Of a stretch of 64,000 bases of DNA, positions 1 through 64,000 are shown in pieces; the first letter of the stretch is position 1; every line of letters starts with the position of its first letter. The DNA is from Runella sp. CRIBMP (GTDB lineage: Bacteria; Bacteroidota; Bacteroidia; Cytophagales; Spirosomataceae). Both the position numbers and the translations under genes were made by a program. The notes below the pieces were generated by a model. The model saw nothing but the letters and a program-made list of their open reading frames with translations. It ran no database searches and was not told the origin of the DNA. The stretch is from NCBI RefSeq assembly GCF_009905605.1, contig NZ_JAAAKZ010000001.1:868001-932000 (forward strand), given 5' to 3'.

Positions 1-1313
1 TCGGTTCATTAGGCAACGCGGGTACGTGGGACGGCATTCCGCGTTTGTCAACGCCCGGAACGCTCCTGATTGCCGATTTAAAACCTGAAATCGTGACCTC
101 CTACGAAAGTGGGATTGACTTAAACTTGTTTAAAAATCGTCTGAGATTCTCGGGTACGTATTACATGGTTGAAAACCGTAACCAAATCCTGAGCACCAAG
201 TTGCCGCCTTCGTCGGGTTATTCATCCAAAAACATCAACGCTGGTTTGCTGGTCAGCAAAGGCTTTGAGTTGAGCCTCGGCGGAACCATCGTAGACAAAA
301 ATAACTGGAGATGGGATTTGACCACCAACTGGACGCGCAACCGCACCACCATCAAATCGCTTTCGGATGATTTGCCCTACTATACCTTGTGGCAAGATGC
401 CAAAGGAGGCGCGTGGACGTACGTGGGCGAACAAATCGGGGATATTTATGACGCCAAAATCGTAACGGTCGAAAACAAAGAATCACCGTATTTTGGGTAT
501 CCAATTCTGGACCAAACGGGTAAGTGGCAGTCGATTGACGCCATTAATACCAAAAACAAAATCGGTAACTTCAACCCTAAATTTATCATGGGGTTGCAAA
601 CGTCGATTTCGTATAAAGGCTTTAGCTTGAGTATGTCGTTTGACTGGAGAAATGGCGGAGATTTTGTTTCTCAAACCTACCGCTATGGCGAAGAAAACGG
701 ACAGTCGCAGTTGTTTTTGGACAAACTCATCAATCCTAACGGTTTGACGGGTCAAGCATTGCGTGATTATTTGGTGGCAAATCAGGATGAACTCATTCGG
801 ATTAACGGAAATTATTTTCCGCTGGTGGGTGGTCCAACGCCTGATTATGGCGGCTATCCGTTCAAATACGGCCCCTACACCTTGCCGCACGGTGGGGTGT
901 TCATTCCAGGTGTTATTGCTACGGGTTACGATGCCAATGGAAACCCAACTGGCTTCAAAGAAAACCTCGGCGGAGCGGGCACCACTATCCTGCCGTTTGC
1001 GGGTAGTACGGCTTGGTCGTTTACCCGGGCATTTTTATACGATGCTTCTTTCTTGAAACTGAGAGAAATTACGTTGGGCTACGACCTACCCCAAAACTGG
1101 CTGCGGAAAGTGGGCGTTCAGAGTGCCAACTTCTCAGTTTATAGCCGTAATATTATCCTGTGGACGGCCGCTAAAATCAACATTGATCCCGAAAACGCAT
1201 TCCAGCCAGAAGCGGGGATTCAGGGTGGTAGCCAATTCAAACAAGGGATTGAGCGCTACAACGTCAATCCTTGGGTGATTCCGGTCGGCTTCAAATTAGG
1301 CTTAACTTTTTAA
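1..1313 (+). CDS. SusC/RagA-family TonB-dependent outer membrane receptor, C-terminal part
   Basis: The reading frame is open from the left edge of the window, so the 5' part (signal peptide, carboxypeptidase-regulatory-like domain, plug) lies outside. The visible part of about 437 residues is the C-terminal portion of a SusC-type barrel: alternating aromatic beta strands, long loops rich in G, N and Y, a typical IRNEGTF-like ending region (FLKLREITLGYDLP around 1052-1090) and a terminal phenylalanine. SusC proteins import oligosaccharides or other large nutrients with a SusD lipoprotein lid, and the next gene, 22 bp downstream, encodes that partner. The apparent TTG start at 45 is only the first possible codon in the open frame and is not a real start. 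The substrate cannot be read from this fragment. Confidence 0.95.
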   Translation, partial: GSLGNAGTWDGIPRLSTPGTLLIADLKPEIVTSYESGIDLNLFKNRLRFSGTYYMVENRNQILSTKLPPSSGYSSKNINAGLLVSKGFELSLGGTIVDKNNWRWDLTTNWTRNRTTIKSLSDDLPYYTLWQDAKGGAWTYVGEQIGDIYDAKIVTVENKESPYFGYPILDQTGKWQSIDAINTKNKIGNFNPKFIMGLQTSISYKGFSLSMSFDWRNGGDFVSQTYRYGEENGQSQLFLDKLINPNGLTGQALRDYLVANQDELIRINGNYFPLVGGPTPDYGGYPFKYGPYTLPHGGVFIPGVIATGYDANGNPTGFKENLGGAGTTILPFAGSTAWSFTRAFLYDASFLKLREITLGYDLPQNWLRKVGVQSANFSVYSRNIILWTAAKINIDPENAFQPEAGIQGGSQFKQGIERYNVNPWVIPVGFKLGLTF

Positions 1314-1335
1314 GAAAACATAAACGGATAAAGTG

Positions 1336-2973
1336 ATGAAATTCAACACACTCAAATTTACCTGCTTCGCGGTTTTGTTTTCCTGTACGGTGTTTTCCTG
1401 CAAAGACTTAACCGAACTAAACATCAACCCCAACGGGGTAGACCCCGACAACGCCAACCCAAATTTGGTGCTGTCTACGGTGTTGACCGAAACGGGAAAG
1501 GCATTCGTCAACTTAGGGTATCAAGACATCGCTGGGGTAATGCAACACACCCAAAAAGACGGCTGGAGCGGTGGCCACAATGACTATGATTGGGGCGGAA
1601 GTCAGAGTTGGGCAGGGTATTACGACATCCTGCGCAACAACCAATACGTGTACGACCGTGGCGTAGCCATCAAGTCGGAGTTGCATCAAGGCATTGCTTT
1701 GGTGGTGAAGTCTATGATGTTTGGGTTAATTACCGATCTTTGGGGCGATGCTCCCTACTCGGCAGCGTTGAAAGGCGCCGTGGGTGGTGCTGAAAATACG
1801 TTCCCTGCCTATGATTCACAAGAAGCCATTTATACGGGTATTTTAGCTGATTTGGACAAAGCCAATACGTTGCTTTCCAAAAATGCCACGGAATACACCG
1901 CTACCGTCGGAACCGCCGATGTGTATTATCAGGGCGCGCCTGCCAAATGGCGAAAACTGGCCAATTCGCTCGCGCTGCGTTATTATATGCGTATCTCTGC
2001 CAAAAAACCAGATGTAGCCAAGGCGGGTATTGAAAAAATCGTAGCCAATGCCACGCAATACCCCATCATTACGGCCATAGCCGATGATGCCGCCATGCCA
2101 TTTGCGGGCAACAGCAACGATGATTCGTGGCCAGCCAACGCCATTTATGACGCCAGCGAAAGTAATTATCGCCGGATTAAAATGGCCGCTACTTTGGTAG
2201 ACAGACTGCTTGTTTTGAAAGATCCGCGTTTGGGTATTTGGGCCAATAAGGTTAAAATTCAAATCGTAGTTGACCCTGCTCTTCCAAAAGGAACGGATAA
2301 AATAGAAGGTAATAAACGCTTTCTGGCACCCGACAAAGTAGCTGGTAAAGAATACAATACCAACGAATACGTGGGACTGCCAACGGCGATGTTGGGCGGA
2401 CCTACCTACAACCTTAGCCCCACGGCTGAGCAGGGAGCCAACAATCCACACGTATCGTGGTTGAGTGATATTTATCGTCAGGCCAAAGGGCCGTTGCTTA
2501 AATCACGGCTGATGTCGGCGGCTGAAGTGCGCTTTATATTGGCCGAAGCCGCCTTGAAAGGATGGGCAGCGGGTGATGCCAAAACCCACTACGAAGCAGG
2601 CATAAAAGCCTCGTTGGATACGTGGGGTGTGGGCAGTAGCTACGCGGCCTATATCGCAGGAGCGGATGCTAAATTTGACGGTACGTTGAAGCAAATCATC
2701 GAGCAAAAATGGATTGCGAGCTGGACGGCTGCGCAGGAAGCTTGGTTTGACTACCGCAGAACGGGTTTCCCCGAATTGAAAACGGGTAATCAATCAAAGC
2801 GCAGTGTTTTGCCAGTGCGTTTTTATTACATGCTTGACGAACGTAATTTGAATAAAACAAATGCTGAATTGGCCATGAGTAAGTTGGAAACAACGCCTTA
2901 CTCAACCGTTGACGGTAAAAACAGTCCTTGGTCCAAACCGTGGGTCATCCAGGGTACGGGCAAACCGTGGTAA
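1336..2973 (+). CDS. SusD/RagB-family nutrient-binding lipoprotein
   Basis: This is the outer membrane lipoprotein lid of the SusCD nutrient importer begun by the preceding gene. The ATG at 1336 gives a lipoprotein signal with a lipobox ending at Cys22 (TVFSC). An in-frame GTG at 1333 is less likely. The body has SusD hallmarks: LWGDAPYSAAL near residue 135, the helix WRKLANSLALRYYMRI, and a C-terminal segment QKWIASWTAAQEAWFDYRR in which the protein packs against the porin. At about 545 residues it has the normal length for the SusD-like_2 branch. A strong hairpin terminator follows, so susC and susD form one transcription unit. The ligand is unknown. The neighbouring ceramidase-like and PqaA-like genes do not identify a glycan. 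Confidence 0.95.
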   Translation: MKFNTLKFTCFAVLFSCTVFSCKDLTELNINPNGVDPDNANPNLVLSTVLTETGKAFVNLGYQDIAGVMQHTQKDGWSGGHNDYDWGGSQSWAGYYDILRNNQYVYDRGVAIKSELHQGIALVVKSMMFGLITDLWGDAPYSAALKGAVGGAENTFPAYDSQEAIYTGILADLDKANTLLSKNATEYTATVGTADVYYQGAPAKWRKLANSLALRYYMRISAKKPDVAKAGIEKIVANATQYPIITAIADDAAMPFAGNSNDDSWPANAIYDASESNYRRIKMAATLVDRLLVLKDPRLGIWANKVKIQIVVDPALPKGTDKIEGNKRFLAPDKVAGKEYNTNEYVGLPTAMLGGPTYNLSPTAEQGANNPHVSWLSDIYRQAKGPLLKSRLMSAAEVRFILAEAALKGWAAGDAKTHYEAGIKASLDTWGVGSSYAAYIAGADAKFDGTLKQIIEQKWIASWTAAQEAWFDYRRTGFPELKTGNQSKRSVLPVRFYYMLDERNLNKTNAELAMSKLETTPYSTVDGKNSPWSKPWVIQGTGKPW

Positions 2974-2991
2974 TTTTTTGGGTTAGTTGAA

Positions 2992-3025
2992 CAAAAAAGT
3001 GGTGGAGTATATCCACCCTTTTTTT
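2992..3025 (+). terminator. Rho-independent terminator after the SusCD pair
   Basis: A 6-bp stem GGTGGA (3001-3006) and TCCACC (3012-3017) with a 5-base loop is preceded by a run of A and followed by seven T, the classic intrinsic terminator form. The flanking A and T runs can pair as well, so it may work in both directions. It separates the susCD unit from the ceramidase-like gene. Confidence 0.85.
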
Positions 3026-3059
3026 GCCCTTTTCACAAATGAAAATAGAAAGTATTCGC

Positions 3060-4304
3060 ATGAGAAAAATTGGTTATTTATTCCTTCTTTTATTGTTTTA
3101 TAATGCTGGTGCGCAGGAGTTTAAAGCTGCCGCAGCATTGCGTGTCATTACTCCTAATCCACTCCTGCCCGTATCGGGTGGCATCGGGACGCCCAAACCA
3201 GCTACGGAGAAAAAAGGTGATTTGTTTGCCCGGGTGTTGGTGCTCGAAAAAGGAAACACCCGCGTAGCCATCGTCAGCGTAGATAATCTGGGCTGGTCGT
3301 CTATTTTGGGCAACCGTTCAAGGGCGTTAATCAAAGGCATTCCGCCCGAAAATGTTCTGATTGGCTGTACGCATACCCACAGTGGGCCAGATGCGTATGG
3401 ATTTCCTGACCAAACGGGCAAAACCTCGGCCGACTTGAATTATTTGGAAGACTGCGTTAAAAAAATTGCCGATGCGGTCAATGAAGCCGTTGCCAAGTTG
3501 GAGCCAGCTACGCTGAAAGTAGCCGTGGGAGAAGCCAAGGGAAAGATTGCCTATAATTATTACGCCGCTGACTTGTATGACCCTCGTTGCGGCGTCATTC
3601 AGGCGATTTCCAAGTCGGGAAAACCCATTGCCACTTTAGTCAATTACGCCATTCACCCCGAAGTGCTTGGCTCTGGGAGGGGTATTTTAAGCCCCGACTT
3701 GTGTGGGCCATTATACGACCGCATTGAGTCTAAAGGCGGTGGCATGGCCATTTTTGTAAACGGTGCGCAGGGGGGGATGGTCACGGCCGATACCCGCCGT
3801 GAAGCCAACACCGAAGCCAATACGTGGGAAGAATGTATCCGCATCGGAGAGTTGCTCGGCGACGAAGCCCTGAGGATTGTCAGTACCGCGCCCACCGTAT
3901 CAAATCCGTCGGTGTATTGCACGGCACGAACCATTGAGTTTCCCGTTGACTCCGACATGATGAAGTACATTCTCAAAAATTCGCCACTCAAACACCCCAA
4001 CGCCAAACCCGACGCCGTGAGTACGCAGGTAAATCTGCTGAACATCGGGCCCGCGCAGGTTTTGACCATTCCAGGAGAGGCATTGCCCAACATCGGCTTT
4101 TACCTCAAACGACACATGAATACCAAATTGCCGTTTTTGTTTGGCCTCACCAACGACGCGTTTGGGTATATGCTCACCAAAGTAGATTTTAACAGTTTCA
4201 AACGTTACGATTATATAAGTCGCACCAGTCTCGGCGAAATGACGGGTGAAATTTACATCGAACAGGCGCTCAAGTTGGTCAAAGAAAGCCCTAAGCCAGA
4301 ATAA
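3060..4304 (+). CDS. Neutral/alkaline ceramidase-like secreted hydrolase (N-terminal catalytic domain only)
   Basis: The protein matches the N-terminal domain of the neutral/alkaline non-lysosomal ceramidase family, zinc amidases that split ceramide into sphingosine and fatty acid. Visible marks are an early SGGIGTPKPAT segment, DNLGWSS, the zinc-ligand motif HTHSGPDAYG, NYAIHPEVLG with a further His, and NGAQGGMV at the position of the family's active-site loop. I prefer the ATG at 3060, which directly starts a signal peptide (MRKIGYLFLLLLFYNAGAQ). An upstream ATG at 3039 adds seven residues. At 415 residues it lacks the C-terminal immunoglobulin-like domain of true ceramidases (about 650-700 residues), as many bacterial members do, so ceramide need not be the substrate. 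The next gene starts 41 bp downstream, probably in one operon. Confidence 0.85.
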   Translation: MRKIGYLFLLLLFYNAGAQEFKAAAALRVITPNPLLPVSGGIGTPKPATEKKGDLFARVLVLEKGNTRVAIVSVDNLGWSSILGNRSRALIKGIPPENVLIGCTHTHSGPDAYGFPDQTGKTSADLNYLEDCVKKIADAVNEAVAKLEPATLKVAVGEAKGKIAYNYYAADLYDPRCGVIQAISKSGKPIATLVNYAIHPEVLGSGRGILSPDLCGPLYDRIESKGGGMAIFVNGAQGGMVTADTRREANTEANTWEECIRIGELLGDEALRIVSTAPTVSNPSVYCTARTIEFPVDSDMMKYILKNSPLKHPNAKPDAVSTQVNLLNIGPAQVLTIPGEALPNIGFYLKRHMNTKLPFLFGLTNDAFGYMLTKVDFNSFKRYDYISRTSLGEMTGEIYIEQALKLVKESPKPE

Positions 4305-4345
4305 AAAATCGTCAATAATTATTCCTCAATAATCAATTTATTGCC

Positions 4346-5692
4346 ATGCACAAATCCCTTTTTAGTTTAGTCCTCAGTGTTTGCCTTGGTATTTGCCAAC
4401 TCTTTGCACAGCAGGCCATTACCCCCGAAACAGCCCTTAAAAGTTACGTCACCAATGGAGATAAAACCTTTTCGTGGGAGTTGAAAGATTCGTTTACAGA
4501 AGGAGACGTAACGGGTTATAATTTATTGCTTACGTCCCAAACATGGCGGGGAATCGCGTGGCGGCACCAACTCACCGTTATGGTTCCTAAAGAAAACCTG
4601 CACGATGGCGCAATGCTTTTCATCACGGGGGGCTCTAACAAACAAGAACAACCCAATTGGAGCAAAAGTGACAAACTGTGGCCTTCGCTGATGGGAATCG
4701 CGGCCAAAAACAAAGCCATTGTGGTATTGCTGAAACAAGCACCCAATCAGCCTTTATACGGCAATTTGACCGAAGATGCGCTGATTTCGTACACCTTGCA
4801 TAACTTCAAAAAAGACGGAGATTATTCATGGCCGTTGTTGTTTCCGATGGTGAAAAGCGCCGTAAAAGCAATGGATGCCGTGCAGGCATTTTCAAAACAA
4901 ACCCTCAAACACGATGTCAATAACTTTGTGGTAACGGGCGCGTCCAAACGTGGCTGGACTACGTGGCTCTCGGCCGCCATTGATGACAAACGGGTGAAAG
5001 CCATCGGCCCGATGGTGATTGATATGCTCAATATGCCCGCTACGCTAGATTATCAGTTGAAATCCTACGGTGCATACAGCGAGCAAATCGAAGATTATGT
5101 AAAACTGGAAATCCCACAAACGGCCAATACCCCCCAAGGCAACGCCATTACGACCATGATTGACCCCTACTCGTACCGTGCGAAATTGACCGTCCCGAAG
5201 TTGATTTTTATCGGAACCAACGACGAGTACTGGACCGTTGATGCCATTAAACATTACTACGACCAGATTCCAGGCAAAAATATGATTCACTATGTGCCCA
5301 ATGCTGGTCACGACTTGGGCGGAGGAAAACAGGCCTTGGAAGCATTAAGCGCGTTTTTTGGAACGACCATCAACGACCGCAATTATCCTACGCCGACGTG
5401 GAAAGTAAGCCCTAAGAAAAAAGGAGCGCAAGTTTCTATCAAAACGGACCGCAACGATTTGGTAGACGCCGTGGTGTGGACCGCTACTTCGGCGGATAAA
5501 GATTTCAGAAATGAAAAGTGGACGAGTTATAGTTTGGGCGTTTCCAATACCTCAAAAATAAAGTTGCAGGAAGCCTACGCAGGTAGCGGTTACAAAGCGT
5601 TTTACGTGGATTTAAAATACAAAGATGCCAACGGGGGCACCTACACCGTCAGTACCCGCATGTTTTTGACCGATTCAAAAGGTATATTGTAA
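4346..5692 (+). CDS. PhoPQ-activated pathogenicity-related (PqaA) family protein
   Basis: This is a secreted alpha/beta-hydrolase-like protein of the PqaA family (named from Salmonella; also AprA-related in Dictyostelium). A signal peptide ends near AQQAITPE. The domain shows WRGIAWRHQL, FITGGSNK, the nucleophile-elbow-like VTGASKRGWTTW near residue 200, the Asp-containing segment FIGTNDEYW, and GHDLGGG near residue 325 supplying the expected His. The C-terminal 100 residues form a beta-rich domain. At 448 residues the length is normal. The substrate of the family is not known. It lies 41 bp after the ceramidase-like gene and is followed by a hairpin that separates it from a convergent gene. 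Confidence 0.9.
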   Translation: MHKSLFSLVLSVCLGICQLFAQQAITPETALKSYVTNGDKTFSWELKDSFTEGDVTGYNLLLTSQTWRGIAWRHQLTVMVPKENLHDGAMLFITGGSNKQEQPNWSKSDKLWPSLMGIAAKNKAIVVLLKQAPNQPLYGNLTEDALISYTLHNFKKDGDYSWPLLFPMVKSAVKAMDAVQAFSKQTLKHDVNNFVVTGASKRGWTTWLSAAIDDKRVKAIGPMVIDMLNMPATLDYQLKSYGAYSEQIEDYVKLEIPQTANTPQGNAITTMIDPYSYRAKLTVPKLIFIGTNDEYWTVDAIKHYYDQIPGKNMIHYVPNAGHDLGGGKQALEALSAFFGTTINDRNYPTPTWKVSPKKKGAQVSIKTDRNDLVDAVVWTATSADKDFRNEKWTSYSLGVSNTSKIKLQEAYAGSGYKAFYVDLKYKDANGGTYTVSTRMFLTDSKGIL

Positions 5693-5718
5693 CAAAAAGC
5701 GTAACCCCATTATTGCAC

Positions 5719-5750
5719 AAACCCCGGCTCAATGGTCGGGGTTTATGTTT
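5719..5750. terminator. Bidirectional hairpin terminator between convergent genes
   Basis: Eight-bp perfect stem AAACCCCG (5719-5726) and CGGGGTTT (5737-5744) with a 10-base loop. It sits between the end of the PqaA-like gene and the end of the minus-strand gene that stops at 5799. Its short A and T flanks suit termination in both directions. Confidence 0.75.
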
Positions 5751-5798
5751 GTAAAGATGGCTCGGAGGGGTTGCTCAAAAATGACTTTTAGCTCCTTT

Positions 5799-6500
5799 TT
5801 AAATATACACATCCTTGTAAATGAGGGTTGTGATGGGCTTGAATGTACGGAGTTTGAGGAGCGGTTTTTTGCCAATGTTGAAGCTCCGTTTTTTCTCAGG
5901 CGTATTTTTCTTGTTTTCTTCTTCCAAAAACGCCCCGCTCGTGTGCTCGGCGGCTCCTGTTGAGAGATTAAAATCATAGGTGTTGAATTGATTCGCACTC
6001 ATTGACGAAAAGGTAGCTGTAGCACCAATCAAAAACCAGTCGTTGTTCTGAAAACGCCAGCGGTAGTCATAGCCCCAGCGGTCGGCGCTCCCGCCATAAA
6101 ACTGCACCAACAGCGTACCCCTTTCGATGGTCAATCCCGCCAGCGGGTCGCCCATTACACCCCCTTCATTGGAAAGCAAGATGGACTCGTTGCTTTGTAT
6201 GGATAAAGTATAACTACCGTTGGCCTGTCGCAGAGCAATCAGCAGAATACGAGGCTTTTGTGGATAATCTTCTTCTTTGAGATTGGGTACGTCTTTGTCG
6301 GCTTCCACCACGGCGGCAATGTCAGGGGCGTTGTCTTTGTTGAGGTCGCCTTCGGCTTTTTCCACAATGTGCCAACCTTTGGGCACAAACGATTCTATTT
6401 TTGGGCCAGTTGGGGGTAAAACTGGGTATTTGTAACGGTTTTGGGCGGAAGTTAGGTGTACAGCGAAGAGTAAAATAATGAACAGAAAAAGGCGAGCCAT
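5799..6500 (-). CDS. Secreted protein of unknown function
   Basis: I do not recognise this 233-residue protein. The ATG at 6500 starts a clear signal peptide (MARLFLFIILLFAVHLTSAQ); a longer frame from 6521 adds seven residues and is less likely. The mature part contains a segment EGDLNKDNAPDIAAVVEAD that resembles an FG-GAP/integrin-like calcium loop (DLNKDNAPD), followed by a beta-rich domain of W and Y residues (RWGYDYRWRFQNNDWFLIG). Similar secreted proteins in proteobacteria report or bind a ligand, but none is characterised well enough to name a function. It is monocistronic and converges on the PqaA-like gene. Confidence 0.8.
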   Translation of the reverse strand: MARLFLFIILLFAVHLTSAQNRYKYPVLPPTGPKIESFVPKGWHIVEKAEGDLNKDNAPDIAAVVEADKDVPNLKEEDYPQKPRILLIALRQANGSYTLSIQSNESILLSNEGGVMGDPLAGLTIERGTLLVQFYGGSADRWGYDYRWRFQNNDWFLIGATATFSSMSANQFNTYDFNLSTGAAEHTSGAFLEEENKKNTPEKKRSFNIGKKPLLKLRTFKPITTLIYKDVYI

Positions 6501-6535
6501 TGGGGAAAATATTAAGTACATAATTTATTGATGGT

Positions 6536-6569
6536 CAAAATTAATGAACTGGTTTGGATTGTTAATCAA
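6536..6569 (-). promoter_or_regulatory. Probable Bacteroidota-type promoter for the 5799-6500 gene
   Basis: Read on the minus strand, an exact TAATTTTG -7 element lies at 6543-6536 with a TTG at 6569-6567, a 23-base spacer that is slightly long for TTG-N19-21-TAnnTTTG. The start codon lies 36 bp downstream. Confidence 0.45.
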
Positions 6570-6674
6570 TCGTTTTTTTTACGGTACGCCGCCAGACAAT
6601 TATCAAAATAACGGGTGCTGAAATTAGTCTTTTTCCAGAGAACAGGGGTATTACTTGATAAATAAGTAAGACTC

Positions 6675-7532
6675 ATGAATCACAGAATTATTGTTGCTAT
6701 TGTAGGTGCAGCTCTTTTTATGGGCACGGCTTCCACCATGACGCCGCGCCGCGCCAAAGAAATCAAAAAAGACTTCTTAACAACCACTTCCAATAGCGTG
6801 TTGGTGGCATCGCACCGCGCAGTTCATCATGTATACCCCGAAAACTCCATCCCCGCCGTCAAGGAAGCGATTCGACTGGGTATCGACATCATCGAAATTG
6901 ACGTCAAAGTAAGCTCCGACGGTGTACCCGTGTTGATGCATGATGGTAAGATTGACCGCACCACCAACGGCAAAGGAAACCCCGAAACCATGACCTTTGC
7001 GCAGTTGCAAACCTACAATTTGGTGGTAAAGGGCGCAAAAACCGAAGAGAAAATCCCCACGTTGGAGGAGGTACTACGTTTAGCAAAAGGACGTATTTTG
7101 GTGGATTTGGATTTGAAAACTGACAAATTAGGCCCCATCATCGACGTGGTAAAGAAGACCAAAACCGAAGATATTGTCTTTTATTTCGACAGTGACTACA
7201 ACGCCCTCCATTTTGTGGACAAGGTCGATAAAAAATACATGCTCATGCCCCGGGCACATTCGCAAGCCATGGCTGATTCGGCCATTACGCTCTTCAAACC
7301 CGAAGTAGTACACATTGATTTTTCGTTTTACACGCCCGAAGTGGTCAGTCTTATCAAAAAGCGTGGAGCACGCGTGTGGATTAATGCGTTGGGACCGATA
7401 GATATATTGCTCCGGACCGAAAGACGAGACGAAGCACTCGACAAATTGTTGAAACACGGGGCCAACGTTATTCAAACAGATGAGCCCGAATTGTTGTTAA
7501 AGCTATTGAAAGATAAAGGTTTACATATTTGA
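6675..7532 (+). CDS. Secreted glycerophosphodiester phosphodiesterase family protein
   Basis: GDPD-family TIM-barrel enzyme that hydrolyses glycerophosphodiesters to an alcohol and glycerol 3-phosphate in a metal-dependent reaction. After a signal peptide (residues 1-20) the core shows HRAVHHVYPENS near residue 47, EIDVKVSSDGVPVLMHDG near 75, and later LVDLDLKTD. The usual first motif is HRG; here the third residue is Ala, which does not remove the catalytic His. At 285 residues it is a normal single-domain length. A second GDPD fused to an esterase follows about 410 bp downstream, with one small ORF between, so the two probably serve a common phosphodiester or phospholipid salvage task. Confidence 0.92.
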   Translation: MNHRIIVAIVGAALFMGTASTMTPRRAKEIKKDFLTTTSNSVLVASHRAVHHVYPENSIPAVKEAIRLGIDIIEIDVKVSSDGVPVLMHDGKIDRTTNGKGNPETMTFAQLQTYNLVVKGAKTEEKIPTLEEVLRLAKGRILVDLDLKTDKLGPIIDVVKKTKTEDIVFYFDSDYNALHFVDKVDKKYMLMPRAHSQAMADSAITLFKPEVVHIDFSFYTPEVVSLIKKRGARVWINALGPIDILLRTERRDEALDKLLKHGANVIQTDEPELLLKLLKDKGLHI

Positions 7533-7661
7533 AGGAAGGTTGTCTATTGACAAACGACGTTTTTGTCCAATCAAATAATTGAAAACTTAAATTTAACACA
7601 GTCTGAGTAGCCTTTTATGATTGGAACAAAGTATATAGACATATAACAAGCCAAAAAAATA

Positions 7662-7856
7662 ATGGAAACCAACCGTCCTGACTATTTGATTGGTAGGCTG
7701 ATGCGCAACGAGATTTCACAAGTTGAACTCGAAGAATTTTTGGCTGGTATTGGGGAAAATGAAATGTCGCCCGCTTATTCGGAAGTGTTGGAGCGCTACT
7801 TCATGCAATTGCTTTCCGAGAACGAACACGCAAAAAGCGTGCAACAAGAAAAGTAG
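7662..7856 (+). CDS. Small acidic protein resembling the N-terminus of FecR-type anti-sigma factors
   Basis: A 64-residue ORF with a strong ATG start after an AT-rich leader. It has the pattern LIGRLMRNEIS..ELEEFL followed by a second helix YSEVLERYFMQLL. This is the shape of the cytoplasmic sigma-binding helices at the start of Bacteroidota FecR anti-sigma factors, but the TM and periplasmic parts are absent and no sigma factor is adjacent. An alternative reading is a double-glycine-type leader (IS..EL..FLAGIG). It lies between two GDPD genes on the same strand. Family assignment is an inference from sequence pattern only. Confidence 0.55.
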   Translation: METNRPDYLIGRLMRNEISQVELEEFLAGIGENEMSPAYSEVLERYFMQLLSENEHAKSVQQEK

Positions 7857-7943
7857 ATTTTCTGGCTGTATCCACCCCTTTTTTAACGTAATAAACCTGT
7901 ATCTTCAATAAGCGCTGGGCGTATCTCGCGACAGGATAGTTAT

Positions 7944-9584
7944 ATGACAAAATATATCTCTAAGTTTCTGCTGTTCTTAATAACAGCAACGGCATTCTTC
8001 GGAAGTTATGCCCAAATTCCTCTGCCAGTTTCTAAGCATAAGTTTGTGGTCATTGCCCACCGTGGCAACCACGTGAATGTGCCTGAAAACTCCCTTGCTT
8101 CTTACGAAGAAGCAATTAAAAGCGGGGCAGATTATGTAGAAGTCGATATCCGGACGAGCAAAGACGGGGTGTTGGTCATTCATCATGACGGAACCCTCGA
8201 CCGTATGACTACCACAACGGGAGAGGTCAAAGCCAAGACATTTGCCGAACTGAGCCAACTTCAGCTCAAAAGCCCCAAAGCGGAGGATGCCACCGTTTAC
8301 CGAATTCCGACTTTTCGGGAAGTGTTGAAGTTGTGCAAGAATCGGATTAATATTTATCTGGATTTTAAAGACGCCGACGTGGCCGAAACCTGGAAACAGA
8401 TTCAGGAAGAAGGCATGGAAAAGCAGATTGTGGTGTACCTCAACAAAGTGCCCTACTACAAACAATGGCGGAGTATTGCCCCTCAGATGCCGCTGATGAC
8501 CAGTTTGTTGGACGACATTAAGAACCCCCAACAGCTAAAGTTCTTTTTGGGCCAGGTAAAAGTAGAGGTGCTGGATAACATCTCCGAACAAGCAATGGTG
8601 CAAACCGCGCAGGAAGAAGGCGTGGCCGTTTGGCTCGATGTTCAAAGCCCTTCTGAAGGCAAAGATGCGTGGGATTCAGCGTTGAGCAAGGGGGTGCAGG
8701 GTGTCCAAACCGACCATCCCGAAGCGTTGGTCAATTACCTAAAAACCAATAATTGGCGCGATGGAGTGGCCAAAAATGCGGTCATTGTTCCCAAAAAGCC
8801 CGCGTATCAATCCCTGTTGGATGTGCCGTACGCCAAGGGCGAAGGGAAAGAAAATATGCTGGACGCCTACATCCCCGAAAATCATACGCCTGATACCAAA
8901 GTGCTAGTCTACATCCACGGCGGTTCGTGGAGTCGGGGTGATAAAAGCGAATTTCCGAAACAACTCATTGATGAATTGGTCGGTGTAAAAAAGTACATCG
9001 TGGTTTCGATGAATTATCGTTTGGTCAAAGACGGAAAAAATCTGTTTCCTGCTCAAATCGAAGACGTTAAAAAAGCCATTGCTTTTCTGTCGGCTCAATC
9101 CAAACGCTACCGATTTAACGGCAACGAATTTGCCCTCATGGGCGGCAGTGCGGGGGCGCATTTGGCCTTACTCTATGCCTACGCCCATGACCCCAACAAA
9201 CAAGTAAAAACTGTATTGAACCTCTGGGGGCCTACCGACCTGACCGACAAGTCTGTGCGGGCTGATGGCAGTGATGCCAACAATACCGTTATTCGGTTTT
9301 TGGGCGAGGCCGACCCTAAAGCACAAATTTGTGTAGATGCCAGCCCGCTGCTACACCTCACCAAAGAAAGCGGTGTGCCCACCATTTCATTCCACGGGGT
9401 AGAAGACCCTTTGGTGCACGTAAGTCAGGCCGAAAATCTACACAAAAAACTTCAATCCTTAGGAATCCTGACCCAATTGGAACTGTACCCCCACGAAAAA
9501 CACGGCATGAGCGCTTCGGCGGCGGTGGATGTTTTTGGAAAAATGGTCCAGTGGCTCGAAAAACAATATCCTGTTGTTAAATAA
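7944..9584 (+). CDS. Bifunctional secreted protein: GDPD domain fused to alpha/beta-hydrolase esterase
   Basis: Two catalytic domains in one 546-residue exported protein. Residues about 25-265 form a GDPD barrel with canonical HRGNHVNVPENS and VEVDIRTSKDG, HHDGTLDR motifs. Residues about 275-546 form an alpha/beta-hydrolase of the acetyl-esterase (BD-FAE-like) type: oxyanion motif VYIHGGSWSRGD, nucleophile elbow MGGSAGAHLA (Ser in GxSxG), an Asp near FHGVEDPLVH and the catalytic His in HEKHGMS. The second domain could remove acyl groups, giving sequential deacylation and phosphodiester cleavage, an inference from the fusion. A signal peptide ends near SYAQ. The gene before it is a single-domain GDPD paralogue. 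Confidence 0.93.
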   Translation: MTKYISKFLLFLITATAFFGSYAQIPLPVSKHKFVVIAHRGNHVNVPENSLASYEEAIKSGADYVEVDIRTSKDGVLVIHHDGTLDRMTTTTGEVKAKTFAELSQLQLKSPKAEDATVYRIPTFREVLKLCKNRINIYLDFKDADVAETWKQIQEEGMEKQIVVYLNKVPYYKQWRSIAPQMPLMTSLLDDIKNPQQLKFFLGQVKVEVLDNISEQAMVQTAQEEGVAVWLDVQSPSEGKDAWDSALSKGVQGVQTDHPEALVNYLKTNNWRDGVAKNAVIVPKKPAYQSLLDVPYAKGEGKENMLDAYIPENHTPDTKVLVYIHGGSWSRGDKSEFPKQLIDELVGVKKYIVVSMNYRLVKDGKNLFPAQIEDVKKAIAFLSAQSKRYRFNGNEFALMGGSAGAHLALLYAYAHDPNKQVKTVLNLWGPTDLTDKSVRADGSDANNTVIRFLGEADPKAQICVDASPLLHLTKESGVPTISFHGVEDPLVHVSQAENLHKKLQSLGILTQLELYPHEKHGMSASAAVDVFGKMVQWLEKQYPVVK

Positions 9585-9618
9585 ACATAATCTATTCAAA
9601 CTCCCATCAAGCCGCTAT

Positions 9619-9655
9619 GGAGCAAAGTAATGGATGCGCTTAAATGCTTTGCTCC
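9619..9655. repeat. 9-bp inverted repeat between the GDPD-esterase and phosphatase genes
   Basis: GGAGCAAAG (9619-9627) and CTTTGCTCC (9647-9655) are a perfect inverted repeat with a 19-base loop and no T tract. It could be a weak terminator or a structured leader. An in-frame ATG at 9634 lies in the loop, which argues against that codon being the start of the phosphatase. Confidence 0.6.
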
Positions 9656-9675
9656 TTGGCGTGAATCAACCCACC

Positions 9676-11445
9676 ATGAAACTTACTGCTTTTTCCACCT
9701 CAATCTTCTTGAGTGCTTTCTTGATTTTTGGCACCGCCGCCACTACCGATTCCACGGTTCATAAAGTGATGGACAATGTGGTCACGCGGTTGTATCAAAA
9801 ACTGACACCTGTCCAACTTGACACCATTTCGGAAGCCTACATTCTGCCTTTTTTAACGAACGAAGAAAAACAGACCCTCGCTACTCGTTACTGGACGTTT
9901 GACGTAAATGTACCCGTGGTCGTATCTCTCATGCGCGACCAAGCCCAGAAAGTGCCGCCGTTTTGGTTGGCAAAAAGTGGGTTTCAAAAAACAGGTATGC
10001 TGGTAAAAAATGAAGAATATACCTACGAAGTCTGGCAAAAGAAATTTTCTAAAGGTAAAGTGGAGTTGGGAATAAACGGGTTTGACAAGCACCGCCCCGT
10101 GTTTTTTGTGGGCGTAGGGCCGCAGAAAAAAAGCGATAAACTGACTATCTCAAACGTTTTTCCCGCCAACCAACACATCGAAGATTTTAAAGTTGGGGCC
10201 TTTACGTACCATGATTGGGACGAACTCAGGCTTACGGAAGTGCCGCCCGCATTGCAGGGGCAACAATTGTTGACCACCATTCGTGGGCGCGCCCGGGAAG
10301 CTCATTTGGTGAAAGCCTTCCGTCAGACCGACTATCCCGCCGGCAACAAACCCGATCAGTTGCTGCTTTCGTGGAGTGCCGACCCTTCTAACACCATTGA
10401 TGTGCAGTGGCGTACGCAGGCGGCGGTTAAAGCAGGAAAAGTACAATACTGGAAAAAAAACTCGACCGATACGCTGACCGCCAACGCATTGCCGTTTCAG
10501 ATGGAAGACCGCCTGCTGCGCAACGACCGTTATATTCAGCGTTTTACGGCCAAACTAACCCAACTTGCGCCTGCCACCGCGTATGCGTATCGGGTGGGTT
10601 CTGCGAGTACGGGTTGGTCAGAAGTGGCTGATTTTAGGACCGAAGCGGCCCAGCCAGAGGCGTTTTCGTTTGTGTGGTTTGGCGATACGCACAAATCGCC
10701 CGATTGGGGGCGAATGGCCCGTCAAACGCTCGAACGTCACCCCGAAATTTCCTTTTATTCGGTCATCGGCGACTTGGTCAGTACGGGCCTTGACCGCAAT
10801 GAGTGGGATGAGTTTTTTCATCATTCGGGAAAGATTTTTAGTCAAAAACCCTTTATGCCTATTCCTGGCAACCACGACAGTCAGGATGGGCTGGGCGCGG
10901 CGATGTACCAAAACCTGTTTAGCTTGCCTGCCAATGGGCCTGACAAGGTGCCTTCTGAGCGAACCTACGCTTTTCATTACCAAAATGCCTTGTTTATCAT
11001 GCTCGATGGCACGTCACCCATTGATGCGCAAACGGCTTGGATTGAAAAGCAGCTTTCGCAAACCAAAGCCCAGTGGAAGTTTGTGATGCTGCACTTCCCG
11101 CCCTATAATTTTGAAGAAGATTATGCGCAAATTCGCAAAGAATGGGGTGTGCTGTTTGACCGTTATCACGTTGATATGGTCATGAGTGGGCACGTGCATT
11201 ACTACATGCGTAGCAAACCCATGTATGCCGAAAAACCTGTTGATTCTCCCGCCAAAGGCACGATTTATACCATTTCTATCAGTATTCCGAGCCAACACAA
11301 AAACTGGCCTGAAGAGCCCTACGCGGCGACGCGTTTTCAGAGTGGACCCGTGTACCAGCACATCCGTATCGACAAAAACAAATTGAGCCTGCGCTGTCTC
11401 GACGAGTTTGGAAAAGTGAAGGATGAATTTACGATTGAGAAATAA
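9676..11445 (+). CDS. Secreted purple-acid-phosphatase-like metallophosphoesterase
   Basis: The ATG at 9676 starts a signal peptide (MKLTAFSTSIFLSAFLIFGT). The first ~220 residues are a family-specific N-terminal region, then a fibronectin-like purple acid phosphatase N-domain (LLLSWSADPSNTIDVQWRT, with YRVGSASTGWSE) and a calcineurin-type core from about residue 325. The five metal-binding blocks are all present: FGDTHKSPDW, IGDLVSTGLDRNEW, IPGNHDSQDG, MLHFPPYN and MSGHVHYYMR. The enzyme should hydrolyse phosphomonoesters or diesters outside the cytoplasm. It follows the two GDPDs on the same strand, which suggests that phosphodiesters are cut and then dephosphorylated by neighbouring gene products. 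The longer frame from 9634 is unlikely. Confidence 0.92.
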   Translation: MKLTAFSTSIFLSAFLIFGTAATTDSTVHKVMDNVVTRLYQKLTPVQLDTISEAYILPFLTNEEKQTLATRYWTFDVNVPVVVSLMRDQAQKVPPFWLAKSGFQKTGMLVKNEEYTYEVWQKKFSKGKVELGINGFDKHRPVFFVGVGPQKKSDKLTISNVFPANQHIEDFKVGAFTYHDWDELRLTEVPPALQGQQLLTTIRGRAREAHLVKAFRQTDYPAGNKPDQLLLSWSADPSNTIDVQWRTQAAVKAGKVQYWKKNSTDTLTANALPFQMEDRLLRNDRYIQRFTAKLTQLAPATAYAYRVGSASTGWSEVADFRTEAAQPEAFSFVWFGDTHKSPDWGRMARQTLERHPEISFYSVIGDLVSTGLDRNEWDEFFHHSGKIFSQKPFMPIPGNHDSQDGLGAAMYQNLFSLPANGPDKVPSERTYAFHYQNALFIMLDGTSPIDAQTAWIEKQLSQTKAQWKFVMLHFPPYNFEEDYAQIRKEWGVLFDRYHVDMVMSGHVHYYMRSKPMYAEKPVDSPAKGTIYTISISIPSQHKNWPEEPYAATRFQSGPVYQHIRIDKNKLSLRCLDEFGKVKDEFTIEK

Positions 11446-11526
11446 AAAGGCCACCCTGATTTAGGTTCATTCATGTAAAATTCGCTGAATCCCTGTACCT
11501 TTAGTCTTTATTTTAACGAATTAGGT

Positions 11527-12855
11527 ATGACTTTCGACGAATTAAATCTCAATAAACCACTGCTCAATGCCCTCAATGACCTAGGCTTTACGACGCCTAC
11601 GGCCATTCAGCAAAAAGTATTTTCGGTGGTGATGTCGGGGCAAGACGTGTACGGGATTGCACAAACGGGTACGGGAAAAACCTTGGCGTATCTGTTGCCT
11701 TGCCTTCGGCAATTTCAGTTTTCCAAAGAAAAAAATCCGCAGGTAGTTATTTTGGTGCCCACCCGAGAACTGGTGGTGCAGGTGGTGGAGTCGGTCAAGA
11801 AACTTACCCCTTACATGAGCGTAGTTACGGTGGGCGTGTACGGAGGCGTAAACATGAAGCCGCAAGTGGCGGAGGTCTCGCAGGGCGTAGATGTGTTGGT
11901 GGCAACGCCCGGGCGCTTGGTGGATATGTTGTCGAGCGGGGTGATCAAGCCCAAAGCCGTGAAAAAACTGGTGCTGGATGAGGCCGACGAAATGCTCAAT
12001 CTGGGCTTTCGAGCGCAGTTGAAACTCATCTTGGATACCTTGCCCGAAAAACGCCAAAACCTTTTGTTTTCGGCCACCATCACCGACGAAGTGGAGCAGT
12101 TGATGCAGGAATATTTTCACCATCCCGTCAAAGTGGAGGCCACCCCAGCAGGTACGCCGTTGGAAAATATCTACCAAATGGCCTATCAAGTGCCCAATTT
12201 CTACACAAAAGTAAATCTGCTAGAATTGCTTCTTGGCCACGACCCCGACATGGTCAAAGTGCTGGTTTTTGCGGCGACTAAGACCTTGGCCAATCAATTG
12301 TTTGAACAACTGGAAAAGCAATTTGGCGATACGGTGAGCGTGATTCACTCCAACAAAGCCCAAATGCAGCGTTTTGAGGCCGTTAATCGCTTTCAGAGCG
12401 GGGCTTGTCGCGTACTCATTGCCACCGACGTCATTGCGCGCGGATTGGATGTCTCGGAAGTTTCGCACGTTATTAACTTTGATTTGCCGGAACTTCCCGA
12501 AACCTACATCCACCGCATCGGACGTACGGGCCGGGTGGATAAAAAAGGCATCGCCATCAGTTTTATCATGGAAAAAGAAAAGGAGCAGCAGGAAGCCATC
12601 GAAGCCCTCATGAAGCAGCCGATTCCGATGCGTCCGTTGCCCAAATTACTCGAAATTTCGGACGAGCTGACCCCCGAAGAAAGAGATACAGGGTACACGA
12701 AAATCATCAGCGTAAAAATTGTCAAAAGCGATACCTTCGGTGGTGCTTTTCACGAAAAGACCGAAAAGAACCAAAAGGTAAACGTGCGCCGCAATCACGC
12801 CAAAGAAATGATGAAAAAGTACGGCAAGCCGATTCGAAAAACCCGAAAATCATAA
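11527..12855 (+). CDS. DEAD-box ATP-dependent RNA helicase
   Basis: Cytoplasmic RNA-unwinding ATPase with every DEAD-box motif in order: Q motif (FTTPTAIQQ), motif I AQTGTGKT, Ia PTRELV, Ib TPGRLVDM, II DEAD, III SAT, IV VLVFAATK, V ATDVIARGLD and VI HRIGRTGR. The C-terminal tail is short and basic (NHAKEMMKKYGKPIRKTRKS), a common RNA-binding tail. At 442 residues it is a compact RhlE-like member involved in ribosome assembly or RNA turnover; the exact paralogue cannot be assigned from sequence alone. It is monocistronic, preceded by a TACCTTTA -7-like element (11496) and followed by a strong terminator. Confidence 0.96.
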   Translation: MTFDELNLNKPLLNALNDLGFTTPTAIQQKVFSVVMSGQDVYGIAQTGTGKTLAYLLPCLRQFQFSKEKNPQVVILVPTRELVVQVVESVKKLTPYMSVVTVGVYGGVNMKPQVAEVSQGVDVLVATPGRLVDMLSSGVIKPKAVKKLVLDEADEMLNLGFRAQLKLILDTLPEKRQNLLFSATITDEVEQLMQEYFHHPVKVEATPAGTPLENIYQMAYQVPNFYTKVNLLELLLGHDPDMVKVLVFAATKTLANQLFEQLEKQFGDTVSVIHSNKAQMQRFEAVNRFQSGACRVLIATDVIARGLDVSEVSHVINFDLPELPETYIHRIGRTGRVDKKGIAISFIMEKEKEQQEAIEALMKQPIPMRPLPKLLEISDELTPEERDTGYTKIISVKIVKSDTFGGAFHEKTEKNQKVNVRRNHAKEMMKKYGKPIRKTRKS

Positions 12856-12868
12856 CCCATTTATTGCC

Positions 12869-12899
12869 GAGGGTGGTGAGAACACCGCCCTCTTTTTTT
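12869..12899 (+). terminator. Rho-independent terminator of the helicase gene
   Basis: Ten-bp stem GAGGGTGGTG (12869-12878) and CACCGCCCTC (12883-12892) with one G-T wobble, a 4-base AGAA loop and seven T. This is the clearest intrinsic terminator in the left third of the window. Confidence 0.92.
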
Positions 12900-13027
12900 G
12901 TCATTGGGAAGCAGAACCGTATAGTCTGTCCATCTCTCTTAAATCCATACCTTAACGTAAGGAGTAAATAAGCGCCAAACATACCTTCTTAACCAAGAAA
13001 AAGACTTCAATCTACGGGTGGAAGGTT

Positions 13028-15358
13028 ATGACGATACGGTTACAAAATTTGGCTTTATTGGCGGCTACGGTGTTTGTTTTTGCCGCAAATTATCCTTCCC
13101 CAAAAGAAGACATTCAGCGGCCGTGGGAGGTATGGGCCATTCGCTCGGTGCTCGACAAAAAGCCCCGCATGCTGACCTTGGCGTTGGATAAGGAATGCTA
13201 CGCCGCGTACGACCTGGTCAAAGGTAAACTGTACAAAGTGTGGAAAGGCGGGATTACGCTGGAAGGGGCGGCTTATACCAACAAAAAAGACATTCAGCCA
13301 GGCTCATGGGGCACCGCCTACATGTGCGACAGCCTGCCCGCGTCGCCGTGGCATGTTAGCATCCGTGGGAATGACGAGCCTGCCCGCGTACTGTACAAAG
13401 GTTATGCCTTCAAAAACCAACAGATTTATCTGCATTTTGCGTTAGTGCTCTCTTCCAAAGACACCGTTCTGGTGACGGAGCGCCCCGAATTTGTACGCAA
13501 TACGGCTGGAAAGCCTGGACTGGAAAGAATGATTACTACATCAAAGGTTCCGGAAGGAGTGGCTGTTTCTTTACAAACATTCGAGGGAATAAGGGCGTTG
13601 CCTTCTAACAAAACAACTTACCTAGCCACTTATTTTGACCCGTTGCCAGAGCAGTTTCCGCCGCCACCTACCCCCAAAGCCGTTCATCCGGGACGGGCGC
13701 TGATGGACAAAAGCGACTGTTTTGTGTGTCATAAAGTCGACGAAAACGAAGTGGGGCCGGCGTTTCAGCGCGTGGCGCAACGCTATCCTAACAACAAGAA
13801 ATCGGTGGATTTGTTGGTAAATAAAATTAGGGAAGGCGGCACGGGAGTTTGGGGTACTGGGGTGATGAATTCGCACGCTTTGCTGACCGAACCGGAACTG
13901 ACGGCCATGGTCAGTTATATTTTTACCCTTAAACCCAAAGAAATTGTTGTCCAAAAGCCGGTGGGCCAACCCAAAAAAGAACAGGTGGTGCAACGAATAA
14001 ACTCTCCCGGTTTTGGGGCACCGTTGGAGAAAGTACACCCAAGTTATGATCTGCAAACGCTGCACACCAAAAACTTCAAACCCCGGGTGGGGGCGTTGGC
14101 GTTCAAACCCGACGGGCGGCTTTTGGTCACTACGTGGGACGAAGTAGGCGGCGTGTACCTGCTGGACAATGTCACGACGGGAGATACCAACAAAATCACC
14201 GTCAAACGCATTGCTTCCGGACTAGCTGAACCGCTTGGTATTGAGGTGGTCAACGGGGAAATCTACGTCTTACAAAAACACGAATTAACGAAACTGATTG
14301 ATACCGATGGCGACGAAATTATTGATGAATACCGCGTAGTGTGCAACAGTTGGGGCGTTACTGCCGATTTTCACGAATTTGCTTTTGGATTGGTCTACAA
14401 AGAGGGGTATTTCTACGTGACTCTCTCGATGGCGATGCGCCTCAAACCCGACGAAAAGCAATTGCCCGACCGAGGCCGCACCATCAAAATAGCCCCAAAT
14501 GGTAGTTTTGAGTCCGTCAATTACGGCCTGCGTACGCCCAATGGTATCGGGTTAGGGGTTGATAATGAGTTGTTTGTAACGGATAATCAAGGGCAATGGC
14601 TGCCTGGTAATAAATTCATTCACGTCAAAAAAGGAGAATTCAACGGCATGGCGTGGGGCTGGCTCAGTGACGAACCTGCTCCTCGAATGGTGCCGCCCGC
14701 GATTTGGCTGCCCGAAGATGAGATCGGAAATTCTCCCTCCGAGCCCGTTTTGATAAAAGAGGGCCCCTACAAAGGTCAAATGCTGCACGGCGACGTGACC
14801 CACGGCGGTATTCAACGTGATTTTTTGGAAAAGATAAACGGTGAATACCAAGGCGCTGTCTTTCGGTTCTCGCAGGGATTTGAAGCGGGCGTCAATCGGC
14901 TGCGCTGGGGGCCAGATGGCGCGTTGTATGTGGGAGAAGTAGGTATGGCAGGCGGCGGCTGGAGTTGGAAAGACCGCGTACAGGGGTTACAAAAAATAAA
15001 ATACAACGGCAAAAGTACCTTTGAAATGCTGGCCGTGCGCGCAAAGCCCCAGGGCTTTGAAATTGAATTTACGGAGCCACTCAAAGAAGGACAAAAGCTG
15101 CGCCCCGCTGATATTTTAATCCATCAATGGTGGTATCTGCCGACCAAAAACTACGGCGGCCCCAAAATGGACCTGACCGCGATGAATGTAGAGAAACTCA
15201 GTATTTCGGAAGATAGAACGCGGGTTTTTCTCGAAATTCCGAATCTAAAGAAAGAGCACGTCGTTTACTTTCGCTTGCCAGATACGCTCAAAAGCCATGG
15301 CGGACAATCGCTTTGGTCGTCGGAAGCGTGGTATACTTTAAACAATATTCCGAACTAA
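13028..15358 (+). CDS. Cytochrome c fused to a glucose/sorbosone-dehydrogenase-like beta-propeller
   Basis: A 776-residue exported protein. After a signal peptide (ends near residue 20) comes a ~190-residue region of unknown fold, then a class I cytochrome c domain with haem motif CFVCH at 231-235 and a likely Met ligand in GTGVMNSHALL, ending near residue 300. Residues about 340-690 form a sorbosone-dehydrogenase-type propeller (GALAFKPDGRLLVTTWDE, YGLRTPNGIGLG, LRWGPDGALYVGE), and a short beta domain closes the protein. Such fusions oxidise a sugar or alcohol through a quinone or similar cofactor and pass electrons to the attached haem. The enolase-family gene starts 4 bp after the stop, so both proteins probably act on the same sugar-acid pathway. 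Confidence 0.9.
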   Translation: MTIRLQNLALLAATVFVFAANYPSPKEDIQRPWEVWAIRSVLDKKPRMLTLALDKECYAAYDLVKGKLYKVWKGGITLEGAAYTNKKDIQPGSWGTAYMCDSLPASPWHVSIRGNDEPARVLYKGYAFKNQQIYLHFALVLSSKDTVLVTERPEFVRNTAGKPGLERMITTSKVPEGVAVSLQTFEGIRALPSNKTTYLATYFDPLPEQFPPPPTPKAVHPGRALMDKSDCFVCHKVDENEVGPAFQRVAQRYPNNKKSVDLLVNKIREGGTGVWGTGVMNSHALLTEPELTAMVSYIFTLKPKEIVVQKPVGQPKKEQVVQRINSPGFGAPLEKVHPSYDLQTLHTKNFKPRVGALAFKPDGRLLVTTWDEVGGVYLLDNVTTGDTNKITVKRIASGLAEPLGIEVVNGEIYVLQKHELTKLIDTDGDEIIDEYRVVCNSWGVTADFHEFAFGLVYKEGYFYVTLSMAMRLKPDEKQLPDRGRTIKIAPNGSFESVNYGLRTPNGIGLGVDNELFVTDNQGQWLPGNKFIHVKKGEFNGMAWGWLSDEPAPRMVPPAIWLPEDEIGNSPSEPVLIKEGPYKGQMLHGDVTHGGIQRDFLEKINGEYQGAVFRFSQGFEAGVNRLRWGPDGALYVGEVGMAGGGWSWKDRVQGLQKIKYNGKSTFEMLAVRAKPQGFEIEFTEPLKEGQKLRPADILIHQWWYLPTKNYGGPKMDLTAMNVEKLSISEDRTRVFLEIPNLKKEHVVYFRLPDTLKSHGGQSLWSSEAWYTLNNIPN

Positions 15359-15362
15359 TTTT

Positions 15363-16751
15363 ATGGACTTTTTCAAAAATCAATTCCTTAATCGGCGAGA
15401 ATTTATGAAGTATACGGGCAGCGTGGCGGCATTGGGTTTGGCGGAACCAACTTTTGCCGAAACCCGCGAAAAATTGATAAAAATCAAAAACGTTGATGCC
15501 AATTTTGAACGCGAGCCGCTCAATGCCTACCGTTTTAAGGGCGGCGCCATCACCGATAGTTGGCAGGCCGTGGCCATGATAGAATCCGAGTCGGGGGTTC
15601 GGAAGATCGGTTTGGGCACACAGGGCGTGCTGTGGTCGGATGCGCGGGTGGCGGCGGGCCATTCCGAAAGCGCCGGCAATGCCCTCATGTACGCCATGAG
15701 CGAACGCGCACTGCAGATCATCAAAGGCACTTCTTTTACCAATCCTGTCGATTTGATGGAGCAGGTTTTGCCCGAAGTGCTGGACTACGGCAAAAAAATC
15801 ACGGGCGTGGCAGATTTGCGCAAAACCTTCGCCCTCAATGCGTTGGTATGTGTGGACAATGCAGCGTGGTTGCTGTACGCCCACGAGAACAACATGAAAA
15901 CCTTTGATGAAATGATTCCGACGGCGTATCGGCCAGGGCTGTCGTATCGGCACGAAAAGGTGGCGAGCATTCCTTCGTTTAGCGTCGGGACCACCACGGA
16001 GCGCATCAAAACCGCCGCTGATGAAGGCTATTTTATCCTCAAACTCAAAACGGGGGCGGCGGGTACGCAGAAAGAAATGCTGGAAAAAGACCTTGAATTT
16101 TTGACCGCACTGCACAAGACCATCGGGCATTATGAAACGCCCTACACAAAAAGCGGCAAAATTCCGTACTATTTTGACGCCAACGGCCGCTACGAGCACA
16201 AAGACACCCTACTGCGGTTTTTGGACCATGCTAAAAAAATCGGTGCATTTGACCAAATTGCCGTGGTCGAAGAGCCATTTGCCGAAAACAATGAGGTCTA
16301 TGTAGGAGATTTTGGGGTACGCATTGCTGCCGACGAAAGCGCCCACACCGTCGAAGATGCCGCTCGGCGCATTGAGCAGGGTTATTCGGCCATTGCGGTT
16401 AAGGCCATCGCCAAAACCCTGAGCATGACCATGAAGATTGCGCAGCTTGCCTACGAAAAAAACATCCCCTGCTTCTGTGCCGACCTGACGGTAAGCCCGA
16501 TTCTGGTGGATTGGAACAAATCCGTGGCGGCGCGGCTGCCGCCGTTTCCCAATATGTCGATTGGCTTACAGGAAACCAACGGACATCAATACTACAAAAA
16601 CTGGGACCGACTCATGAGTTATCACCCCAAAGCCAGCGGCACTTGGACAAAAACGGTGAAGGGTGTCTACCCAACCGACGCGTCGTTCTACGCCCAGAGC
16701 GCGGGCATTTTTGAGCCTTCCGCGCATTATGAAGGGTTATTTCCGAGATAG
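15363..16751 (+). CDS. Mandelate racemase / muconate lactonizing enzyme family protein with Tat-like leader
   Basis: Enolase-superfamily enzyme that abstracts an alpha proton from a carboxylate. The core carries the MLE-subgroup residues in order: K227-x-K229 (ILKLKTG), metal ligands D272 (YFDANGR), E303 (VVEEPF) and D324 (AADES), and K347 (IAVKAIAK). The N-terminus NRREFMKYTGSVAALGLA is a twin-arginine-type signal, so the enzyme is likely exported folded, unusual for a family whose studied members are mostly cytoplasmic. Length 462 residues. It lies 4 bp after the cytochrome/dehydrogenase fusion and must be cotranscribed. Epimerase or dehydratase activity on a sugar acid is the likely role; the substrate is unknown. 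Confidence 0.88.
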   Translation: MDFFKNQFLNRREFMKYTGSVAALGLAEPTFAETREKLIKIKNVDANFEREPLNAYRFKGGAITDSWQAVAMIESESGVRKIGLGTQGVLWSDARVAAGHSESAGNALMYAMSERALQIIKGTSFTNPVDLMEQVLPEVLDYGKKITGVADLRKTFALNALVCVDNAAWLLYAHENNMKTFDEMIPTAYRPGLSYRHEKVASIPSFSVGTTTERIKTAADEGYFILKLKTGAAGTQKEMLEKDLEFLTALHKTIGHYETPYTKSGKIPYYFDANGRYEHKDTLLRFLDHAKKIGAFDQIAVVEEPFAENNEVYVGDFGVRIAADESAHTVEDAARRIEQGYSAIAVKAIAKTLSMTMKIAQLAYEKNIPCFCADLTVSPILVDWNKSVAARLPPFPNMSIGLQETNGHQYYKNWDRLMSYHPKASGTWTKTVKGVYPTDASFYAQSAGIFEPSAHYEGLFPR

Positions 16752-16795
16752 ATAAACTTTATCTTAAGTATCAAGGCACAATAAATTTAAGATTT

Positions 16796-16867
16796 ACGCT
16801 AAGGCGCAAAGCTGCAAAGTGTTTATTATCAATAACCTATTCCCTTTGCCACTTTGCGTCTCTGCGT
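16796..16867. repeat. Intergenic palindromic repeat of the GCGCAAAG / CTTTGCGTCTCTGCGT type
   Basis: A left arm (16796-16821, containing ACGCTAAGGCGCAAAG and GCAAAGTG) faces a right arm CACTTTGCGTCTCTGCGT (16850-16867) across about 28 AT-rich bases. The arms pair imperfectly. Sequences built from CTTTGCG and TCTCTGCGT recur as dispersed intergenic repeats in many bacterial genomes. It lies between two convergent genes, where it could also act as a terminator. Confidence 0.7.
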
Positions 16868-16897
16868 GATTAAAATTGTTTTAGTACTTAATACGCG

Positions 16898-18007
16898 TTA
16901 CACTTTTACAAAAATCTTGTGGCGATACATCACGTACAGCACTAGCCACACCAAAATCAGACCGCCTAGGGCGTTGAATACTTCATGCCATTTTTCGGGC
17001 GCGTGGCCGTACAATCCCGCAAAAAGCAGCCGCGACGATTCTCCGAAGTTGACGAAGCGGCAGGCCATGTAAATCACCAACGAGTTCATGCCAATAACTT
17101 TGAAGAAAAAGGCCCATTTGGTAAATTTTAACACGTCCATTACTCCATAAAAAAGAGCGACCAACAGACAAGCCATGCCTGCTGTCAGTAGAATAAACGA
17201 GCTAGACCACAGGTGTTTATTAAGTGGAAAAACCGTAGCCCACGCCAAACCCGCCGCGATGCCGATGGCACCCATGCCAATAAGCCGAATCAATTTGATG
17301 TTGGCGGTGGTTTTGTCCAATAGTACTTTTCCCGCCAAACTGCCAAAAATAGTTAGGCAGGTAGCCGAGAGTTGGGTGGTCATGGCTAGCTCATCATAGG
17401 TGGTTTGCTTGAGGCGTCCGGGCATGAAAGAGCGGTCAATCCACCCCACCAAATTGCCCTCAAAGGTAAGGTCGCCACCGCCGTAATCGCCAACCGAAAT
17501 CAGCATCAATGCTGCATAATATAGCCCAAGAATGGCGAATGCGACGATAAGGTGTGTTTTCCAGCCAGTGTTAAGGTACAAAATAGCTACCAAAAAAGTG
17601 GCAATTCCGATGCGCCCGAGCACGGTTCCGTAGCGAATATGGGCGGGGTCAAAAAAATCAACGGGGGCATTTTTGTCTAATATTCCCAGAAAAAACAAAA
17701 TGAGCATTCGCTTAAATACCTTTTCCAAGAGTTTGGATTGGGGAATGCCTTTGGCGACGCCGTTTTTGAGACTGATGGAAAGGGACACGCCCGCCATGAA
17801 CAAAAACAGCGGAAAGATAAAATCGTAGAAGGTGAATCCGTCCCAATCGGGGTGGTGAAATTGCGCCGCAAGACCGTTCAAAAGGGTACTGTCGGTTTTG
17901 CCACCCATCAAAGAAAGAAAGGCACCGCCGCCAGAAATCATAAGCATATCAAAGCCGCGTAGAGCATCGAGTGAGGCTAGGCGGCTTGAAGAAGAAGCTG
18001 AATTCAT
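16898..18007 (-). CDS. DUF5009 / NagX-like acyltransferase-family membrane protein
   Basis: A 369-residue protein with about ten membrane helices. It starts with the family signature RLASLDALRGFDMLMI, followed by FTFYDFIFPLFLFMAGVS near residue 60. This pattern is shared by the heparan-alpha-glucosaminide N-acetyltransferase-like (HGSNAT/NagX, DUF5009) proteins, which may acetylate sugars across the membrane. A GMNSLVIYMACRFVNFG segment near residue 305 is also typical. The name is by family only; acetyltransfer by bacterial members is mostly unproven. It is convergent with the enolase-family gene and is the last of three minus-strand genes with separate spacers (81 and 47 bp), so weak co-transcription is possible. 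Confidence 0.88.
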   Translation of the reverse strand: MNSASSSSRLASLDALRGFDMLMISGGGAFLSLMGGKTDSTLLNGLAAQFHHPDWDGFTFYDFIFPLFLFMAGVSLSISLKNGVAKGIPQSKLLEKVFKRMLILFFLGILDKNAPVDFFDPAHIRYGTVLGRIGIATFLVAILYLNTGWKTHLIVAFAILGLYYAALMLISVGDYGGGDLTFEGNLVGWIDRSFMPGRLKQTTYDELAMTTQLSATCLTIFGSLAGKVLLDKTTANIKLIRLIGMGAIGIAAGLAWATVFPLNKHLWSSSFILLTAGMACLLVALFYGVMDVLKFTKWAFFFKVIGMNSLVIYMACRFVNFGESSRLLFAGLYGHAPEKWHEVFNALGGLILVWLVLYVMYRHKIFVKV

Positions 18008-18088
18008 GTGTCAGGTTGTAGGTTTAGGTATCTACATCCTATAACTCCGTTTGCGGCTTTTTTTACTATTGATTACCACCCAAATCTG

Positions 18089-18487
18089 CTACATTTCTCT
18101 AATTTCTTTGTCTTTGACGGTCATTTCCCAATCGCCGAAACTGCCGTATAGTACGAAAGAGCCAAAGCGAAATTTGTCCACAATTTCGGTGCCTTTCGAC
18201 ACGCTGTCGTAGAAATCTTTATCGACGGGAAGCTCAAAATCAATGGCATTCACGGCGTTTTTGATGTGTTTTTTGATACTGAGCGAAAAATTTGCCTGCT
18301 TCAACCGAATTTTGAGAATGTACCGTACTTTCTTGGCCGACTGAAGAGCGTTCAGTTTTTGCAACTGCGCTTTTAGGTCAAGATTTTCATTTTGCAGGCG
18401 TTCCAGTTCGGCGGCATCACCGCCGCAAGAAAACAGAAAAAGAACTGATAGAAAGAAAGATAACAGCGAAATGGAGGTGCGTTTCAT
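18089..18487 (-). CDS. Small lipoprotein with coiled-coil segment
   Basis: I do not recognise the family. The 132-residue protein has a lipoprotein signal with lipobox LFSC (Cys21) followed by GGDAAELERLQNENLDLK, a leucine-zipper-like coiled coil covering residues 25-50. The rest is a mixed alpha/beta domain (VRYILKIRLKQANFSLS and later FGSFVLYGSFGDWEMTV) that ends without a membrane helix. It should sit on the inner face of the outer membrane or in the periplasm. A CAAAGTTA (TAACTTTG on the coding strand) 15 bp upstream may be its -7 element. Confidence 0.75.
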   Translation of the reverse strand: MKRTSISLLSFFLSVLFLFSCGGDAAELERLQNENLDLKAQLQKLNALQSAKKVRYILKIRLKQANFSLSIKKHIKNAVNAIDFELPVDKDFYDSVSKGTEIVDKFRFGSFVLYGSFGDWEMTVKDKEIREM

Positions 18488-18534
18488 GGTTGTTTTTGGT
18501 TCAAAGTTAAATATATCAAAAGCTTAATTGGGGT

Positions 18535-18873
18535 TTAAAGAATAGAAACGACAATAATGGCCAATGCCAATAAAAGCTGAATGGCGACTTTTAGGGTGAA
18601 GGTTTGCCCAAAATGAATCGGGTAGAGGAAAGAACCCACAAAAACGCCCGTTACGAAAAACAAAAACCGATTAGACCACATGGAGCCGTTAAAGCCTTTG
18701 ACGCCGTACTCAGAGGCTTTGATCCACAGCCACGTACAGGCAATCGCCAGCAAATAAGGATAAATAGAGGAAATCCATTTGGGAGATTTGAACTGCCAAT
18801 ACATGATATACCAATGGCCAAAAGAGCCTAGAAGAAACAGGAAGGTAGCAATCAAAATCTTGGTTAAATTCAT
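18535..18873 (-). CDS. Small four-helix integral membrane protein of unknown function
   Basis: The 112-residue protein from the ATG at 18873 (MNLTKILIATFLFLLGS) has four hydrophobic segments and little else. Its size, four helices and an early WYIMYWQFKSP loop recall DUF486-type small membrane proteins, but the match is not strong enough to assign. A TTG four codons upstream (18885) is a less likely start. It lies 47 bp before the coiled-coil lipoprotein gene, on the same strand. Confidence 0.7.
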   Translation of the reverse strand: MNLTKILIATFLFLLGSFGHWYIMYWQFKSPKWISSIYPYLLAIACTWLWIKASEYGVKGFNGSMWSNRFLFFVTGVFVGSFLYPIHFGQTFTLKVAIQLLLALAIIVVSIL

Positions 18874-19117
18874 AACAGATAGCAATTAGGGGTTTAAGAT
18901 AAAAAATGATGCTGAAAAGGTGTTAATGTGCGTTGGCTATTCACTGCAAAATTAGTGTTTTCGTTTGAGCGCATCGTTGTACAGAATAGCTACCTTTTTC
19001 GACATTTCAGCGGTTATTTCTCACAATTCAAGAGAGATGGTTGCGTAATTTAATGATAAATAAAGCAGTTTTGGGTCAGAATTCAGTATCCGTTTTATTA
19101 GAAACAGCCACTTTTTT

Positions 19118-19921
19118 ATGAAAACACACTTGTTAAAAATGACGACATGGGTCGTTGCGGTAGCGTTGATAATGACTGCCTGCAAAAACAATGATGACCT
19201 TCCCAAGCCTCCCGACGAAACCGAAACGAATACCTTGAAATTGCGCAAGGCGAGCGCTTCAGAGATTGATTATCAGTTATTTGATTACGACAGCATTGGG
19301 CGCATTACCCGACACGTTTCACAATGGCAGTATGTTCAATCAGACCCGAGTCAAATCAAACGCATCGAAAACAAATTTGAGTACAACACTGCTGGACAGC
19401 TCACTACGGTGCGCTCGCAGGGCAGCGACCACCGCTATTTTTACACAAATGGTACGTTGGAACGGGTCGAAAGCCGAGCCTCTAATCGCCTGATTTCCAC
19501 TACATACTTTCTTTTTGATGCCAAAGGCCGCGTCAGTGAGCGGGAGGAGGTTGTCCCCGATGACCGTCAAATGTCGGATGCACCCGCCAAAACCAAATGG
19601 AAGTACACCTACGATGCCAAAGGCAATTGCGTACATGTAGACTATTTTCTCTTTATGGAAGGCAAATATTCTTTGTACGAAACGCTCGATTACAGTGAGT
19701 TTGACAGCGCGTCCAACCCCTTCGATCAACTATCGTTTTTTCCGTACGTACCTTGGGTAAAATTTCAAGTAAATAACCCCGGAAAACAAATCAGCACGGC
19801 GGCTTCGACGGGTCTCAAACAATCGACTACGTTCCGCTACCAATACGACGCCAAAGGGATTCCTACCCAGCGCACCATCAACCAAGGAGGCGCGGAGTGG
19901 ACGTTGAAATTGGAGTATTGA
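19118..19921 (+). CDS. Lipoprotein with YD/RHS-like repeat pattern
   Basis: A 267-residue lipoprotein: signal ending at a lipobox with Cys22 (LIMTACKNNDD), then a stretch of repeated units of the form YDxxGRIT, YNTAGQLT, FDAKGRVSE, YDAKGNCVH and YDAKGIPTQ. These resemble single YD/RHS strands, each forming a beta hairpin, and together could build an elongated beta structure on the outer membrane. Proteins of this kind (often annotated as YD-repeat or DUF4595-like lipoproteins) are common in Bacteroidota and have no assigned function. It lies 64 bp before the beta-lactamase-like gene on the same strand. Confidence 0.8.
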   Translation: MKTHLLKMTTWVVAVALIMTACKNNDDLPKPPDETETNTLKLRKASASEIDYQLFDYDSIGRITRHVSQWQYVQSDPSQIKRIENKFEYNTAGQLTTVRSQGSDHRYFYTNGTLERVESRASNRLISTTYFLFDAKGRVSEREEVVPDDRQMSDAPAKTKWKYTYDAKGNCVHVDYFLFMEGKYSLYETLDYSEFDSASNPFDQLSFFPYVPWVKFQVNNPGKQISTAASTGLKQSTTFRYQYDAKGIPTQRTINQGGAEWTLKLEY

Positions 19922-19985
19922 TTCAGTATGATTTTAAGTTTTTTGCCTCCTTCAAAAAAGAAAAATGTTAATTAAATGCACTTAT

Positions 19986-20783
19986 ATGCGACTAATCACT
20001 TTGTTTTTTGCTATTCTGTACTCATTTTCAACCGTAGCGCAGATTGATTTCGTTAAGCCATTCAAAGAATGTAACGTGAGTGGTAGTAGCACAATATATG
20101 ATTACAAAAACCAAAAATGGATGGTTAGTGATAGTTCGGACGCAAAAATAACGACGCAGCCTGCTTCCACATTTAAGGTGATAAATCTGCTTATTGCGTT
20201 GGAAACGGGTGTTATCAAGGATGAAAATGAAATCGTAAAATGGGTCGGAGAAACCGACACCGTTTTGTATGGGTATCGGCCAGATATTTATAAAGACCTC
20301 ACTGTAAAAGAGGCTTTCGAAGTGTCGGCTGGGTGGGTCTTTATTGAGTTGGCAAAAAAAGTGGGCAGAGAAAAATACGCCCATTATCTAACACTTTGTG
20401 GGTACGGCAACTCAAATCTTACGGAAAAAGGTGATGATTTCTGGAATTTTGGCGCATTCGGTATCTCTCCCTTAAATCAGGTTCAATTTCTGATTAAAGT
20501 CTATGAGAGTAAACTCCCTTTTTCAGCAAGAAACCTTGAAATCTTAAAAAACGTGATGATTACTGAAAAAAACAACAAATATACCCTTAGGTCAAAGACA
20601 GGGTGGACACGAGTTGACGGTAATAATATTGGTTGGTGGGTGGGGTATGTTGAGCGTAACGACAATGTTTATTTTTTTGCTACTCGTTTGATCAGAAAAC
20701 GTACCATTGTAAATACTGATTTTGGACAATGCCGAAAATCGATAACGAGGAGTATCTTACAACAGTTGAAAGCAATTGAATAA
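19986..20783 (+). CDS. Class D beta-lactamase (OXA-like) / penicillin-recognising protein
   Basis: A 265-residue secreted protein; the ATG at 19986 starts the signal peptide MRLITLFFAILYSFSTVAQ, and a longer frame from 19965 adds seven residues. The class D motifs appear in order: S61-T-F-K64 (PASTFK), a second motif SAGWVF where SxV is expected, YGN (LCGYGNSN), and KTGW followed by NIGWWVGYVE, the class D WxxG region. It should acylate a beta-lactam at Ser61, with Lys64 as the base. The second motif has Gly in place of the usual Val. Whether it is a true resistance enzyme or a sensor-type penicillin-binding domain (as in BlaR) cannot be told; no membrane segment or regulator is attached. Confidence 0.85.
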   Translation: MRLITLFFAILYSFSTVAQIDFVKPFKECNVSGSSTIYDYKNQKWMVSDSSDAKITTQPASTFKVINLLIALETGVIKDENEIVKWVGETDTVLYGYRPDIYKDLTVKEAFEVSAGWVFIELAKKVGREKYAHYLTLCGYGNSNLTEKGDDFWNFGAFGISPLNQVQFLIKVYESKLPFSARNLEILKNVMITEKNNKYTLRSKTGWTRVDGNNIGWWVGYVERNDNVYFFATRLIRKRTIVNTDFGQCRKSITRSILQQLKAIE

Positions 20784-20844
20784 GAAAAAAGGCAAACCTA
20801 TGAATGGATAAAACGGTGGCTTCGTATTGAGTCTACGTTTTTTT

Positions 20845-20888
20845 GCCTCCGCTTGTCACCTTCTGTGTGACGAGAGGAGGCTTTTTTT
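20845..20888 (+). terminator. Rho-independent terminator of the beta-lactamase-like gene
   Basis: A long imperfect stem starts with GCCTCC (20845-20850) and ends with GGAGGC (20876-20881); the inner part pairs CTTGTCAC with GTGACGAG, with one wobble. Seven T follow. Confidence 0.9.
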
Positions 20889-20932
20889 GTGGTGAATGAA
20901 AAAAATGATTTGGGGAGATACGTTTTTCGTTC

Positions 20933-20964
20933 TTGAATTTATGGAGCCTATCTTCCTATCTTTG
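20933..20964 (+). promoter_or_regulatory. Bacteroidota-type promoter of the M28 peptidase operon
   Basis: An exact TATCTTTG -7 element (20957-20964) is preceded by TTG (20933-20935) with a 21-base spacer, in line with the Bacteroidota TTG-N19-21-TAnnTTTG consensus. The start codon of the peptidase gene is 28 bp downstream, and a strong terminator ends the previous unit just before it. Confidence 0.75.
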
Positions 20965-20991
20965 GTGATTCACTGACCCCGTAATCATCTC

Positions 20992-22611
20992 ATGAACAAA
21001 TTGATTTTTTTCTGTCTCCTCCTGAGCAGTGTCTTTTTGGTAAGCCACACCGCCGACGATGCGCTCATCGACGGCAAGGCATTTGCAAAGCATATTCAAG
21101 TACTAGCTTCCGACGCCTTTGAAGGCCGCAAGCCGTTCAGCGTTGGTGAAACCAAAACCATCAATTACTTAAAAACCGAATTTGAAAAATTAGGCCTGAA
21201 ACCCGGCAATGGCAAAAGCTATTTTCAGGAGGTGCCTATGGTGGATATTTTGTCCAAACCCGCTGGTCCGCTGGTCATGAAAGGTAAAAGCGGGGAGATT
21301 TCCCTCAACTACCTTACGGATTTTGTGGCCGCTACGCGCCGCGTGCAAGACCAAGTAAAGGTCGAAAACTCCGAAATGGTGTTTGCGGGTTATGGCATTG
21401 TGGCGCCCGAATACGGTTGGAACGACTACGCTGGGCTGGACGTCAAAGGTAAAACCGTATTGGTATTGGTCAACGATCCGGGGATTGTAGACGATAACCT
21501 GTTTAAAGGAAACACCATGACCTATTATGGTCGGTGGACGTACAAATTTGAAGAGGCAGCTCGCCAAGGCGCTGCTGGAGTGCTCATCATTCACGATACG
21601 GGCCCGGCGAGTTATGGCTGGTCGGTGGTGCGAAGCGGCTGGTCAAAATCTAAACTGTACCTCCAAGCTGCTGACGACAATCGCTCACGGGCCGCGATGG
21701 AAGGGTGGATTACGCTAGAATCGGCCAAAAAACTCTTTCAGCTCGCAGGGATTAAGCCCGATGTAATGCACGAAGCCAGCAAAAAAGGGTTTAAACCAGT
21801 GCCGCTTGGTGTAACAACTTCGTTGACCATCAACAATGAAACCAAAAAATCTACTTCTCACAACGTGATGGCGGTGCTGCCAGGAACAACCCGCGCCAAC
21901 GAGTACGTGGTGTACACTGCCCACTGGGACCACCTCGGCAAGGGCGAGCCAATCAACGGGGATTCTATTTATAACGGAGCCGCCGATGACGCCTCAGGTA
22001 CGGCGGCGGTATTGGAAATAGCGACGGCTTTTACTAAACTCAAAAAGAAACCCGCCCGCTCGATTGTGTTTATGGTCGTAACGGCCGAAGAGCAGGGTTT
22101 GTTGGGGTCAGAATATTATTGTACGCATCCCATCTTTCCGCTTGACAAAACCGTGGCCGACATCAACATGGACGTTTTGCAGCCTTTTGGACGCACCAAA
22201 GACGTGATTGTGGTCGGAAAAGGGCAGTCAGATTTGGACGATTACATTGAGGCGGCGGCTAAAAAGCAAGACCGATTCACGCGGGGTGAGCCCAATCCGT
22301 CGGGAGGGTGGTACTTTCGTTCCGACCATTTTAATTTTGCCAAAGTAGGCGTACCGTCGTTGTACATCGAAAACGGCGTGATTTCCCGTCAACACGGTGA
22401 AGACTGGGGCAAAGCCCAAAAAGAGCAGTTTAATCTCTACCGCTACCACATGCCCACCGATGAGTATGACGGAAAATGGGATTTGACGGGTATTGTCGAA
22501 GACATGAAACTGCTGTACGAAGTGGGGCACCGAATCAGCAACGAAAGCACTTTTCCAGGATGGAAAAAGGGCTCTGAATTCAAGGCAGCTCGCGATAAAA
22601 TGATGAAATGA
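20992..22611 (+). CDS. Secreted M28-family zinc aminopeptidase with PA-type insert
   Basis: Signal peptide, then a protease-associated-like insert in the middle (about residues 110-270, containing GVLIIHDTGPASYGW), then the M28 dizinc catalytic domain: AHWDHLGKGE (His ligand), GAADDASGTAAVLE (bridging Asp), VTAEEQGLLGSEYY (general base Glu and ligand Glu), DINMDVLQPFG (Asp) and RSDHFNFAKVGVPS (His). All zinc ligands are present. The enzyme should release N-terminal residues from peptides outside the cytoplasm. The next gene starts with an ATG overlapping this stop codon (ATGA), so both are translated together. Confidence 0.95.
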   Translation: MNKLIFFCLLLSSVFLVSHTADDALIDGKAFAKHIQVLASDAFEGRKPFSVGETKTINYLKTEFEKLGLKPGNGKSYFQEVPMVDILSKPAGPLVMKGKSGEISLNYLTDFVAATRRVQDQVKVENSEMVFAGYGIVAPEYGWNDYAGLDVKGKTVLVLVNDPGIVDDNLFKGNTMTYYGRWTYKFEEAARQGAAGVLIIHDTGPASYGWSVVRSGWSKSKLYLQAADDNRSRAAMEGWITLESAKKLFQLAGIKPDVMHEASKKGFKPVPLGVTTSLTINNETKKSTSHNVMAVLPGTTRANEYVVYTAHWDHLGKGEPINGDSIYNGAADDASGTAAVLEIATAFTKLKKKPARSIVFMVVTAEEQGLLGSEYYCTHPIFPLDKTVADINMDVLQPFGRTKDVIVVGKGQSDLDDYIEAAAKKQDRFTRGEPNPSGGWYFRSDHFNFAKVGVPSLYIENGVISRQHGEDWGKAQKEQFNLYRYHMPTDEYDGKWDLTGIVEDMKLLYEVGHRISNESTFPGWKKGSEFKAARDKMMK

Positions 22612-22613
22612 TC

Positions 22614-24200
22614 ATGAAAATAGTAACGCTTTTAACGCCGCTTATGGTGGCTTTTACCATTGGTTATTCGCCTAACGAGGCTGGCGATGAGAACACTCCT
22701 AAAGGCAATAAAACGTTGGCGGTGAGAACACTACCCACGGCCTCTGAGGAATTTCCGAGTGAAATTGTCAATTTCAAATCCTACGCCCAAAATCCTGTTT
22801 TTGCAGGAACGGGTAAGCCTGGCACTTGGGACGAGAAAATCAGGGAACGCGGCTACATTTTACGTGAAGGAAACACCTACCATTTGTGGTACACGGGCTA
22901 CAAAAAGGAAAAAAATGCCGTCATGCATTTAGGCTACGCCACTTCTCCCGACGGACTCACGTGGACGCGCCATTCGTCGAATCCCATTTATGATTTGGAT
23001 TGGGTCGAAGATATGTCGGTCATTAAGTCCAACGGCGTGTATTATATGTTTGCCGAAGGCAGAAACGACGTAGCGCATTTGCTCACCTCCACAGACCGCA
23101 TTCATTGGCAGGAAAAGGGGGCGCTGGATGTGCGGCTCACCAACGGAAACCCAATTTCCGAAGGGGCGTACGGAACCCCCGCGATTTGGTACGAAAAGGG
23201 CACGTGGTATCTTTATTATGAACGCGGCGACTTGGGTATTTGGCTGGCTACTTCCAAAGACCTGAAAATCTGGACGAACGTGCAAGACGAACCCGTGTTG
23301 AAAATGGGGCCTGAAACCTACGATCAATACGCCGTAGCCATGAACCAAATTATCAAATACAAAGGGCTGTACTACGGCTATTATCATGCTTCCGCCTTTA
23401 AAGATTGGCGCGAATGGTCGATGAACGTGGCGGTTTCTAAGGATTTGATTCACTGGAAAAAATATGAAAATAACCCCATCATCGGTAACGATAAATCCAG
23501 CGGTTTGCTGGTCCACGACGGCAAGCAATACCGGATGTATACGATGCACCCCGAGGTAAATGTCTACTTTCCAAACGACTGGATTCCACTTTTTAATGGC
23601 ACCTCTACCGAGCAATGGGTTTCGGCCAAATCGGACCAATTTCCCAAAGCAGGTTGGGCCATTGACAATAAAATTCTGGTGGTTAATCAAGGGAAAGGCG
23701 AAAGCAAAGCCGTAGTGCGGGGTGGGGACATTATTACCAAAAAGATATTTGCGCAGTTTGACTTAGAGTTTGAATTCAAACTTGCCCCTGGAGCAAATAC
23801 AGGGTTGAAATATTTCGTCAAAAAATACCCAGACGGTTCCATCTTAGGCTGTGAATATCAGCTCATTGATGATGCTGGCAACAAAGACATCGCCAACGAC
23901 ACCAACGACAAACGCCGCACCGCTGGATTGTACGAGTTGTTTGCGCCCGTTTCACGACAATTAAAACCCATCGGCGAATGGAACAAAGGCCGTGTCAGGG
24001 TGGAAGGTACGCGCGTAATGCATTGGCTCAACGGCGTGAAAGTGGTTGAGTACACCATCAGCAGTCCTGAATTTATGAGAGCCAAAGCCGAAAGTAAGTT
24101 TAAAGATGTAAAGGATTTCGGAACTGCCCCTGGGCATATCTTGCTCCAAGACCATGGCGACGAAGCGGCTTTTCGGAATATTCGGATTCGGGAGTTGTAA
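22614..24200 (+). CDS. Secreted glycosidase-like five-bladed propeller fused to DUF1080 domain
   Basis: Two domains. Residues about 50-325 form a GH43/GH130-like five-bladed propeller (YHLWYTGYKKEKNAVMHLGY, SPDGLTWTRHS, YLYYERGDLGIWLATSKDL, HWKKYENNPI), and residues about 330-528 form a DUF1080 (3-keto-disaccharide hydrolase-like) jelly roll (WIPLFNGTSTEQW, FEFKLAPGANTGLKYFV, RRTAGLYELFAP, HWLNGVKVVEY, FRNIRIREL). The fusion suggests that a 3-keto or similarly modified glycoside is cut by two linked activities. The ATG at 22608 overlaps the preceding stop; the ATG at 22614, which directly starts the signal peptide, is the better start. Not a normal single-domain family architecture. Confidence 0.88.
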   Translation: MKIVTLLTPLMVAFTIGYSPNEAGDENTPKGNKTLAVRTLPTASEEFPSEIVNFKSYAQNPVFAGTGKPGTWDEKIRERGYILREGNTYHLWYTGYKKEKNAVMHLGYATSPDGLTWTRHSSNPIYDLDWVEDMSVIKSNGVYYMFAEGRNDVAHLLTSTDRIHWQEKGALDVRLTNGNPISEGAYGTPAIWYEKGTWYLYYERGDLGIWLATSKDLKIWTNVQDEPVLKMGPETYDQYAVAMNQIIKYKGLYYGYYHASAFKDWREWSMNVAVSKDLIHWKKYENNPIIGNDKSSGLLVHDGKQYRMYTMHPEVNVYFPNDWIPLFNGTSTEQWVSAKSDQFPKAGWAIDNKILVVNQGKGESKAVVRGGDIITKKIFAQFDLEFEFKLAPGANTGLKYFVKKYPDGSILGCEYQLIDDAGNKDIANDTNDKRRTAGLYELFAPVSRQLKPIGEWNKGRVRVEGTRVMHWLNGVKVVEYTISSPEFMRAKAESKFKDVKDFGTAPGHILLQDHGDEAAFRNIRIREL

Positions 24201-24396
24201 ATTATTTTTTGACTCATTAATCTCTCAGATATTTTGAACGATAATTTGTTATAGTGTTTCCCCTAACGATGTTTCTCGACAAAAAATGAAGCACCTATGA
24301 TAATAATTGTTTCCATTGCCCAAAAAATGTATTTATTAACTACATTCAGGGAATTTTACAAAATTTAGTCTAGTCTTTATTTGCGTTAAGGGTATT

Positions 24397-26148
24397 ATGC
24401 ATAGTTCAGAAAAAGAAACTTTTGAGAAACTAACCTATTTAATCCAGCAGAATATTACCAATCCGGCCTTCTCGCTAAGTAGCATTTGTAAGGAGTTGGG
24501 AATAAGCAGAACGCAGCTGCACCGAATCGTAACTGCCCACAGCCAACTTCCTATCACTCTTTACATCCGGAAAGTAAAAATGTTGAAAGCCAAAGACTTA
24601 TTAATTAATACAGACATGCGAGTGTCTGAAATTACCTACGAAGTAGGAATTGACAGTCCGCAAAACTTTAGCAAATACTTTACGCAGGAGTTCAACGTAA
24701 ATCCTACTGAATTCAGAAAACAGTCCCAAACGGAAGAGGTTTCTACGGTGACCGATTTGGAAGTGTCGATTGCAGTATTGCCCTTCGTAAATATGAGTAG
24801 CGACCCCGAGCAGGATTTTTTCTGTGACGGCATGACCGAAGAGATCATCAACCGACTTGCGCAGGTCTCGGGCCTGAAAATAGCGGGACGTACCTCCAGT
24901 TTTGCGTTTAAAGGCCAAAGCCTGGACGTAAGACAAATCGGTCAGCGGCTGAACGTTAGCTTTGTTTTGGAAGGAAGCCTCAGAAAATCAGGCAATAAGC
25001 TACGTATTACCGCCCAACTTAACAAAGTGGCCGACGGATTTAATGTATGGTCGGAAAAGTATGACCGCGAAGCGGAAGATGTATTTGATATTCAGGATGA
25101 AATTTCACTATCTATTCTCAACCGGATTAAGAGCAACGTATTAGTTACCGAAAAAGTCGCCGTCTTGAAGAGGTACACCAACAATCCCGAGGCGTATCGG
25201 CTGTATCTGTACGGGCGTTTTTACTACAATAAATTTGCGGGAGCCGACAATTTTTACAAAGCCATTGAATATTATCAGGCAGCAATAGCAATCGAGCCCA
25301 GCTATGCTATCGCCTATTCTGGAATGGCGTCCTGTTTTCTCAATTTGTGGTTTTATCGGTACGCTTCGGCTACCCAGTGCCTACCTCAAATGCAGCAGTG
25401 CGCCCAATACTCGCTTGAATTGGATGACCAAATTGCTGAAAGTCATCTGGCCATCGCTCGCTTAAAGATGTATCATGAATGGGATTTGGTGGGAGCGTTG
25501 CGCTCGTTCCAAAAAGCCCTCGAGCAGAATCATAACATGGCTGAAGCCCACGGTCAATATGCCCTGTGTCTCAGTATATTGGGCGAAGTTCCCCGCGCCA
25601 TCGACCATGCTCAGACTGCCTTTGACCTCGACCCTTTTTCATTGATTAATAATTTCTACACAGGGTATATTTACTGGATTGCGGGTGATTTTCGGAAAGC
25701 CCTTGTACAGGGAAGAAGGCTGCTGGAACTCGAACCCAATTTTTGGGGCGGGCACATCATCATGGGGTTCAATTTGATAAAATCCAAGCAATATAATGAA
25801 GCCCTCACCGAACTAGAAAAGGCCCTCCGTCAAAATTATAGTGGCCTAACCCTGAGCGGCTATGGCAGCCTGTTGGCGCTGATGGGCCACCAAGAGAAAG
25901 CGAGGGAGGTAATCCAGAAAATGGAAGTCTTGCACCAAACCCAACCTGTGGCCAACTATGACATGGGTATCGTACACGCCTGTCTGGGCGATAAAGATAC
26001 AGCGTATGATTTCTTTGAAAAGGCTATTGCCTTGCGCGAGCCTCCGATGCTGTTTTTCCCATTTATTGTACGGGATTGGTTGGCTAATTTCAAAGAAGAT
26101 TCCCGCTACAAAACGCTATTGGAAAAGACAATCCTTAAAGCCCGATAA
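24397..26148 (+). CDS. AraC-type regulator fused to TolB-like and TPR domains (soluble form)
   Basis: A 583-residue predicted transcription factor with its AraC DNA-binding domain at the N-terminus (residues about 5-110) rather than the C-terminus: first helix-turn-helix SLSSICKELGISRTQLHR, second RVSEITYEVGIDSPQNFSKY followed by FNVNPTEFRKQ. Then comes a TolB-N/FlgO-like domain (SIAVLPFVNMSSDPEQDFFC at about 123-142, then VSFVLEGSLRKSGNKLRITA), then TPR repeats to the end with the motif LANFKEDSRYKTLL. No membrane helix is visible, so it should be cytoplasmic. It lies just upstream of a promoter with tandem boxes driving an ABC exporter, and its close paralogue at 30155 has a membrane helix. 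The TPR/TolB part may sense or bind a partner; the signal is unknown. Confidence 0.85.
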   Translation: MHSSEKETFEKLTYLIQQNITNPAFSLSSICKELGISRTQLHRIVTAHSQLPITLYIRKVKMLKAKDLLINTDMRVSEITYEVGIDSPQNFSKYFTQEFNVNPTEFRKQSQTEEVSTVTDLEVSIAVLPFVNMSSDPEQDFFCDGMTEEIINRLAQVSGLKIAGRTSSFAFKGQSLDVRQIGQRLNVSFVLEGSLRKSGNKLRITAQLNKVADGFNVWSEKYDREAEDVFDIQDEISLSILNRIKSNVLVTEKVAVLKRYTNNPEAYRLYLYGRFYYNKFAGADNFYKAIEYYQAAIAIEPSYAIAYSGMASCFLNLWFYRYASATQCLPQMQQCAQYSLELDDQIAESHLAIARLKMYHEWDLVGALRSFQKALEQNHNMAEAHGQYALCLSILGEVPRAIDHAQTAFDLDPFSLINNFYTGYIYWIAGDFRKALVQGRRLLELEPNFWGGHIIMGFNLIKSKQYNEALTELEKALRQNYSGLTLSGYGSLLALMGHQEKAREVIQKMEVLHQTQPVANYDMGIVHACLGDKDTAYDFFEKAIALREPPMLFFPFIVRDWLANFKEDSRYKTLLEKTILKAR

Positions 26149-26212
26149 AAATGCACCCACCAGGGTAGCCTTTCACATCCAATCCGTTCCTTCTGCTTAT
26201 TGCCGAGGGTGT

Positions 26213-26298
26213 GGAACAATAAGCTAAATATTTGAAACAATAGACTAAGTTTTCAGAACATCGTACCAACGACTTTTGTTGGGGCGGTTATACTTTTG
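26213..26298 (+). promoter_or_regulatory. Boxed promoter A: three tandem 21-bp boxes before an exact TAnnTTTG element
   Basis: Boxes start at 26213 (GGAACAATAAGCTAA), 26234 (GAAACAATAGACTAAGT) and 26255 (AGAACATCGTACCAACG, degenerate), spaced exactly 21 bp. The last box starts 36 bp before an exact TACTTTTG -7 element (26291-26298). No TTG stands at the consensus -33 position, which the last box covers. The ABC exporter begins 62 bp after the element. This is the most degenerate of four equivalent promoters in the window; binding by an AraC-type factor encoded next door is an inference. Confidence 0.85.
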
Positions 26299-26359
26299 GT
26301 TTATCATTTATTAATGATAAACAAGGGTCTAACCGTAATTATTTAAGATTGTTCTGCGT

Positions 26360-28552
26360 ATGGAAACTCAACATTTTTCGTCTGTATCGGCTTTTGTACG
26401 TCAAAAAGACCACAATGATTCCGCGCTAAAATGCCTAGGAAGCGTAGCGCAACACCATGGAAAAATACTCTCGTTAAGTACCCTCCGGGCTAAAAAAAGC
26501 CATGGTTTCGGTAGCTTGAGAGACCTTGCCGAAACCGCCGAGTCCATGGGTTTCAGAGCCCGTTGCATCAGTATTTCTTTTTCATCCCTCAAACGTGAAA
26601 TTCCGCTGCCCTGCATTATAAAATGGGATAATCACGGGTTTGTGGTAGTTTCCAACATCGTTCAGAATCAGGTTTCCATCTGTACCGACAAAACTCCGTT
26701 GACGGTGTCGGCCGATGAATTTTGTAAGCATTGGCTACCAGCGGGTGCAGAAGAAGGAACCGTATTGTTGCTCGATCCCACGCCCGCGTTTTTTCAGGAT
26801 GCCGAAGCACCCACCGACGCCCAGCCACAGGGATTACGTTCGTTGACGGCCTATTTAAAAAAATACCCCAAATTGATGTGGCAGTTGTGGTTGGGCATGA
26901 TTGTCGGGACTATTCTCAAACTCATTTTTCCTTTTCTTACCCAGTCCATTGTGGACGTGGGGGTGATGAATCATAACCTAAACTTTATCTACATTTTTCT
27001 GGCGGGGCAATTGATGCTGATGGTGGGGCGTAATTCGCTCGAAGCCATTCGGGGTTGGCTCTTGCTTTACGTCAGTACCCGCGTCGGGGTGTCGTTATTG
27101 ACCGATTTTATTGCCAAAATCATGCGTTTGCCCATCAGTTATTTCAACGAGAAAGCGGTGGGGGAGGTGATGCAGCGCATCGAAGACCAAAAACGCATCG
27201 AAACGTTTCTTTCAACGCACCTGATTGCCATCTTGTTTTCGCTACTGAATCTGGTCATTTACACCCTTATTTTTGCCCTCTACGACTTGACCATCTTCGG
27301 TATTTTTCTGGGAGCTACGCTGCTCTATATCAGTTGGATTTCGATTTTTATGAAAAAACGCCGCGAGCATGATTTCAAGCGGGCAAAAATGGCCGAACAA
27401 GAACAAAATAAACTGGTTCAACTCGTTCAGGGAATGCCCGACATTAAGTTGGCCAATGCCGAAATGCTCAAACGCTGGGATTGGGAACAGATTCGGGCCA
27501 AGCTTTTTCGGCAAAATATCAAACTCCTTAAGCTCTCGCAGGTTCAGCAAATCGGCGGCTTGCTCATCAACGAAACCAAGGTGTTGATTATCACGTTTTT
27601 GTCGGCCAAGGCCGTTCTTGACGGCGACCTTTCGCTGGGAGCCATGCTCGCCGTACAGCAAATGCTAGGTCAAACCAACGGCCCTACCGAACAGCTTTTT
27701 GCCTATCTTCAGCAGATTCAGGATGCCCGCATCAGCACAGAGCGCATCAACGCGGTGCATCAAATGCCCGAAGAAGAAGGCGATGATTTTACAAAAGTGA
27801 CGCAGTTGTCGGAGAAACAACCCTTGGTTTTGCGGAATGTAAATTTCCACTACCCAAATGCCCAAAACAGTACTCTCCGCGATATTCGGCTCTACATTCC
27901 TGCGGGCAAAACAACCGCCATTGTGGGCTCAAGTGGCAGCGGCAAAACCACCCTTCTCAAATTGTTGATGAAACATTACGCTCCCACTTCTGGGGAATTG
28001 TCGCTCGGAAAACTCAGTCTCAACAACATCTCAACGCGGGCTTGGCGCAGCGAATGCGGAGTGGTGATGTCGGACGGGGTGATATTTTCGGATTCGATTC
28101 TGAACAACATCGCCCTTGGCGATAACGACCCTGACATGGAACGGCTGCACAATGCCGCTCGGGTGGCTAATATTCACGAGTGGATTGAGTCCACGCCGCT
28201 GGGTTATCACACCATCATCGGCAGTGAGCACGGCAGCATCAGCCAAGGACAGAAGCAACGTATACTCATTGCCCGTGCAGTTTACAAAGACCCTGAATTC
28301 CTGTTTTTTGACGAAGGTACCAGCGCTTTGGACGTTCAGAATCAACAAATAATCATGAAAAATCTGGACGAATTTTTCAGCGGTCGCACCGTAGTAGTAG
28401 TGGCACACCGCCTCAGCACGATTCGTAATGCCGATCAAATTGTGGTCATTGAAGAAGGACAAATCAGGGAAAAAGGCACCCATGAAGAGCTACTTGCCTT
28501 GGAAGGGCGCTATTATGAACTGCTCACCACACAGCTAGAAGCCGCCGCCTAG
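26360..28552 (+). CDS. Bacteriocin-type ABC exporter with degenerate C39-like peptidase domain
   Basis: A 730-residue ABC half-transporter of the SunT/LagD type: N-terminal C39-like domain (about 1-140), six membrane helices (about 165-430), and an ATPase domain (about 480-730) with Walker A GSSGSGKTT, signature SQGQKQR, and a Walker B/D-loop region FLFFDEGTSALD (the usual DEAT is DEGT). In the C39 domain the catalytic Cys of the motif DCGxACL is replaced by Ser21 and the Gly by Ala22 (RQKDHNDSALKCL), whereas His92 and a candidate Asp110 remain. Such domains (as in HlyB) bind but do not cleave the substrate. The HlyD partner follows 142 bp downstream. No precursor peptide was found in the immediate vicinity. 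Confidence 0.93.
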   Translation: METQHFSSVSAFVRQKDHNDSALKCLGSVAQHHGKILSLSTLRAKKSHGFGSLRDLAETAESMGFRARCISISFSSLKREIPLPCIIKWDNHGFVVVSNIVQNQVSICTDKTPLTVSADEFCKHWLPAGAEEGTVLLLDPTPAFFQDAEAPTDAQPQGLRSLTAYLKKYPKLMWQLWLGMIVGTILKLIFPFLTQSIVDVGVMNHNLNFIYIFLAGQLMLMVGRNSLEAIRGWLLLYVSTRVGVSLLTDFIAKIMRLPISYFNEKAVGEVMQRIEDQKRIETFLSTHLIAILFSLLNLVIYTLIFALYDLTIFGIFLGATLLYISWISIFMKKRREHDFKRAKMAEQEQNKLVQLVQGMPDIKLANAEMLKRWDWEQIRAKLFRQNIKLLKLSQVQQIGGLLINETKVLIITFLSAKAVLDGDLSLGAMLAVQQMLGQTNGPTEQLFAYLQQIQDARISTERINAVHQMPEEEGDDFTKVTQLSEKQPLVLRNVNFHYPNAQNSTLRDIRLYIPAGKTTAIVGSSGSGKTTLLKLLMKHYAPTSGELSLGKLSLNNISTRAWRSECGVVMSDGVIFSDSILNNIALGDNDPDMERLHNAARVANIHEWIESTPLGYHTIIGSEHGSISQGQKQRILIARAVYKDPEFLFFDEGTSALDVQNQQIIMKNLDEFFSGRTVVVVAHRLSTIRNADQIVVIEEGQIREKGTHEELLALEGRYYELLTTQLEAAA

Positions 28553-28563
28553 TAGGGGCAGGG

Positions 28564-28635
28564 CTTGCCTCTGCCCGCATTAGCATTCTTTTCTCTGCCC
28601 GCAGTAGAGTTCTTGCCTCTGCCCAAAGTAGAGTA
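28564..28635 (+). repeat. Three tandem 24-bp imperfect repeats between the ABC exporter and HlyD genes
   Basis: The repeats run 28564-28587, 28588-28611 and 28612-28635; each contains CTCTGCCC flanked by CTTGC/CTTTT and a TAG motif. Just before them GGGCAG (28556-28561) and CTGCCC (28571-28576) make a 6-bp hairpin. The array fills most of the spacer between two genes of one transport system; it may be a structured mRNA spacer or a variable repeat. Confidence 0.8.
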
Positions 28636-28694
28636 ACCCTCAAAACAATTCAATCGTCGATTTTATTCAATCCAGTATATAACTTAAACGTAAC

Positions 28695-29975
28695 ATGAAA
28701 AGGTACTCAAATAATCAGTTAGGAGAAGAAATGCTCAGTATTTTGAGCGAAACACCCAGTTGGGTGATTCGTACGGGAGCGGGGGTGATGTCGGGAATTG
28801 TGCTGTTGTTTTTTGTGGGTACGTGGGTTATTAAATACCCCGAAGTGTTGAAAGGAAACGCTATCGTCACCACGCAAGTGCCGCCCATTCGGGTGGTAGC
28901 GCCCATGGGTGGGCGCATGGTACGGCTGTTGGCCAAGGATGAAATGATGGTAAAAAAAGGAGATGTTTTGGCCGAAACGGAAAATACAACGCGGCTAGAA
29001 AATATCCCTACCATGCAGCAATTACTCAGCGATGCGCAGGCTTTTTTACAAAATCCCCAACGTGAAATAGTTTTTCCAAGCAACAACTTTACCTGGGGAG
29101 ATTTACAGGAAGATTTTAACGCACTTCGCCAAAATTACCGAGATTTCAAACGCATTCAGTCAGATACTTACCAAGCAGCGCAGGGGCAAACGATGCAACA
29201 ACAAGCGGAGCAGCTTCGTGCATTGGCAGCCATCAACGAGCGTCAGAAAATGCTCAATGAAGAGGAGTTTGCCAATGAAAAAGAGCATTTTCTCAGCGAC
29301 GAAAAGCTGTTTAACGAAGGGATTTACAGTAAATTTGAATACATCGCGAGCAAGAATAAGCATTTAAAAAAACAACGTGAGCGTGAAGAATTCCTTAAAA
29401 ATACGTTTGAAAATAATTTAAAAATCAACGAATTGGAAGCAGAATTGCGGGTGTTTGAGCAAACGTTTTTGGAAAGAAAACGTCTTTATCTCGACAACAT
29501 CGAACGCAGCGTTCATAACATTGAAAACAGCCTGCGTAATTGGCAACAAAACTACCTCATTACGGCTCCAGCCGATGGTAAGTTGGTATTTTTGAAGAAC
29601 TTAACCGAAAATCAGCACCTCAGTGTTTCGGATACGCTCTTTGCCGTGATGCCAACAAAAGCACAGTTTATTGCCACTATGGATATCCCTGTTCATGGCA
29701 TGGGAAAGGCCGATGTGGGCCAAAAAGTCATCATCAAACTAGACGACTATCCCTATCAAGAATTTGGGATGCTCGAAGGGCGAGTACTGAGCCTGGCTCC
29801 TTCGCTCAATGTGCGCTATTACCGCGTCATGGTGGCGCTACCTAAAGGGCTGAAAAGTACCTACAACCAGACCTTTGTTTGTAAGTCAGAAATGGCGGGT
29901 ACGGCAGAAATCGTAACCGCCGACCTACGCCTGATTGAACGTGCCTTCTACGGTTTTCGGAAGTTATTAATGTAA
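28695..29975 (+). CDS. HlyD-family membrane fusion protein (ABC exporter adaptor)
   Basis: The adaptor that joins an inner membrane ABC exporter to an outer membrane channel. One membrane helix near residues 25-45 (VIRTGAGVMSGIVLLFFVGT) is followed by a lipoyl-like half motif IRVVAPMGGRMVRLLAKDEM, a long coiled coil from about residue 110 to 280, the return half NYLITAPADGKLVFLKNLTEN near 290, and a beta-barrel domain. Length 426 residues, normal. It is the partner of the C39-type ABC protein. No TolC-like outer membrane factor is encoded nearby, so one from elsewhere must serve. Followed 179 bp later by the second AraC-TolB-TPR gene without an obvious terminator. Confidence 0.92.
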   Translation: MKRYSNNQLGEEMLSILSETPSWVIRTGAGVMSGIVLLFFVGTWVIKYPEVLKGNAIVTTQVPPIRVVAPMGGRMVRLLAKDEMMVKKGDVLAETENTTRLENIPTMQQLLSDAQAFLQNPQREIVFPSNNFTWGDLQEDFNALRQNYRDFKRIQSDTYQAAQGQTMQQQAEQLRALAAINERQKMLNEEEFANEKEHFLSDEKLFNEGIYSKFEYIASKNKHLKKQREREEFLKNTFENNLKINELEAELRVFEQTFLERKRLYLDNIERSVHNIENSLRNWQQNYLITAPADGKLVFLKNLTENQHLSVSDTLFAVMPTKAQFIATMDIPVHGMGKADVGQKVIIKLDDYPYQEFGMLEGRVLSLAPSLNVRYYRVMVALPKGLKSTYNQTFVCKSEMAGTAEIVTADLRLIERAFYGFRKLLM

Positions 29976-30154
29976 GGTATTTTGGGTAGGCGTACCGCGA
30001 CGGTTAGGTAGTTAAGAAATCCAAAATACAGGCCAAGAGAATTGGTCTTCAATCAAGGATATTTATTGTCCAATAAAATATTCTAAAAATATCATTAAAG
30101 GCCTTAACTTTATACCCAAACATGGCCCTAGTATTTGATTCCCAAGTTGGTCGT

Positions 30155-32065
30155 ATGAGTGTACCCGAAAATGTAATCATTGAGAAATTAACCCGAATTG
30201 TTGAGGAAAACCTTGATAATCCTACGTTTTCATTAGATCAGGTCTATAAAGAATTGGGTATCAGCCGGACGCACCTGCACCGGATTATCAAAGACCAAAC
30301 CCAACTCTCGACCACGCTGTACATCCGAAAAATAAGATTGCACAAAGCAAAAGAGCTACTGGCAACGTCCGACTGGCGTATTGCCGAAATTGCGGATTTG
30401 ATCGGAATAGACAGTCCCCAAAATTTCAGTAAATACTTCTTTGAAGAATTTGCGGTTAGCCCGACCGAATTCAGAAAACAAAAAAATATCCCTGTCCCAG
30501 CGAGCAGCACTTTTACGGTGAGCGGGCCCAGTGTTCAGGGCGCTTCGGTGCATCGTTCAGACAAAAGTTATCGGTACGTATGGGGTGGTATCTTTTTGGC
30601 CATATGGTTTGTGATTGGGGTGTATTTTTGGAAAAGTCAGGAAAATTCACGCTCTGCTAATACGTTCGGTGTGGCTAATTACAACGAACTTTTTGATAAC
30701 TCCGTTGCCATTTTACCCTTCAAAAGCGATGCTAACGGCGAATCGCTGGCCGAAGGGGTAATGGAAGAAATCCACGGTTCACTGTCGCTCATTGAAAACC
30801 TCAAAGTAATTGCCCGGCGGTCTTCCAACGAATACAAAGACAGCGGAAAAACGGCTCGGCAGATTGGGGCCGAACTTCAGGTGGCGTATATTTTGCAAGG
30901 ACGCGTCGATGAAAAGAAAAACAAGGCGCAAGTGGCGCTAGAATTGGTTCGTACCCAAGATGGTATCACGGTTTGGACCAAAAACCAGGAAGGGGATTTG
31001 AAGAATTTTTTCAACCTAATGAACGAAGTCGTCAAAGAGCTTGCTTTAGAACTTAACCAAAAGATTACACCCGAATTGGCGAATAAATTAGAGCGGGTTC
31101 CGACAAAAAATGCCGAGGCTTACAATGAGTTTTTGCAAGGACGCTTGCTCATGATTGAGCGTACCCAAGAAAAATTGGCCGCGAGTATCCAGAAGTTTGA
31201 ACGTGCGCTGGCGCTCGACCCCGATTTTGCGGAAGCCTACGCTTACAAAGCGATTGCTAGTCATCTCAGGGGAAATATGGGCTATGCCGATATGGCGACT
31301 AGCGGCAATGCCGCCGAACAAAACGCGCTGAAAGCGATTCAGTTGGATGCGAAAAATGCCACGGCTTACGCCACCTTAGGGAATGTGTACCGGGATCAGT
31401 TTAAGTGGCAGCAAGCCAAGACATCATACACTATTGCCTTGAAATACCGCCCCAACGACGCCCAAACCATTTATTGGTATAGCTTGTTGATGCGCTCGAT
31501 GGGCCACCCAGAGGAGGCCCTCCAATACAGCGCCAAAGCCATGGCCATCGACCCGTTGTACCCCGTTATTTTGGGTGGGCATGTCTTGAATTGTGCCTAC
31601 GCTGGGCGGTACGATTTGGCCGAAAAAAGCATCAAAGATGGACAGTTGATTTTCGATGACTCCTTTGTGTATTACATGGCGAGGGGCTACTATTATTTGA
31701 TTCGGGAGAACTACGCGCAGGCGCTGAAAGAATTCAAAAAAGTGCAGGAGTTGAATCCGAATATGAAATATTTCAGCACGCTCATCTACTATTGCGAAGC
31801 CCGCCAGGGCAATAAAACTTCGTCGGTGTCGTATCTAAAATCGCTGGGAAATCACCCGCAAGATTACCTTTCTAAGTCGATGGTTTACGCAGGCATGGGG
31901 GAGAAAGACAGCAGCATGGTTTACTTACAAAAAGCGGCCGATTTGGGCGTTATTCACTCCGATATTCTGGTAAATCCAACGTTCAAAATTCACCGAAAAG
32001 ACCCCCGTTTTGAGGCCATTCTTCGCAAGTTTGACTTAATGGATTCTAAATCACTGCCTCAATAA
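30155..32065 (+). CDS. Membrane-anchored AraC-TolB-TPR regulator (ToxR/CadC-like topology)
   Basis: Paralogue of the 24397 protein: residues 1-110 match it over the AraC DNA-binding domain (first HTH SLDQVYKELGISRTHLHR, second IAEIADLIGIDSPQNFSKYF), which aligns residue for residue and fixes the start at the ATG 30155; the upstream ATG at 30122 adds eleven residues with no counterpart. Unlike the paralogue it has a membrane helix at about 141-159 (YVWGGIFLAIWFVIGVYFWK). The TolB-like domain (SVAILPFKSDANGESLAEGV) and TPRs follow, so they would lie in the periplasm and the DNA-binding part in the cytoplasm, as in CadC or ToxR. It sits between HlyD and the second boxed promoter and is a candidate activator of the boxed promoters. 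The signal is unknown. Confidence 0.87.
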   Translation: MSVPENVIIEKLTRIVEENLDNPTFSLDQVYKELGISRTHLHRIIKDQTQLSTTLYIRKIRLHKAKELLATSDWRIAEIADLIGIDSPQNFSKYFFEEFAVSPTEFRKQKNIPVPASSTFTVSGPSVQGASVHRSDKSYRYVWGGIFLAIWFVIGVYFWKSQENSRSANTFGVANYNELFDNSVAILPFKSDANGESLAEGVMEEIHGSLSLIENLKVIARRSSNEYKDSGKTARQIGAELQVAYILQGRVDEKKNKAQVALELVRTQDGITVWTKNQEGDLKNFFNLMNEVVKELALELNQKITPELANKLERVPTKNAEAYNEFLQGRLLMIERTQEKLAASIQKFERALALDPDFAEAYAYKAIASHLRGNMGYADMATSGNAAEQNALKAIQLDAKNATAYATLGNVYRDQFKWQQAKTSYTIALKYRPNDAQTIYWYSLLMRSMGHPEEALQYSAKAMAIDPLYPVILGGHVLNCAYAGRYDLAEKSIKDGQLIFDDSFVYYMARGYYYLIRENYAQALKEFKKVQELNPNMKYFSTLIYYCEARQGNKTSSVSYLKSLGNHPQDYLSKSMVYAGMGEKDSSMVYLQKAADLGVIHSDILVNPTFKIHRKDPRFEAILRKFDLMDSKSLPQ

Positions 32066-32153
32066 GCCAGCAACTGACCGCCAGTTTTTTTATCTCATTA
32101 CCGACTGTTTATTTTCGGTGTAGGGCCCTTTTTTGCGTTTCAAAAAAGGTTTT

Positions 32154-32258
32154 GGAACAATAAACTAAGTTTTTGGAACAATAAACTAAGTCTGGAACGA
32201 TAAACTAATTAATTGCCCAAATAGACAAACAGCTTCAATTTATAGCTCCTTAGCTTTG
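32154..32258 (+). promoter_or_regulatory. Boxed promoter B: four tandem boxes before an exact TAnnTTTG element
   Basis: Boxes start at 32154 (GGAACAATAAACTAAGT), 32175 (same), 32194 (GGAACGATAAACTAATT) and 32215 (GCCCAAATAGACAAACAG, degenerate), with spacings of 21, 19 and 21 bp. The last box starts 36 bp before TAGCTTTG (32251-32258). Two copies are identical over 17 bases. The large secreted protein begins about 305 bp downstream (from the ATG at 32564), leaving a long leader. A fourth box makes this promoter different from the other three. Confidence 0.9.
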
Positions 32259-32308
32259 CCAAAACAATGGCATAACGCCTATTCTCTAAACCCTTAAACC
32301 AAAATTGG

Positions 32309-32371
32309 ATGCAAGCTCTTTGCTGTTTTGGCAGGTGCCCACCTGTGCTTATCACTCCCATGCCTTCTTGA
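32309..32371 (+). CDS. Possible 20-residue Cys-containing leader peptide
   Basis: A short ORF (MQALCCFGRCPPVLITPMPS) starts 50 bp after the -7 element of boxed promoter B. The first genes behind the other boxed promoters start 46-70 bp after their -7 elements, so it sits where a first gene should be. It could be a leader peptide or simply a chance ORF in a 305-bp untranslated leader. The leader also contains CAGGTG-CC-CACCTG and CGAAAG/CTTTCG palindromes. No homologue is recognised. Confidence 0.3.
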   Translation: MQALCCFGRCPPVLITPMPS

Positions 32372-32563
32372 TTCGGTGCTCGAAAGGCCAGCCTTTGGCG
32401 GCTTTCGTGGATGCGTTTTCACGCTTGGGATTTTCCACTTTTTACACGTTTACAATTACACTTTACCCTACTTTTTTTACAAGCGTTTCGTATGAAAAAC
32501 TCTCTATTATTTTCCCAATCCTATCTATTTATGAAGGTCTTTTACCCTACTGTTGTTGATTCA

Positions 32564-35500
32564 ATGAGAAAATTCTTCTCATCAATCACCCTCATGAAAC
32601 ATTTACTCCTGATCCTAACCGTTCTGTGCGTAGGGTTCACTTCCTCGTATGGAACTACCTTCACCGTCAGCAACACCACCAATAGCGGTACAGGTTCATT
32701 GCGCAAAGCCATTGACGATGCCAATGCTGACAACACGGCTACGGCGGCCAATCCGCATATCATCGATGCGACAGGCGTGACAGGCACCATCTCCGTGACC
32801 ATCGACCCCGCCAACAGCCTATTCTTCCTGGTGATCACCAACCACATGACCATCAAAGGCTCGGGAGCCCCAAACCTTACCATCAGTGGCAATGGTACTA
32901 ACCGCATCTTTTGGATTCAAAACGGCACCATTACCCTCCAAGACCTCACGCTCGCCAACGGCTACGCCAAAGGTGGCAATGGTAATAGCGGTGGTATGGG
33001 TGCTGGCGGCGCCATTTTTATTCATGAAGGTAAACAGGACCCAACTACTGCTACCGGTGTGCTGAGCGGCAGTATAGACCTGCGCCTGCTCAATGTGACG
33101 CTCAAAAGTAATCAGGCAATCGGCGGCAACGGTAGTAATTTTACCTACGGCAGTGTCAGGGGGGGCGGTGGTCTCGGCGGCGGCGGCGTTAATGGCACCG
33201 GCGGTGGCGGCGTATTGGGCAATGGGTCCATAGTTGGAGGAAGTGTAACGAGTGCTGGAGTAATGCCAGGTACCAACGGCGGAATTGTAATCTTCGGCGG
33301 CGGCGGCGGGAGCGGGAGCAGTGGCGGCTTCGGCAGCAGTGGCGGCTTCGGCGGCGGCGGCGGTAATGGCAGCGGCGATGGCGGCTTCGGCGGCGGCGGT
33401 GGCTCAGGTAGCCCAAACTTGGGCGTACAGGGCGATGGCGGCTTCGGCGGCGGCGGCGGCCTATACGGCTATGACGGCAATGGAGGCGATGGCGGTTTTG
33501 GCGGTGGCGGCGGCGGCAGCAGTGGCGGCTTCGGCAGCAGTGGCGGCTTCGGCGGCGGCGGCGGTAATAACAGCGGCTATGGCGGTGGCGGCGCTGGCTT
33601 TGGGGGCGCTATTTTTGTCACCAGCGGTAAGCTCACTTTACAAGGGGTCACTTTTGATGGCAATACTGCTATCGGTGGTACGGGCTACAACAACGGCAAG
33701 GGCTACGGCGGTGCGCTTTTCATTTTTGATAAAGCGGACAATGGCGGCACAGTCGCTCCGGGTACCACCAATGACCCGCAAGTAGTTGGCTGCAATGTGA
33801 CGTTTACCAGCAACAGCGCTTCGGATGACCCGAATAGTGCGACCAACAATGACAACCTGTATGGGGCAATTGCATCTGCATCTATAACCATCAATGCCCC
33901 TACCGTCACGCAACCCACCTGTACCACCCCTACGGGAACCATCGTTGTCAACGCCACGGGTAGCGGCACGTTGGAGTACAGCATCAACAATGGCAGCAAT
34001 TGGCAAAGCAGCAATACCTACGGTGGCCTTGCCGCTGGCAATTACAACATCAAAGTACGCTTGCAAGCCAGCCCCACTTGTGAGGCTACCTACGCCAGCA
34101 ACCCCATGGTACTCACTTCGCCGTTTATCGCCTCCACCACTACCGACACTTGGACGGGCTGCGTCTCTACGAACTGGGCCACTCCAGGCAACTGGGCAGA
34201 TGGCAGCGTACCTACGGCAGTAGACGATGTAGTGCTACCCAATACGATCAACAAACCCAGCATTGTGGGTGGGACTGCGGCAGTAGCTAAAACCATTGAA
34301 GTACAAACTGGAACTACCCTCACCATTGCCGCCATGGCCAGCCTGACGGTGAATGGCTCGAAGACCATTTCGGGAAACACCGTCGCTTTCTTTAACGGCG
34401 GTACAGTGACCAATAGCGGACAGGTGGCGATTGGGAGTTCGGCTATGGCAGATGTAGGCAAATACGGAATTCGTAACGAAGGCACATTCAACAACAGCAC
34501 TGGGGGCAACATTCAAATCGACCGCTGGACGGATACAGGTTTATACAATGAGGCTGGGAGCTTTACCAATTCAGGAAACATCATCATTGGGGCATTGGCT
34601 GCTACTGGGAAAGATGGCCTTTTCAACGGGGCAATTTTCAGCAATACTGGTGCGGGGCTTATTCAGATTGACCGCTCATTTTCGGCAGGTATATCCAATT
34701 TATTTTCGGCTACGTTTACCAACTCGGCCAGTATTACGATTGGCTCATTGGCATCGGTAGGCACCTGGGGTCTATTGAACCTAGCTACTTTCAACAACAA
34801 TACGGGCGGGGACATTAAAATTGATAATGCAGGCGATGGAATTGAAAACCGAAATATTTTCAATAACAACACGGGTGGGCAGCTAACCATTAATCGTTCT
34901 ACGGGTTTTGCCTTAGAGAATTTCGGCACCTTAGACAACAGCGGTACGATACGAATAGGCAATATCACATCGGTTGCCAACCGAGGCATTGTGCATCGCA
35001 ACGGCGGTACGTTGAACAACAAAACGGGCGGCTTGATCCAAATTGACCGCACCTCGGCGGTTGAAGCTTTTTTTACCTCTGGGGTAGTGAACAACGAAGC
35101 CACCATCGAGATTGGAAGCAATGCGGCGGTGACAGGACTGGGGCTCTATATTGATTCAGGAACCGGCATATTTAATAACAAAGCAGGCAGTCTCCTGACC
35201 ATTAATCGTTCTACGAAGTGGGGAATGGAGAACAAAGGTACTTTGGATAATAGCGGCACGATACGGGTAGGCAATATCGCCTCTGTTGGTGCTATATGCA
35301 TCGTACATCGCAATGGCGGCACATTTATTAACAAAACAGGCGGTGCTATCTATATGGATCGTACAACGGCGGGTGGGCAAGCCCTCTATTCTTCTGGGTT
35401 ATTCAATAACCAAGGCGCTATCAAAATTGGTAGTAATGCAGATCTCAGCGGGGAAGGTATTAGAATAGACGGGAATACATTTAACAATGAGGCTCTCATC

Positions 35501-38134
35501 GAAATCGGTAGTCAAGCGGATGTGAAAGGATATGGCATCCGAAATGGAGGTGGTAGTACCTTTAATAATAAGGTTGGGGGAGAGATACGAATCAATCGAA
35601 TAGGGATTTTAAATACTGGCGTCATAGGTGCTATTTTGAATATTGGAACCTTCACTAACGATGCGACGATTACCGTAGGAAATATTGGGCTTGTTAGTGC
35701 ACAAGACGGTATTCTGAATCTAAGTAATTTTACCAACAATGCCGCAGGCGTCATTTCTATTGAAAAAACCTGGGGCAATGGCATCTGGAATTCCTCTGGT
35801 ACTTTCCAAAATGCCGGAAAAATCACGATTCGTAACGTCTTCAATTATTTTGAAGGGACTTACAGCACGGGAATCCTCAGTACGGTTCCTTTCACCAATA
35901 GTTCAGGCGCAGAAATCCACCTTGACCAAGTGGCCAATGGAATAATCTCTACCCGTGCGTTTACCAATGCAGGGCTGATTCGGATGGGAGAAAACGGCCC
36001 CTTAACGGGAAGCGGTATCGCTAACGTACAAGGAGTTAATGCGGTGTTTAACAACAATGCGGGCGGAGACATTAGCATCAAACAAACGGCAGTGGATGGT
36101 GTGCAAAATGACGCACTTTCCACCTTCAACAACAACGCCTGCGCCAAGCTCACGATTTTTGATAACCTCAACAACGCCGGTACTTTTACCAACCTGGGCC
36201 TCTTTACGGTCAATACTACTCAAGCGCATACCAATACAGCCCTCACCAACAACGGAGTCATCGAGTACCCGCAGGGCAATCCCATCCCCAACGTGACCAA
36301 CAATGATGTGATTATAGCGCCCATCAGCACCTGTGGCGTACTTACGCCTGCCCTACAAATTGGGGGTTCCAATGACTTTACCGTGAGCGGTACGTGGTAC
36401 AAAGATGCCAATATGACGGTTGCGGCAGGTACTTACAGCGGCAATACATTTACGGTCACCGACCTGACGGTGGGTGCTCATACGCTTTATTTCACCGTGA
36501 CCAATCCTGCCAATGCGTGTCCGCGAACGGTAGGGATTAATGTGACGGTCAATCCCGCCAGCGTCGGCGGAACGGTGGGTGCCGCCCAAACGATTTGTGC
36601 AGGTACATCGCCCGCTGATTTAACTCTCACGGGCAATGCGGGCAACGTGGTCAAATGGCAGAAATCAACCGATTTGGCCTTCACTTCACCGACTGACATC
36701 GCAAGTACGAGTACAACACTTACCAGTGCCACTATCGGTAACCTGACAACAAACACTTATTTCCGCGCCGTGGTCAAAAACGGGGTGTGTGACGAAGTCA
36801 ATTCCATGCCGGTTTTGATTACCGTTAACGGGCAAGAAATCAACCTTCAAGGAGGTTCTCCCCTCACCAATATCCCCGATGGTGACAACACGCCTACGGC
36901 GGCCAAAGGAACCGATTTTGGAAGTTTTGAGGTGATTGGTAATGTAATAAAAACATTTACTGTACAAAATACGGGCAGTACTCCCCTCAATATCAGCAGC
37001 ATTGTTTCCAACAACGCGCTGTTTACGGTAGGTGCTTTATCTCCTGCCAGTCCAATTGCGGCAGGCGGTTCGGCTACTTTCACAGTTACCTTTTCGCCCA
37101 CCGCAACGGGCGTCCAGAATGCCACCATCACCGTCAACAACAATGATTGCGACGAAGCGGTGTATGATTTTGCCGTAACCGGCAATGCTGTTTGCCCTGC
37201 CATTGTCATCAATGCACCTACTGTTACGCAATCCACCTGCACCACTCCTACGGGGACCATTGTGGTCAACGCCACGGGTAGCGGTACGTTGGAGTACAGC
37301 ATCGACAACGGTAGCAATTGGCAAAGCAGTGCCACTTTCGGCGGCCTTGCCGCTGGAAATTACAACATCAAAGTACGTTCGCAGGCTTTTCCTACGTGCA
37401 CAACGACCTACGCCAGCAACCCCGTGGTAATTACCCTGAAAACCCCTCCTTCGGTGGATGCGGGTAGCTGCAAATTCGTATACAATGGCTACGGCAGCAA
37501 CTGTACCAATCTGACTGCCTCGGCCACGGGTGCCGCGGGTGGGTTTACGTACAGTTGGTCGCCGGGCAATCTATCGGGTGCCACGGTGCAGGTATGCCCC
37601 ACGGTTACCACCACTTACACCGTTACGGTGACCGATGCCAACGGCTGTACCTCCACCGACGAGGTAACGGTAGAGGTCATTGACGTGCGTTGTGGCAATT
37701 CCAATGCCGTCGAAAAAGTGCTGGTTTGTTTTGGAGGCAAGTCGCTCTGCGTAGCGCCGACGGCCGTACCCGCCCTTTTGGCCAACGGTGCCACGTTGGG
37801 CGCCTGCGGTATCACGCCTTGCGGCACCCAAAGCAACGCCCGCCTCGGTGTGGAGTCCGACGAAGCAACGCGCCCAATGGCCCTGATGATGCAGGTGTAT
37901 CCTAATCCGACCGCTGGTTTGGTAACGGTTGATTTGCGCAACGTCAGCAAGGGATTGGCGCGGATTGAAGTGGTAGATTTGATTGGCCGCCCATTGGTGC
38001 AAAAGGCCGAGCAGATGAACGAAGGAGCCAACCAACTCTCCTTTGATTTGAATCAGCTGCCCGACGGACTGTACTTGATTCGCTGCCGCGACAGCCAAAA
38101 CCACGAAGCGGTTGTGAAGGTCAATAAGTTGTAA
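32564..38134 (+). CDS. Giant secreted repeat protein with type IX secretion sorting domain
   Basis: About 1,856 residues. From MRKFFSSITLMKHLLLILT a signal peptide ends near SSYG (an ATG at 32594 would do nearly as well; earlier starts lack a signal). Order: CSLREA-like/parallel-beta-helix region, a Gly-rich segment of FGGGGG and SSGGFGSSGGFG units (about 33290-33610), a first SprB-like unit (33883-34128), many degenerate units of the form FNNxxGGxIxIDR and NSGTIRIGNI predicted to form a beta-helix, a choice-of-anchor D (HYDIN-like) domain, a second copy of the SprB-like unit (37199-37440), a PKD-like domain, and a type A T9SS tail with VYPNPTAGLVTVDLR ending in AVVKVNKL. It should be exported by T9SS and attached to or released from the surface as an adhesin or filament. 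Confidence 0.92.
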   Translation: MRKFFSSITLMKHLLLILTVLCVGFTSSYGTTFTVSNTTNSGTGSLRKAIDDANADNTATAANPHIIDATGVTGTISVTIDPANSLFFLVITNHMTIKGSGAPNLTISGNGTNRIFWIQNGTITLQDLTLANGYAKGGNGNSGGMGAGGAIFIHEGKQDPTTATGVLSGSIDLRLLNVTLKSNQAIGGNGSNFTYGSVRGGGGLGGGGVNGTGGGGVLGNGSIVGGSVTSAGVMPGTNGGIVIFGGGGGSGSSGGFGSSGGFGGGGGNGSGDGGFGGGGGSGSPNLGVQGDGGFGGGGGLYGYDGNGGDGGFGGGGGGSSGGFGSSGGFGGGGGNNSGYGGGGAGFGGAIFVTSGKLTLQGVTFDGNTAIGGTGYNNGKGYGGALFIFDKADNGGTVAPGTTNDPQVVGCNVTFTSNSASDDPNSATNNDNLYGAIASASITINAPTVTQPTCTTPTGTIVVNATGSGTLEYSINNGSNWQSSNTYGGLAAGNYNIKVRLQASPTCEATYASNPMVLTSPFIASTTTDTWTGCVSTNWATPGNWADGSVPTAVDDVVLPNTINKPSIVGGTAAVAKTIEVQTGTTLTIAAMASLTVNGSKTISGNTVAFFNGGTVTNSGQVAIGSSAMADVGKYGIRNEGTFNNSTGGNIQIDRWTDTGLYNEAGSFTNSGNIIIGALAATGKDGLFNGAIFSNTGAGLIQIDRSFSAGISNLFSATFTNSASITIGSLASVGTWGLLNLATFNNNTGGDIKIDNAGDGIENRNIFNNNTGGQLTINRSTGFALENFGTLDNSGTIRIGNITSVANRGIVHRNGGTLNNKTGGLIQIDRTSAVEAFFTSGVVNNEATIEIGSNAAVTGLGLYIDSGTGIFNNKAGSLLTINRSTKWGMENKGTLDNSGTIRVGNIASVGAICIVHRNGGTFINKTGGAIYMDRTTAGGQALYSSGLFNNQGAIKIGSNADLSGEGIRIDGNTFNNEALIEIGSQADVKGYGIRNGGGSTFNNKVGGEIRINRIGILNTGVIGAILNIGTFTNDATITVGNIGLVSAQDGILNLSNFTNNAAGVISIEKTWGNGIWNSSGTFQNAGKITIRNVFNYFEGTYSTGILSTVPFTNSSGAEIHLDQVANGIISTRAFTNAGLIRMGENGPLTGSGIANVQGVNAVFNNNAGGDISIKQTAVDGVQNDALSTFNNNACAKLTIFDNLNNAGTFTNLGLFTVNTTQAHTNTALTNNGVIEYPQGNPIPNVTNNDVIIAPISTCGVLTPALQIGGSNDFTVSGTWYKDANMTVAAGTYSGNTFTVTDLTVGAHTLYFTVTNPANACPRTVGINVTVNPASVGGTVGAAQTICAGTSPADLTLTGNAGNVVKWQKSTDLAFTSPTDIASTSTTLTSATIGNLTTNTYFRAVVKNGVCDEVNSMPVLITVNGQEINLQGGSPLTNIPDGDNTPTAAKGTDFGSFEVIGNVIKTFTVQNTGSTPLNISSIVSNNALFTVGALSPASPIAAGGSATFTVTFSPTATGVQNATITVNNNDCDEAVYDFAVTGNAVCPAIVINAPTVTQSTCTTPTGTIVVNATGSGTLEYSIDNGSNWQSSATFGGLAAGNYNIKVRSQAFPTCTTTYASNPVVITLKTPPSVDAGSCKFVYNGYGSNCTNLTASATGAAGGFTYSWSPGNLSGATVQVCPTVTTTYTVTVTDANGCTSTDEVTVEVIDVRCGNSNAVEKVLVCFGGKSLCVAPTAVPALLANGATLGACGITPCGTQSNARLGVESDEATRPMALMMQVYPNPTAGLVTVDLRNVSKGLARIEVVDLIGRPLVQKAEQMNEGANQLSFDLNQLPDGLYLIRCRDSQNHEAVVKVNKL

Positions 38135-38145
38135 AACAATGCATT

Positions 38146-38181
38146 GTATTCTCCGAAAGCACTTTTGTTTTCGGAGAATAC
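38146..38181 (+). terminator. Hairpin after the giant protein gene
   Basis: A 13-bp perfect stem (GTATTCTCCGAAA, 38146-38158, and TTTCGGAGAATAC, 38169-38181) with a 10-base loop GCACTTTTGT. A T-poor tail makes this a moderate terminator, so some reading through into the next genes is possible. Confidence 0.7.
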
Positions 38182-38234
38182 TTCAATATTTAATTATCTG
38201 TCTATGAGTGAGTTATTTTTTAAAATTTGACAAA

Positions 38235-38705
38235 ATGAAATCTCTTTTTCAAATCGGATGTATATTTGTTATGTTGAGTGCCTGTACGGCATCGCAGGGT
38301 GAAAATACGGATGAAAACGTTCAACTAGACTTGGCCCAAATCCGTACCGATATTGAAACCCTAGAAAACAATTGGGCCATTGCGGTGAATACCAAAAATA
38401 TTCCCGAGCTCATGGCTTTCTACGCCAACGATGCCGTGTCAATGCCCGACGATTCGCCCATGCTGGTTGGGAAAGAGGCCATCCAACGGTTTCAGGAAAA
38501 GCAAAACCTCACCCAAAAATTGACCCATTCTTTTGAAACCATCGAGGTATTTTCGGAAGGAAAGCAAGTGTTGGAAGTAGGCAAAACCACCATGAAAGAC
38601 TCGACGGGGAAAGTGGTTGGCAGTGGCAAATACATGGCGCTTTTTGAAAAACGTGGCCGAGAGTATTTGTGCATCAGAGAGATGTACAACGATGATAGCA
38701 AGTAA
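38235..38705 (+). CDS. DUF4440 (NTF2/ketosteroid-isomerase-like) lipoprotein
   Basis: A 156-residue lipoprotein with the lipobox MLSAC (Cys17) followed by a DUF4440/SnoaL-type fold: VNTKNIPELMAFYANDAVSM, then KYMALFEKRGREYLCIREMY. This small cone-shaped barrel binds small hydrophobic ligands; no catalytic residues can be assigned. A similar lipoprotein lies at 44304, and a more distant relative at 60976, in the other boxed units. I chose the ATG at 38235 because it starts the lipoprotein signal; a GTG upstream at 38208 is less likely. Confidence 0.85.
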   Translation: MKSLFQIGCIFVMLSACTASQGENTDENVQLDLAQIRTDIETLENNWAIAVNTKNIPELMAFYANDAVSMPDDSPMLVGKEAIQRFQEKQNLTQKLTHSFETIEVFSEGKQVLEVGKTTMKDSTGKVVGSGKYMALFEKRGREYLCIREMYNDDSK

Positions 38706-38790
38706 CACGCGCTGGTGGTTACTATTTCGCAAACGAGGAATATGTGTGAGGTAAAAAATTGGGAATTGAACAATTAATCAAATCCTTTTG

Positions 38791-39567
38791 ATGAAAACAA
38801 CCCCTAAAGCCTATTCCCTGTACCCCAACCTCGGTTACTGGTTTTTGCCCATGATTATGTTGGTTTTTGGGGGCTTTTATCACACGTATTTTTCGGTGCT
38901 TTTTGAACCTAAGGCCACAATTATCCACGTTCATTTTGGACTGATGGCGGCGTGGGTCATTATGCTTATCGTTCAGCCGTTTTTGATTAAATACAAAAAA
39001 AAAGTGTTGCATCGGAGGGTGGGAAAAGCCAGCTATGTGCTAATCCCACTTCTCTTGATTTCGGCTTTTTTGATGGCCAAACACGGCTATTTCGTGTACA
39101 TGGACTTGATTTCGAAAGAAGCCGTCAAGGGAATTCCGAAATATACGCAGGAAGAATTACTGCATCTGTCGGCCAAGTACCAAGCTCTGCCTATGTTTTA
39201 TATGTTTTGGCTGGGCTTATTTTACACATTGGCTATTCTTAATCGCAAAAGCACGTATGTGCATGCCCGTTACATGTTGGCGGCATCTTTGACCGTGCTG
39301 GGGCCTACCGTAGATCGGATTTGGTTTATGGTGGTAGGTATCTCCATCTTTCCTTTTGGAATACCCGTCGAAACCTTTGCGTATGCGTTGATTATCATTG
39401 TTATAGCGTATCTTCTGTGGCTCGACTACAAGGCGGGACGCAACACCAAAACGCTGGAGATTTGTCTCGTCATTTATTTCATCAGCCAAGGGCTGTATTA
39501 TGTTGTGCCCGACATGGTTTGGTGGGAGCAGTTTATCACGCTTATCATGGGCATAGAGTCGCGCTGA
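38791..39567 (+). CDS. Seven-helix membrane protein, paralogue of the 63198 gene
   Basis: I do not recognise the family by name. The 258-residue protein has about seven hydrophobic helices and the motif HVHFGLMAAWVIMLIVQP followed by HRRVGKASYVLIPLL. The 63198 protein repeats this: HIHGALMASWIILLVVQP and HRFLGKLSYITAPLM. The conserved His, Trp, Gln and Pro could bind a haem or a lipid-soluble substrate, but this is only a guess. The gene follows the DUF4440 lipoprotein in the B unit. The TTG at 38788 is one codon upstream of the more likely ATG start. Confidence 0.8.
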   Translation: MKTTPKAYSLYPNLGYWFLPMIMLVFGGFYHTYFSVLFEPKATIIHVHFGLMAAWVIMLIVQPFLIKYKKKVLHRRVGKASYVLIPLLLISAFLMAKHGYFVYMDLISKEAVKGIPKYTQEELLHLSAKYQALPMFYMFWLGLFYTLAILNRKSTYVHARYMLAASLTVLGPTVDRIWFMVVGISIFPFGIPVETFAYALIIIVIAYLLWLDYKAGRNTKTLEICLVIYFISQGLYYVVPDMVWWEQFITLIMGIESR

Positions 39568-39700
39568 AATATTTCTTTTGAATGTTCTTTGGGATTTAAA
39601 AATAAGCAAAAAATAGGCTTTTTAGCATCTTACAAAATATTGATAATCAGGTAGAATGATGAGTGAAGTGGAAGGAATTGTAGGGTGTTTTTGAGCCGAT

Positions 39701-39786
39701 GGAACAATAGACTAACTTTTTGCAACAATAGACTAAGTTTCTGCAACAATAGACTAATGTTGTCTATTTTAAGCTAACTATCTTTG
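39701..39786 (+). promoter_or_regulatory. Boxed promoter C: three tandem boxes before an exact TAnnTTTG element
   Basis: Boxes start at 39701 (GGAACAATAGACTAACTT), 39722 (GCAACAATAGACTAAGTT) and 39743 (GCAACAATAGACTAATGT), each 21 bp apart. The last starts 36 bp before TATCTTTG (39779-39786). The core AACAATAGACTAA is identical in all three boxes. The first gene starts 46 bp downstream of the element. Confidence 0.92.
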
Positions 39787-39832
39787 ATTCAGCTTTTAAG
39801 TCTATCACTTTACTCTAAATCTTCCTCTACTA

Positions 39833-40639
39833 ATGAAAAATGCTAAACATTACGTGCTCTTCGTTGCCCTTTTATTGAGCAACCTTTCACTTTTGGCTCA
39901 GAACCCCGAGCCTTCCTTTTTTATCGTCGAAACGATGAAGGCAACTCCTGGTAAGGAAGCCGAATACCTCAAAGCTGAACGCGAGGTTTGGAAGCGTATT
40001 CATCAGGAGCGCATCAAACTTGGTCTGATTACTTCGTGGAGCTTGTATGCCGTCCGGATGCCAAGCGGCACCGACCGACCCTATGATTATGTCACCGTAA
40101 CGGTGGTTCAGGGGTGGAAAAAGTTGGAAAATCCGTACGGGAATTTGCTCGCTAGTGATGTTGAGAAATTGTTGACCAAAGAACAACTTGCCATTGCGAA
40201 CGAAACTGGAAAACTGCGTAATCTGACCCAAAGCAATGTGTTTTACGGTGTTGATTTTGTGGCCGCCGACCCCAAGGCCACCACATTCGCCAAGTATCAA
40301 ATGATCAATTTCATGAAAGTAAAAGACGAGAAGGCGGAGGAGTATTACAACATGGAAACCAAGTTGGTGAAACCGATGCACGTTGAAATGATGAAAACAG
40401 GTGGGCGCTCGGCATGGGGGCTTTACAGCCGCGTGTTGGGTGGAGAAGGGCAACCGTTTAATTACGTCACTTCTGATTTTTATAACAAGTGGGAAGACAT
40501 GGCTGTTGCTTCCGACTTTCAAAAAATCTTAGCAAAAGTGCATCCCGGTATGACCTCCAAAGCCTACGAAAAAAAGATTTTTGACGCGCGGAGCATGGTA
40601 AGTCAAGAGTTGTGGGAATTGCTAGATTCGGCACGCTAA
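39833..40639 (+). CDS. Secreted protein of two dimeric alpha/beta-barrel (NIPSNAP/ABM-like) repeats
   Basis: A 268-residue exported protein (signal ends near SLLAQNPE) made of two copies of a ferredoxin-like unit: first FFIVETMKATPGKEAEYLK followed by TSWSLYAVRMPSGTDRPYDY; second YQMINFMKVKDEKAEEYYNM followed by SAWGLYSRVLGGEGQPFNYV. The order, spacing and motif positions match between copies, so it is a fused duplication, which in single-copy proteins of this fold is achieved by dimerisation. Related folds bind haem or aromatic compounds; no function is assigned here. It is the first gene after boxed promoter C and is followed by a strong hairpin. Confidence 0.8.
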   Translation: MKNAKHYVLFVALLLSNLSLLAQNPEPSFFIVETMKATPGKEAEYLKAEREVWKRIHQERIKLGLITSWSLYAVRMPSGTDRPYDYVTVTVVQGWKKLENPYGNLLASDVEKLLTKEQLAIANETGKLRNLTQSNVFYGVDFVAADPKATTFAKYQMINFMKVKDEKAEEYYNMETKLVKPMHVEMMKTGGRSAWGLYSRVLGGEGQPFNYVTSDFYNKWEDMAVASDFQKILAKVHPGMTSKAYEKKIFDARSMVSQELWELLDSAR

Positions 40640-40665
40640 TCGACTGATTATCAGATTTATTGAAA

Positions 40666-40707
40666 GGGCATCATTTGTCGTTAAATTTTGATGCACAAAT
40701 GATGCCC
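40666..40707. terminator. 13-bp perfect hairpin downstream of the NIPSNAP-like gene
   Basis: GGGCATCATTTGT (40666-40678) and ACAAATGATGCCC (40695-40707) form a perfect stem with a 16-base loop. No T tract follows, so it may attenuate or stabilise rather than fully terminate, and the TonB-type gene could belong to the same unit. Confidence 0.65.
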
Positions 40708-40840
40708 CAGCTTACTACAATATATAATCGGGCCAACGAAAAAGATAAAAGCCATCGTTGGTTTCGAAGGGTTCAGTTTGAATTTCTCCCCTGAGGAGAG
40801 TACAGAATTTTATCATTCACTTCTTGAAACCCTTACAAAA

Positions 40841-43270
40841 ATGAAAACCTCTATTCGTTCAGTTATTTACATTGTATCGGTTATGGTTTTTATAAGCCAA
40901 ACGGTTTCTGGACAAATGCAAATTTTAGGCAAAGTTGCCGATAATGTGGGTAAACCGCTGCCCTTTGCCAATATTTTAGTCTTAAGTGCCAAAGATTCTT
41001 CTTTTGTAAAAGGAGATGTTGCCAAAGAAGACGGTTCATTCACGATTCAAAATATCAAAGAAGGTGCTTATTTCTGTGAAGTGAGCATGTTGGGTTTTTC
41101 TAAAAAAAATACAACTTTCTTTCAGCTGATTCCGCAGTCTTCAACGATGGATTTGGGAGTGATTACTTTATCAGAAAATATGGAATTGAATACCGTTGAA
41201 GTCGTTGCCAAAAAGCCGCTATTTGAGCAAAAAATTGACCGCCTGGTGATAAACGTCGAAAGTTCGATTACATCGGCAGGCAGCACCGCGCTGGATGTTC
41301 TTGAGCGCTCTCCTGGGGTGATGGTAAATCGCCAAGACAACACAATTTCTCTTTCGGGCAAGAGTGGCGTAGTGGTCATGATTAATGGTAAGCTAAATTA
41401 TATGAGCTCCGATGCCGCCGTACAAATGTTGAGCGGCATGAGTGCCGGGAGCATTGAGAAAATCGAATTATTGTCTACGCCACCTTCCAATTTAGACGCT
41501 GAAGGCAATGCCGGGTACATCAATATTCTTCTGAAAAAAAATCAAAACGAAGGCTTTAGTGGCTCGTATGCACTTACGGCGGGTTATGGCAGAGGCGCTG
41601 TTGGAAATAGTAGTTTTAACCTGAATTATAGACACAATAAAATAACGGTTTATGGCTCCTACGACTACGTGCATTTGGGTCAGGAGCAAAACAGCCGGAC
41701 GTATCGGCGCATTGTGTTGGGAAATAATTTGCTGGAAACGGAGACTTCTGCCTTGCGCCATCCCAGCGATGACAACCATAATGTGCGCATTGGGCTTGAT
41801 TATCAGCTGGATACCAAGACAACGGTGAGCTTTGCGGTGTCGGCTTTTTCAAAAAAATACGCCATGAACAACACACTGAATGAATCAACCCTTTCACGAA
41901 ACAACGTGGTGGATACCCTGATTCGTCTCAAAATCAACGAAGTGAATCTTTGGAAACACGTAGGGGCAAGTTTTGGGGTTCAGCGCACTTTGCGTGAGAA
42001 TGAAGTGCTGTCATTTGGGGTCGATTACTTGCATTATGACAACGATCAACCCGTAAATTATAACAATACGTGGTTTGATGGTAAAAACAATTTACTTTTC
42101 AATCAAACGGTAAGAAGTACTAAAATCACACCCATCAATTTTGGGATTGTGAAAATGGATTATAGCCGAGATTTCGGCAAAAAAGGGAAGTTGGAGATGG
42201 GAGTGAAGGCCGTAATGTCTCAATTTAAGAACAATGTAGGCGTTGAAACGCTCATGTTTAATGCGTGGAAAGCTGACCCTGATTTCACGGCAAAATACAG
42301 TTTGAAAGAGAGTATCGGCGCCGCATATACTTCGTATGAAATGAAATGGGGCCCAAAAACCACGGTGAAAGGTGGCTTGCGTTTTGAATACACGCAATCG
42401 AATTTGGGTTCGGAAGAAGTCCCCAATATTGTTGACCGCAAATACGGGCGATTATTTCCAAGCCTGTTTTTGACGCATGATTACAATAAAAATAAAACGT
42501 TGAGCTTTTCGTATAGCCGCCGCATTACGCGCCCTACGTTTAAAGATTTGGCACCGTTTACCTTTTTTATTGACCCAAATACTTTTTTGTCGGGCAATGC
42601 GGCCTTGCAACCTGCCCTCTCCGACAATTTAAAGGCCGATTATCGTTTCAAAAGCACCTTGTTTAGTGTGCAGTATAGCTACACGTCGAGTCCCATTGCG
42701 GGTTTTCAGGCGCGCATAAAACCTGGTAGCAACAAACTCTATTATGTTGCGGAAAACCAAAAAAACTTGCAAACGTATTCGTTGACCATCGGACAGCCTT
42801 ATAGCCCCGTTAAATGGTGGACAACGTACACCAATCTTGCGGGAGTATTCAGCGTTGTAAATGCTTATAACAACGGATATTTGGTAACGGTCAAATTTCC
42901 CAATGTGACTTTATACAACGTACAGACGTTTAGTTTGACCAAAAAAGTCACTTTGGAAGTATCAGGTTATTACAATTCAGGTGGGTTGTGGGGCATCTCT
43001 AAAATGAAAGCGTTTGGTGAATTGAATGTCGGTTTACAAAAGAAAATGGGTAAAAATGGAGGTAAACTCAGCCTCGGCTACGATAACATTTTCAACTCTT
43101 CGGTCTACCGAATTAATTTGAATTTGCCCGAACAGCAGCAGTATTTTGAAACAAGACTGCAATTTACCCAGCCCAAATTTAAAATATCTTGGTCGCAAAA
43201 TTTTGGTAATCAAAAAATGAAAGCTGCCGCCAAAAGAGCAGAAGCAGAAGAGAAAGCGCGCGTGGAGTAA
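40841..43270 (+). CDS. Outer membrane beta-barrel receptor (TonB-dependent-like, OMP_b-brl_3 type)
   Basis: The ATG at 40841 starts a signal peptide (ends near QTVSGQ); a frame from 40778 adds 21 residues without a signal. Residues about 27-110 form a carboxypeptidase-regulatory-like domain (ILGKVADNVGKPLPFANILV), followed by a plug-like segment (LDVLERSPGVMVNRQDNTIS) and a large beta-barrel. The barrel has dyad strands with Tyr, Asn and Ser and ends in KISWSQNFGNQK and a charged tail without a terminal aromatic. Such receptors import siderophores, peptides or small organics, but the ligand is not evident. It lies in the C unit upstream of the dioxygenase-like gene. Confidence 0.87.
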   Translation: MKTSIRSVIYIVSVMVFISQTVSGQMQILGKVADNVGKPLPFANILVLSAKDSSFVKGDVAKEDGSFTIQNIKEGAYFCEVSMLGFSKKNTTFFQLIPQSSTMDLGVITLSENMELNTVEVVAKKPLFEQKIDRLVINVESSITSAGSTALDVLERSPGVMVNRQDNTISLSGKSGVVVMINGKLNYMSSDAAVQMLSGMSAGSIEKIELLSTPPSNLDAEGNAGYINILLKKNQNEGFSGSYALTAGYGRGAVGNSSFNLNYRHNKITVYGSYDYVHLGQEQNSRTYRRIVLGNNLLETETSALRHPSDDNHNVRIGLDYQLDTKTTVSFAVSAFSKKYAMNNTLNESTLSRNNVVDTLIRLKINEVNLWKHVGASFGVQRTLRENEVLSFGVDYLHYDNDQPVNYNNTWFDGKNNLLFNQTVRSTKITPINFGIVKMDYSRDFGKKGKLEMGVKAVMSQFKNNVGVETLMFNAWKADPDFTAKYSLKESIGAAYTSYEMKWGPKTTVKGGLRFEYTQSNLGSEEVPNIVDRKYGRLFPSLFLTHDYNKNKTLSFSYSRRITRPTFKDLAPFTFFIDPNTFLSGNAALQPALSDNLKADYRFKSTLFSVQYSYTSSPIAGFQARIKPGSNKLYYVAENQKNLQTYSLTIGQPYSPVKWWTTYTNLAGVFSVVNAYNNGYLVTVKFPNVTLYNVQTFSLTKKVTLEVSGYYNSGGLWGISKMKAFGELNVGLQKKMGKNGGKLSLGYDNIFNSSVYRINLNLPEQQQYFETRLQFTQPKFKISWSQNFGNQKMKAAAKRAEAEEKARVE

Positions 43271-43323
43271 GTGTGTACCCATGACCTACAAACATTCTTC
43301 TACCCTAATTTAATACCTCTACC

Positions 43324-44214
43324 ATGAAAAGAAGAACATTTTTGAAGAGCACAGCTTTATCAGCTATTGCGGTATCAGCCACTGGTTTTGTACGTCCAGA
43401 AGGCGACCGATACGTGGGCGATTGCGAAACTACCTCCGACATTTTAGGGCCTTTTTATCGGCCCGACAGCCCCGTTCGTAGCAATTTGGTCATCAAAGGA
43501 GAAAAAGGAGAATTGGTGGAATTGATGGGTAAAATTAAGCACCAAGACTGCACAACTCCCTACAAAAACGCCAAAATTGAACTGTGGCATTGCGATGGAA
43601 ATGGGGTTTACGACAACGCTACCTCGGAGTTCAAATACCGTGGCACCACTTTTTCTGACGAAAACGGCAATTATTCTTTCCAAACGATTTTGCCCGTTGC
43701 CTATGATGCGGGTGGGGGCCAAATCAGACCTGCTCATTACTACATGATGATTACCGCCGAAGGTTACCAATCTTTGGTGACGCAGCTCTACTTCAATGGC
43801 GACAAGCACATCGAGAAAGACGCTTACGCCAACTCCGATTTTGCCAAAAAAAGAATCTTGAAAGTGTCTGATTCGGGCAATGCAAAGAAGGTGTTTTACG
43901 ATGTGTCGATGGCAAAAATTATGATGGCTGAACCAATGGCAATTGATAGATTATTAGGTACTTATGTGAGCAAAGAAGATAAAACCAAAAGCAGAGAGTT
44001 TTTCAAAAAGAATAACGCGCTTTGGCTAAAAAATGAAGTATTTGGTGAAGAATACCGCTACATTGGCAATAATACGTTTGACTACGCAGGAATGCCCAAA
44101 GGGATGTTTGAAACCTACACTTTTGAGCTATTGGGGTCGGGGAGCGTTAAATGTACATTGAATTTTATGTACGAAAATAATCAAAAAGGAACGGTAGTGT
44201 ATTGGAAAGGATAG
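43324..44214 (+). CDS. Intradiol ring-cleavage dioxygenase homologue lacking one His iron ligand
   Basis: A 296-residue exported protein with a Tat-type leader (MKRRTFLKSTALSAIAVS). The dioxygenase domain aligns with the 56157 protein. Ferric iron ligands in this family are two Tyr and two His: Y96 (GVYDN), Y127 (LPVAY) and H138 are present, but the second His is replaced by Tyr140 (RPAHYYMM; the paralogue has RPAHFHLM). After the dioxygenase-like part a C-terminal 100-residue extension (AIDRLLGTYVSKEDKTKS and a beta-rich end) is shared by both paralogues, so they are not simple catechol dioxygenases. Enzyme activity of this copy is doubtful. The next gene, a DUF4440 lipoprotein, starts 90 bp downstream. 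Confidence 0.9.
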   Translation: MKRRTFLKSTALSAIAVSATGFVRPEGDRYVGDCETTSDILGPFYRPDSPVRSNLVIKGEKGELVELMGKIKHQDCTTPYKNAKIELWHCDGNGVYDNATSEFKYRGTTFSDENGNYSFQTILPVAYDAGGGQIRPAHYYMMITAEGYQSLVTQLYFNGDKHIEKDAYANSDFAKKRILKVSDSGNAKKVFYDVSMAKIMMAEPMAIDRLLGTYVSKEDKTKSREFFKKNNALWLKNEVFGEEYRYIGNNTFDYAGMPKGMFETYTFELLGSGSVKCTLNFMYENNQKGTVVYWKG

Positions 44215-44303
44215 CCGAAAATTAATACCAAAAACGGAGCTGTCGAAATCGTATTGCCGAAGCGACCGGTCAGCACAGGCAAAAAAATAAATCACTCAAA
44301 ACA

Positions 44304-44831
44304 ATGAAAAACAGTAACTTTTTCTTACCTGCCACTGTAGCAGTTGCTATTTCTTTTTTAACCATCGGGTGTAATTCGCCTGCTACTGACACTACAACCA
44401 AATCTGTTGCGGAGACTACCGAACAAGCAGTGACCAAGCCAGACATGGCGGCCATAAAAACTGAAATACAAGCCTTAGAAACGGCTTGGGCTGCCGCCGA
44501 CAATGCCCGCGATGTGCAGGCATTACTGGCTTTTTATGCCGATGATGCCGCGAGTTTGTCCAATAATGCACCAATGGTAGTAGGCAAAGCGGCTCTTCAA
44601 AAGGACATTGAGGCAAACTTTGCCAAAAAAGCCAAAGGTGCCACGAGTGTCTATGAAGTTATGGATGTTTTTGGCGACGAAAATACCGTTACGGAAGTTG
44701 GTAAGTCAACGCTCAAAGATGCCTCCGGAAAAGTGATTTCTACGGGTAAATACATGGCAATCTGGGAAAAACGTGATGGAAAATACCTGTGCGTACGAGA
44801 TATTTACAACGATGACGTGAAAGCGAAGTAA
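44304..44831 (+). CDS. DUF4440-like lipoprotein, paralogue of the 38235 gene
   Basis: A 175-residue lipoprotein (lipobox LTIGC at about Cys23), followed by a Thr-rich linker and the same NTF2/SnoaL-type domain as the 38235 protein: DVQALLAFYADDAASLSNN, then GKYMAIWEKRDGKYLCVRDI. It ends in a basic tail. The domain binds hydrophobic ligands; no function is known. It closes the C unit (receptor, dioxygenase homologue, DUF4440) and is followed by a hairpin. Confidence 0.85.
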   Translation: MKNSNFFLPATVAVAISFLTIGCNSPATDTTTKSVAETTEQAVTKPDMAAIKTEIQALETAWAAADNARDVQALLAFYADDAASLSNNAPMVVGKAALQKDIEANFAKKAKGATSVYEVMDVFGDENTVTEVGKSTLKDASGKVISTGKYMAIWEKRDGKYLCVRDIYNDDVKAK

Positions 44832-44839
44832 TCATCTAG

Positions 44840-44878
44840 GGTTTTACTGAGAAGGTATTTTGCTTTCTCAGTAAAACC
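44840..44878 (+). terminator. 14-bp hairpin ending the C unit
   Basis: GGTTTTACTGAGAA (44840-44853) and TTCTCAGTAAAACC (44865-44878) form a perfect stem with a loop of 11 bases. No strong T tract follows; a likely end of the C unit. Confidence 0.75.
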
Positions 44879-45225
44879 TATTGTCCAAGCAAAATGCAAC
44901 CCACACTGCAGGACATACTCAACCTGCCCTATTGCCCTAGGTATATTGTTAATCAAATCGGGCTTACTAACTCCTCTACAAAAATCATGGATAGTGATGG
45001 GGTAGATGACTGACAATCCTTCTTCTATTTGTTTTGACATCAATTAAAAAACTTTACCTTTTTTTGCCAACAACTAAGGGTTGGAGGGCTTTCTATTGAC
45101 CTACGCTTAAAAATTAGAGAAATTCCATCATCACTAAGCGTTGCAAAACCTCAAATTGATTATGTTTCTTAAAAAAACATAGAAGAAGTACTCATCTCCA
45201 TAAGAATAACGTCCAAGATTGAACC
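44879..45225. other. Intergenic region without recognised features
   Basis: About 350 bp between the DUF4440 gene and the first sulfatase. A 39-codon ORF starts at 44894 (+) and a 79-codon frame runs on the minus strand (44804-45043) over the hairpin; neither resembles a known protein or has a start context. I saw no box or exact -7 element. Confidence 0.5.
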
Positions 45226-46650
45226 ATGCAAAAAATAGTATTCCTATTCTCAACTGCCTTCGTTCTCACAATGGCGGCCTTTGTTTCCAAAAAAGGGGCA
45301 CAATCAGTCGAATCCCAAGCCCAAAACCCCAATGTAATCGTTATCGTAGCCGATGATTTGGGCTACAACGACGTGGGTTTTAATGGCTGCCAAGATATTC
45401 CAACGCCCCATATTGACCGTATTGCTAAGGCTGGCGTGGTGTTTTCGTCGGGGCATGTTTCGTTTGGTGTATGTAGTCCCAGCCGTGCTGGTTTGCTGAC
45501 GGGTCGTTATCAATACCGTTTTGGTTATGAACTCAATCCACTATACGTAACAGGCGATAGTACAATGGGCTTGCCCCTCACCGAAGAGACAATGGCCGAT
45601 GTCCTGGGGCGGTCGGGGTACAATAGTATGCTTGTGGGCAAATGGCACCTTGGAGCCCATAAGTCACTGCACCCTTTGAAACGTGGATTCAATGAGTTTT
45701 TTGGCTTCTTAGGCGGCGGACACCAATATTTTCCCGAAAATTTAACTCTCCAAAACCCCGAAGATGCCAATGGCGAAGGGGAAAGTTATAGAACAAAACT
45801 GAACAGAAATTATACTGTCGTTGAAGAAACTGAATATTTAACCGATGCTCTTTCCAGAGAAGCGGTGTCGTTTGTGGAAAGAAATAAACAAAAGCCGTTC
45901 TTCCTGTATCTTGCTTACAACGCCCCCCACACCCCGCTCCAAGCCACCGAAAAATACCTCAATCGTTTTGAAAACATCAAAAATCCCAAACGCCGCACCT
46001 ATGCCGCTATGGTGAGTGCCGTGGATGATGGCGTAGGCGGATTGCTTGATAAATTGAAAGAAATTGGGCAAATTGACAATACGATTATTGTTTTTTTGTC
46101 CGATAATGGTGGGCCTATTGCTGATAACGGTAGCAGCAATGCCCCCCTGCGCGGACAAAAAGGTAGCGTCTTTGAGGGCGGTATCCGCGTGCCTTTTGCG
46201 ATGCAATGGACGGGTAAAATCCCCGCTAATTTGACGTACGATAAACCCATAATTGCCTTGGATATTTTAAGTACGGTTTTGGCAAATATCAAAGGAGCGG
46301 CCAAACCTAAAAACCCATTGGATGGCACTGATTTGTTGCCCTATCTAACCAATAAAACCAACAAAGCACCGCATGATTTTTTGTTTTGGCGGATGTACGA
46401 CAGAGGCAATTATGCCATCATCCACAAGGATGAAAAGAAAATGGTGGTATTGAAAGACAGCGTTTACTTATATGATTTGAAGAAAGAAATAAACGAAGCC
46501 ACCAATAGCATAGATAAAGAAAAAACATTGGCAGACGAAATGGGCAAGGCAAGAGCAAGGTGGGAAAAAGGAATGATTGCCCCTGTTTTCTTGGGATTAA
46601 CCCAAAGAGAAGAGTACGAAAAGCAGAAAGGGATGACTTTAAAAAAATAA
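45226..46650 (+). CDS. Secreted sulfatase (arylsulfatase A type)
   Basis: Alkaline-phosphatase-superfamily sulfatase, 474 residues. A signal peptide (ends about residue 22) precedes the metal-binding ADDLGYNDVG, the sulfatase signature C83-S-P-S-R (GVCSPSRAGLLTGR) in which Cys is converted to formylglycine by an FGE or anSME enzyme, GKWHLGAHK near residue 140, PHTPLQ and SDNGGPIAD. All catalytic positions are in place. No maturase is encoded nearby. Desulfation of a polysaccharide or sulfated sugar is the general role. A second sulfatase and a decayed third follow on the same strand. Confidence 0.94.
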   Translation: MQKIVFLFSTAFVLTMAAFVSKKGAQSVESQAQNPNVIVIVADDLGYNDVGFNGCQDIPTPHIDRIAKAGVVFSSGHVSFGVCSPSRAGLLTGRYQYRFGYELNPLYVTGDSTMGLPLTEETMADVLGRSGYNSMLVGKWHLGAHKSLHPLKRGFNEFFGFLGGGHQYFPENLTLQNPEDANGEGESYRTKLNRNYTVVEETEYLTDALSREAVSFVERNKQKPFFLYLAYNAPHTPLQATEKYLNRFENIKNPKRRTYAAMVSAVDDGVGGLLDKLKEIGQIDNTIIVFLSDNGGPIADNGSSNAPLRGQKGSVFEGGIRVPFAMQWTGKIPANLTYDKPIIALDILSTVLANIKGAAKPKNPLDGTDLLPYLTNKTNKAPHDFLFWRMYDRGNYAIIHKDEKKMVVLKDSVYLYDLKKEINEATNSIDKEKTLADEMGKARARWEKGMIAPVFLGLTQREEYEKQKGMTLKK

Positions 46651-46712
46651 AATCATAGTAGAATTGTCAATTTGTAAAACAGTAGTTTCTCGTAGCAAAA
46701 ATGATTTTATAG

Positions 46713-46931
46713 ATTGGTAAAATCTTATCCGCTGAATCCATCTTTCACGAATTATTATATAAATACCTTGGTGGTCAATGTACTATCGATCAAACACGCA
46801 AAGTGGAGGCTTGGTATAAAACACAAAGTGGTGATAACGACTTCCTTGCCTTGCTACCTGATTTAGATACGCAATTGTTGGAAGATCAGACCTTAAAAAA
46901 TAAAAAGACGATTCAATGCTGTTTAATGTAA
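46713..46931 (+). pseudogene. Remnant resembling the N-terminus of a FecR anti-sigma factor
   Basis: In one frame (stop at 46710-46712) about 72 residues are open to a stop at 46929, containing HELLYKYLGGQCTIDQTRKV, then EAWYKTQSGDNDFLALLPDL. The pattern (YKYL.GQCT..Q...VEAWY) is the one seen at the start of Bacteroidota FecR-type anti-sigma factors. No Met start fits and the transmembrane and FecR domain are missing, so this is a truncated relic. It runs nearly to the start region of the next sulfatase. The family call is by sequence pattern only. Confidence 0.45.
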
Positions 46932-47005
46932 AAAAAACTTGCTTTAAAAAGATGAATTTAAGCCTCAATGTATCCATTTCAGAGAATTATTTTTGGGTCG
47001 ATAAA

Positions 47006-48616
47006 ATGAATAAAGCCTTTAGAAGTCCGTTGCGTATGCTCATAAAATACACAATCGTGTTGTTTTTGGCTTTTACTAGTCTAAAAGCGCAAAATAGTAA
47101 AGGCCAAGCACCCCAAAAACCAAATGTAGTTTTTATCCTTGTGGATGACCTTGGCCTGAAAGATTTAAGCTGTACAGGAAGCAAGTTTTACGAAACCCCT
47201 AATGTGGACAGAATTGCCAATGAAGGCACTGTTTTCACGCAAGGATATGCGTGTAGTGCGGTGTGTAGCCCTTCGAGAGCAAGCATCATGACTGGCAAAT
47301 TTACGGCGAGGCATGGCATAACCGACTGGATTGGGGCAAAATCAGGTACGGAATGGCGGACCGAAAAACGATTCTCGAAGTTATTGCCTGCCGAATACGT
47401 ACATGAGTTATCCAAAGCCGACGTAATCTTGCCCGAGGTAATGAAAGCCAACGGGTACAAAACTTTTTTTGCGGGCAAATGGCACTTAGGCGAGAAAGGA
47501 AGCTACCCAGAAGACCACGGTTTTGACATCAACAAAGGCGGCTGGGAAGTAGGCAGCCCCAAAGGTGGGTATTTTTCTCCCTGGGAAAACCCTTCCTTGC
47601 CTAATGTAAAAGATGGTGAAAACCTCGAAATGCGACTGGCCAAGGAGACTTCGGCATTTATCGAGCAACAAAAAGATAAGCCTTTTTTTGCCTTTTTATC
47701 ATTTTACGCGGTGCATGGGCCCATTCAAACCACCGAAGCAAAATGGAAAAAATACCGTGAGAAAGCCGAGAAAAATGGACTTGCCAAAAACGGCTACGTG
47801 ATGGAAAAAGATTTGCCGATTCGGCAAGTGCAAGACAATCCCGTGTATGGCGGTTTGGTAGAAAGTATGGATGATGCCGTCGGTGAAGTGTTGAATACTT
47901 TGAAACGGTTGAATTTGGAAGAAAATACCATCGTTATTTTCACTTCCGACAACGGAGGTGTTGCGTCGGGGGATGCTTTTTCAACCTCCAATTTGCCGCT
48001 GCGAGGAGGAAAGGGCTATCAATGGGAGGGGGGCATCAGGGAGCCTTACTTCATTAAAATCCCCTGGTTGAAAAAGCAGGTCAAACAAATTGATTTTCCA
48101 GCCACGGGGGCCGATTTTTTCCCGACACTTTTAGATTTTGCCAATATTCCGCTTTTGCCAAAACAACACATAGACGGCGTTAGTTTGAAGCCATTGTTTG
48201 AGGGTAAAGTGTTAAAAGATAGAGAATTGTATTGGCATTATCCACATTATGGAAATCAAGGCGGTCAACCAAACTCTACCATGAGGTATAAAAATTGGAA
48301 GCTGATTCACTACTGGGAAGATGGGCATGATGAGCTGTATGAGTTAGCCAAAGACCCCTACGAACAAACCGATTTAGCCGCAAAAAATCAAAAGGAAACG
48401 CAAAGGCTGAAGGCGAAACTGCTCAATTGGCTGAAAAGCGTAAACGCCAATTATCCCGTTCCAGACCCTGAGTTTAACCTTGAATTGGCCCATAAAAAAC
48501 ACCAAAACAATGTAGAAGTATTGATGCCAAAACTCGAAAAAGAAAGGCTTAATTTTCTGAGGGTAGATTACCAACCCAACCAAAACTGGTGGAAAAGTAA
48601 AACGACCAAGGATTAA
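47006..48616 (+). CDS. Secreted sulfatase, second copy
   Basis: Sulfatase with the signature C87-S-P-S-R (AVCSPSRASIMTGK), NVVFILVDDLGLKDLS for the metal site, GKWHLGEKGSYPEDHGFD and TSDNGGVASGD. A signal peptide is encoded from the ATG at 47006 (MNKAFRSPLRMLIKYTIVLF), with an alternative at 47036; the long frame from 46916 lies in the preceding relic. Close to IdsA- or arylsulfatase-like Bacteroidota sulfatases. Mature length about 510 residues. It shares no operon-specific element with the first sulfatase, and 59 bp after it a decayed third copy begins. Confidence 0.93.
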   Translation: MNKAFRSPLRMLIKYTIVLFLAFTSLKAQNSKGQAPQKPNVVFILVDDLGLKDLSCTGSKFYETPNVDRIANEGTVFTQGYACSAVCSPSRASIMTGKFTARHGITDWIGAKSGTEWRTEKRFSKLLPAEYVHELSKADVILPEVMKANGYKTFFAGKWHLGEKGSYPEDHGFDINKGGWEVGSPKGGYFSPWENPSLPNVKDGENLEMRLAKETSAFIEQQKDKPFFAFLSFYAVHGPIQTTEAKWKKYREKAEKNGLAKNGYVMEKDLPIRQVQDNPVYGGLVESMDDAVGEVLNTLKRLNLEENTIVIFTSDNGGVASGDAFSTSNLPLRGGKGYQWEGGIREPYFIKIPWLKKQVKQIDFPATGADFFPTLLDFANIPLLPKQHIDGVSLKPLFEGKVLKDRELYWHYPHYGNQGGQPNSTMRYKNWKLIHYWEDGHDELYELAKDPYEQTDLAAKNQKETQRLKAKLLNWLKSVNANYPVPDPEFNLELAHKKHQNNVEVLMPKLEKERLNFLRVDYQPNQNWWKSKTTKD

Positions 48617-48674
48617 TAAGACTTGATTTCGCGTCTATTCACATTCGATTTTCTAACTGCTTATTTTCGTGATA

Positions 48675-49604
48675 ATGAACCCTTTGAAAAAGCTTTCGCT
48701 ACTTATTGCATTCGTTGCCTTTGCTATACAGATTATAAAGCCCAAGCAACGCTCCAAAAGCTCAATATCATTTTGATTTACGTGGATGATTGGGTTATAG
48801 TGACATTGGCGTAAACGGCGCTATGGGCGTAAAACGCCCAATATTGATTTTTTGGCAAAGAATGGCGTCAATTTCAGTGATGCCCATTGCTCGGCTTTTA
48901 CTTTTACCCCTTCTCACTATTCTTTACTTACAGGCAGCCATGCTTTCAGGAGTCAAGCGGCCATTTTGCAAGGTGAAGCGCCACTTCTGATAAATCCGTA
49001 ACAAGGAAGCTTGGCCAGTATGCTCAAAAAAGCGGGCTACGCCACGGGCGTGGTTGGAAAATGGCATTTGGGCTTAGGCAATGGCACCTTGGATTGGAAC
49101 CAAGAAATCAGTCCAGGGCCACGAGAAATCGGCATTGATTATAGCTTTTTGATTCCCGCCACGGGCGATAGAGTGCCTTGCCTATTTGTTGAAAATCAAA
49201 AAGTAGTGGGCTTAGACACCAACGACCCTATGAAGGTAAGTTACGGTGAAAGATTTACCACATCAGAAATTTCAGGGTAAAAGTAGCATGGGAGCCCCGA
49301 CAGTCAGAATTTTATGGATTCTTGGTTGGAAAAATCCGATAAAGGAAGGGAGTATTTGTTGGAAGAAGGCTTTACGTATGCCCTCCGAAAAGGAGATTGG
49401 AAATACGTCAAACCCACCAAATCAAACGGGGCAGACTGGATGAAAAACAAACAAATTGATAGCGGTCATAGAATAGAAAAACGGCTCTTCAATCTCAAAA
49501 CTGACATCAAAGAAACGAAAAATCTTGCCGCTGAGCATCCCGATATTTTGAAAGAATTGGAACAAAAATTGAACGACACTATTACTTCTAAGATTCAACA
49601 TTGA
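48675..49604 (+). pseudogene. Decayed third sulfatase with lost active site and frameshifts
   Basis: Pieces of a sulfatase in changing frames: a start at 48675, a GYSDIGVNGAMGVK segment in a second frame (48790), the active-site region as CSAFTFTPSHYSLLTGS where FTPSH stands for the normal CTPSR (Cys to Phe, Arg to His), then GKWHLGLGNGTLDWN after 49011, and a C-terminal part DSWLEKSDKGREYLLEEGFTYALRKGDWKYV at 49314-49604. Between 49265 and 49310 sequence is missing (the protein should be about 470 residues; this spans about 310 codons). The changes are too many for sequencing error and the mutated catalytic pair removes function anyway. Confidence 0.85.
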
Positions 49605-49651
49605 GCAAAAGATTTTCTCCTTCTGGGCTATCGTTTTAGATTTTGGAAATA

Positions 49652-50344
49652 TTACCCCGTGCTCGACAAATTATTTGGAAAATCTTTTTTCGACAAAGGA
49701 ATTTCAGAATTTCCTACTATCACGCTTTTAGAATTGAACTTTTCAACTTTGTTTTTATTGACAATAAAAGCTCGATGGATTTGTATAAATGATAATGACG
49801 GGAGAACTTTAAGAATCTGCTCAATGGTTGAGCGACATTTATAGGTCTTTTTATCGGTGTAAAATAGCAAATAGTTGCCTTCTGATGTGATATAGTTGAT
49901 GTCTTCTATTGGCAATGCAACCTTGTATTCACCATCTTTTACCAAAATTGTAGGTTTGGGTTTGTCTTCTTTGGCAGATTTGATAATTGCCAATTCGACA
50001 GAGGCAACTAAGTCGCTGTTTTTAAACGGTTTGGTTAAATATGAATATGGCGAAGTTGCTACGGCTTCGCTGATAACTTTTGCGTTTTCGTAGGCAGTCA
50101 GATAAATAAATGGTACTTTTTGTTTGTTTTGAATGAGATTTCCCAAGCTGATACCGTCCATTTCGCCATCGCCAAGGTTGATGTCGAGAATGGTGAGGTC
50201 AACCAATTCTTTATTGAGAATCTTCAAGGCTTCGTCGGCATTTTTTGCTTCTAAAACCTGATAACCATTTTCTTGAAGAATCTTCTTGGTGAGTCTTCTA
50301 TTCAGATAATCGTCTTCTACGACTAAAATTACCTTTGGATTCAT
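49652..50344 (-). CDS. LytTR-family response regulator
   Basis: A 230-residue response regulator: receiver domain with the acidic pocket EDD (10-12), phospho-acceptor D54 (LTILDINLGDG), Thr and Lys in AYENAK and YLTKPF; then a LytTR DNA-binding domain (about 130-230) with INYITSEGNYLLFYT and FIQIHRAFIVNKNKVEKF, the typical beta-rich signature. LytTR regulators bind direct repeats of about 9-12 bp with a spacing near 21-22 bp, which is worth noting because boxes in this window have similar spacing. The kinase gene lies 2 bp upstream in the same operon. Confidence 0.93.
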   Translation of the reverse strand: MNPKVILVVEDDYLNRRLTKKILQENGYQVLEAKNADEALKILNKELVDLTILDINLGDGEMDGISLGNLIQNKQKVPFIYLTAYENAKVISEAVATSPYSYLTKPFKNSDLVASVELAIIKSAKEDKPKPTILVKDGEYKVALPIEDINYITSEGNYLLFYTDKKTYKCRSTIEQILKVLPSLSFIQIHRAFIVNKNKVEKFNSKSVIVGNSEIPLSKKDFPNNLSSTG

Positions 50345-50346
50345 CT

Positions 50347-52158
50347 TTAAAAATAGATTTTCAGTTCGAAGCCTTTTTTGAGGTATGTTTCTATTTTACC
50401 ATTGAGTTGGTCAATCAAACCTTTCATTATTTCTACGCCAAGCCCTTTGGTTTCTACATTTACAAAATCAAAACCTTCGCCATTGTCAATGTATTGTAGG
50501 CAATTCTTTTTTGAATGTGTGTCATACCTAATTTCGATATCGATGATGCCATTTTGCTGGTTTTTGAAGGCGTGTTTCATGCTATTGCTGACCAATTCGA
50601 CGATTATCAGACCTAAAGGCAAAGCCTTTGTGATAGATAAAATTTCAACTTCGCAAGTGATAAACAAATTCACATTTTTAAATTTATTATCATACGAATC
50701 TTTGACGAGTTCGGAGAGGTCTGTTATGTATCTTTTCAAATCAACGTCATTGACACTATCGGTTAAATTTAATTTTTTATGAAGCAGAGCAATCGAATGA
50801 ATTCGATTTTGGTTGCTTTTAATCAAGTCGTCAATATTGCTATAATTAACTGATTCTTTCTGGATTTCTAAGATACTGATAACGTACTGTAAGTTATTTT
50901 TTACTCGGTGTTGCAACTCAGAAAGTAGCATTTGCTTCTGCTCCATTGTTTTTTCAATTTCATCTTTTTGAAGGCTTATTTCTCTGTTTTTATCCTTCAA
51001 AATAGCCACACCTTTTTGTTTCTGACGGTTGTTTCGTATCAAAATCAATGTTAGCAAGCCTAAAGAAATGAGAAATCCGATGAGTGCATTCTGCCTTATT
51101 GAGTTATCGTAATCTTTTTTTGCTTCTTTTAAATCTCGCTCACGTTGTTGTATAGTGTTTACGATATTTTGTGTCTGAATAATTCTTGTAGCGGTATAAA
51201 GGCTATCATTTGTAGCATTCAAAATTTTTAAATAATTGATGGCCTTTGAGGGATTTTTATGTTCATATATCTCAGCTAAAAGTTTTGCGGCACTTGCTGT
51301 CAGCACTGAATTTTTAAATTTTCTACCCCCATTTAAGGCTTTTTCGGCATAAAAAATAGCGGAGTCTGGTTGATGGATTGCATGAAAAATGCCTGCTAAA
51401 TCAACCGATTGTTCTGATTCTAAAAAAGGATTACCAAATTTGTTCGAAAAACTCATTGCTATTTTTAAGTATTGCAATGCTTCTGCATAGTTTTTTCGTT
51501 TTTTTTCTACTCTGCCCATTATTGCATTTGCATACGATACCTCTATGGGAATATTCAGTTTTCGGCAATTAATATCTATTATTTCCGAATATTTCATTGC
51601 AGAATCATATTCATTTAGGTTTTCGTAAACCTCACCAATGTTATGGTAAATCAGCCATTTCCCATTGTTGGGTAAGGAGTTGATTTCGGGGTGATGATAG
51701 GCTTTCAATAGCCATTCCAGCCGCTGTTTACTATCTTGTTGCTTTTCATAAACAAGTGCTATCAAATTATAAAATACGATTTCTAATTTGGGGTATTTGG
51801 TTTGACTTATTTTCAAACCTTCATAAGCAGTTTGCATACCATTTTGCCAGTCGCCTGTAATGGTTGATACAAAACTTAAAGACTGTAAAGAAACCAATTC
51901 GCCGTAGGTGTATTTGAGTTTTCGGGCGAGCGTAATTGCCTCAGTTGCATACAACACCGCCTGACGAGGCTCTGTCATGGTATGATACCTTGCCAAACGC
52001 CATAAGCTAATGACTCTATTGGTGTCTTCTTTAAAAACCGTCAGATTTTGTTTCAATCTATCGACCTCTTTCGCCGGCAAACTAAGTGGTTGACCAAAGC
52101 CAGAGGTAGCCAAAGCCGTGATTAGCAAAAGTGATATTTTAATGAGTTTGCTCGGCAT
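50347..52158 (-). CDS. TPR-containing histidine kinase (HisKA_2 type)
   Basis: A 603-residue sensor kinase of the kind paired with LytTR regulators in Bacteroidota. Signal peptide, TPR-like helical repeats (about 30-320), one membrane helix near residue 365 (ALIGFLISLGLLTLILI), a coiled coil, then the HisKA_2 dimerisation domain with phospho-accepting His417 (ELQHRVKNNLQYVISI), and an HATPase domain (SNSMKHAFKN, YIDNGEGFDF, GLGVEIMKGLIDQLNG). The TPR part lies outside the cytoplasm. The stop is 2 bp from the response regulator start. A palindrome lies just upstream of the start (52170-52203). Confidence 0.93.
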   Translation of the reverse strand: MPSKLIKISLLLITALATSGFGQPLSLPAKEVDRLKQNLTVFKEDTNRVISLWRLARYHTMTEPRQAVLYATEAITLARKLKYTYGELVSLQSLSFVSTITGDWQNGMQTAYEGLKISQTKYPKLEIVFYNLIALVYEKQQDSKQRLEWLLKAYHHPEINSLPNNGKWLIYHNIGEVYENLNEYDSAMKYSEIIDINCRKLNIPIEVSYANAIMGRVEKKRKNYAEALQYLKIAMSFSNKFGNPFLESEQSVDLAGIFHAIHQPDSAIFYAEKALNGGRKFKNSVLTASAAKLLAEIYEHKNPSKAINYLKILNATNDSLYTATRIIQTQNIVNTIQQRERDLKEAKKDYDNSIRQNALIGFLISLGLLTLILIRNNRQKQKGVAILKDKNREISLQKDEIEKTMEQKQMLLSELQHRVKNNLQYVISILEIQKESVNYSNIDDLIKSNQNRIHSIALLHKKLNLTDSVNDVDLKRYITDLSELVKDSYDNKFKNVNLFITCEVEILSITKALPLGLIIVELVSNSMKHAFKNQQNGIIDIEIRYDTHSKKNCLQYIDNGEGFDFVNVETKGLGVEIMKGLIDQLNGKIETYLKKGFELKIYF

Positions 52159-52169
52159 AATTGCTAAAG

Positions 52170-52203
52170 AACTTCCCGAAAGGACTAAAACTTTCGGGAA
52201 GTT
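52170..52203. repeat. 13-bp palindrome upstream of the histidine kinase gene
   Basis: AACTTCCCGAAAG (52170-52182) and CTTTCGGGAAGTT (52191-52203) pair perfectly with an 8-base loop. It lies 12 bp before the kinase start and about 290 bp after the end of the lectin gene on the same strand, so it could terminate lectin transcription or bind a regulator. The rest of 52204-52492 is AT-rich and shows nothing else. Confidence 0.65.
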
Positions 52204-52492
52204 GATTTTATTTGCTTTAATAAATCTTTCTGTAAACTTAACACAAAATCATATTCATTTTTGTGGTTTACAGAAGTCTATTTATTAATCTTTCAGACCA
52301 TAAAACTCCTTCACAGCATTGTTTCTTTGTAAAGAAAATGTTGAGATTTTCAATTAATAACAGCAGCTGGTATTGAGAAAATAGTATAAGACATGAATAA
52401 CTGCTACAGTTAGAATCCTTTACATTCACAGGCGCATGTATCAATACTATAAATTAAACATGTTGGGTTACGTAGAGACATTGATTGTTTAT

Positions 52493-53059
52493 TTATTGCA
52501 CTGGTACTAATCTCCACATTTGGCCCGAAACATTCTGAGTTTTATCCATAAATGCATTGCCCGAATATACAGATTTATTTTCAGGCTTATTTCCTTCCAA
52601 AGAAAAGTTGTTGCCATGGAGCATTGTACGTAATCTATAAAGGTGGTCCCCGTTATTGGCACTCACTAAATCTAATCGCCATAGTTGCCCTGTTACATCT
52701 TGACAATTATCCATAAAAGACCGTCCATCTTTCTCTCCCCCGGCAGTATTAGCCTCCAAACATCTACCATCGCCCTGATCATTCGATTTTAAGCGATACC
52801 AACCTTTATTTTTAGCATCTGGAACCAATTTCCACATTGTTCCAGTCGCACCTTTTTGGGAAGACATGAACGATGCACCAGTCATAACATTACTCGCTGA
52901 GCCATTGCTTTCAAGAGATAGGGCGTCGCCCGTGAATGCCGTCCTTAAATAATAATAGCCTTGATAATTAGGGCTAAAAGAACGCCCCCGCTCTTGGGCA
53001 TAAGATGTTAATGTAAGGCCAATGAGCAGAATCATTCCAATGGTTTTTAAAGTTTTCAT
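52493..53059 (-). CDS. Secreted ricin-type beta-trefoil lectin-like protein
   Basis: A 188-residue exported protein made almost entirely of three repeats, each starting with a strand such as YYYLRTAFTGDALSLES, WYRLKSNDQGDGRCLEAN or LYRLRTMLHGNNFSLEG and ending with a Q/T-x-W strand (GTMWKL, GQLWRL, GQMWRL). This is the ricin B beta-trefoil layout, whose QxW motif is present in two repeats (TMW in one). It should bind a sugar on the cell surface or in the medium. A signal peptide ends near SYAQERGR. The gene is on the minus strand with its own promoter, before the kinase operon. Confidence 0.87.
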   Translation of the reverse strand: MKTLKTIGMILLIGLTLTSYAQERGRSFSPNYQGYYYLRTAFTGDALSLESNGSASNVMTGASFMSSQKGATGTMWKLVPDAKNKGWYRLKSNDQGDGRCLEANTAGGEKDGRSFMDNCQDVTGQLWRLDLVSANNGDHLYRLRTMLHGNNFSLEGNKPENKSVYSGNAFMDKTQNVSGQMWRLVPVQ

Positions 53060-53131
53060 TTAGGTAAAGGTTTACTATTTGTTGCCTACTCTGAATCAGC
53101 ATTTTCGGCTTCCTGCTTTTTGATAATGTAC

Positions 53132-53162
53132 CAAAGCTAAATTGGCATACAAAGGCGTCAAA
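53132..53162 (-). promoter_or_regulatory. Bacteroidota-type promoter of the lectin gene
   Basis: On the minus strand an exact TAGCTTTG -7 element (53139-53132) is preceded by TTTG (53162-53159) with a 19-base spacer, matching the Bacteroidota consensus exactly. The lectin ATG at 53059 lies 72 bp downstream. Confidence 0.75.
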
Positions 53163-53273
53163 ATTTTAGGGATAGAAGCCCGATTTTAGGGACAGAATGA
53201 AGATTTCACTTGCCTTGAATTCTTTATTATACCCAGCGCTAAGAGCTAGTTAATAGATAGAAACTCACACTTT

Positions 53274-53358
53274 GGAACAATAGACAAAGTTTTGGAACAA
53301 TAAACAAAGTCTTTGGAACAATAAGAGCAGCCTTTCAGAAACCCGCTTTTTATCTTTG
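53274..53358 (+). promoter_or_regulatory. Boxed promoter D: three tandem boxes before an exact TAnnTTTG element
   Basis: Boxes start at 53274 (GGAACAATAGACAAAGT), 53294 (GGAACAATAAACAAAGT) and 53315 (GGAACAATAAGAGCAGC), with spacings of 20 and 21 bp. The last starts 36 bp before TATCTTTG (53351-53358). The core GGAACAATA is identical in all three. Here the second half reads ACAAAG rather than ACTAAG. The first DUF418 gene starts 70 bp downstream and no hairpin strong enough to end transcription follows until well into the long run. Confidence 0.92.
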
Positions 53359-53428
53359 TTGTGTTTGGTAACCTATAAGAAAGAAGCCCATACATTACCA
53401 TTACCCTACTTAAACCCTCTCAAAACCA

Positions 53429-54757
53429 ATGGAACAACTCATTTCTTCTCAGTCTTCAACCATCGCGCCTGTATCGGAGTCAAATCGTATCAAAACCATT
53501 GATATGCTGCGAGGGTTTGCGCTACTCGGCATTTTATTAATGAACATTCCTGGCTTTTCAATGGCAGATTATTCGTTTGAAATCTTCAAAAATGACCCCG
53601 ATAACCCAAACTTTTGGCTCTATCAATTCATCGGTATTTTTTTTGAGGGCAAAATGAGGGCCATGTTTGGGATGGTATTTGGGGCGGGCGTGTTGCTGTT
53701 TATTGCCAACAAAGGCACCAAAGGGGTTTCGGTTCATGCCCTCTATTACCGTCGTATGTTTTGGTTGCTGTTGTTTGGATTGATACACTCCCACTTGATT
53801 CTTTGGATTGGGGAGATTCTTTATCTCTATGCCGTTTGCGGTATGATTTTGTACCTTTTTCGTAACGTTCCGCCCAAATACTTGGTGTGGGCGGTACCCA
53901 TCGTAGCCGTGGTTAGTTTTGTGGCAGGCACGATTCAGTACCAAGACATCCGCGAAAAACGAATTGCTTATGTGGAAGCCACCAAAGCCAAAAGTCAAAA
54001 TCAAACGTTGACTGCAACCCAAAACAAGGCATTGACCGAATGGCGAGAAATAGAAAAAACCATGATTCCCAACCGTGAAGATGCCAAGGCCAATACCCTG
54101 AAAATGAAGTCGAATTATAGCACCGTGGCTAGTTATTTGCGCCCCATTGCTTTTGACATTCAGACCAAATATCTGCCCTTTGAAGTCTGGGATTCGTTGG
54201 CGCTGATGCTGTTGGGGTTGGCACTTTTCAAATGGGGTTTTTTGACGGGCGCTTGGTCAAACAAAGATTATTGGACGGTTATCAAAATCGGATATGGCTT
54301 GGGCTTGCCCTTGGTGATTTATGCTAATTATTACGCTTTTCATCATTTTTCCACGCTCGAAGCCAACCTCGCCCGCATGGAACAAGTGCCTATCAACTGG
54401 GTCAATTTGATTTATCCTTTTCAGCGTATTTTGTTGGTGATGGGTCATGCCGCTTCGCTGATTTTGCTTTACAAATCGGGCATGGTGCAGGGCTTAATGA
54501 ACCGCTTAGTAGCGGTGGGCCGTATGGCTTTCACCAATTATATCTCACACTCGGTGATATGTACGCTGTTTTTCTTTGGCTACGGTCTCAACTACTTTGC
54601 CGAACTGGAATTCTATCAAATTTACTTCGTAGCCTTCGCAATTTGGATTTTTCAGTTGATTATCAGTCCGATATGGCTAAAGTATTTTTTGTTTGGACCG
54701 CTCGAATGGCTCTGGCGTAGCTTGACGTATTGGAAAATACAGCCTTTCAAAAAATAA
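53429..54757 (+). CDS. DUF418 family membrane protein, copy 1
   Basis: YeiB/DUF418-type multi-pass protein of 442 residues. The N-terminal signature RIKTIDMLRGFALLGILLMN is followed by FEGKMRAMFGMVFGAGVLLF, YYRRMFWLLLFGLIHSHLIL, and a C-terminal DUF418 block MAFTNYISHSVICTLFFFGY with GPLEWLWRSLTY. About ten membrane helices. The family's function is not established. The hydrophilic loop in the middle (about residues 180-230) is charged. It is first behind boxed promoter D and a paralogue follows 49 bp downstream. Confidence 0.92.
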   Translation: MEQLISSQSSTIAPVSESNRIKTIDMLRGFALLGILLMNIPGFSMADYSFEIFKNDPDNPNFWLYQFIGIFFEGKMRAMFGMVFGAGVLLFIANKGTKGVSVHALYYRRMFWLLLFGLIHSHLILWIGEILYLYAVCGMILYLFRNVPPKYLVWAVPIVAVVSFVAGTIQYQDIREKRIAYVEATKAKSQNQTLTATQNKALTEWREIEKTMIPNREDAKANTLKMKSNYSTVASYLRPIAFDIQTKYLPFEVWDSLALMLLGLALFKWGFLTGAWSNKDYWTVIKIGYGLGLPLVIYANYYAFHHFSTLEANLARMEQVPINWVNLIYPFQRILLVMGHAASLILLYKSGMVQGLMNRLVAVGRMAFTNYISHSVICTLFFFGYGLNYFAELEFYQIYFVAFAIWIFQLIISPIWLKYFLFGPLEWLWRSLTYWKIQPFKK

Positions 54758-54806
54758 AACTTGAAACAGTAAGTACCAATAACTTATACCAAAAACCTTA
54801 GTGCTT

Positions 54807-56105
54807 ATGCAAACTCAAGAAACCCTACAACCTACTACCAAATCCGAACGGATTTTAGCAATGGACACCATCAGGGGTATTTCTCTCTTCGGTATTTTAT
54901 TAATGAACATTATCGTTTTTGGGCTCTACAAAGCCTATTTTGACCCAACCAACAACGGTGGTGCCACGGGCTGGAACCTTACGGTTTGGTGGATGAATAC
55001 GCTGTTTTTTGAAGGTACCATGCGAGGGATGTTTTCCATGTTATTTGGGGCAGGCATTCTATTATTTACTGGCCGTTCAGTTGAAAACACGTCAGGCACA
55101 GTCGTAACCGATCTCTTTTTCCGCCGATTGATGTGGATGGTGCTTTTTGGGGTTATCCATTGCTATTTGCTGTTGTGGGATGGAGATATACTCTATACTT
55201 ATGGCATTGTGGGCATGTTTGCGTTTAGTTTTAGACATCTTGCACCCAAACATCTCATCATGGCATCGGCTATTATCTTAATCGTTGCGGCTGCTTTTAA
55301 TGTAAAGGATTATTTCAAAATTAAAGATGCTTTTGGAAAGGTTACAATAGCCCAAACGAAGAAAACAACTGGGAGAAATCTCGTCAAAGAAGATTCTACT
55401 GCTATTGAAAAGTGGAATGCAATCCTAAAAGAAGAAAAAGCGACTCCCACACAAGTAAAGGAAGAAATGACTGCTCGAAGTAAAGGGTATTGGAGTATTG
55501 TGATGCACAAATTGCCTGTGAATCAATACATGGAGACGACGTTTCTATACTTTCTCAATTTTTGGGATACGCTGGCTATGATGCTGTGGGGCATGGCATT
55601 TTTCAAAATGGGAATTCTGAAAGCTGCCAAATCGAATCGGTTTTATTGGCTTATGGCATTGATGGGCTATGGTATCGGTATTACTATTAATTATTTTGAA
55701 GGGTCGCACATCGTATCCTCAAATTTTTCTATTCTGTCTATCTACAAAACCTTTATGACTTATAATCTGGGCAGAATCCCCACCACCTGCGGGCATATTG
55801 CCCTCATCATGCTATTTGTCAAATCAGGTTTTCTGCCTTTTCTACAAAAATCGTTGGCGGCAGTGGGGCAAATGGCCTTTACCAATTACATCACCCATTC
55901 TATTATTTGCAATTTCATATTCTTGGGTTATGGCTTTTCGATGTACGGCAAATTGCAGCGCTATGAGTTGTATTATATCGTTATCAGTATTTGGGTTTTT
56001 CAATTGATTGTTAGCCCGATATGGTTAAAGTACTTCCGTTTCGGCCCACTAGAATGGCTATGGCGAAGTTTGACGTATTGGCAAATGCAGCCGTTTAAAA
56101 GGTAA
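54807..56105 (+). CDS. DUF418 family membrane protein, copy 2
   Basis: Paralogue of the preceding gene, 432 residues with the same signatures: RILAMDTIRGISLFGILLMN, FEGTMRGMFSMLFGAGILLF, FRRLMWMVLFGVIHCYLLLW, MAFTNYITHSIICNFIFLGY and the last residues FGPLEWLWRSLTYWQMQPFK, almost the same as in copy 1. The ATG at 54807 is preferred over the GTG at 54801. A tandem duplication of two membrane proteins kept in one operon may mean they form a heteromer. Confidence 0.91.
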   Translation: MQTQETLQPTTKSERILAMDTIRGISLFGILLMNIIVFGLYKAYFDPTNNGGATGWNLTVWWMNTLFFEGTMRGMFSMLFGAGILLFTGRSVENTSGTVVTDLFFRRLMWMVLFGVIHCYLLLWDGDILYTYGIVGMFAFSFRHLAPKHLIMASAIILIVAAAFNVKDYFKIKDAFGKVTIAQTKKTTGRNLVKEDSTAIEKWNAILKEEKATPTQVKEEMTARSKGYWSIVMHKLPVNQYMETTFLYFLNFWDTLAMMLWGMAFFKMGILKAAKSNRFYWLMALMGYGIGITINYFEGSHIVSSNFSILSIYKTFMTYNLGRIPTTCGHIALIMLFVKSGFLPFLQKSLAAVGQMAFTNYITHSIICNFIFLGYGFSMYGKLQRYELYYIVISIWVFQLIVSPIWLKYFRFGPLEWLWRSLTYWQMQPFKR

Positions 56106-56156
56106 AAAATCTCTCAAAACTTTCTCCATTTTTTAACGATAAAACAATTGACAACA

Positions 56157-57065
56157 ATGAAAAGAAGGATATTTTTGAAAACCTCGGCTTTATCAGCCAT
56201 TGCGGTATCGGCTACTGGCTTTGTACGTTTAGAAGGCGACCGCTACGTGGGCGACTGCGAAACAACCTCCGATGTTTTAGGCCCATTTTACCGCCCCGAC
56301 AGCCCAGTTCGGAGCAGCCTCGTCATTAAAGGCGAAAAAGGCGCCCCGATTGAATTATTCGGCAAAATCAAACACGACGATTGCATAACACCTTACAAAA
56401 ACGCCAAAATAGAACTTTGGCATTGCGACGGCAACGGTGTATATGACAACGAATCGGCTGATTTTAAATATCGAGGCACGCTCTATTCTGATAATGAAGG
56501 TAATTACTCTTTCAAAACCATTTTGCCAGTTCCTTACGGTGAGGGCGACAACTACCGACCAGCGCATTTTCACCTGATGATTTCTGCCGAAGGTTATCAG
56601 CCATTAGTGACTCAACTTTATTTCACGGGCGACCCTTGGCTTGAAAAGGATAGTGGTTCGGCTTCTCCAACCGCCAAAAGAAGGATTCTGGAAGTCCAAA
56701 ATCTGAAAGACGGAAGCAAAAAAGTATCTTTTGACATCAGTATGGCTAAAAAACTCGCCGCAGAACCTGCTGCACTTGACCGTTTGATTGGCATTTATGT
56801 GAATGAAAAAGATGCGAATAAAAAAACCGAACTTATCAAAAAAGACAAACAATTATGGATAAAAGGCGATAAAGCAAATGGTATGCCTTTCGGGATGAAT
56901 TTAGAATACATCACTAACAACACTTTCACAATATCGGGGGTGCCACCCAAGTATCAATTATCTTTTGTTTTTGAAGTTATGCCCTCTGGTGAAGTAAAAA
57001 TGATGGAAAATTTTACAAATGAGAAAGGAGAAAAAGAGACAACCGTATCGGTAAAAGGGAAGTGA
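56157..57065 (+). CDS. Intradiol ring-cleavage dioxygenase homologue with complete iron ligands
   Basis: 302 residues; Tat-type leader MKRRIFLKTSALSAIAVS and a dioxygenase domain in which all four ferric ligands of the protocatechuate/catechol intradiol family are present: Y96 (GVYDN), Y127 (LPVPY), H137 and H139 (RPAHFHLM). The C-terminal extension of about 100 residues is shared with the 43324 paralogue. A secreted, periplasmic aromatic-ring dioxygenase would be unusual, but other secreted intradiol members exist. The substrate is unknown. The ATG at 56157 is preferred over the upstream TTG. It lies 51 bp after copy 2 of the DUF418 genes. Confidence 0.9.
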   Translation: MKRRIFLKTSALSAIAVSATGFVRLEGDRYVGDCETTSDVLGPFYRPDSPVRSSLVIKGEKGAPIELFGKIKHDDCITPYKNAKIELWHCDGNGVYDNESADFKYRGTLYSDNEGNYSFKTILPVPYGEGDNYRPAHFHLMISAEGYQPLVTQLYFTGDPWLEKDSGSASPTAKRRILEVQNLKDGSKKVSFDISMAKKLAAEPAALDRLIGIYVNEKDANKKTELIKKDKQLWIKGDKANGMPFGMNLEYITNNTFTISGVPPKYQLSFVFEVMPSGEVKMMENFTNEKGEKETTVSVKGK

Positions 57066-57415
57066 TGGAGAGAACTATCGGGTCGCCCACGCCCGATACT
57101 ACCTCCAAAAATCAAAAGCTACAATCTTACTTTATACCATATAAGGTGCTGTATTTCATTGATTTATTCTTTCTTGTTCTTTTTGCCTCATGCCAAGAAA
57201 AAAAAGCCACATACACCCGAGGAAAACCGCTTCATGAAGGTACGTTGATTGGTACGTTGTCCATTGCACCAAAACCAATGGGGTTGCCACTCATATACAC
57301 CACCCCGATAAAGACACAAATGGGCAAGTATGATGTCTATTTTTTCTGTAAAAACGACAAGGCTGCCACGGGGCGCGACTTGATGATGTTGAGTCAAGTA
57401 GGGTTTGAGAGGTGA
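57065..57415 (+). CDS. Small lipoprotein-like protein of uncertain start
   Basis: I do not recognise the family. The frame opens at an ATG overlapping the preceding stop. A 7-bp hairpin TATCGGG (57076-57082) / CCCGATA (57092-57098) lies within the first codons, so this start is doubtful. A GTG at 57146 starts a much better lipoprotein signal (MLYFIDLFFLVLFASCQEK, Cys16) and the remaining 74 residues contain GTLIGTLSIAPKPMGLPLIY. It may be a small lipoprotein of 89 residues or a decayed gene. It lies 34 bp before the TPR gene. Confidence 0.4.
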   Translation: MERTIGSPTPDTTSKNQKLQSYFIPYKVLYFIDLFFLVLFASCQEKKATYTRGKPLHEGTLIGTLSIAPKPMGLPLIYTTPIKTQMGKYDVYFFCKNDKAATGRDLMMLSQVGFER

Positions 57416-57449
57416 TAACTATTTTTCAACCAAAAAATCAATTTTAAAA

Positions 57450-58565
57450 ATGAAAAAATTAATCATTTCTCTAATTGTTTTTATAGGCTGTTCAAGCCTA
57501 TACACTTTTGCACAACAAAAGCCCTTGCCAAAAGGATTCCCATCTGAATGTCCTACTAATCTACCTAAGTTGACAAATGAGGTGAATGTCTCCCCACAAC
57601 GAATGCGTTCTGATTCTTTGATTGAAACAAGGAAAAAATATTTACCCCTTACTAAAGAGAGTGTTGGGAAAATAATTGAAATACTTGAAAGCGCCATAGC
57701 CGCAGATACAACCAATGACAGGGCCTACTATACATTGAGTGACATTTACGGTTCAGCACCGAGATTTGCAGGTATGCAAAAGAAAATGGGAAGTGAAAAA
57801 TCGTTGGAATATTTCTTTAAAGCCTTTTCTTTAAATCCTCACAGTGTTACGGGACTCAGAGGAATAGCAGAGGGGAAAATAGCATTACAGAACGACTATA
57901 CCTGTGCAAGAGAAATTCTGGAGCGAATTTTAAAAGTAGACACTAAAAATGCGTGGATAAGATTTGAATATGCCATCTTATTGGCAGCGCAAAACAATTT
58001 TACCGAAGCTTATAAAGTAAGAGAAAAAGCCCTTGCCGATGCCGACAGTGTAACAAGACGAAGCATCCTTTACAACTCCACACGTATGCGTTTTATGGCA
58101 CATGATTACGATTGGGTTATTAATTATAGCGATAGTCTTATTGCCCGTAATCCTGGCGGTGCAGTTCTTCATTTTTATAAAGGGCTTGCATTGGCAGAGC
58201 TTGGAAAGTTCGACAAAGCTTTGGAAGAAAGTAAAATTGCCACACCATCGCTACAAGGTGATGCGGGTGGTGTAGGCCATCTTGCCCGTGCCTATGTTCA
58301 GGCCGGTGACATTGAAAATGGAAAAAAGGCACTTCAAGAATTATTAGACAGGTTTGGAAGAGGTGAACATGTGGTGAAATATCAAATAGCTGGAGTCTAT
58401 GAAGCACTTGGTGATTTCGACAACACGTTTATGTGGCTCAACAGAGTTGTGGAAGATGGCGATGGTATTCATGGTTGGTTGCTTTGGCTCAACCATGACC
58501 CTCGTTGGCAACGTATCAGAAGTGATGAAAGATTTAAGGAACTTACAAATAAAGCTGGCTTGTGA
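57450..58565 (+). CDS. Secreted TPR protein
   Basis: 371 residues with a signal peptide (MKKLIISLIVFIGCSSLYTF) followed by TPR-like helical repeats; the clearest are ALLHFYKGLALAELGKFDKA (written GGAVLHFYKGLALAELGKFD in the protein) and later YQIAGVYEALGDFDNTFMWL. It ends with LNHDPRWQRIRSDERFKEL, the closing motif also found in the TPRs of the AraC-TolB-TPR regulators (KEDSRYKTLL; RKDPRFEAIL). This shared ending suggests that the secreted TPR protein and the regulators come from the same TPR stock. The ATG at 57450 is chosen because it directly starts the signal peptide. Confidence 0.82.
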   Translation: MKKLIISLIVFIGCSSLYTFAQQKPLPKGFPSECPTNLPKLTNEVNVSPQRMRSDSLIETRKKYLPLTKESVGKIIEILESAIAADTTNDRAYYTLSDIYGSAPRFAGMQKKMGSEKSLEYFFKAFSLNPHSVTGLRGIAEGKIALQNDYTCAREILERILKVDTKNAWIRFEYAILLAAQNNFTEAYKVREKALADADSVTRRSILYNSTRMRFMAHDYDWVINYSDSLIARNPGGAVLHFYKGLALAELGKFDKALEESKIATPSLQGDAGGVGHLARAYVQAGDIENGKKALQELLDRFGRGEHVVKYQIAGVYEALGDFDNTFMWLNRVVEDGDGIHGWLLWLNHDPRWQRIRSDERFKELTNKAGL

Positions 58566-58705
58566 CAAGCATCAATAATTAAAAGGCTACCCGTCTCCGC
58601 AAGTCTTGAATGAAATGGGGACTTGGTGTTTTTGTCACAACGACCAAGCAACCACCGTCCCCTCAGCATTTTCGCTATTTTTCAATCAAAAAACCAATTT
58701 CAACA

Positions 58706-58792
58706 ATGAAAAAAAATATCTTTTTTCTGACAACCCTACTTCTTACTTTTTTAACAATCACCAAAACGATTGCACAATCCTCAGCGAAGTGA
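58706..58792 (+). CDS. Orphan signal-peptide micro-ORF
   Basis: A 28-codon ORF (MKKNIFFLTTLLLTFLTITK, then TIAQSSAK) that is a whole signal peptide with only about four residues after the cleavage site. It has the same upstream leader (CAATCAAAAAACCAATTTCA) as true genes at 57450 and 63965. It is either a gene truncated right after its signal or a real secreted micropeptide. The main frame of the cytochrome starts 34 bp downstream. Confidence 0.4.
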   Translation: MKKNIFFLTTLLLTFLTITKTIAQSSAK

Positions 58793-58825
58793 TTTCTCAA
58801 TTTTTAAGAATAAACCCCTTCTACA

Positions 58826-60385
58826 ATGAAAAGAAGAACACTTTTAAGAAGTACGGCCCTATCAGTTATTGCTATAAGTACTACTTTTAGCATTGGATTT
58901 CAACTGAAATCAGCCTCTTTTGACATTCCGAAAACTTGGGATATAGCTGAAATTACCAAGTTTATGCTTCCCCCAACGGATGCGGCGGTATCAGTTACAC
59001 CCATTTCAGAGGAGTATTATTACAAACTTCCCGAGAGAAAAATTTTTAAAAGCTACCCCATACTTTTAACAGATGATACGGAGGCAAATCGAAAATATAT
59101 AGATTCGCTAAAATCGCTTGACCCTGTTGATATATTTCAAAACGAACCCAAAACGGAACAAGACCTAATTCGATTAGGTGAAGAAGTGTTTAGTGCACCA
59201 TTAGCCACGTTTGACTATTCAGATAATTTTCTTGCGGAGCTTAAAGCATCTATCCAAAATGCCGAAATTCCTATTTCTAAAAAAACATTTCCGTATTATT
59301 CCTACGTGGTTGATGAAAAATCAAAAATTAAGGTTGGCGTTTTTTCATGTGCCATGTGCCACACTCGGGTAATGCCAGATGGTACAACTATAAAGGGGGC
59401 ACAAGGAAATTTTCCGTTGGATAAAATAGATGGATTTGGTGCTGAAAACGCATTAAAATCATTGCCTAAGGAAAAGTTGAAAGAATTTGATGAAGGAATG
59501 AGAGCTGGCAGGAATATGTTGCAAAAAGCACCTTGGGTTAGTCATTCTTCTCAAACTGAACTTGATACCATTAGTGCAGCCAGAATTATCGCTTACTTAA
59601 AAGCAATCCCATCGGGTGTAATGATAAGGCATGGTTCAAATTATAATCAGCCAACAAATATTCCTGACTTAATCGGCATCAAAGACAGGAAATATCTTGA
59701 TTATACGGGATTGATGATGCACCGCAATATTGGCGATATAATGCGGTATGCAGCATTTAACCAATTATTGGATATGCTCAATAGTTATAATGGTTATATA
59801 CCCGCCGCTACTGATTTCAAGACCTTACCCGAAGTTGGCAAGGCACCGTTTTTAGGATGCTCTGACCGCTATTCTGAAATGCAATTATATGCTTTGGGGA
59901 AATATTTGTATTCATTAAAAGCACCTAAAAACCCAAATTCATTTCCGCCAGATTTGGTTAAAAAAGGTGAATTGGTTTTTAAACGGGAAGGATGTGTTAC
60001 CTGCCACACACCACCACTCTATACAAACAATAAATTAACACCCGTTGATGGTTTTACCCCCCCTGCAAGTCATTATAAATCATACGACATTTTTGATGTT
60101 TCAGTCGAAACCAATCCTGAATTAGCCTTATATACAAGGCGTGGTACAGGATATTACAAAGTTCCTTCACTATTAGGCGTTTGGTATCGCAGTCCATTTG
60201 GGCATAGTGGCAATGTAGCGACTTTGGAAGATTGGCTCGACAAACGAAGACTTGACGATGATTATGTTCCTACTGGATTTAAACCCGCCTTCGCCAAAAC
60301 AATGGCAATAAAAGGACATGAATTTGGAATGGATATCACAAAAGAGGAAAAAACAGCATTGATAGCATTTCTTAAAACGCTTTAA
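58826..60385 (+). CDS. Exported di-haem cytochrome c (peroxidase-like)
   Basis: 519 residues with a Tat-type leader (MKRRTLLRSTALSVIAIS) nearly the same as in the two dioxygenase homologues. Two c-type haem motifs lie far apart, CAMCH (175-179) and CVTCH (390-394), and a C-terminal block GTGYYKVPSLLGVWYRSPFG with FGHSGNVATLEDWL has the form of the MauG/cytochrome-c-peroxidase superfamily (PSLRGV...PYFHDG). Haem attachment in the periplasm needs Sec-exported apoprotein, so a true Tat route would be odd. A di-haem oxidase or peroxidase is the best guess. The YceI gene starts 3 bp after the stop. Confidence 0.85.
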   Translation: MKRRTLLRSTALSVIAISTTFSIGFQLKSASFDIPKTWDIAEITKFMLPPTDAAVSVTPISEEYYYKLPERKIFKSYPILLTDDTEANRKYIDSLKSLDPVDIFQNEPKTEQDLIRLGEEVFSAPLATFDYSDNFLAELKASIQNAEIPISKKTFPYYSYVVDEKSKIKVGVFSCAMCHTRVMPDGTTIKGAQGNFPLDKIDGFGAENALKSLPKEKLKEFDEGMRAGRNMLQKAPWVSHSSQTELDTISAARIIAYLKAIPSGVMIRHGSNYNQPTNIPDLIGIKDRKYLDYTGLMMHRNIGDIMRYAAFNQLLDMLNSYNGYIPAATDFKTLPEVGKAPFLGCSDRYSEMQLYALGKYLYSLKAPKNPNSFPPDLVKKGELVFKREGCVTCHTPPLYTNNKLTPVDGFTPPASHYKSYDIFDVSVETNPELALYTRRGTGYYKVPSLLGVWYRSPFGHSGNVATLEDWLDKRRLDDDYVPTGFKPAFAKTMAIKGHEFGMDITKEEKTALIAFLKTL

Positions 60386-60388
60386 AAG

Positions 60389-60937
60389 ATGAAATTTAAA
60401 TTAATAATCGGCTACATAGCGCTTTTTACCCTCGCATCAAACTGGGTTTTTGGTCAAGATTCTTGGAAAATTGATTCCACCCGCCTTGTCTTTTACATTT
60501 CAAACGCAGGTCTTGACGTAGAGGGTAGCATGACAGGAATAACTGCCCAAATCAAATTCTCAAAAAACAAATTAGACAGAAGTTTTTTTGTGGCTGAAGC
60601 CAAGCCCGAAACCCTACACACTGGCATCAAACTGCGGGACAAACATTTGAAAAAAGCGGATTATTTTGACATTGAGAAATACCCAACCATCAAAATCGAA
60701 AGCAAAAAAATAATACAATCAAAAAACGGTTTTGATGCCTATTGCGCCATTACACTCAAAGGACAAATGAAAGAAATTGTGATACCATTTATGTTCAAAC
60801 AAACCAACCGCAAAGCAGAATTCAAGGGAACATTTTCGCTGAATCGCTTGGACTTTGGTTTGGGTGAAAAAAGCATTGTCTTATCTGATACCGTTAAAAT
60901 TGACATTTGGGCTGGTACAAGTCGGGGTACTAATTGA
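60389..60937 (+). CDS. YceI-family periplasmic lipid-binding protein
   Basis: 182 residues; a signal peptide ends near VFGQ, then the YceI lipocalin-like barrel: WKIDSTRLVFYISNAGLDVE, then RDKHLKKADYFDIEKYPTIK and LNRLDFGLGEKSIVLSDTVK. The family binds polyisoprenoids or amphiphilic lipids in a deep pocket. It starts 3 bp after the di-haem cytochrome gene, and cytochrome-type partners are known next to YceI genes (cytochrome b561), so a link to quinone or lipid redox work is plausible. Confidence 0.92.
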   Translation: MKFKLIIGYIALFTLASNWVFGQDSWKIDSTRLVFYISNAGLDVEGSMTGITAQIKFSKNKLDRSFFVAEAKPETLHTGIKLRDKHLKKADYFDIEKYPTIKIESKKIIQSKNGFDAYCAITLKGQMKEIVIPFMFKQTNRKAEFKGTFSLNRLDFGLGEKSIVLSDTVKIDIWAGTSRGTN

Positions 60938-60975
60938 TAGCACTTCATTTTTTAAACCAATAAAATCAAATATTT

Positions 60976-61491
60976 ATGAAAAGCAAGGCCTTCTTTCCAA
61001 CCGTTATTTTTCTTGCCTGTATAGCAACCACAAAAGTGATAGGCCAAACTAATACAGACGCTCTGCGAATAGCCGAAATAGACAAGAGCTATTGGAAGGA
61101 AATATCCCGAACGGTAAAAGAAGGTGATTTTGAGGGCTACAAAGCTACTTGCCACGAGAATGCCGTCTTGGTGACTACCTCAGGAAAAAATAAGTATTCA
61201 GTACCTATGACGGCTGCATTGGCTGGGTGGAAACAGGGTTTTCTTGATACCAAAAACGGGAAGCAGATGGATAACGTTCAGTTTCGTTTTTCACAAAGAA
61301 TAGGTGGTGAAACTACGGCACACGAAACAGGCATTTTCTATTTCACCTCCCACGATAGCACGGGCAAGCTCATTGCCGAGAGTTATACACATTTAGAAGC
61401 ATTGCTGGTAAAGCGAGATGGCAAGTGGGTATGTTTGATGGAATACCAAAAATCTAAGGCTACCAAAGAAGAATGGGATGCTTTGAAGTAA
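60976..61491 (+). CDS. NTF2/SnoaL-like secreted protein
   Basis: 171 residues; signal peptide ends near KVIGQ and the body is a DUF4440/NTF2-type domain (LRIAEIDKSYWKEISRTVKE, YKATCHENAVLVTTSGKNK, KRDGKWVCLMEYQKS). It is more distant from the 38235 and 44304 lipoproteins than those are from each other, and it is secreted rather than lipidated. It lies 38 bp after the YceI gene. Confidence 0.8.
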   Translation: MKSKAFFPTVIFLACIATTKVIGQTNTDALRIAEIDKSYWKEISRTVKEGDFEGYKATCHENAVLVTTSGKNKYSVPMTAALAGWKQGFLDTKNGKQMDNVQFRFSQRIGGETTAHETGIFYFTSHDSTGKLIAESYTHLEALLVKRDGKWVCLMEYQKSKATKEEWDALK

Positions 61492-61523
61492 TCATTTTCC
61501 TTTTCAAAATAATAAATCAATTT

Positions 61524-61964
61524 ATGAAAACAACACTTCATCACATCCTATTATCGCTACTTGTTGGGGTATTACTCACAGGTGCCGCTTGTACTTCAAC
61601 CACCGACAAGGAAGAAAAGCAGACCGTCACCGATTCATTGGTGATGGAGCAAGTCAGCGATGGCAAATGGGTCATCATGAACAGCAAAAAAATGGCACTC
61701 TACGCAGTCTTTGTTTATGACAACGGCCCCGATTATGCTGCCGATGGACTAATAAGAGTGGTAAAAAATGGCAAGATCGGCTATGCCGATGCCAAAACGT
61801 ACGAAATCGTCATAGAGCCACAGTTCGATTGTGCCTACCCTTTCGAAAACGGCAAAGCCAAAGTCAGTACCAAGTGCCAAACCGTCAAAGAAGGCGAATA
61901 CAGCGTTTGGAAGAGCGATACTTGGCAGTATGTAGATAAAAACGGAAAATTTCAAATAAAATGA
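61524..61964 (+). CDS. WG-repeat lipoprotein
   Basis: 146 residues starting at the ATG 61524 (a lipoprotein signal with lipobox TGAAC at Cys22); a frame opening at 61473 lacks a signal. The C-terminal half carries a WG-type repeat (GLIRVVKNGKIGYADAKTYE, then IVIEPQFDCAYPFENGKAKV) and the last lines WQYVDKNGKFQIK begin another. WG repeats form beta hairpins of unknown role, common in outer-membrane-associated lipoproteins. The next gene may overlap by an ATGA. Confidence 0.82.
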   Translation: MKTTLHHILLSLLVGVLLTGAACTSTTDKEEKQTVTDSLVMEQVSDGKWVIMNSKKMALYAVFVYDNGPDYAADGLIRVVKNGKIGYADAKTYEIVIEPQFDCAYPFENGKAKVSTKCQTVKEGEYSVWKSDTWQYVDKNGKFQIK

Positions 61965-61984
61965 CTACCCAAAAACTAATCAAA

Positions 61985-63157
61985 ATGAAAACCAACCTAA
62001 TTATTTTACTCCTTGTCGCGTACTCTATGGGGGTATTGGGTCAAACTCCATCCTCAACAAGAGAAATCAGGGAAGTCAAGCTTTCGGGTAGTGGCTACGA
62101 GTTGGGCTTGCAACATGGCAAACTTCTGAAAAAAGAAATCGGTGAGCTCTTGGTGAAAATGAAAAAGAAAACTGCTCATAACCTGAAAAAAGATGCTGAC
62201 CAGGTCATCAAAGAGTTTACAGCCTACGCTCAATTTACCGACGACATCAAAAAATACACGCCCGAATTGTACGAAGAAGTCCGAGGCATTGCCGATGGCT
62301 CAGGCCAATCTTTTAACGACATCATGGTTTTCAATCTGTTAGACGAATTTTGGGTCTATCTTAACGATATCTCAAAACACCATTGCAGCGGCATGGGCAT
62401 ACCATCCATCAAAGGAAGCACGAGCTACATTGCCCAAAATATGGACATTGAGAGCTATACAGAAGGATATCAAATGGTGATGCGGTTGGAAAGAACGCCC
62501 GATCGCCCCGAACAGTTTATTCTGACGCATCCAGGAGCCATTGCCCTCAATGGTATGAACGAAATGGGCATTGGGGCTTGCATGAATACGCTTATGGAAC
62601 TCAAAGCCTCCAACAAAGGATTGCCAGTAGCTTTTATCGTGCGGCATATTCTTAACTCAACTGATAAAAAAGACATACTAAATTTCATTCAAACGGTTCC
62701 GCACGCATCGGGGCAAAATTACATTATTGGTATCAAAGGCGAAGTATTTGATTTTGAGGCCTCTGCCAATAAAGTCGTTAGGTTTGACCCAAAAAACACC
62801 AACGGAACAGTCTATCATACCAACCACCCCATTGTGAATGACGACGTAAAACCTTGGTTTGAAAAATTCAATCCCAAAGCAGATGTAAAACCCATTCAAT
62901 CAAACAGTTACATTCGTTTGGCGGCTGTTCAAAAAAGGATTGGCGAAGCCACAAACATTGAAGACAGTCTCATCAAAGAAACCCTGCGGTCAAAAGACGA
63001 TGCGAAAAACCCTGTTTGTGTTTCACTCTCATTGGGCCGAGGCGGCTTTACGTTCGGTTCGGTGATTATGACTTTGACAGGTACACCTTTTTTGCAAGTT
63101 ACCGCAGGTTCACCCGATGCTTCGGAGTATAAAAGAATGGAGTTTAGCAAGAAGTAA
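61985..63157 (+). CDS. Secreted C45-family N-terminal-nucleophile hydrolase/acyltransferase
   Basis: Relative of the acyl-CoA:6-aminopenicillanate acyltransferase / C45 peptidase family, which cleaves itself to expose an N-terminal Cys nucleophile. Here the likely nucleophile is the Cys in KHHCSGMGIPS (about residue 135), followed by YIAQNMDIESYTEGYQMV and GMNEMGIGACMNT, both normal for the family, and SLSLGRGGFTFGSVIM near the end. At about 390 residues it has a common length. The signal peptide suits the ATG at 61985; an ATG at 61961 overlaps the preceding stop and adds eight residues. Substrates of bacterial members include N-acyl amino acids and bile salts; this one is unknown. Confidence 0.88.
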   Translation: MKTNLIILLLVAYSMGVLGQTPSSTREIREVKLSGSGYELGLQHGKLLKKEIGELLVKMKKKTAHNLKKDADQVIKEFTAYAQFTDDIKKYTPELYEEVRGIADGSGQSFNDIMVFNLLDEFWVYLNDISKHHCSGMGIPSIKGSTSYIAQNMDIESYTEGYQMVMRLERTPDRPEQFILTHPGAIALNGMNEMGIGACMNTLMELKASNKGLPVAFIVRHILNSTDKKDILNFIQTVPHASGQNYIIGIKGEVFDFEASANKVVRFDPKNTNGTVYHTNHPIVNDDVKPWFEKFNPKADVKPIQSNSYIRLAAVQKRIGEATNIEDSLIKETLRSKDDAKNPVCVSLSLGRGGFTFGSVIMTLTGTPFLQVTAGSPDASEYKRMEFSKK

Positions 63158-63197
63158 TTGTCAGGTGGAAACAACTGACTGCATTTCCAACAAAGCA

Positions 63198-63908
63198 ATG
63201 CAACAACCCAAAACAATTCAGTCCATCAATACCAAAGCTATCATTGTTTGCATGGTATTGCTGTTTATTACCCTACAAATAGGTTTTCATCCATTCTATA
63301 TTAAGTATTTTCCAAAGTTTGAAAAATTCACTTGGCTGCATCACATCCACGGGGCTTTGATGGCTTCTTGGATTATTCTATTGGTAGTTCAACCTATTTT
63401 GATTCATAAAAAGCGATTTGCTGCACATCGGTTTTTGGGGAAATTATCATACATCACTGCTCCATTAATGGTTGTTTCGATGTTTTTGATACTAAAACTT
63501 TCTTACCACAAGAACTTGCCAAACAGCTCAATTGAAAAAGAAATAGCAGGTCAAGCTTCTACCATCATGCAATTATTGAGCTTCCTCGTTTTATATGCTC
63601 TTGCCATTATTTACAGGAAACATACTTTTTATCATGTCCGTTTTATGATTGGAACGGCACTGCTGATGATTACACCCACTTTGGGCAGGATATTTTATGG
63701 ATACTTTGCCGCCGAAATCATGTACGAAATGTATTTGACTTTACTTATTGCATCTAATTTATTGGTCGTTGACATCAGGAAAAAATTGGATTGGAAACCT
63801 AATGCGATTGTTGCTGGGGTACTTTTTTCCTTTGTGTCTGTGTATCATGCTCGCAATACAGATGTATGGCAAACCTTTGGGCGATTATGGGTGGATACGT
63901 TTTACTGA
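63198..63908 (+). CDS. Seven-helix membrane protein, paralogue of the 38791 gene
   Basis: 236 residues, about seven helices with the same motif order as the 38791 protein: WLHHIHGALMASWIILLVVQP, with HRFLGKLSYITAPLMVVS after it and a shared later segment on Arg-His (YHVRFMIGTALLMITPTLGR here; VHARYMLAASLTVLGPTVDR there). The ATG at 63198 is chosen; the frame open from 63117 runs into the preceding gene. No function known. It closes the visible part of the D run, just as its paralogue lies near the end of the B unit. Confidence 0.82.
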   Translation: MQQPKTIQSINTKAIIVCMVLLFITLQIGFHPFYIKYFPKFEKFTWLHHIHGALMASWIILLVVQPILIHKKRFAAHRFLGKLSYITAPLMVVSMFLILKLSYHKNLPNSSIEKEIAGQASTIMQLLSFLVLYALAIIYRKHTFYHVRFMIGTALLMITPTLGRIFYGYFAAEIMYEMYLTLLIASNLLVVDIRKKLDWKPNAIVAGVLFSFVSVYHARNTDVWQTFGRLWVDTFY

Positions 63909-63964
63909 TTAGATATTCCCTCCCTATTTTCTCAATTTTTTCAATCAATAAATCAATTTTAAAA

Positions 63965-64000
63965 ATGAAAACCAGACAAACTACCCTCATATTTATCGCA
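63965..64000 (+). CDS. Start of another secreted-protein gene, cut by the window edge
   Basis: The ATG at 63965 begins MKTRQTTLIFIA, the start of a signal peptide, and runs off the window. The upstream sequence (TTCAATCAATAAATCAATTT) is nearly the same as that before the genes at 57450 and 58706, which supports the start. Confidence 0.6.
   Translation, partial: MKTRQTTLIFIA

Follow-up and report, generated by a model that had tools for sequence, protein, structure and literature searches.

At the Escherichia coli pBAD promoter, AraC occupies direct half-sites ~21 bp apart, the inner one adjoining the -35 region. The membrane regulator CadC binds DNA through an OmpR-type winged helix. The closest known counterparts of the promoters described below are the operators of the Bacteroides HTCS regulators. 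HTCS_Man recognizes a pair of 16-bp sites separated by 5 bp, and HTCS sites lie on average 21 bp apart (PMC3878776). Here, we analysed a window of 64,000 nt from Runella sp. CRIBMP (contig NZ_JAAAKZ010000001.1, positions 868,001-932,000), in which four promoters each carry three or four tandem 16-bp boxes, all on the + strand. The features, in window coordinates, are as follows.

24397..26148, + strand: regulator R1, 583 aa, AraC (HTH_18) domain and TolB/TPR body (Pfam, alignment, hydropathy)
26213..26270, + strand: array 1, boxes at 26213 and 26234, degenerate box at 26255
26291..26298, + strand: -7 element of array 1, TACTTTTG, 36 bp from the start of the last box
26360..28552, + strand: putative target of array 1, C39-peptidase ABC exporter (Pfam, NCBIfam)
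28695..29975, + strand: HlyD-type fusion protein (Pfam)
30122..32065, + strand: regulator R2, 647 aa, AraC domain, probable transmembrane helix and predicted CadC-like TolB/TPR sensor
32154..32230, + strand: array 2, boxes at 32154, 32175 and 32194, degenerate box at 32215
32251..32258, + strand: -7 element of array 2, TAGCTTTG, at 36 bp
32411..38134, + strand: putative target of array 2, protein of 1907 aa that carries a type IX secretion sorting tail (Pfam)
39701..39758, + strand: array 3, boxes at 39701, 39722 and 39743
39779..39786, + strand: -7 element of array 3, TATCTTTG, at 36 bp
39833..40639, + strand: putative target of array 3, secreted-looking protein with no Pfam family
53274..53330, + strand: array 4, boxes at 53274 and 53294, degenerate box at 53315
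53351..53358, + strand: -7 element of array 4, TATCTTTG, at 36 bp
53429..54757, + strand: putative target of array 4, DUF418 membrane protein (Pfam)

The boxes reported in a preliminary description of this DNA (26213/26234, 32154/32175/32194, 39701/39722/39743 and 53274/53294) were all re-found on the + strand, and its claim that the last box of every array starts exactly 36 bp before an exact TAnnTTTG holds at 26255 (followed by TACTTTTG), 32215 (TAGCTTTG), 39743 and 53315 (both TATCTTTG). Of its further statement that each promoter has three or four copies, the arrays themselves stand, but the 'last copy' is degenerate in three of the four: compared by eye with GGAACAATARACWAAG, it carries 7 mismatches out of 16 at 26255, 5 at 32215 and 4 at 53315, leaving 39743, with 2, as the sole well-preserved last box. 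A scan blind to the 36-bp rule ends one box sooner at array 26213, where the distance then becomes 57, that is, 36+21. In L282, a locus of another species, the first two boxes of array 1 differ but its degenerate third box is conserved without change, suggesting that this third box is functional. Chance does not account for the arrays: 11 boxes with at most three mismatches are present where 100 shuffles average 3.0, and the window holds 6 tandem pairs against 0 in 60 dinucleotide shuffles. TAnnTTTG occurs on the + strand about once per 1,830 bases.

The equal 36-bp distance, proposed as a shared rule, recurs in other genomes. Among 33 arrays found by the rule-blind motif scan, many of them orthologues or one locus counted twice, an exact TAnnTTTG stands at 36 in 25, at 57 in three (array 1 and its orthologues) and at 90 in one; the remaining four have no exact TAnnTTTG, but carry GAAATTTG, TATTTTTA or GACCTTTG at 36. 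In 20 curated arrays, the element at +36 is exact in 8 and matches at 5/6 or better in 16, with no other offset comparable; L153 reaches 4/6, and L137, L152 and L139 fail. Eleven further Runella arrays place it at 36 in 10 cases and at 37 in one (L278), although part of this set was detected by a profile that itself contains the -7 element, at least six resemble orthologues of arrays used before, and L274 and L276 look like orthologues of each other. Two profile matches lacking flanking boxes (L283 and L284) were taken for coding sequence and excluded from the 11. Box placement relied on the rule in three cases: R1 (third box), L141 (phase) and L279 (last box).

Alignment of 21 array promoters, including some orthologues (e.g., L117 and array 3), gives 1.33 bits per column in the last-but-one box, 1.03 in the last box and 1.48 in the -7 element, with 0.28 in the 20-bp spacer. 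In no promoter of the 21 does a TTG start 20-27 bp ahead of the -7 element, in line with the claim that the -33 TTG is missing or out of place; a TTG lies nearer, at 12-19 bp, in six. If TAnnTTTG occupies -12 to -5, as placed in PMC9723704, the last box spans -48 to -33 and the other boxes fall on the same DNA face. Judged from sequence alone, the innermost site thus overlaps or abuts the -33/-35 element, as at class II promoters, and both this geometry and the absent -33 TTG support the earlier proposal of boxes lined up on one face next to RNA polymerase.

Candidate binders are encoded immediately upstream of two of the arrays. R1 ends 64 bp before array 1 and R2 88 bp before array 2, and each likely regulates the array that follows it; a third such regulator ends 131 bp before an array outside the window, at C1:847. 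Pfam detects HTH_18 in R1 (E 1.3e-19) and R2 (E 4.5e-19), placing both in the AraC family, whose DNA-binding domain has two helix-turn-helices; the model of R2 has seven helices at residues 16-121, and there are solved AraC-type relatives. The same search, which returned AraC and TPR-type families only, found no kinase or receiver domain in R1 or R2, so that neither is an HTCS, and the proteins have the AraC domain in place of an OmpR-type winged helix. From the structural model, the TolB/TPR sensor is predicted to share the fold of the CadC periplasmic domain.

To place these proteins among relatives, we searched 61 genomes of the family, 18 of which gave a match at E 1e-70, and 194 genomes of the order (overlapping the family set), with a match in 36. 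Together, the window, L041 and L116-L225 supplied 68 open frames in which a TolB/TPR body follows an N-terminal AraC domain; these reduce to 37 non-redundant regulators at 85% identity, 24 closer and 13 distant; body-only matches, cyclase-like or lacking an AraC domain, were excluded. Weak C-terminal AraC matches were also seen on TolB/TPR proteins at L163, L164, L180, L213 and L224, with other repeat-like sequence, by eye, after the first three. Across the 37 members, hydropathy exceeds 1.8 in 24 and is borderline, at 1.56-1.79, in 5, including R2 with 1.77; 8, including R1, have no hydrophobic segment.

For 20 of the 24 closer regulators, an array, located by eye and then checked by script, lies downstream of the gene, at most 131 bp from the stop codon in 19 and at 611 bp in L127; L182, L147, L129 and L157 have none. 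L152 shows one clear box only, and the gene end of L124 overlaps one box. The arrays agree with a motif-free test for 16-base repeats (at least 12/16) in the 260 bp past the stop codon of all 37 regulators, in which lag 21 was found in 18 and lag 20 in 7, against a shuffle mean of 0.5; additional lags of 30 (4 regions) and 40-42 (3, 5 and 3) are consistent with helical phasing. A repeat at lag 19-22 is present in 20 of the 37 regions, compared with 0-4 in six other bands, a contrast that shrinks (24 versus 5-13) at the looser 11/16 cut-off. The exact tandem pattern yielded 41 loci across 84,980 genomes, of which four look by eye like true arrays (L078, L083, L084 and L092) and the other 37 like scattered matches or simple repeats of the AACAATAAAC type; the same-genus genome G012 carries the same arrays as L084 and L092 of a Runella aurantiaca contig. 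A loose pattern applied to 59 relatives returned mostly noise, often no commoner than its backward control, and only matches with a longer box were retained. The motif scan found no array in region L131 (G056).

It is quite possible, if somewhat short of an even chance, that this layout is general to AraC/HTCS-type promoters of the phylum rather than peculiar to regulators with a CadC-like sensor. The Bacteroides HTCS operators, described in PMC3878776 as direct repeats averaging 21 bp, point that way, as does L296, a large AraC-family gene (935 aa) of the same genome followed by a 15/16 repeat at lag 21. L296 is, however, the only one of 28 other AraC-family genes with a downstream repeat, in a control on gene-flanking sequence at 28 loci (from 75 domains, without R1 and R2); by eye, TAnnTTTG is absent 36 bp past its second copy. 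Upstream of the same control genes, lag 19-22 repeats occur in 6 of 24 regions, with scores of 12/16 in five and 13/16 in one. A general layout would be compatible with the reading that we favour, namely that the boxes are operators of AraC-type activators with a CadC-like sensor, and would lower its novelty.

Co-variation argues most strongly for the AraC domain as the binder. In a Mantel comparison of 20 regulators, box sequence tracks the DNA-binding domain with r=0.65 (p=0.0002), and with 0.65 when the body is held constant (p values are inflated through shared ancestry, for which the body and spacer controls correct only in part). It does not track the TPR body (r=0.13, p=0.07), and the spacer tracks neither domain nor body (0.03 and 0.06). 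Helix 2 alone gives r=0.70 and helix 1 alone r=0.08; splitting the comparison by helix and half-box assigned neither helix to a half. By eye, LFR occupies the first recognition helix of three proteins, whose boxes are all of the GGTCA or GACCA type; GACCA is also present in L141 and in the last box of L143 and L156. Likewise, STYF in the second recognition helix goes with ACGAAG boxes in four of five proteins, L122 being the exception, and no protein of the co-variation table outside this set has such boxes. Together with adjacency, these correspondences favour the AraC-TolB-TPR proteins, which the preliminary description had named as candidate binders.

The distant regulators, from other families of the order, present a different arrangement: a box of the type TGCRTCATARTTTATA lies upstream, in the divergent direction, with lag 20 (9 of 37 upstream regions). 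In 8 of 11 cases, the distance between the second box and a TAnnTTTG-like element (at least 5/6) is 79 or 80 bp; it is 59, shorter by one box, in L214, and L192 and L198 fall outside this pattern. By mean score, offset 35 is best (3.36 versus 3.18 for 79/80). All 10 divergent genes scanned, from 13 regulators, encode ankyrin repeats and appear lipoprotein-like by eye.

The HlyD-type gene possibly forms one operon with the C39 exporter, near which we found no convincing double-glycine peptide. The protein at 39833 has homologues in L125 (50% identity), where the gene is preceded by an array and by a protein with the AraC domain only, and downstream of regulator L136 (64% identity), the latter tying array 3 to the AraC-TolB/TPR class. 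The downstream gene was Pfam-scanned for 16 of the 20 curated arrays: five are SnoaL/DUF4440-like (only L138 above the Pfam cut-off), two have LytTR domains, two type IX tails and one an outer-membrane barrel. LytTR proteins bind direct repeats about two turns apart, and the boxes might accordingly be sites of a LytTR response regulator, all the more so as the window encodes a LytTR regulator with a histidine kinase at 49652-52158 (LytTR domain 49652-50344) and LytTR genes follow regulators L041, L126 and L129. Yet we consider this improbable: the domain occurs in just those two of the 16 scanned genes, the LytTR genes lie downstream, as expected of targets, and box sequence tracks the AraC domain.

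A scan of the genome and its relatives for boxes with the 36-bp spacing, suggested in the preliminary description as a check, found the rule in relatives and confined the matches in the own genome to few sites. A profile spanning two boxes, the spacer and the -7 element was used to score 150 of 3260 first-look candidates; in the 7.1-Mb genome it gave nine matches at E <=3e-5, all within six arrays (the next match has E 0.40). Four are those of the window; the other two are C1:846961-847055, 21 kb ahead of it, and C15:10428-10532, which lies on a different contig and is similar to the 32154 leader. Five of the six lie inside ~75 kb, and the motif scan found no array at C12:472116 (region L044). 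Since the search adds only two arrays genome-wide, the regulon is of limited size and largely local rather than broad. The idea of a common activator with a regulon extending beyond the window therefore survives in its common operators, but not as a single activator with broad reach, as three regulators of this type (E 1e-70) are encoded alongside six arrays; across the family, there are many regulator-array pairs, with boxes differing between pairs. Arrays 39701, 53274, L040, L273, L274 and L276 have no adjoining regulator of the class, and action in trans has to be assumed for them. That the repeats are mobile or interspersed sequence copied beside genes, with no regulatory role, is scarcely credible: the C15 array does look like a copy of the 32154 leader, but phase and -7 distance are fixed while the spacer has diverged (0.28 bits versus 1.33 and 1.03 in the boxes), there are just six arrays in 7.1 Mb, and the boxes co-vary with a protein domain.

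We regard the boxes as very probably the operators of one-component, often membrane-anchored AraC activators with a CadC-like sensor, acting in class II style. The regulator would combine an N-terminal AraC-type DNA-binding domain with a TolB/TPR sensor, often through one transmembrane helix that would place the sensor in the periplasm. One monomer may read one 16-bp box by its two helix-turn-helices, with monomers stacked head to tail every ~21 bp, or two helical turns, along a single DNA face. The innermost box would be held at -48 to -33, a position at which the protein occupying it may replace the missing -33 element and contact RNA polymerase, for which a class II AraC activator offers the model. 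Most regulators would serve the neighbouring gene, yielding regulons of a few local promoters, and in the own genome the six arrays may be shared or divided among the three regulators.

Such promoters have a readable grammar, in that in most closer members the putative operator is legible after the stop codon of its regulator, and the paired changes in box and recognition helix provide a natural data set for DNA choice by AraC domains. They also join a CadC-type sensor to an AraC domain at a Bacteroidota promoter where the activator seems to replace the -33 contact. Neither the regulator class nor its operator was described among the open-access literature matches listed. With CadC/ToxR-like regulators, the proteins share the plan of a DNA-binding domain, usually one probable transmembrane helix and, as modelled, the CadC periplasmic sensor fold, but they use an AraC domain, and 8 of 37 members lack the hydrophobic segment. 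Compared with E. coli AraC at pBAD, there are three or four boxes, a Bacteroidota -7 element and a different sensor. The closest resemblance is to the Bacteroides HTCS operators, in which an AraC-type domain is likewise paired with 16-bp direct repeats at 21 bp, motif similarity tracks the DNA-binding domain and targets are adjacent (PMC3878776); the present arrays have the same kind of ~16-bp direct repeats at ~21 bp. Unlike HTCS, the regulators here lack kinase and receiver, carry a CadC-like TolB/TPR sensor and usually have the DNA-binding domain at the N terminus; the arrays often contain three or four boxes, the targets in the window are not polysaccharide loci, and the last box is fixed 36 bp from the -7 element, a distance measured on the present arrays rather than on HTCS sites. 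The absence of a kinase, the CadC-like sensor, the longer arrays and the fixed promoter distance thus appear new relative to the known HTCS kind, while the 16+5 build is common to HTCS operators and the system is therefore best seen as a variant of that kind.

Around the arrays of tandem 16-bp boxes, related genes are paired within one stretch, which suggests that genes were duplicated locally there. The pairs, and a two-component pair situated between arrays, are as follows:

38208-38705 and 44304-44831, SnoaL/DUF4440 pair
43324-44214 and 56148-57065, dioxygenase pair
53429-54757 and 54801-56105, DUF418 pair
49652-52158 (-), LytTR response regulator paired with a TPR histidine kinase

The LytTR regulator and its kinase represent an alternative candidate to the AraC regulators as the source of the box-binding protein. 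Near array 4, a DUF805b RNA motif (Rfam; 53083-53118, -) scores 41 bits against a gathering threshold of 35.6, and a minus-strand gene for a ricin-type lectin lies immediately 3' of it.

A locus from another genome encodes a protein without the sensor body:

L125:2545-2913 (Jiulongibacter), AraC-domain-only protein of 122 aa, immediately preceding an array

In the TolB/TPR proteins of loci L163, L164, and L180, a weak AraC match is C-terminal, and other repeat-like sequence follows the genes; these loci may represent this same array-regulator system with reversed domain order. In the Runella genome itself, two 16-base copies (15/16 identical, lag 21) lie 3' of L296 (C1:423634), which encodes an AraC-domain protein of 935 aa; the two copies may be an operator at which a hybrid two-component regulator binds.
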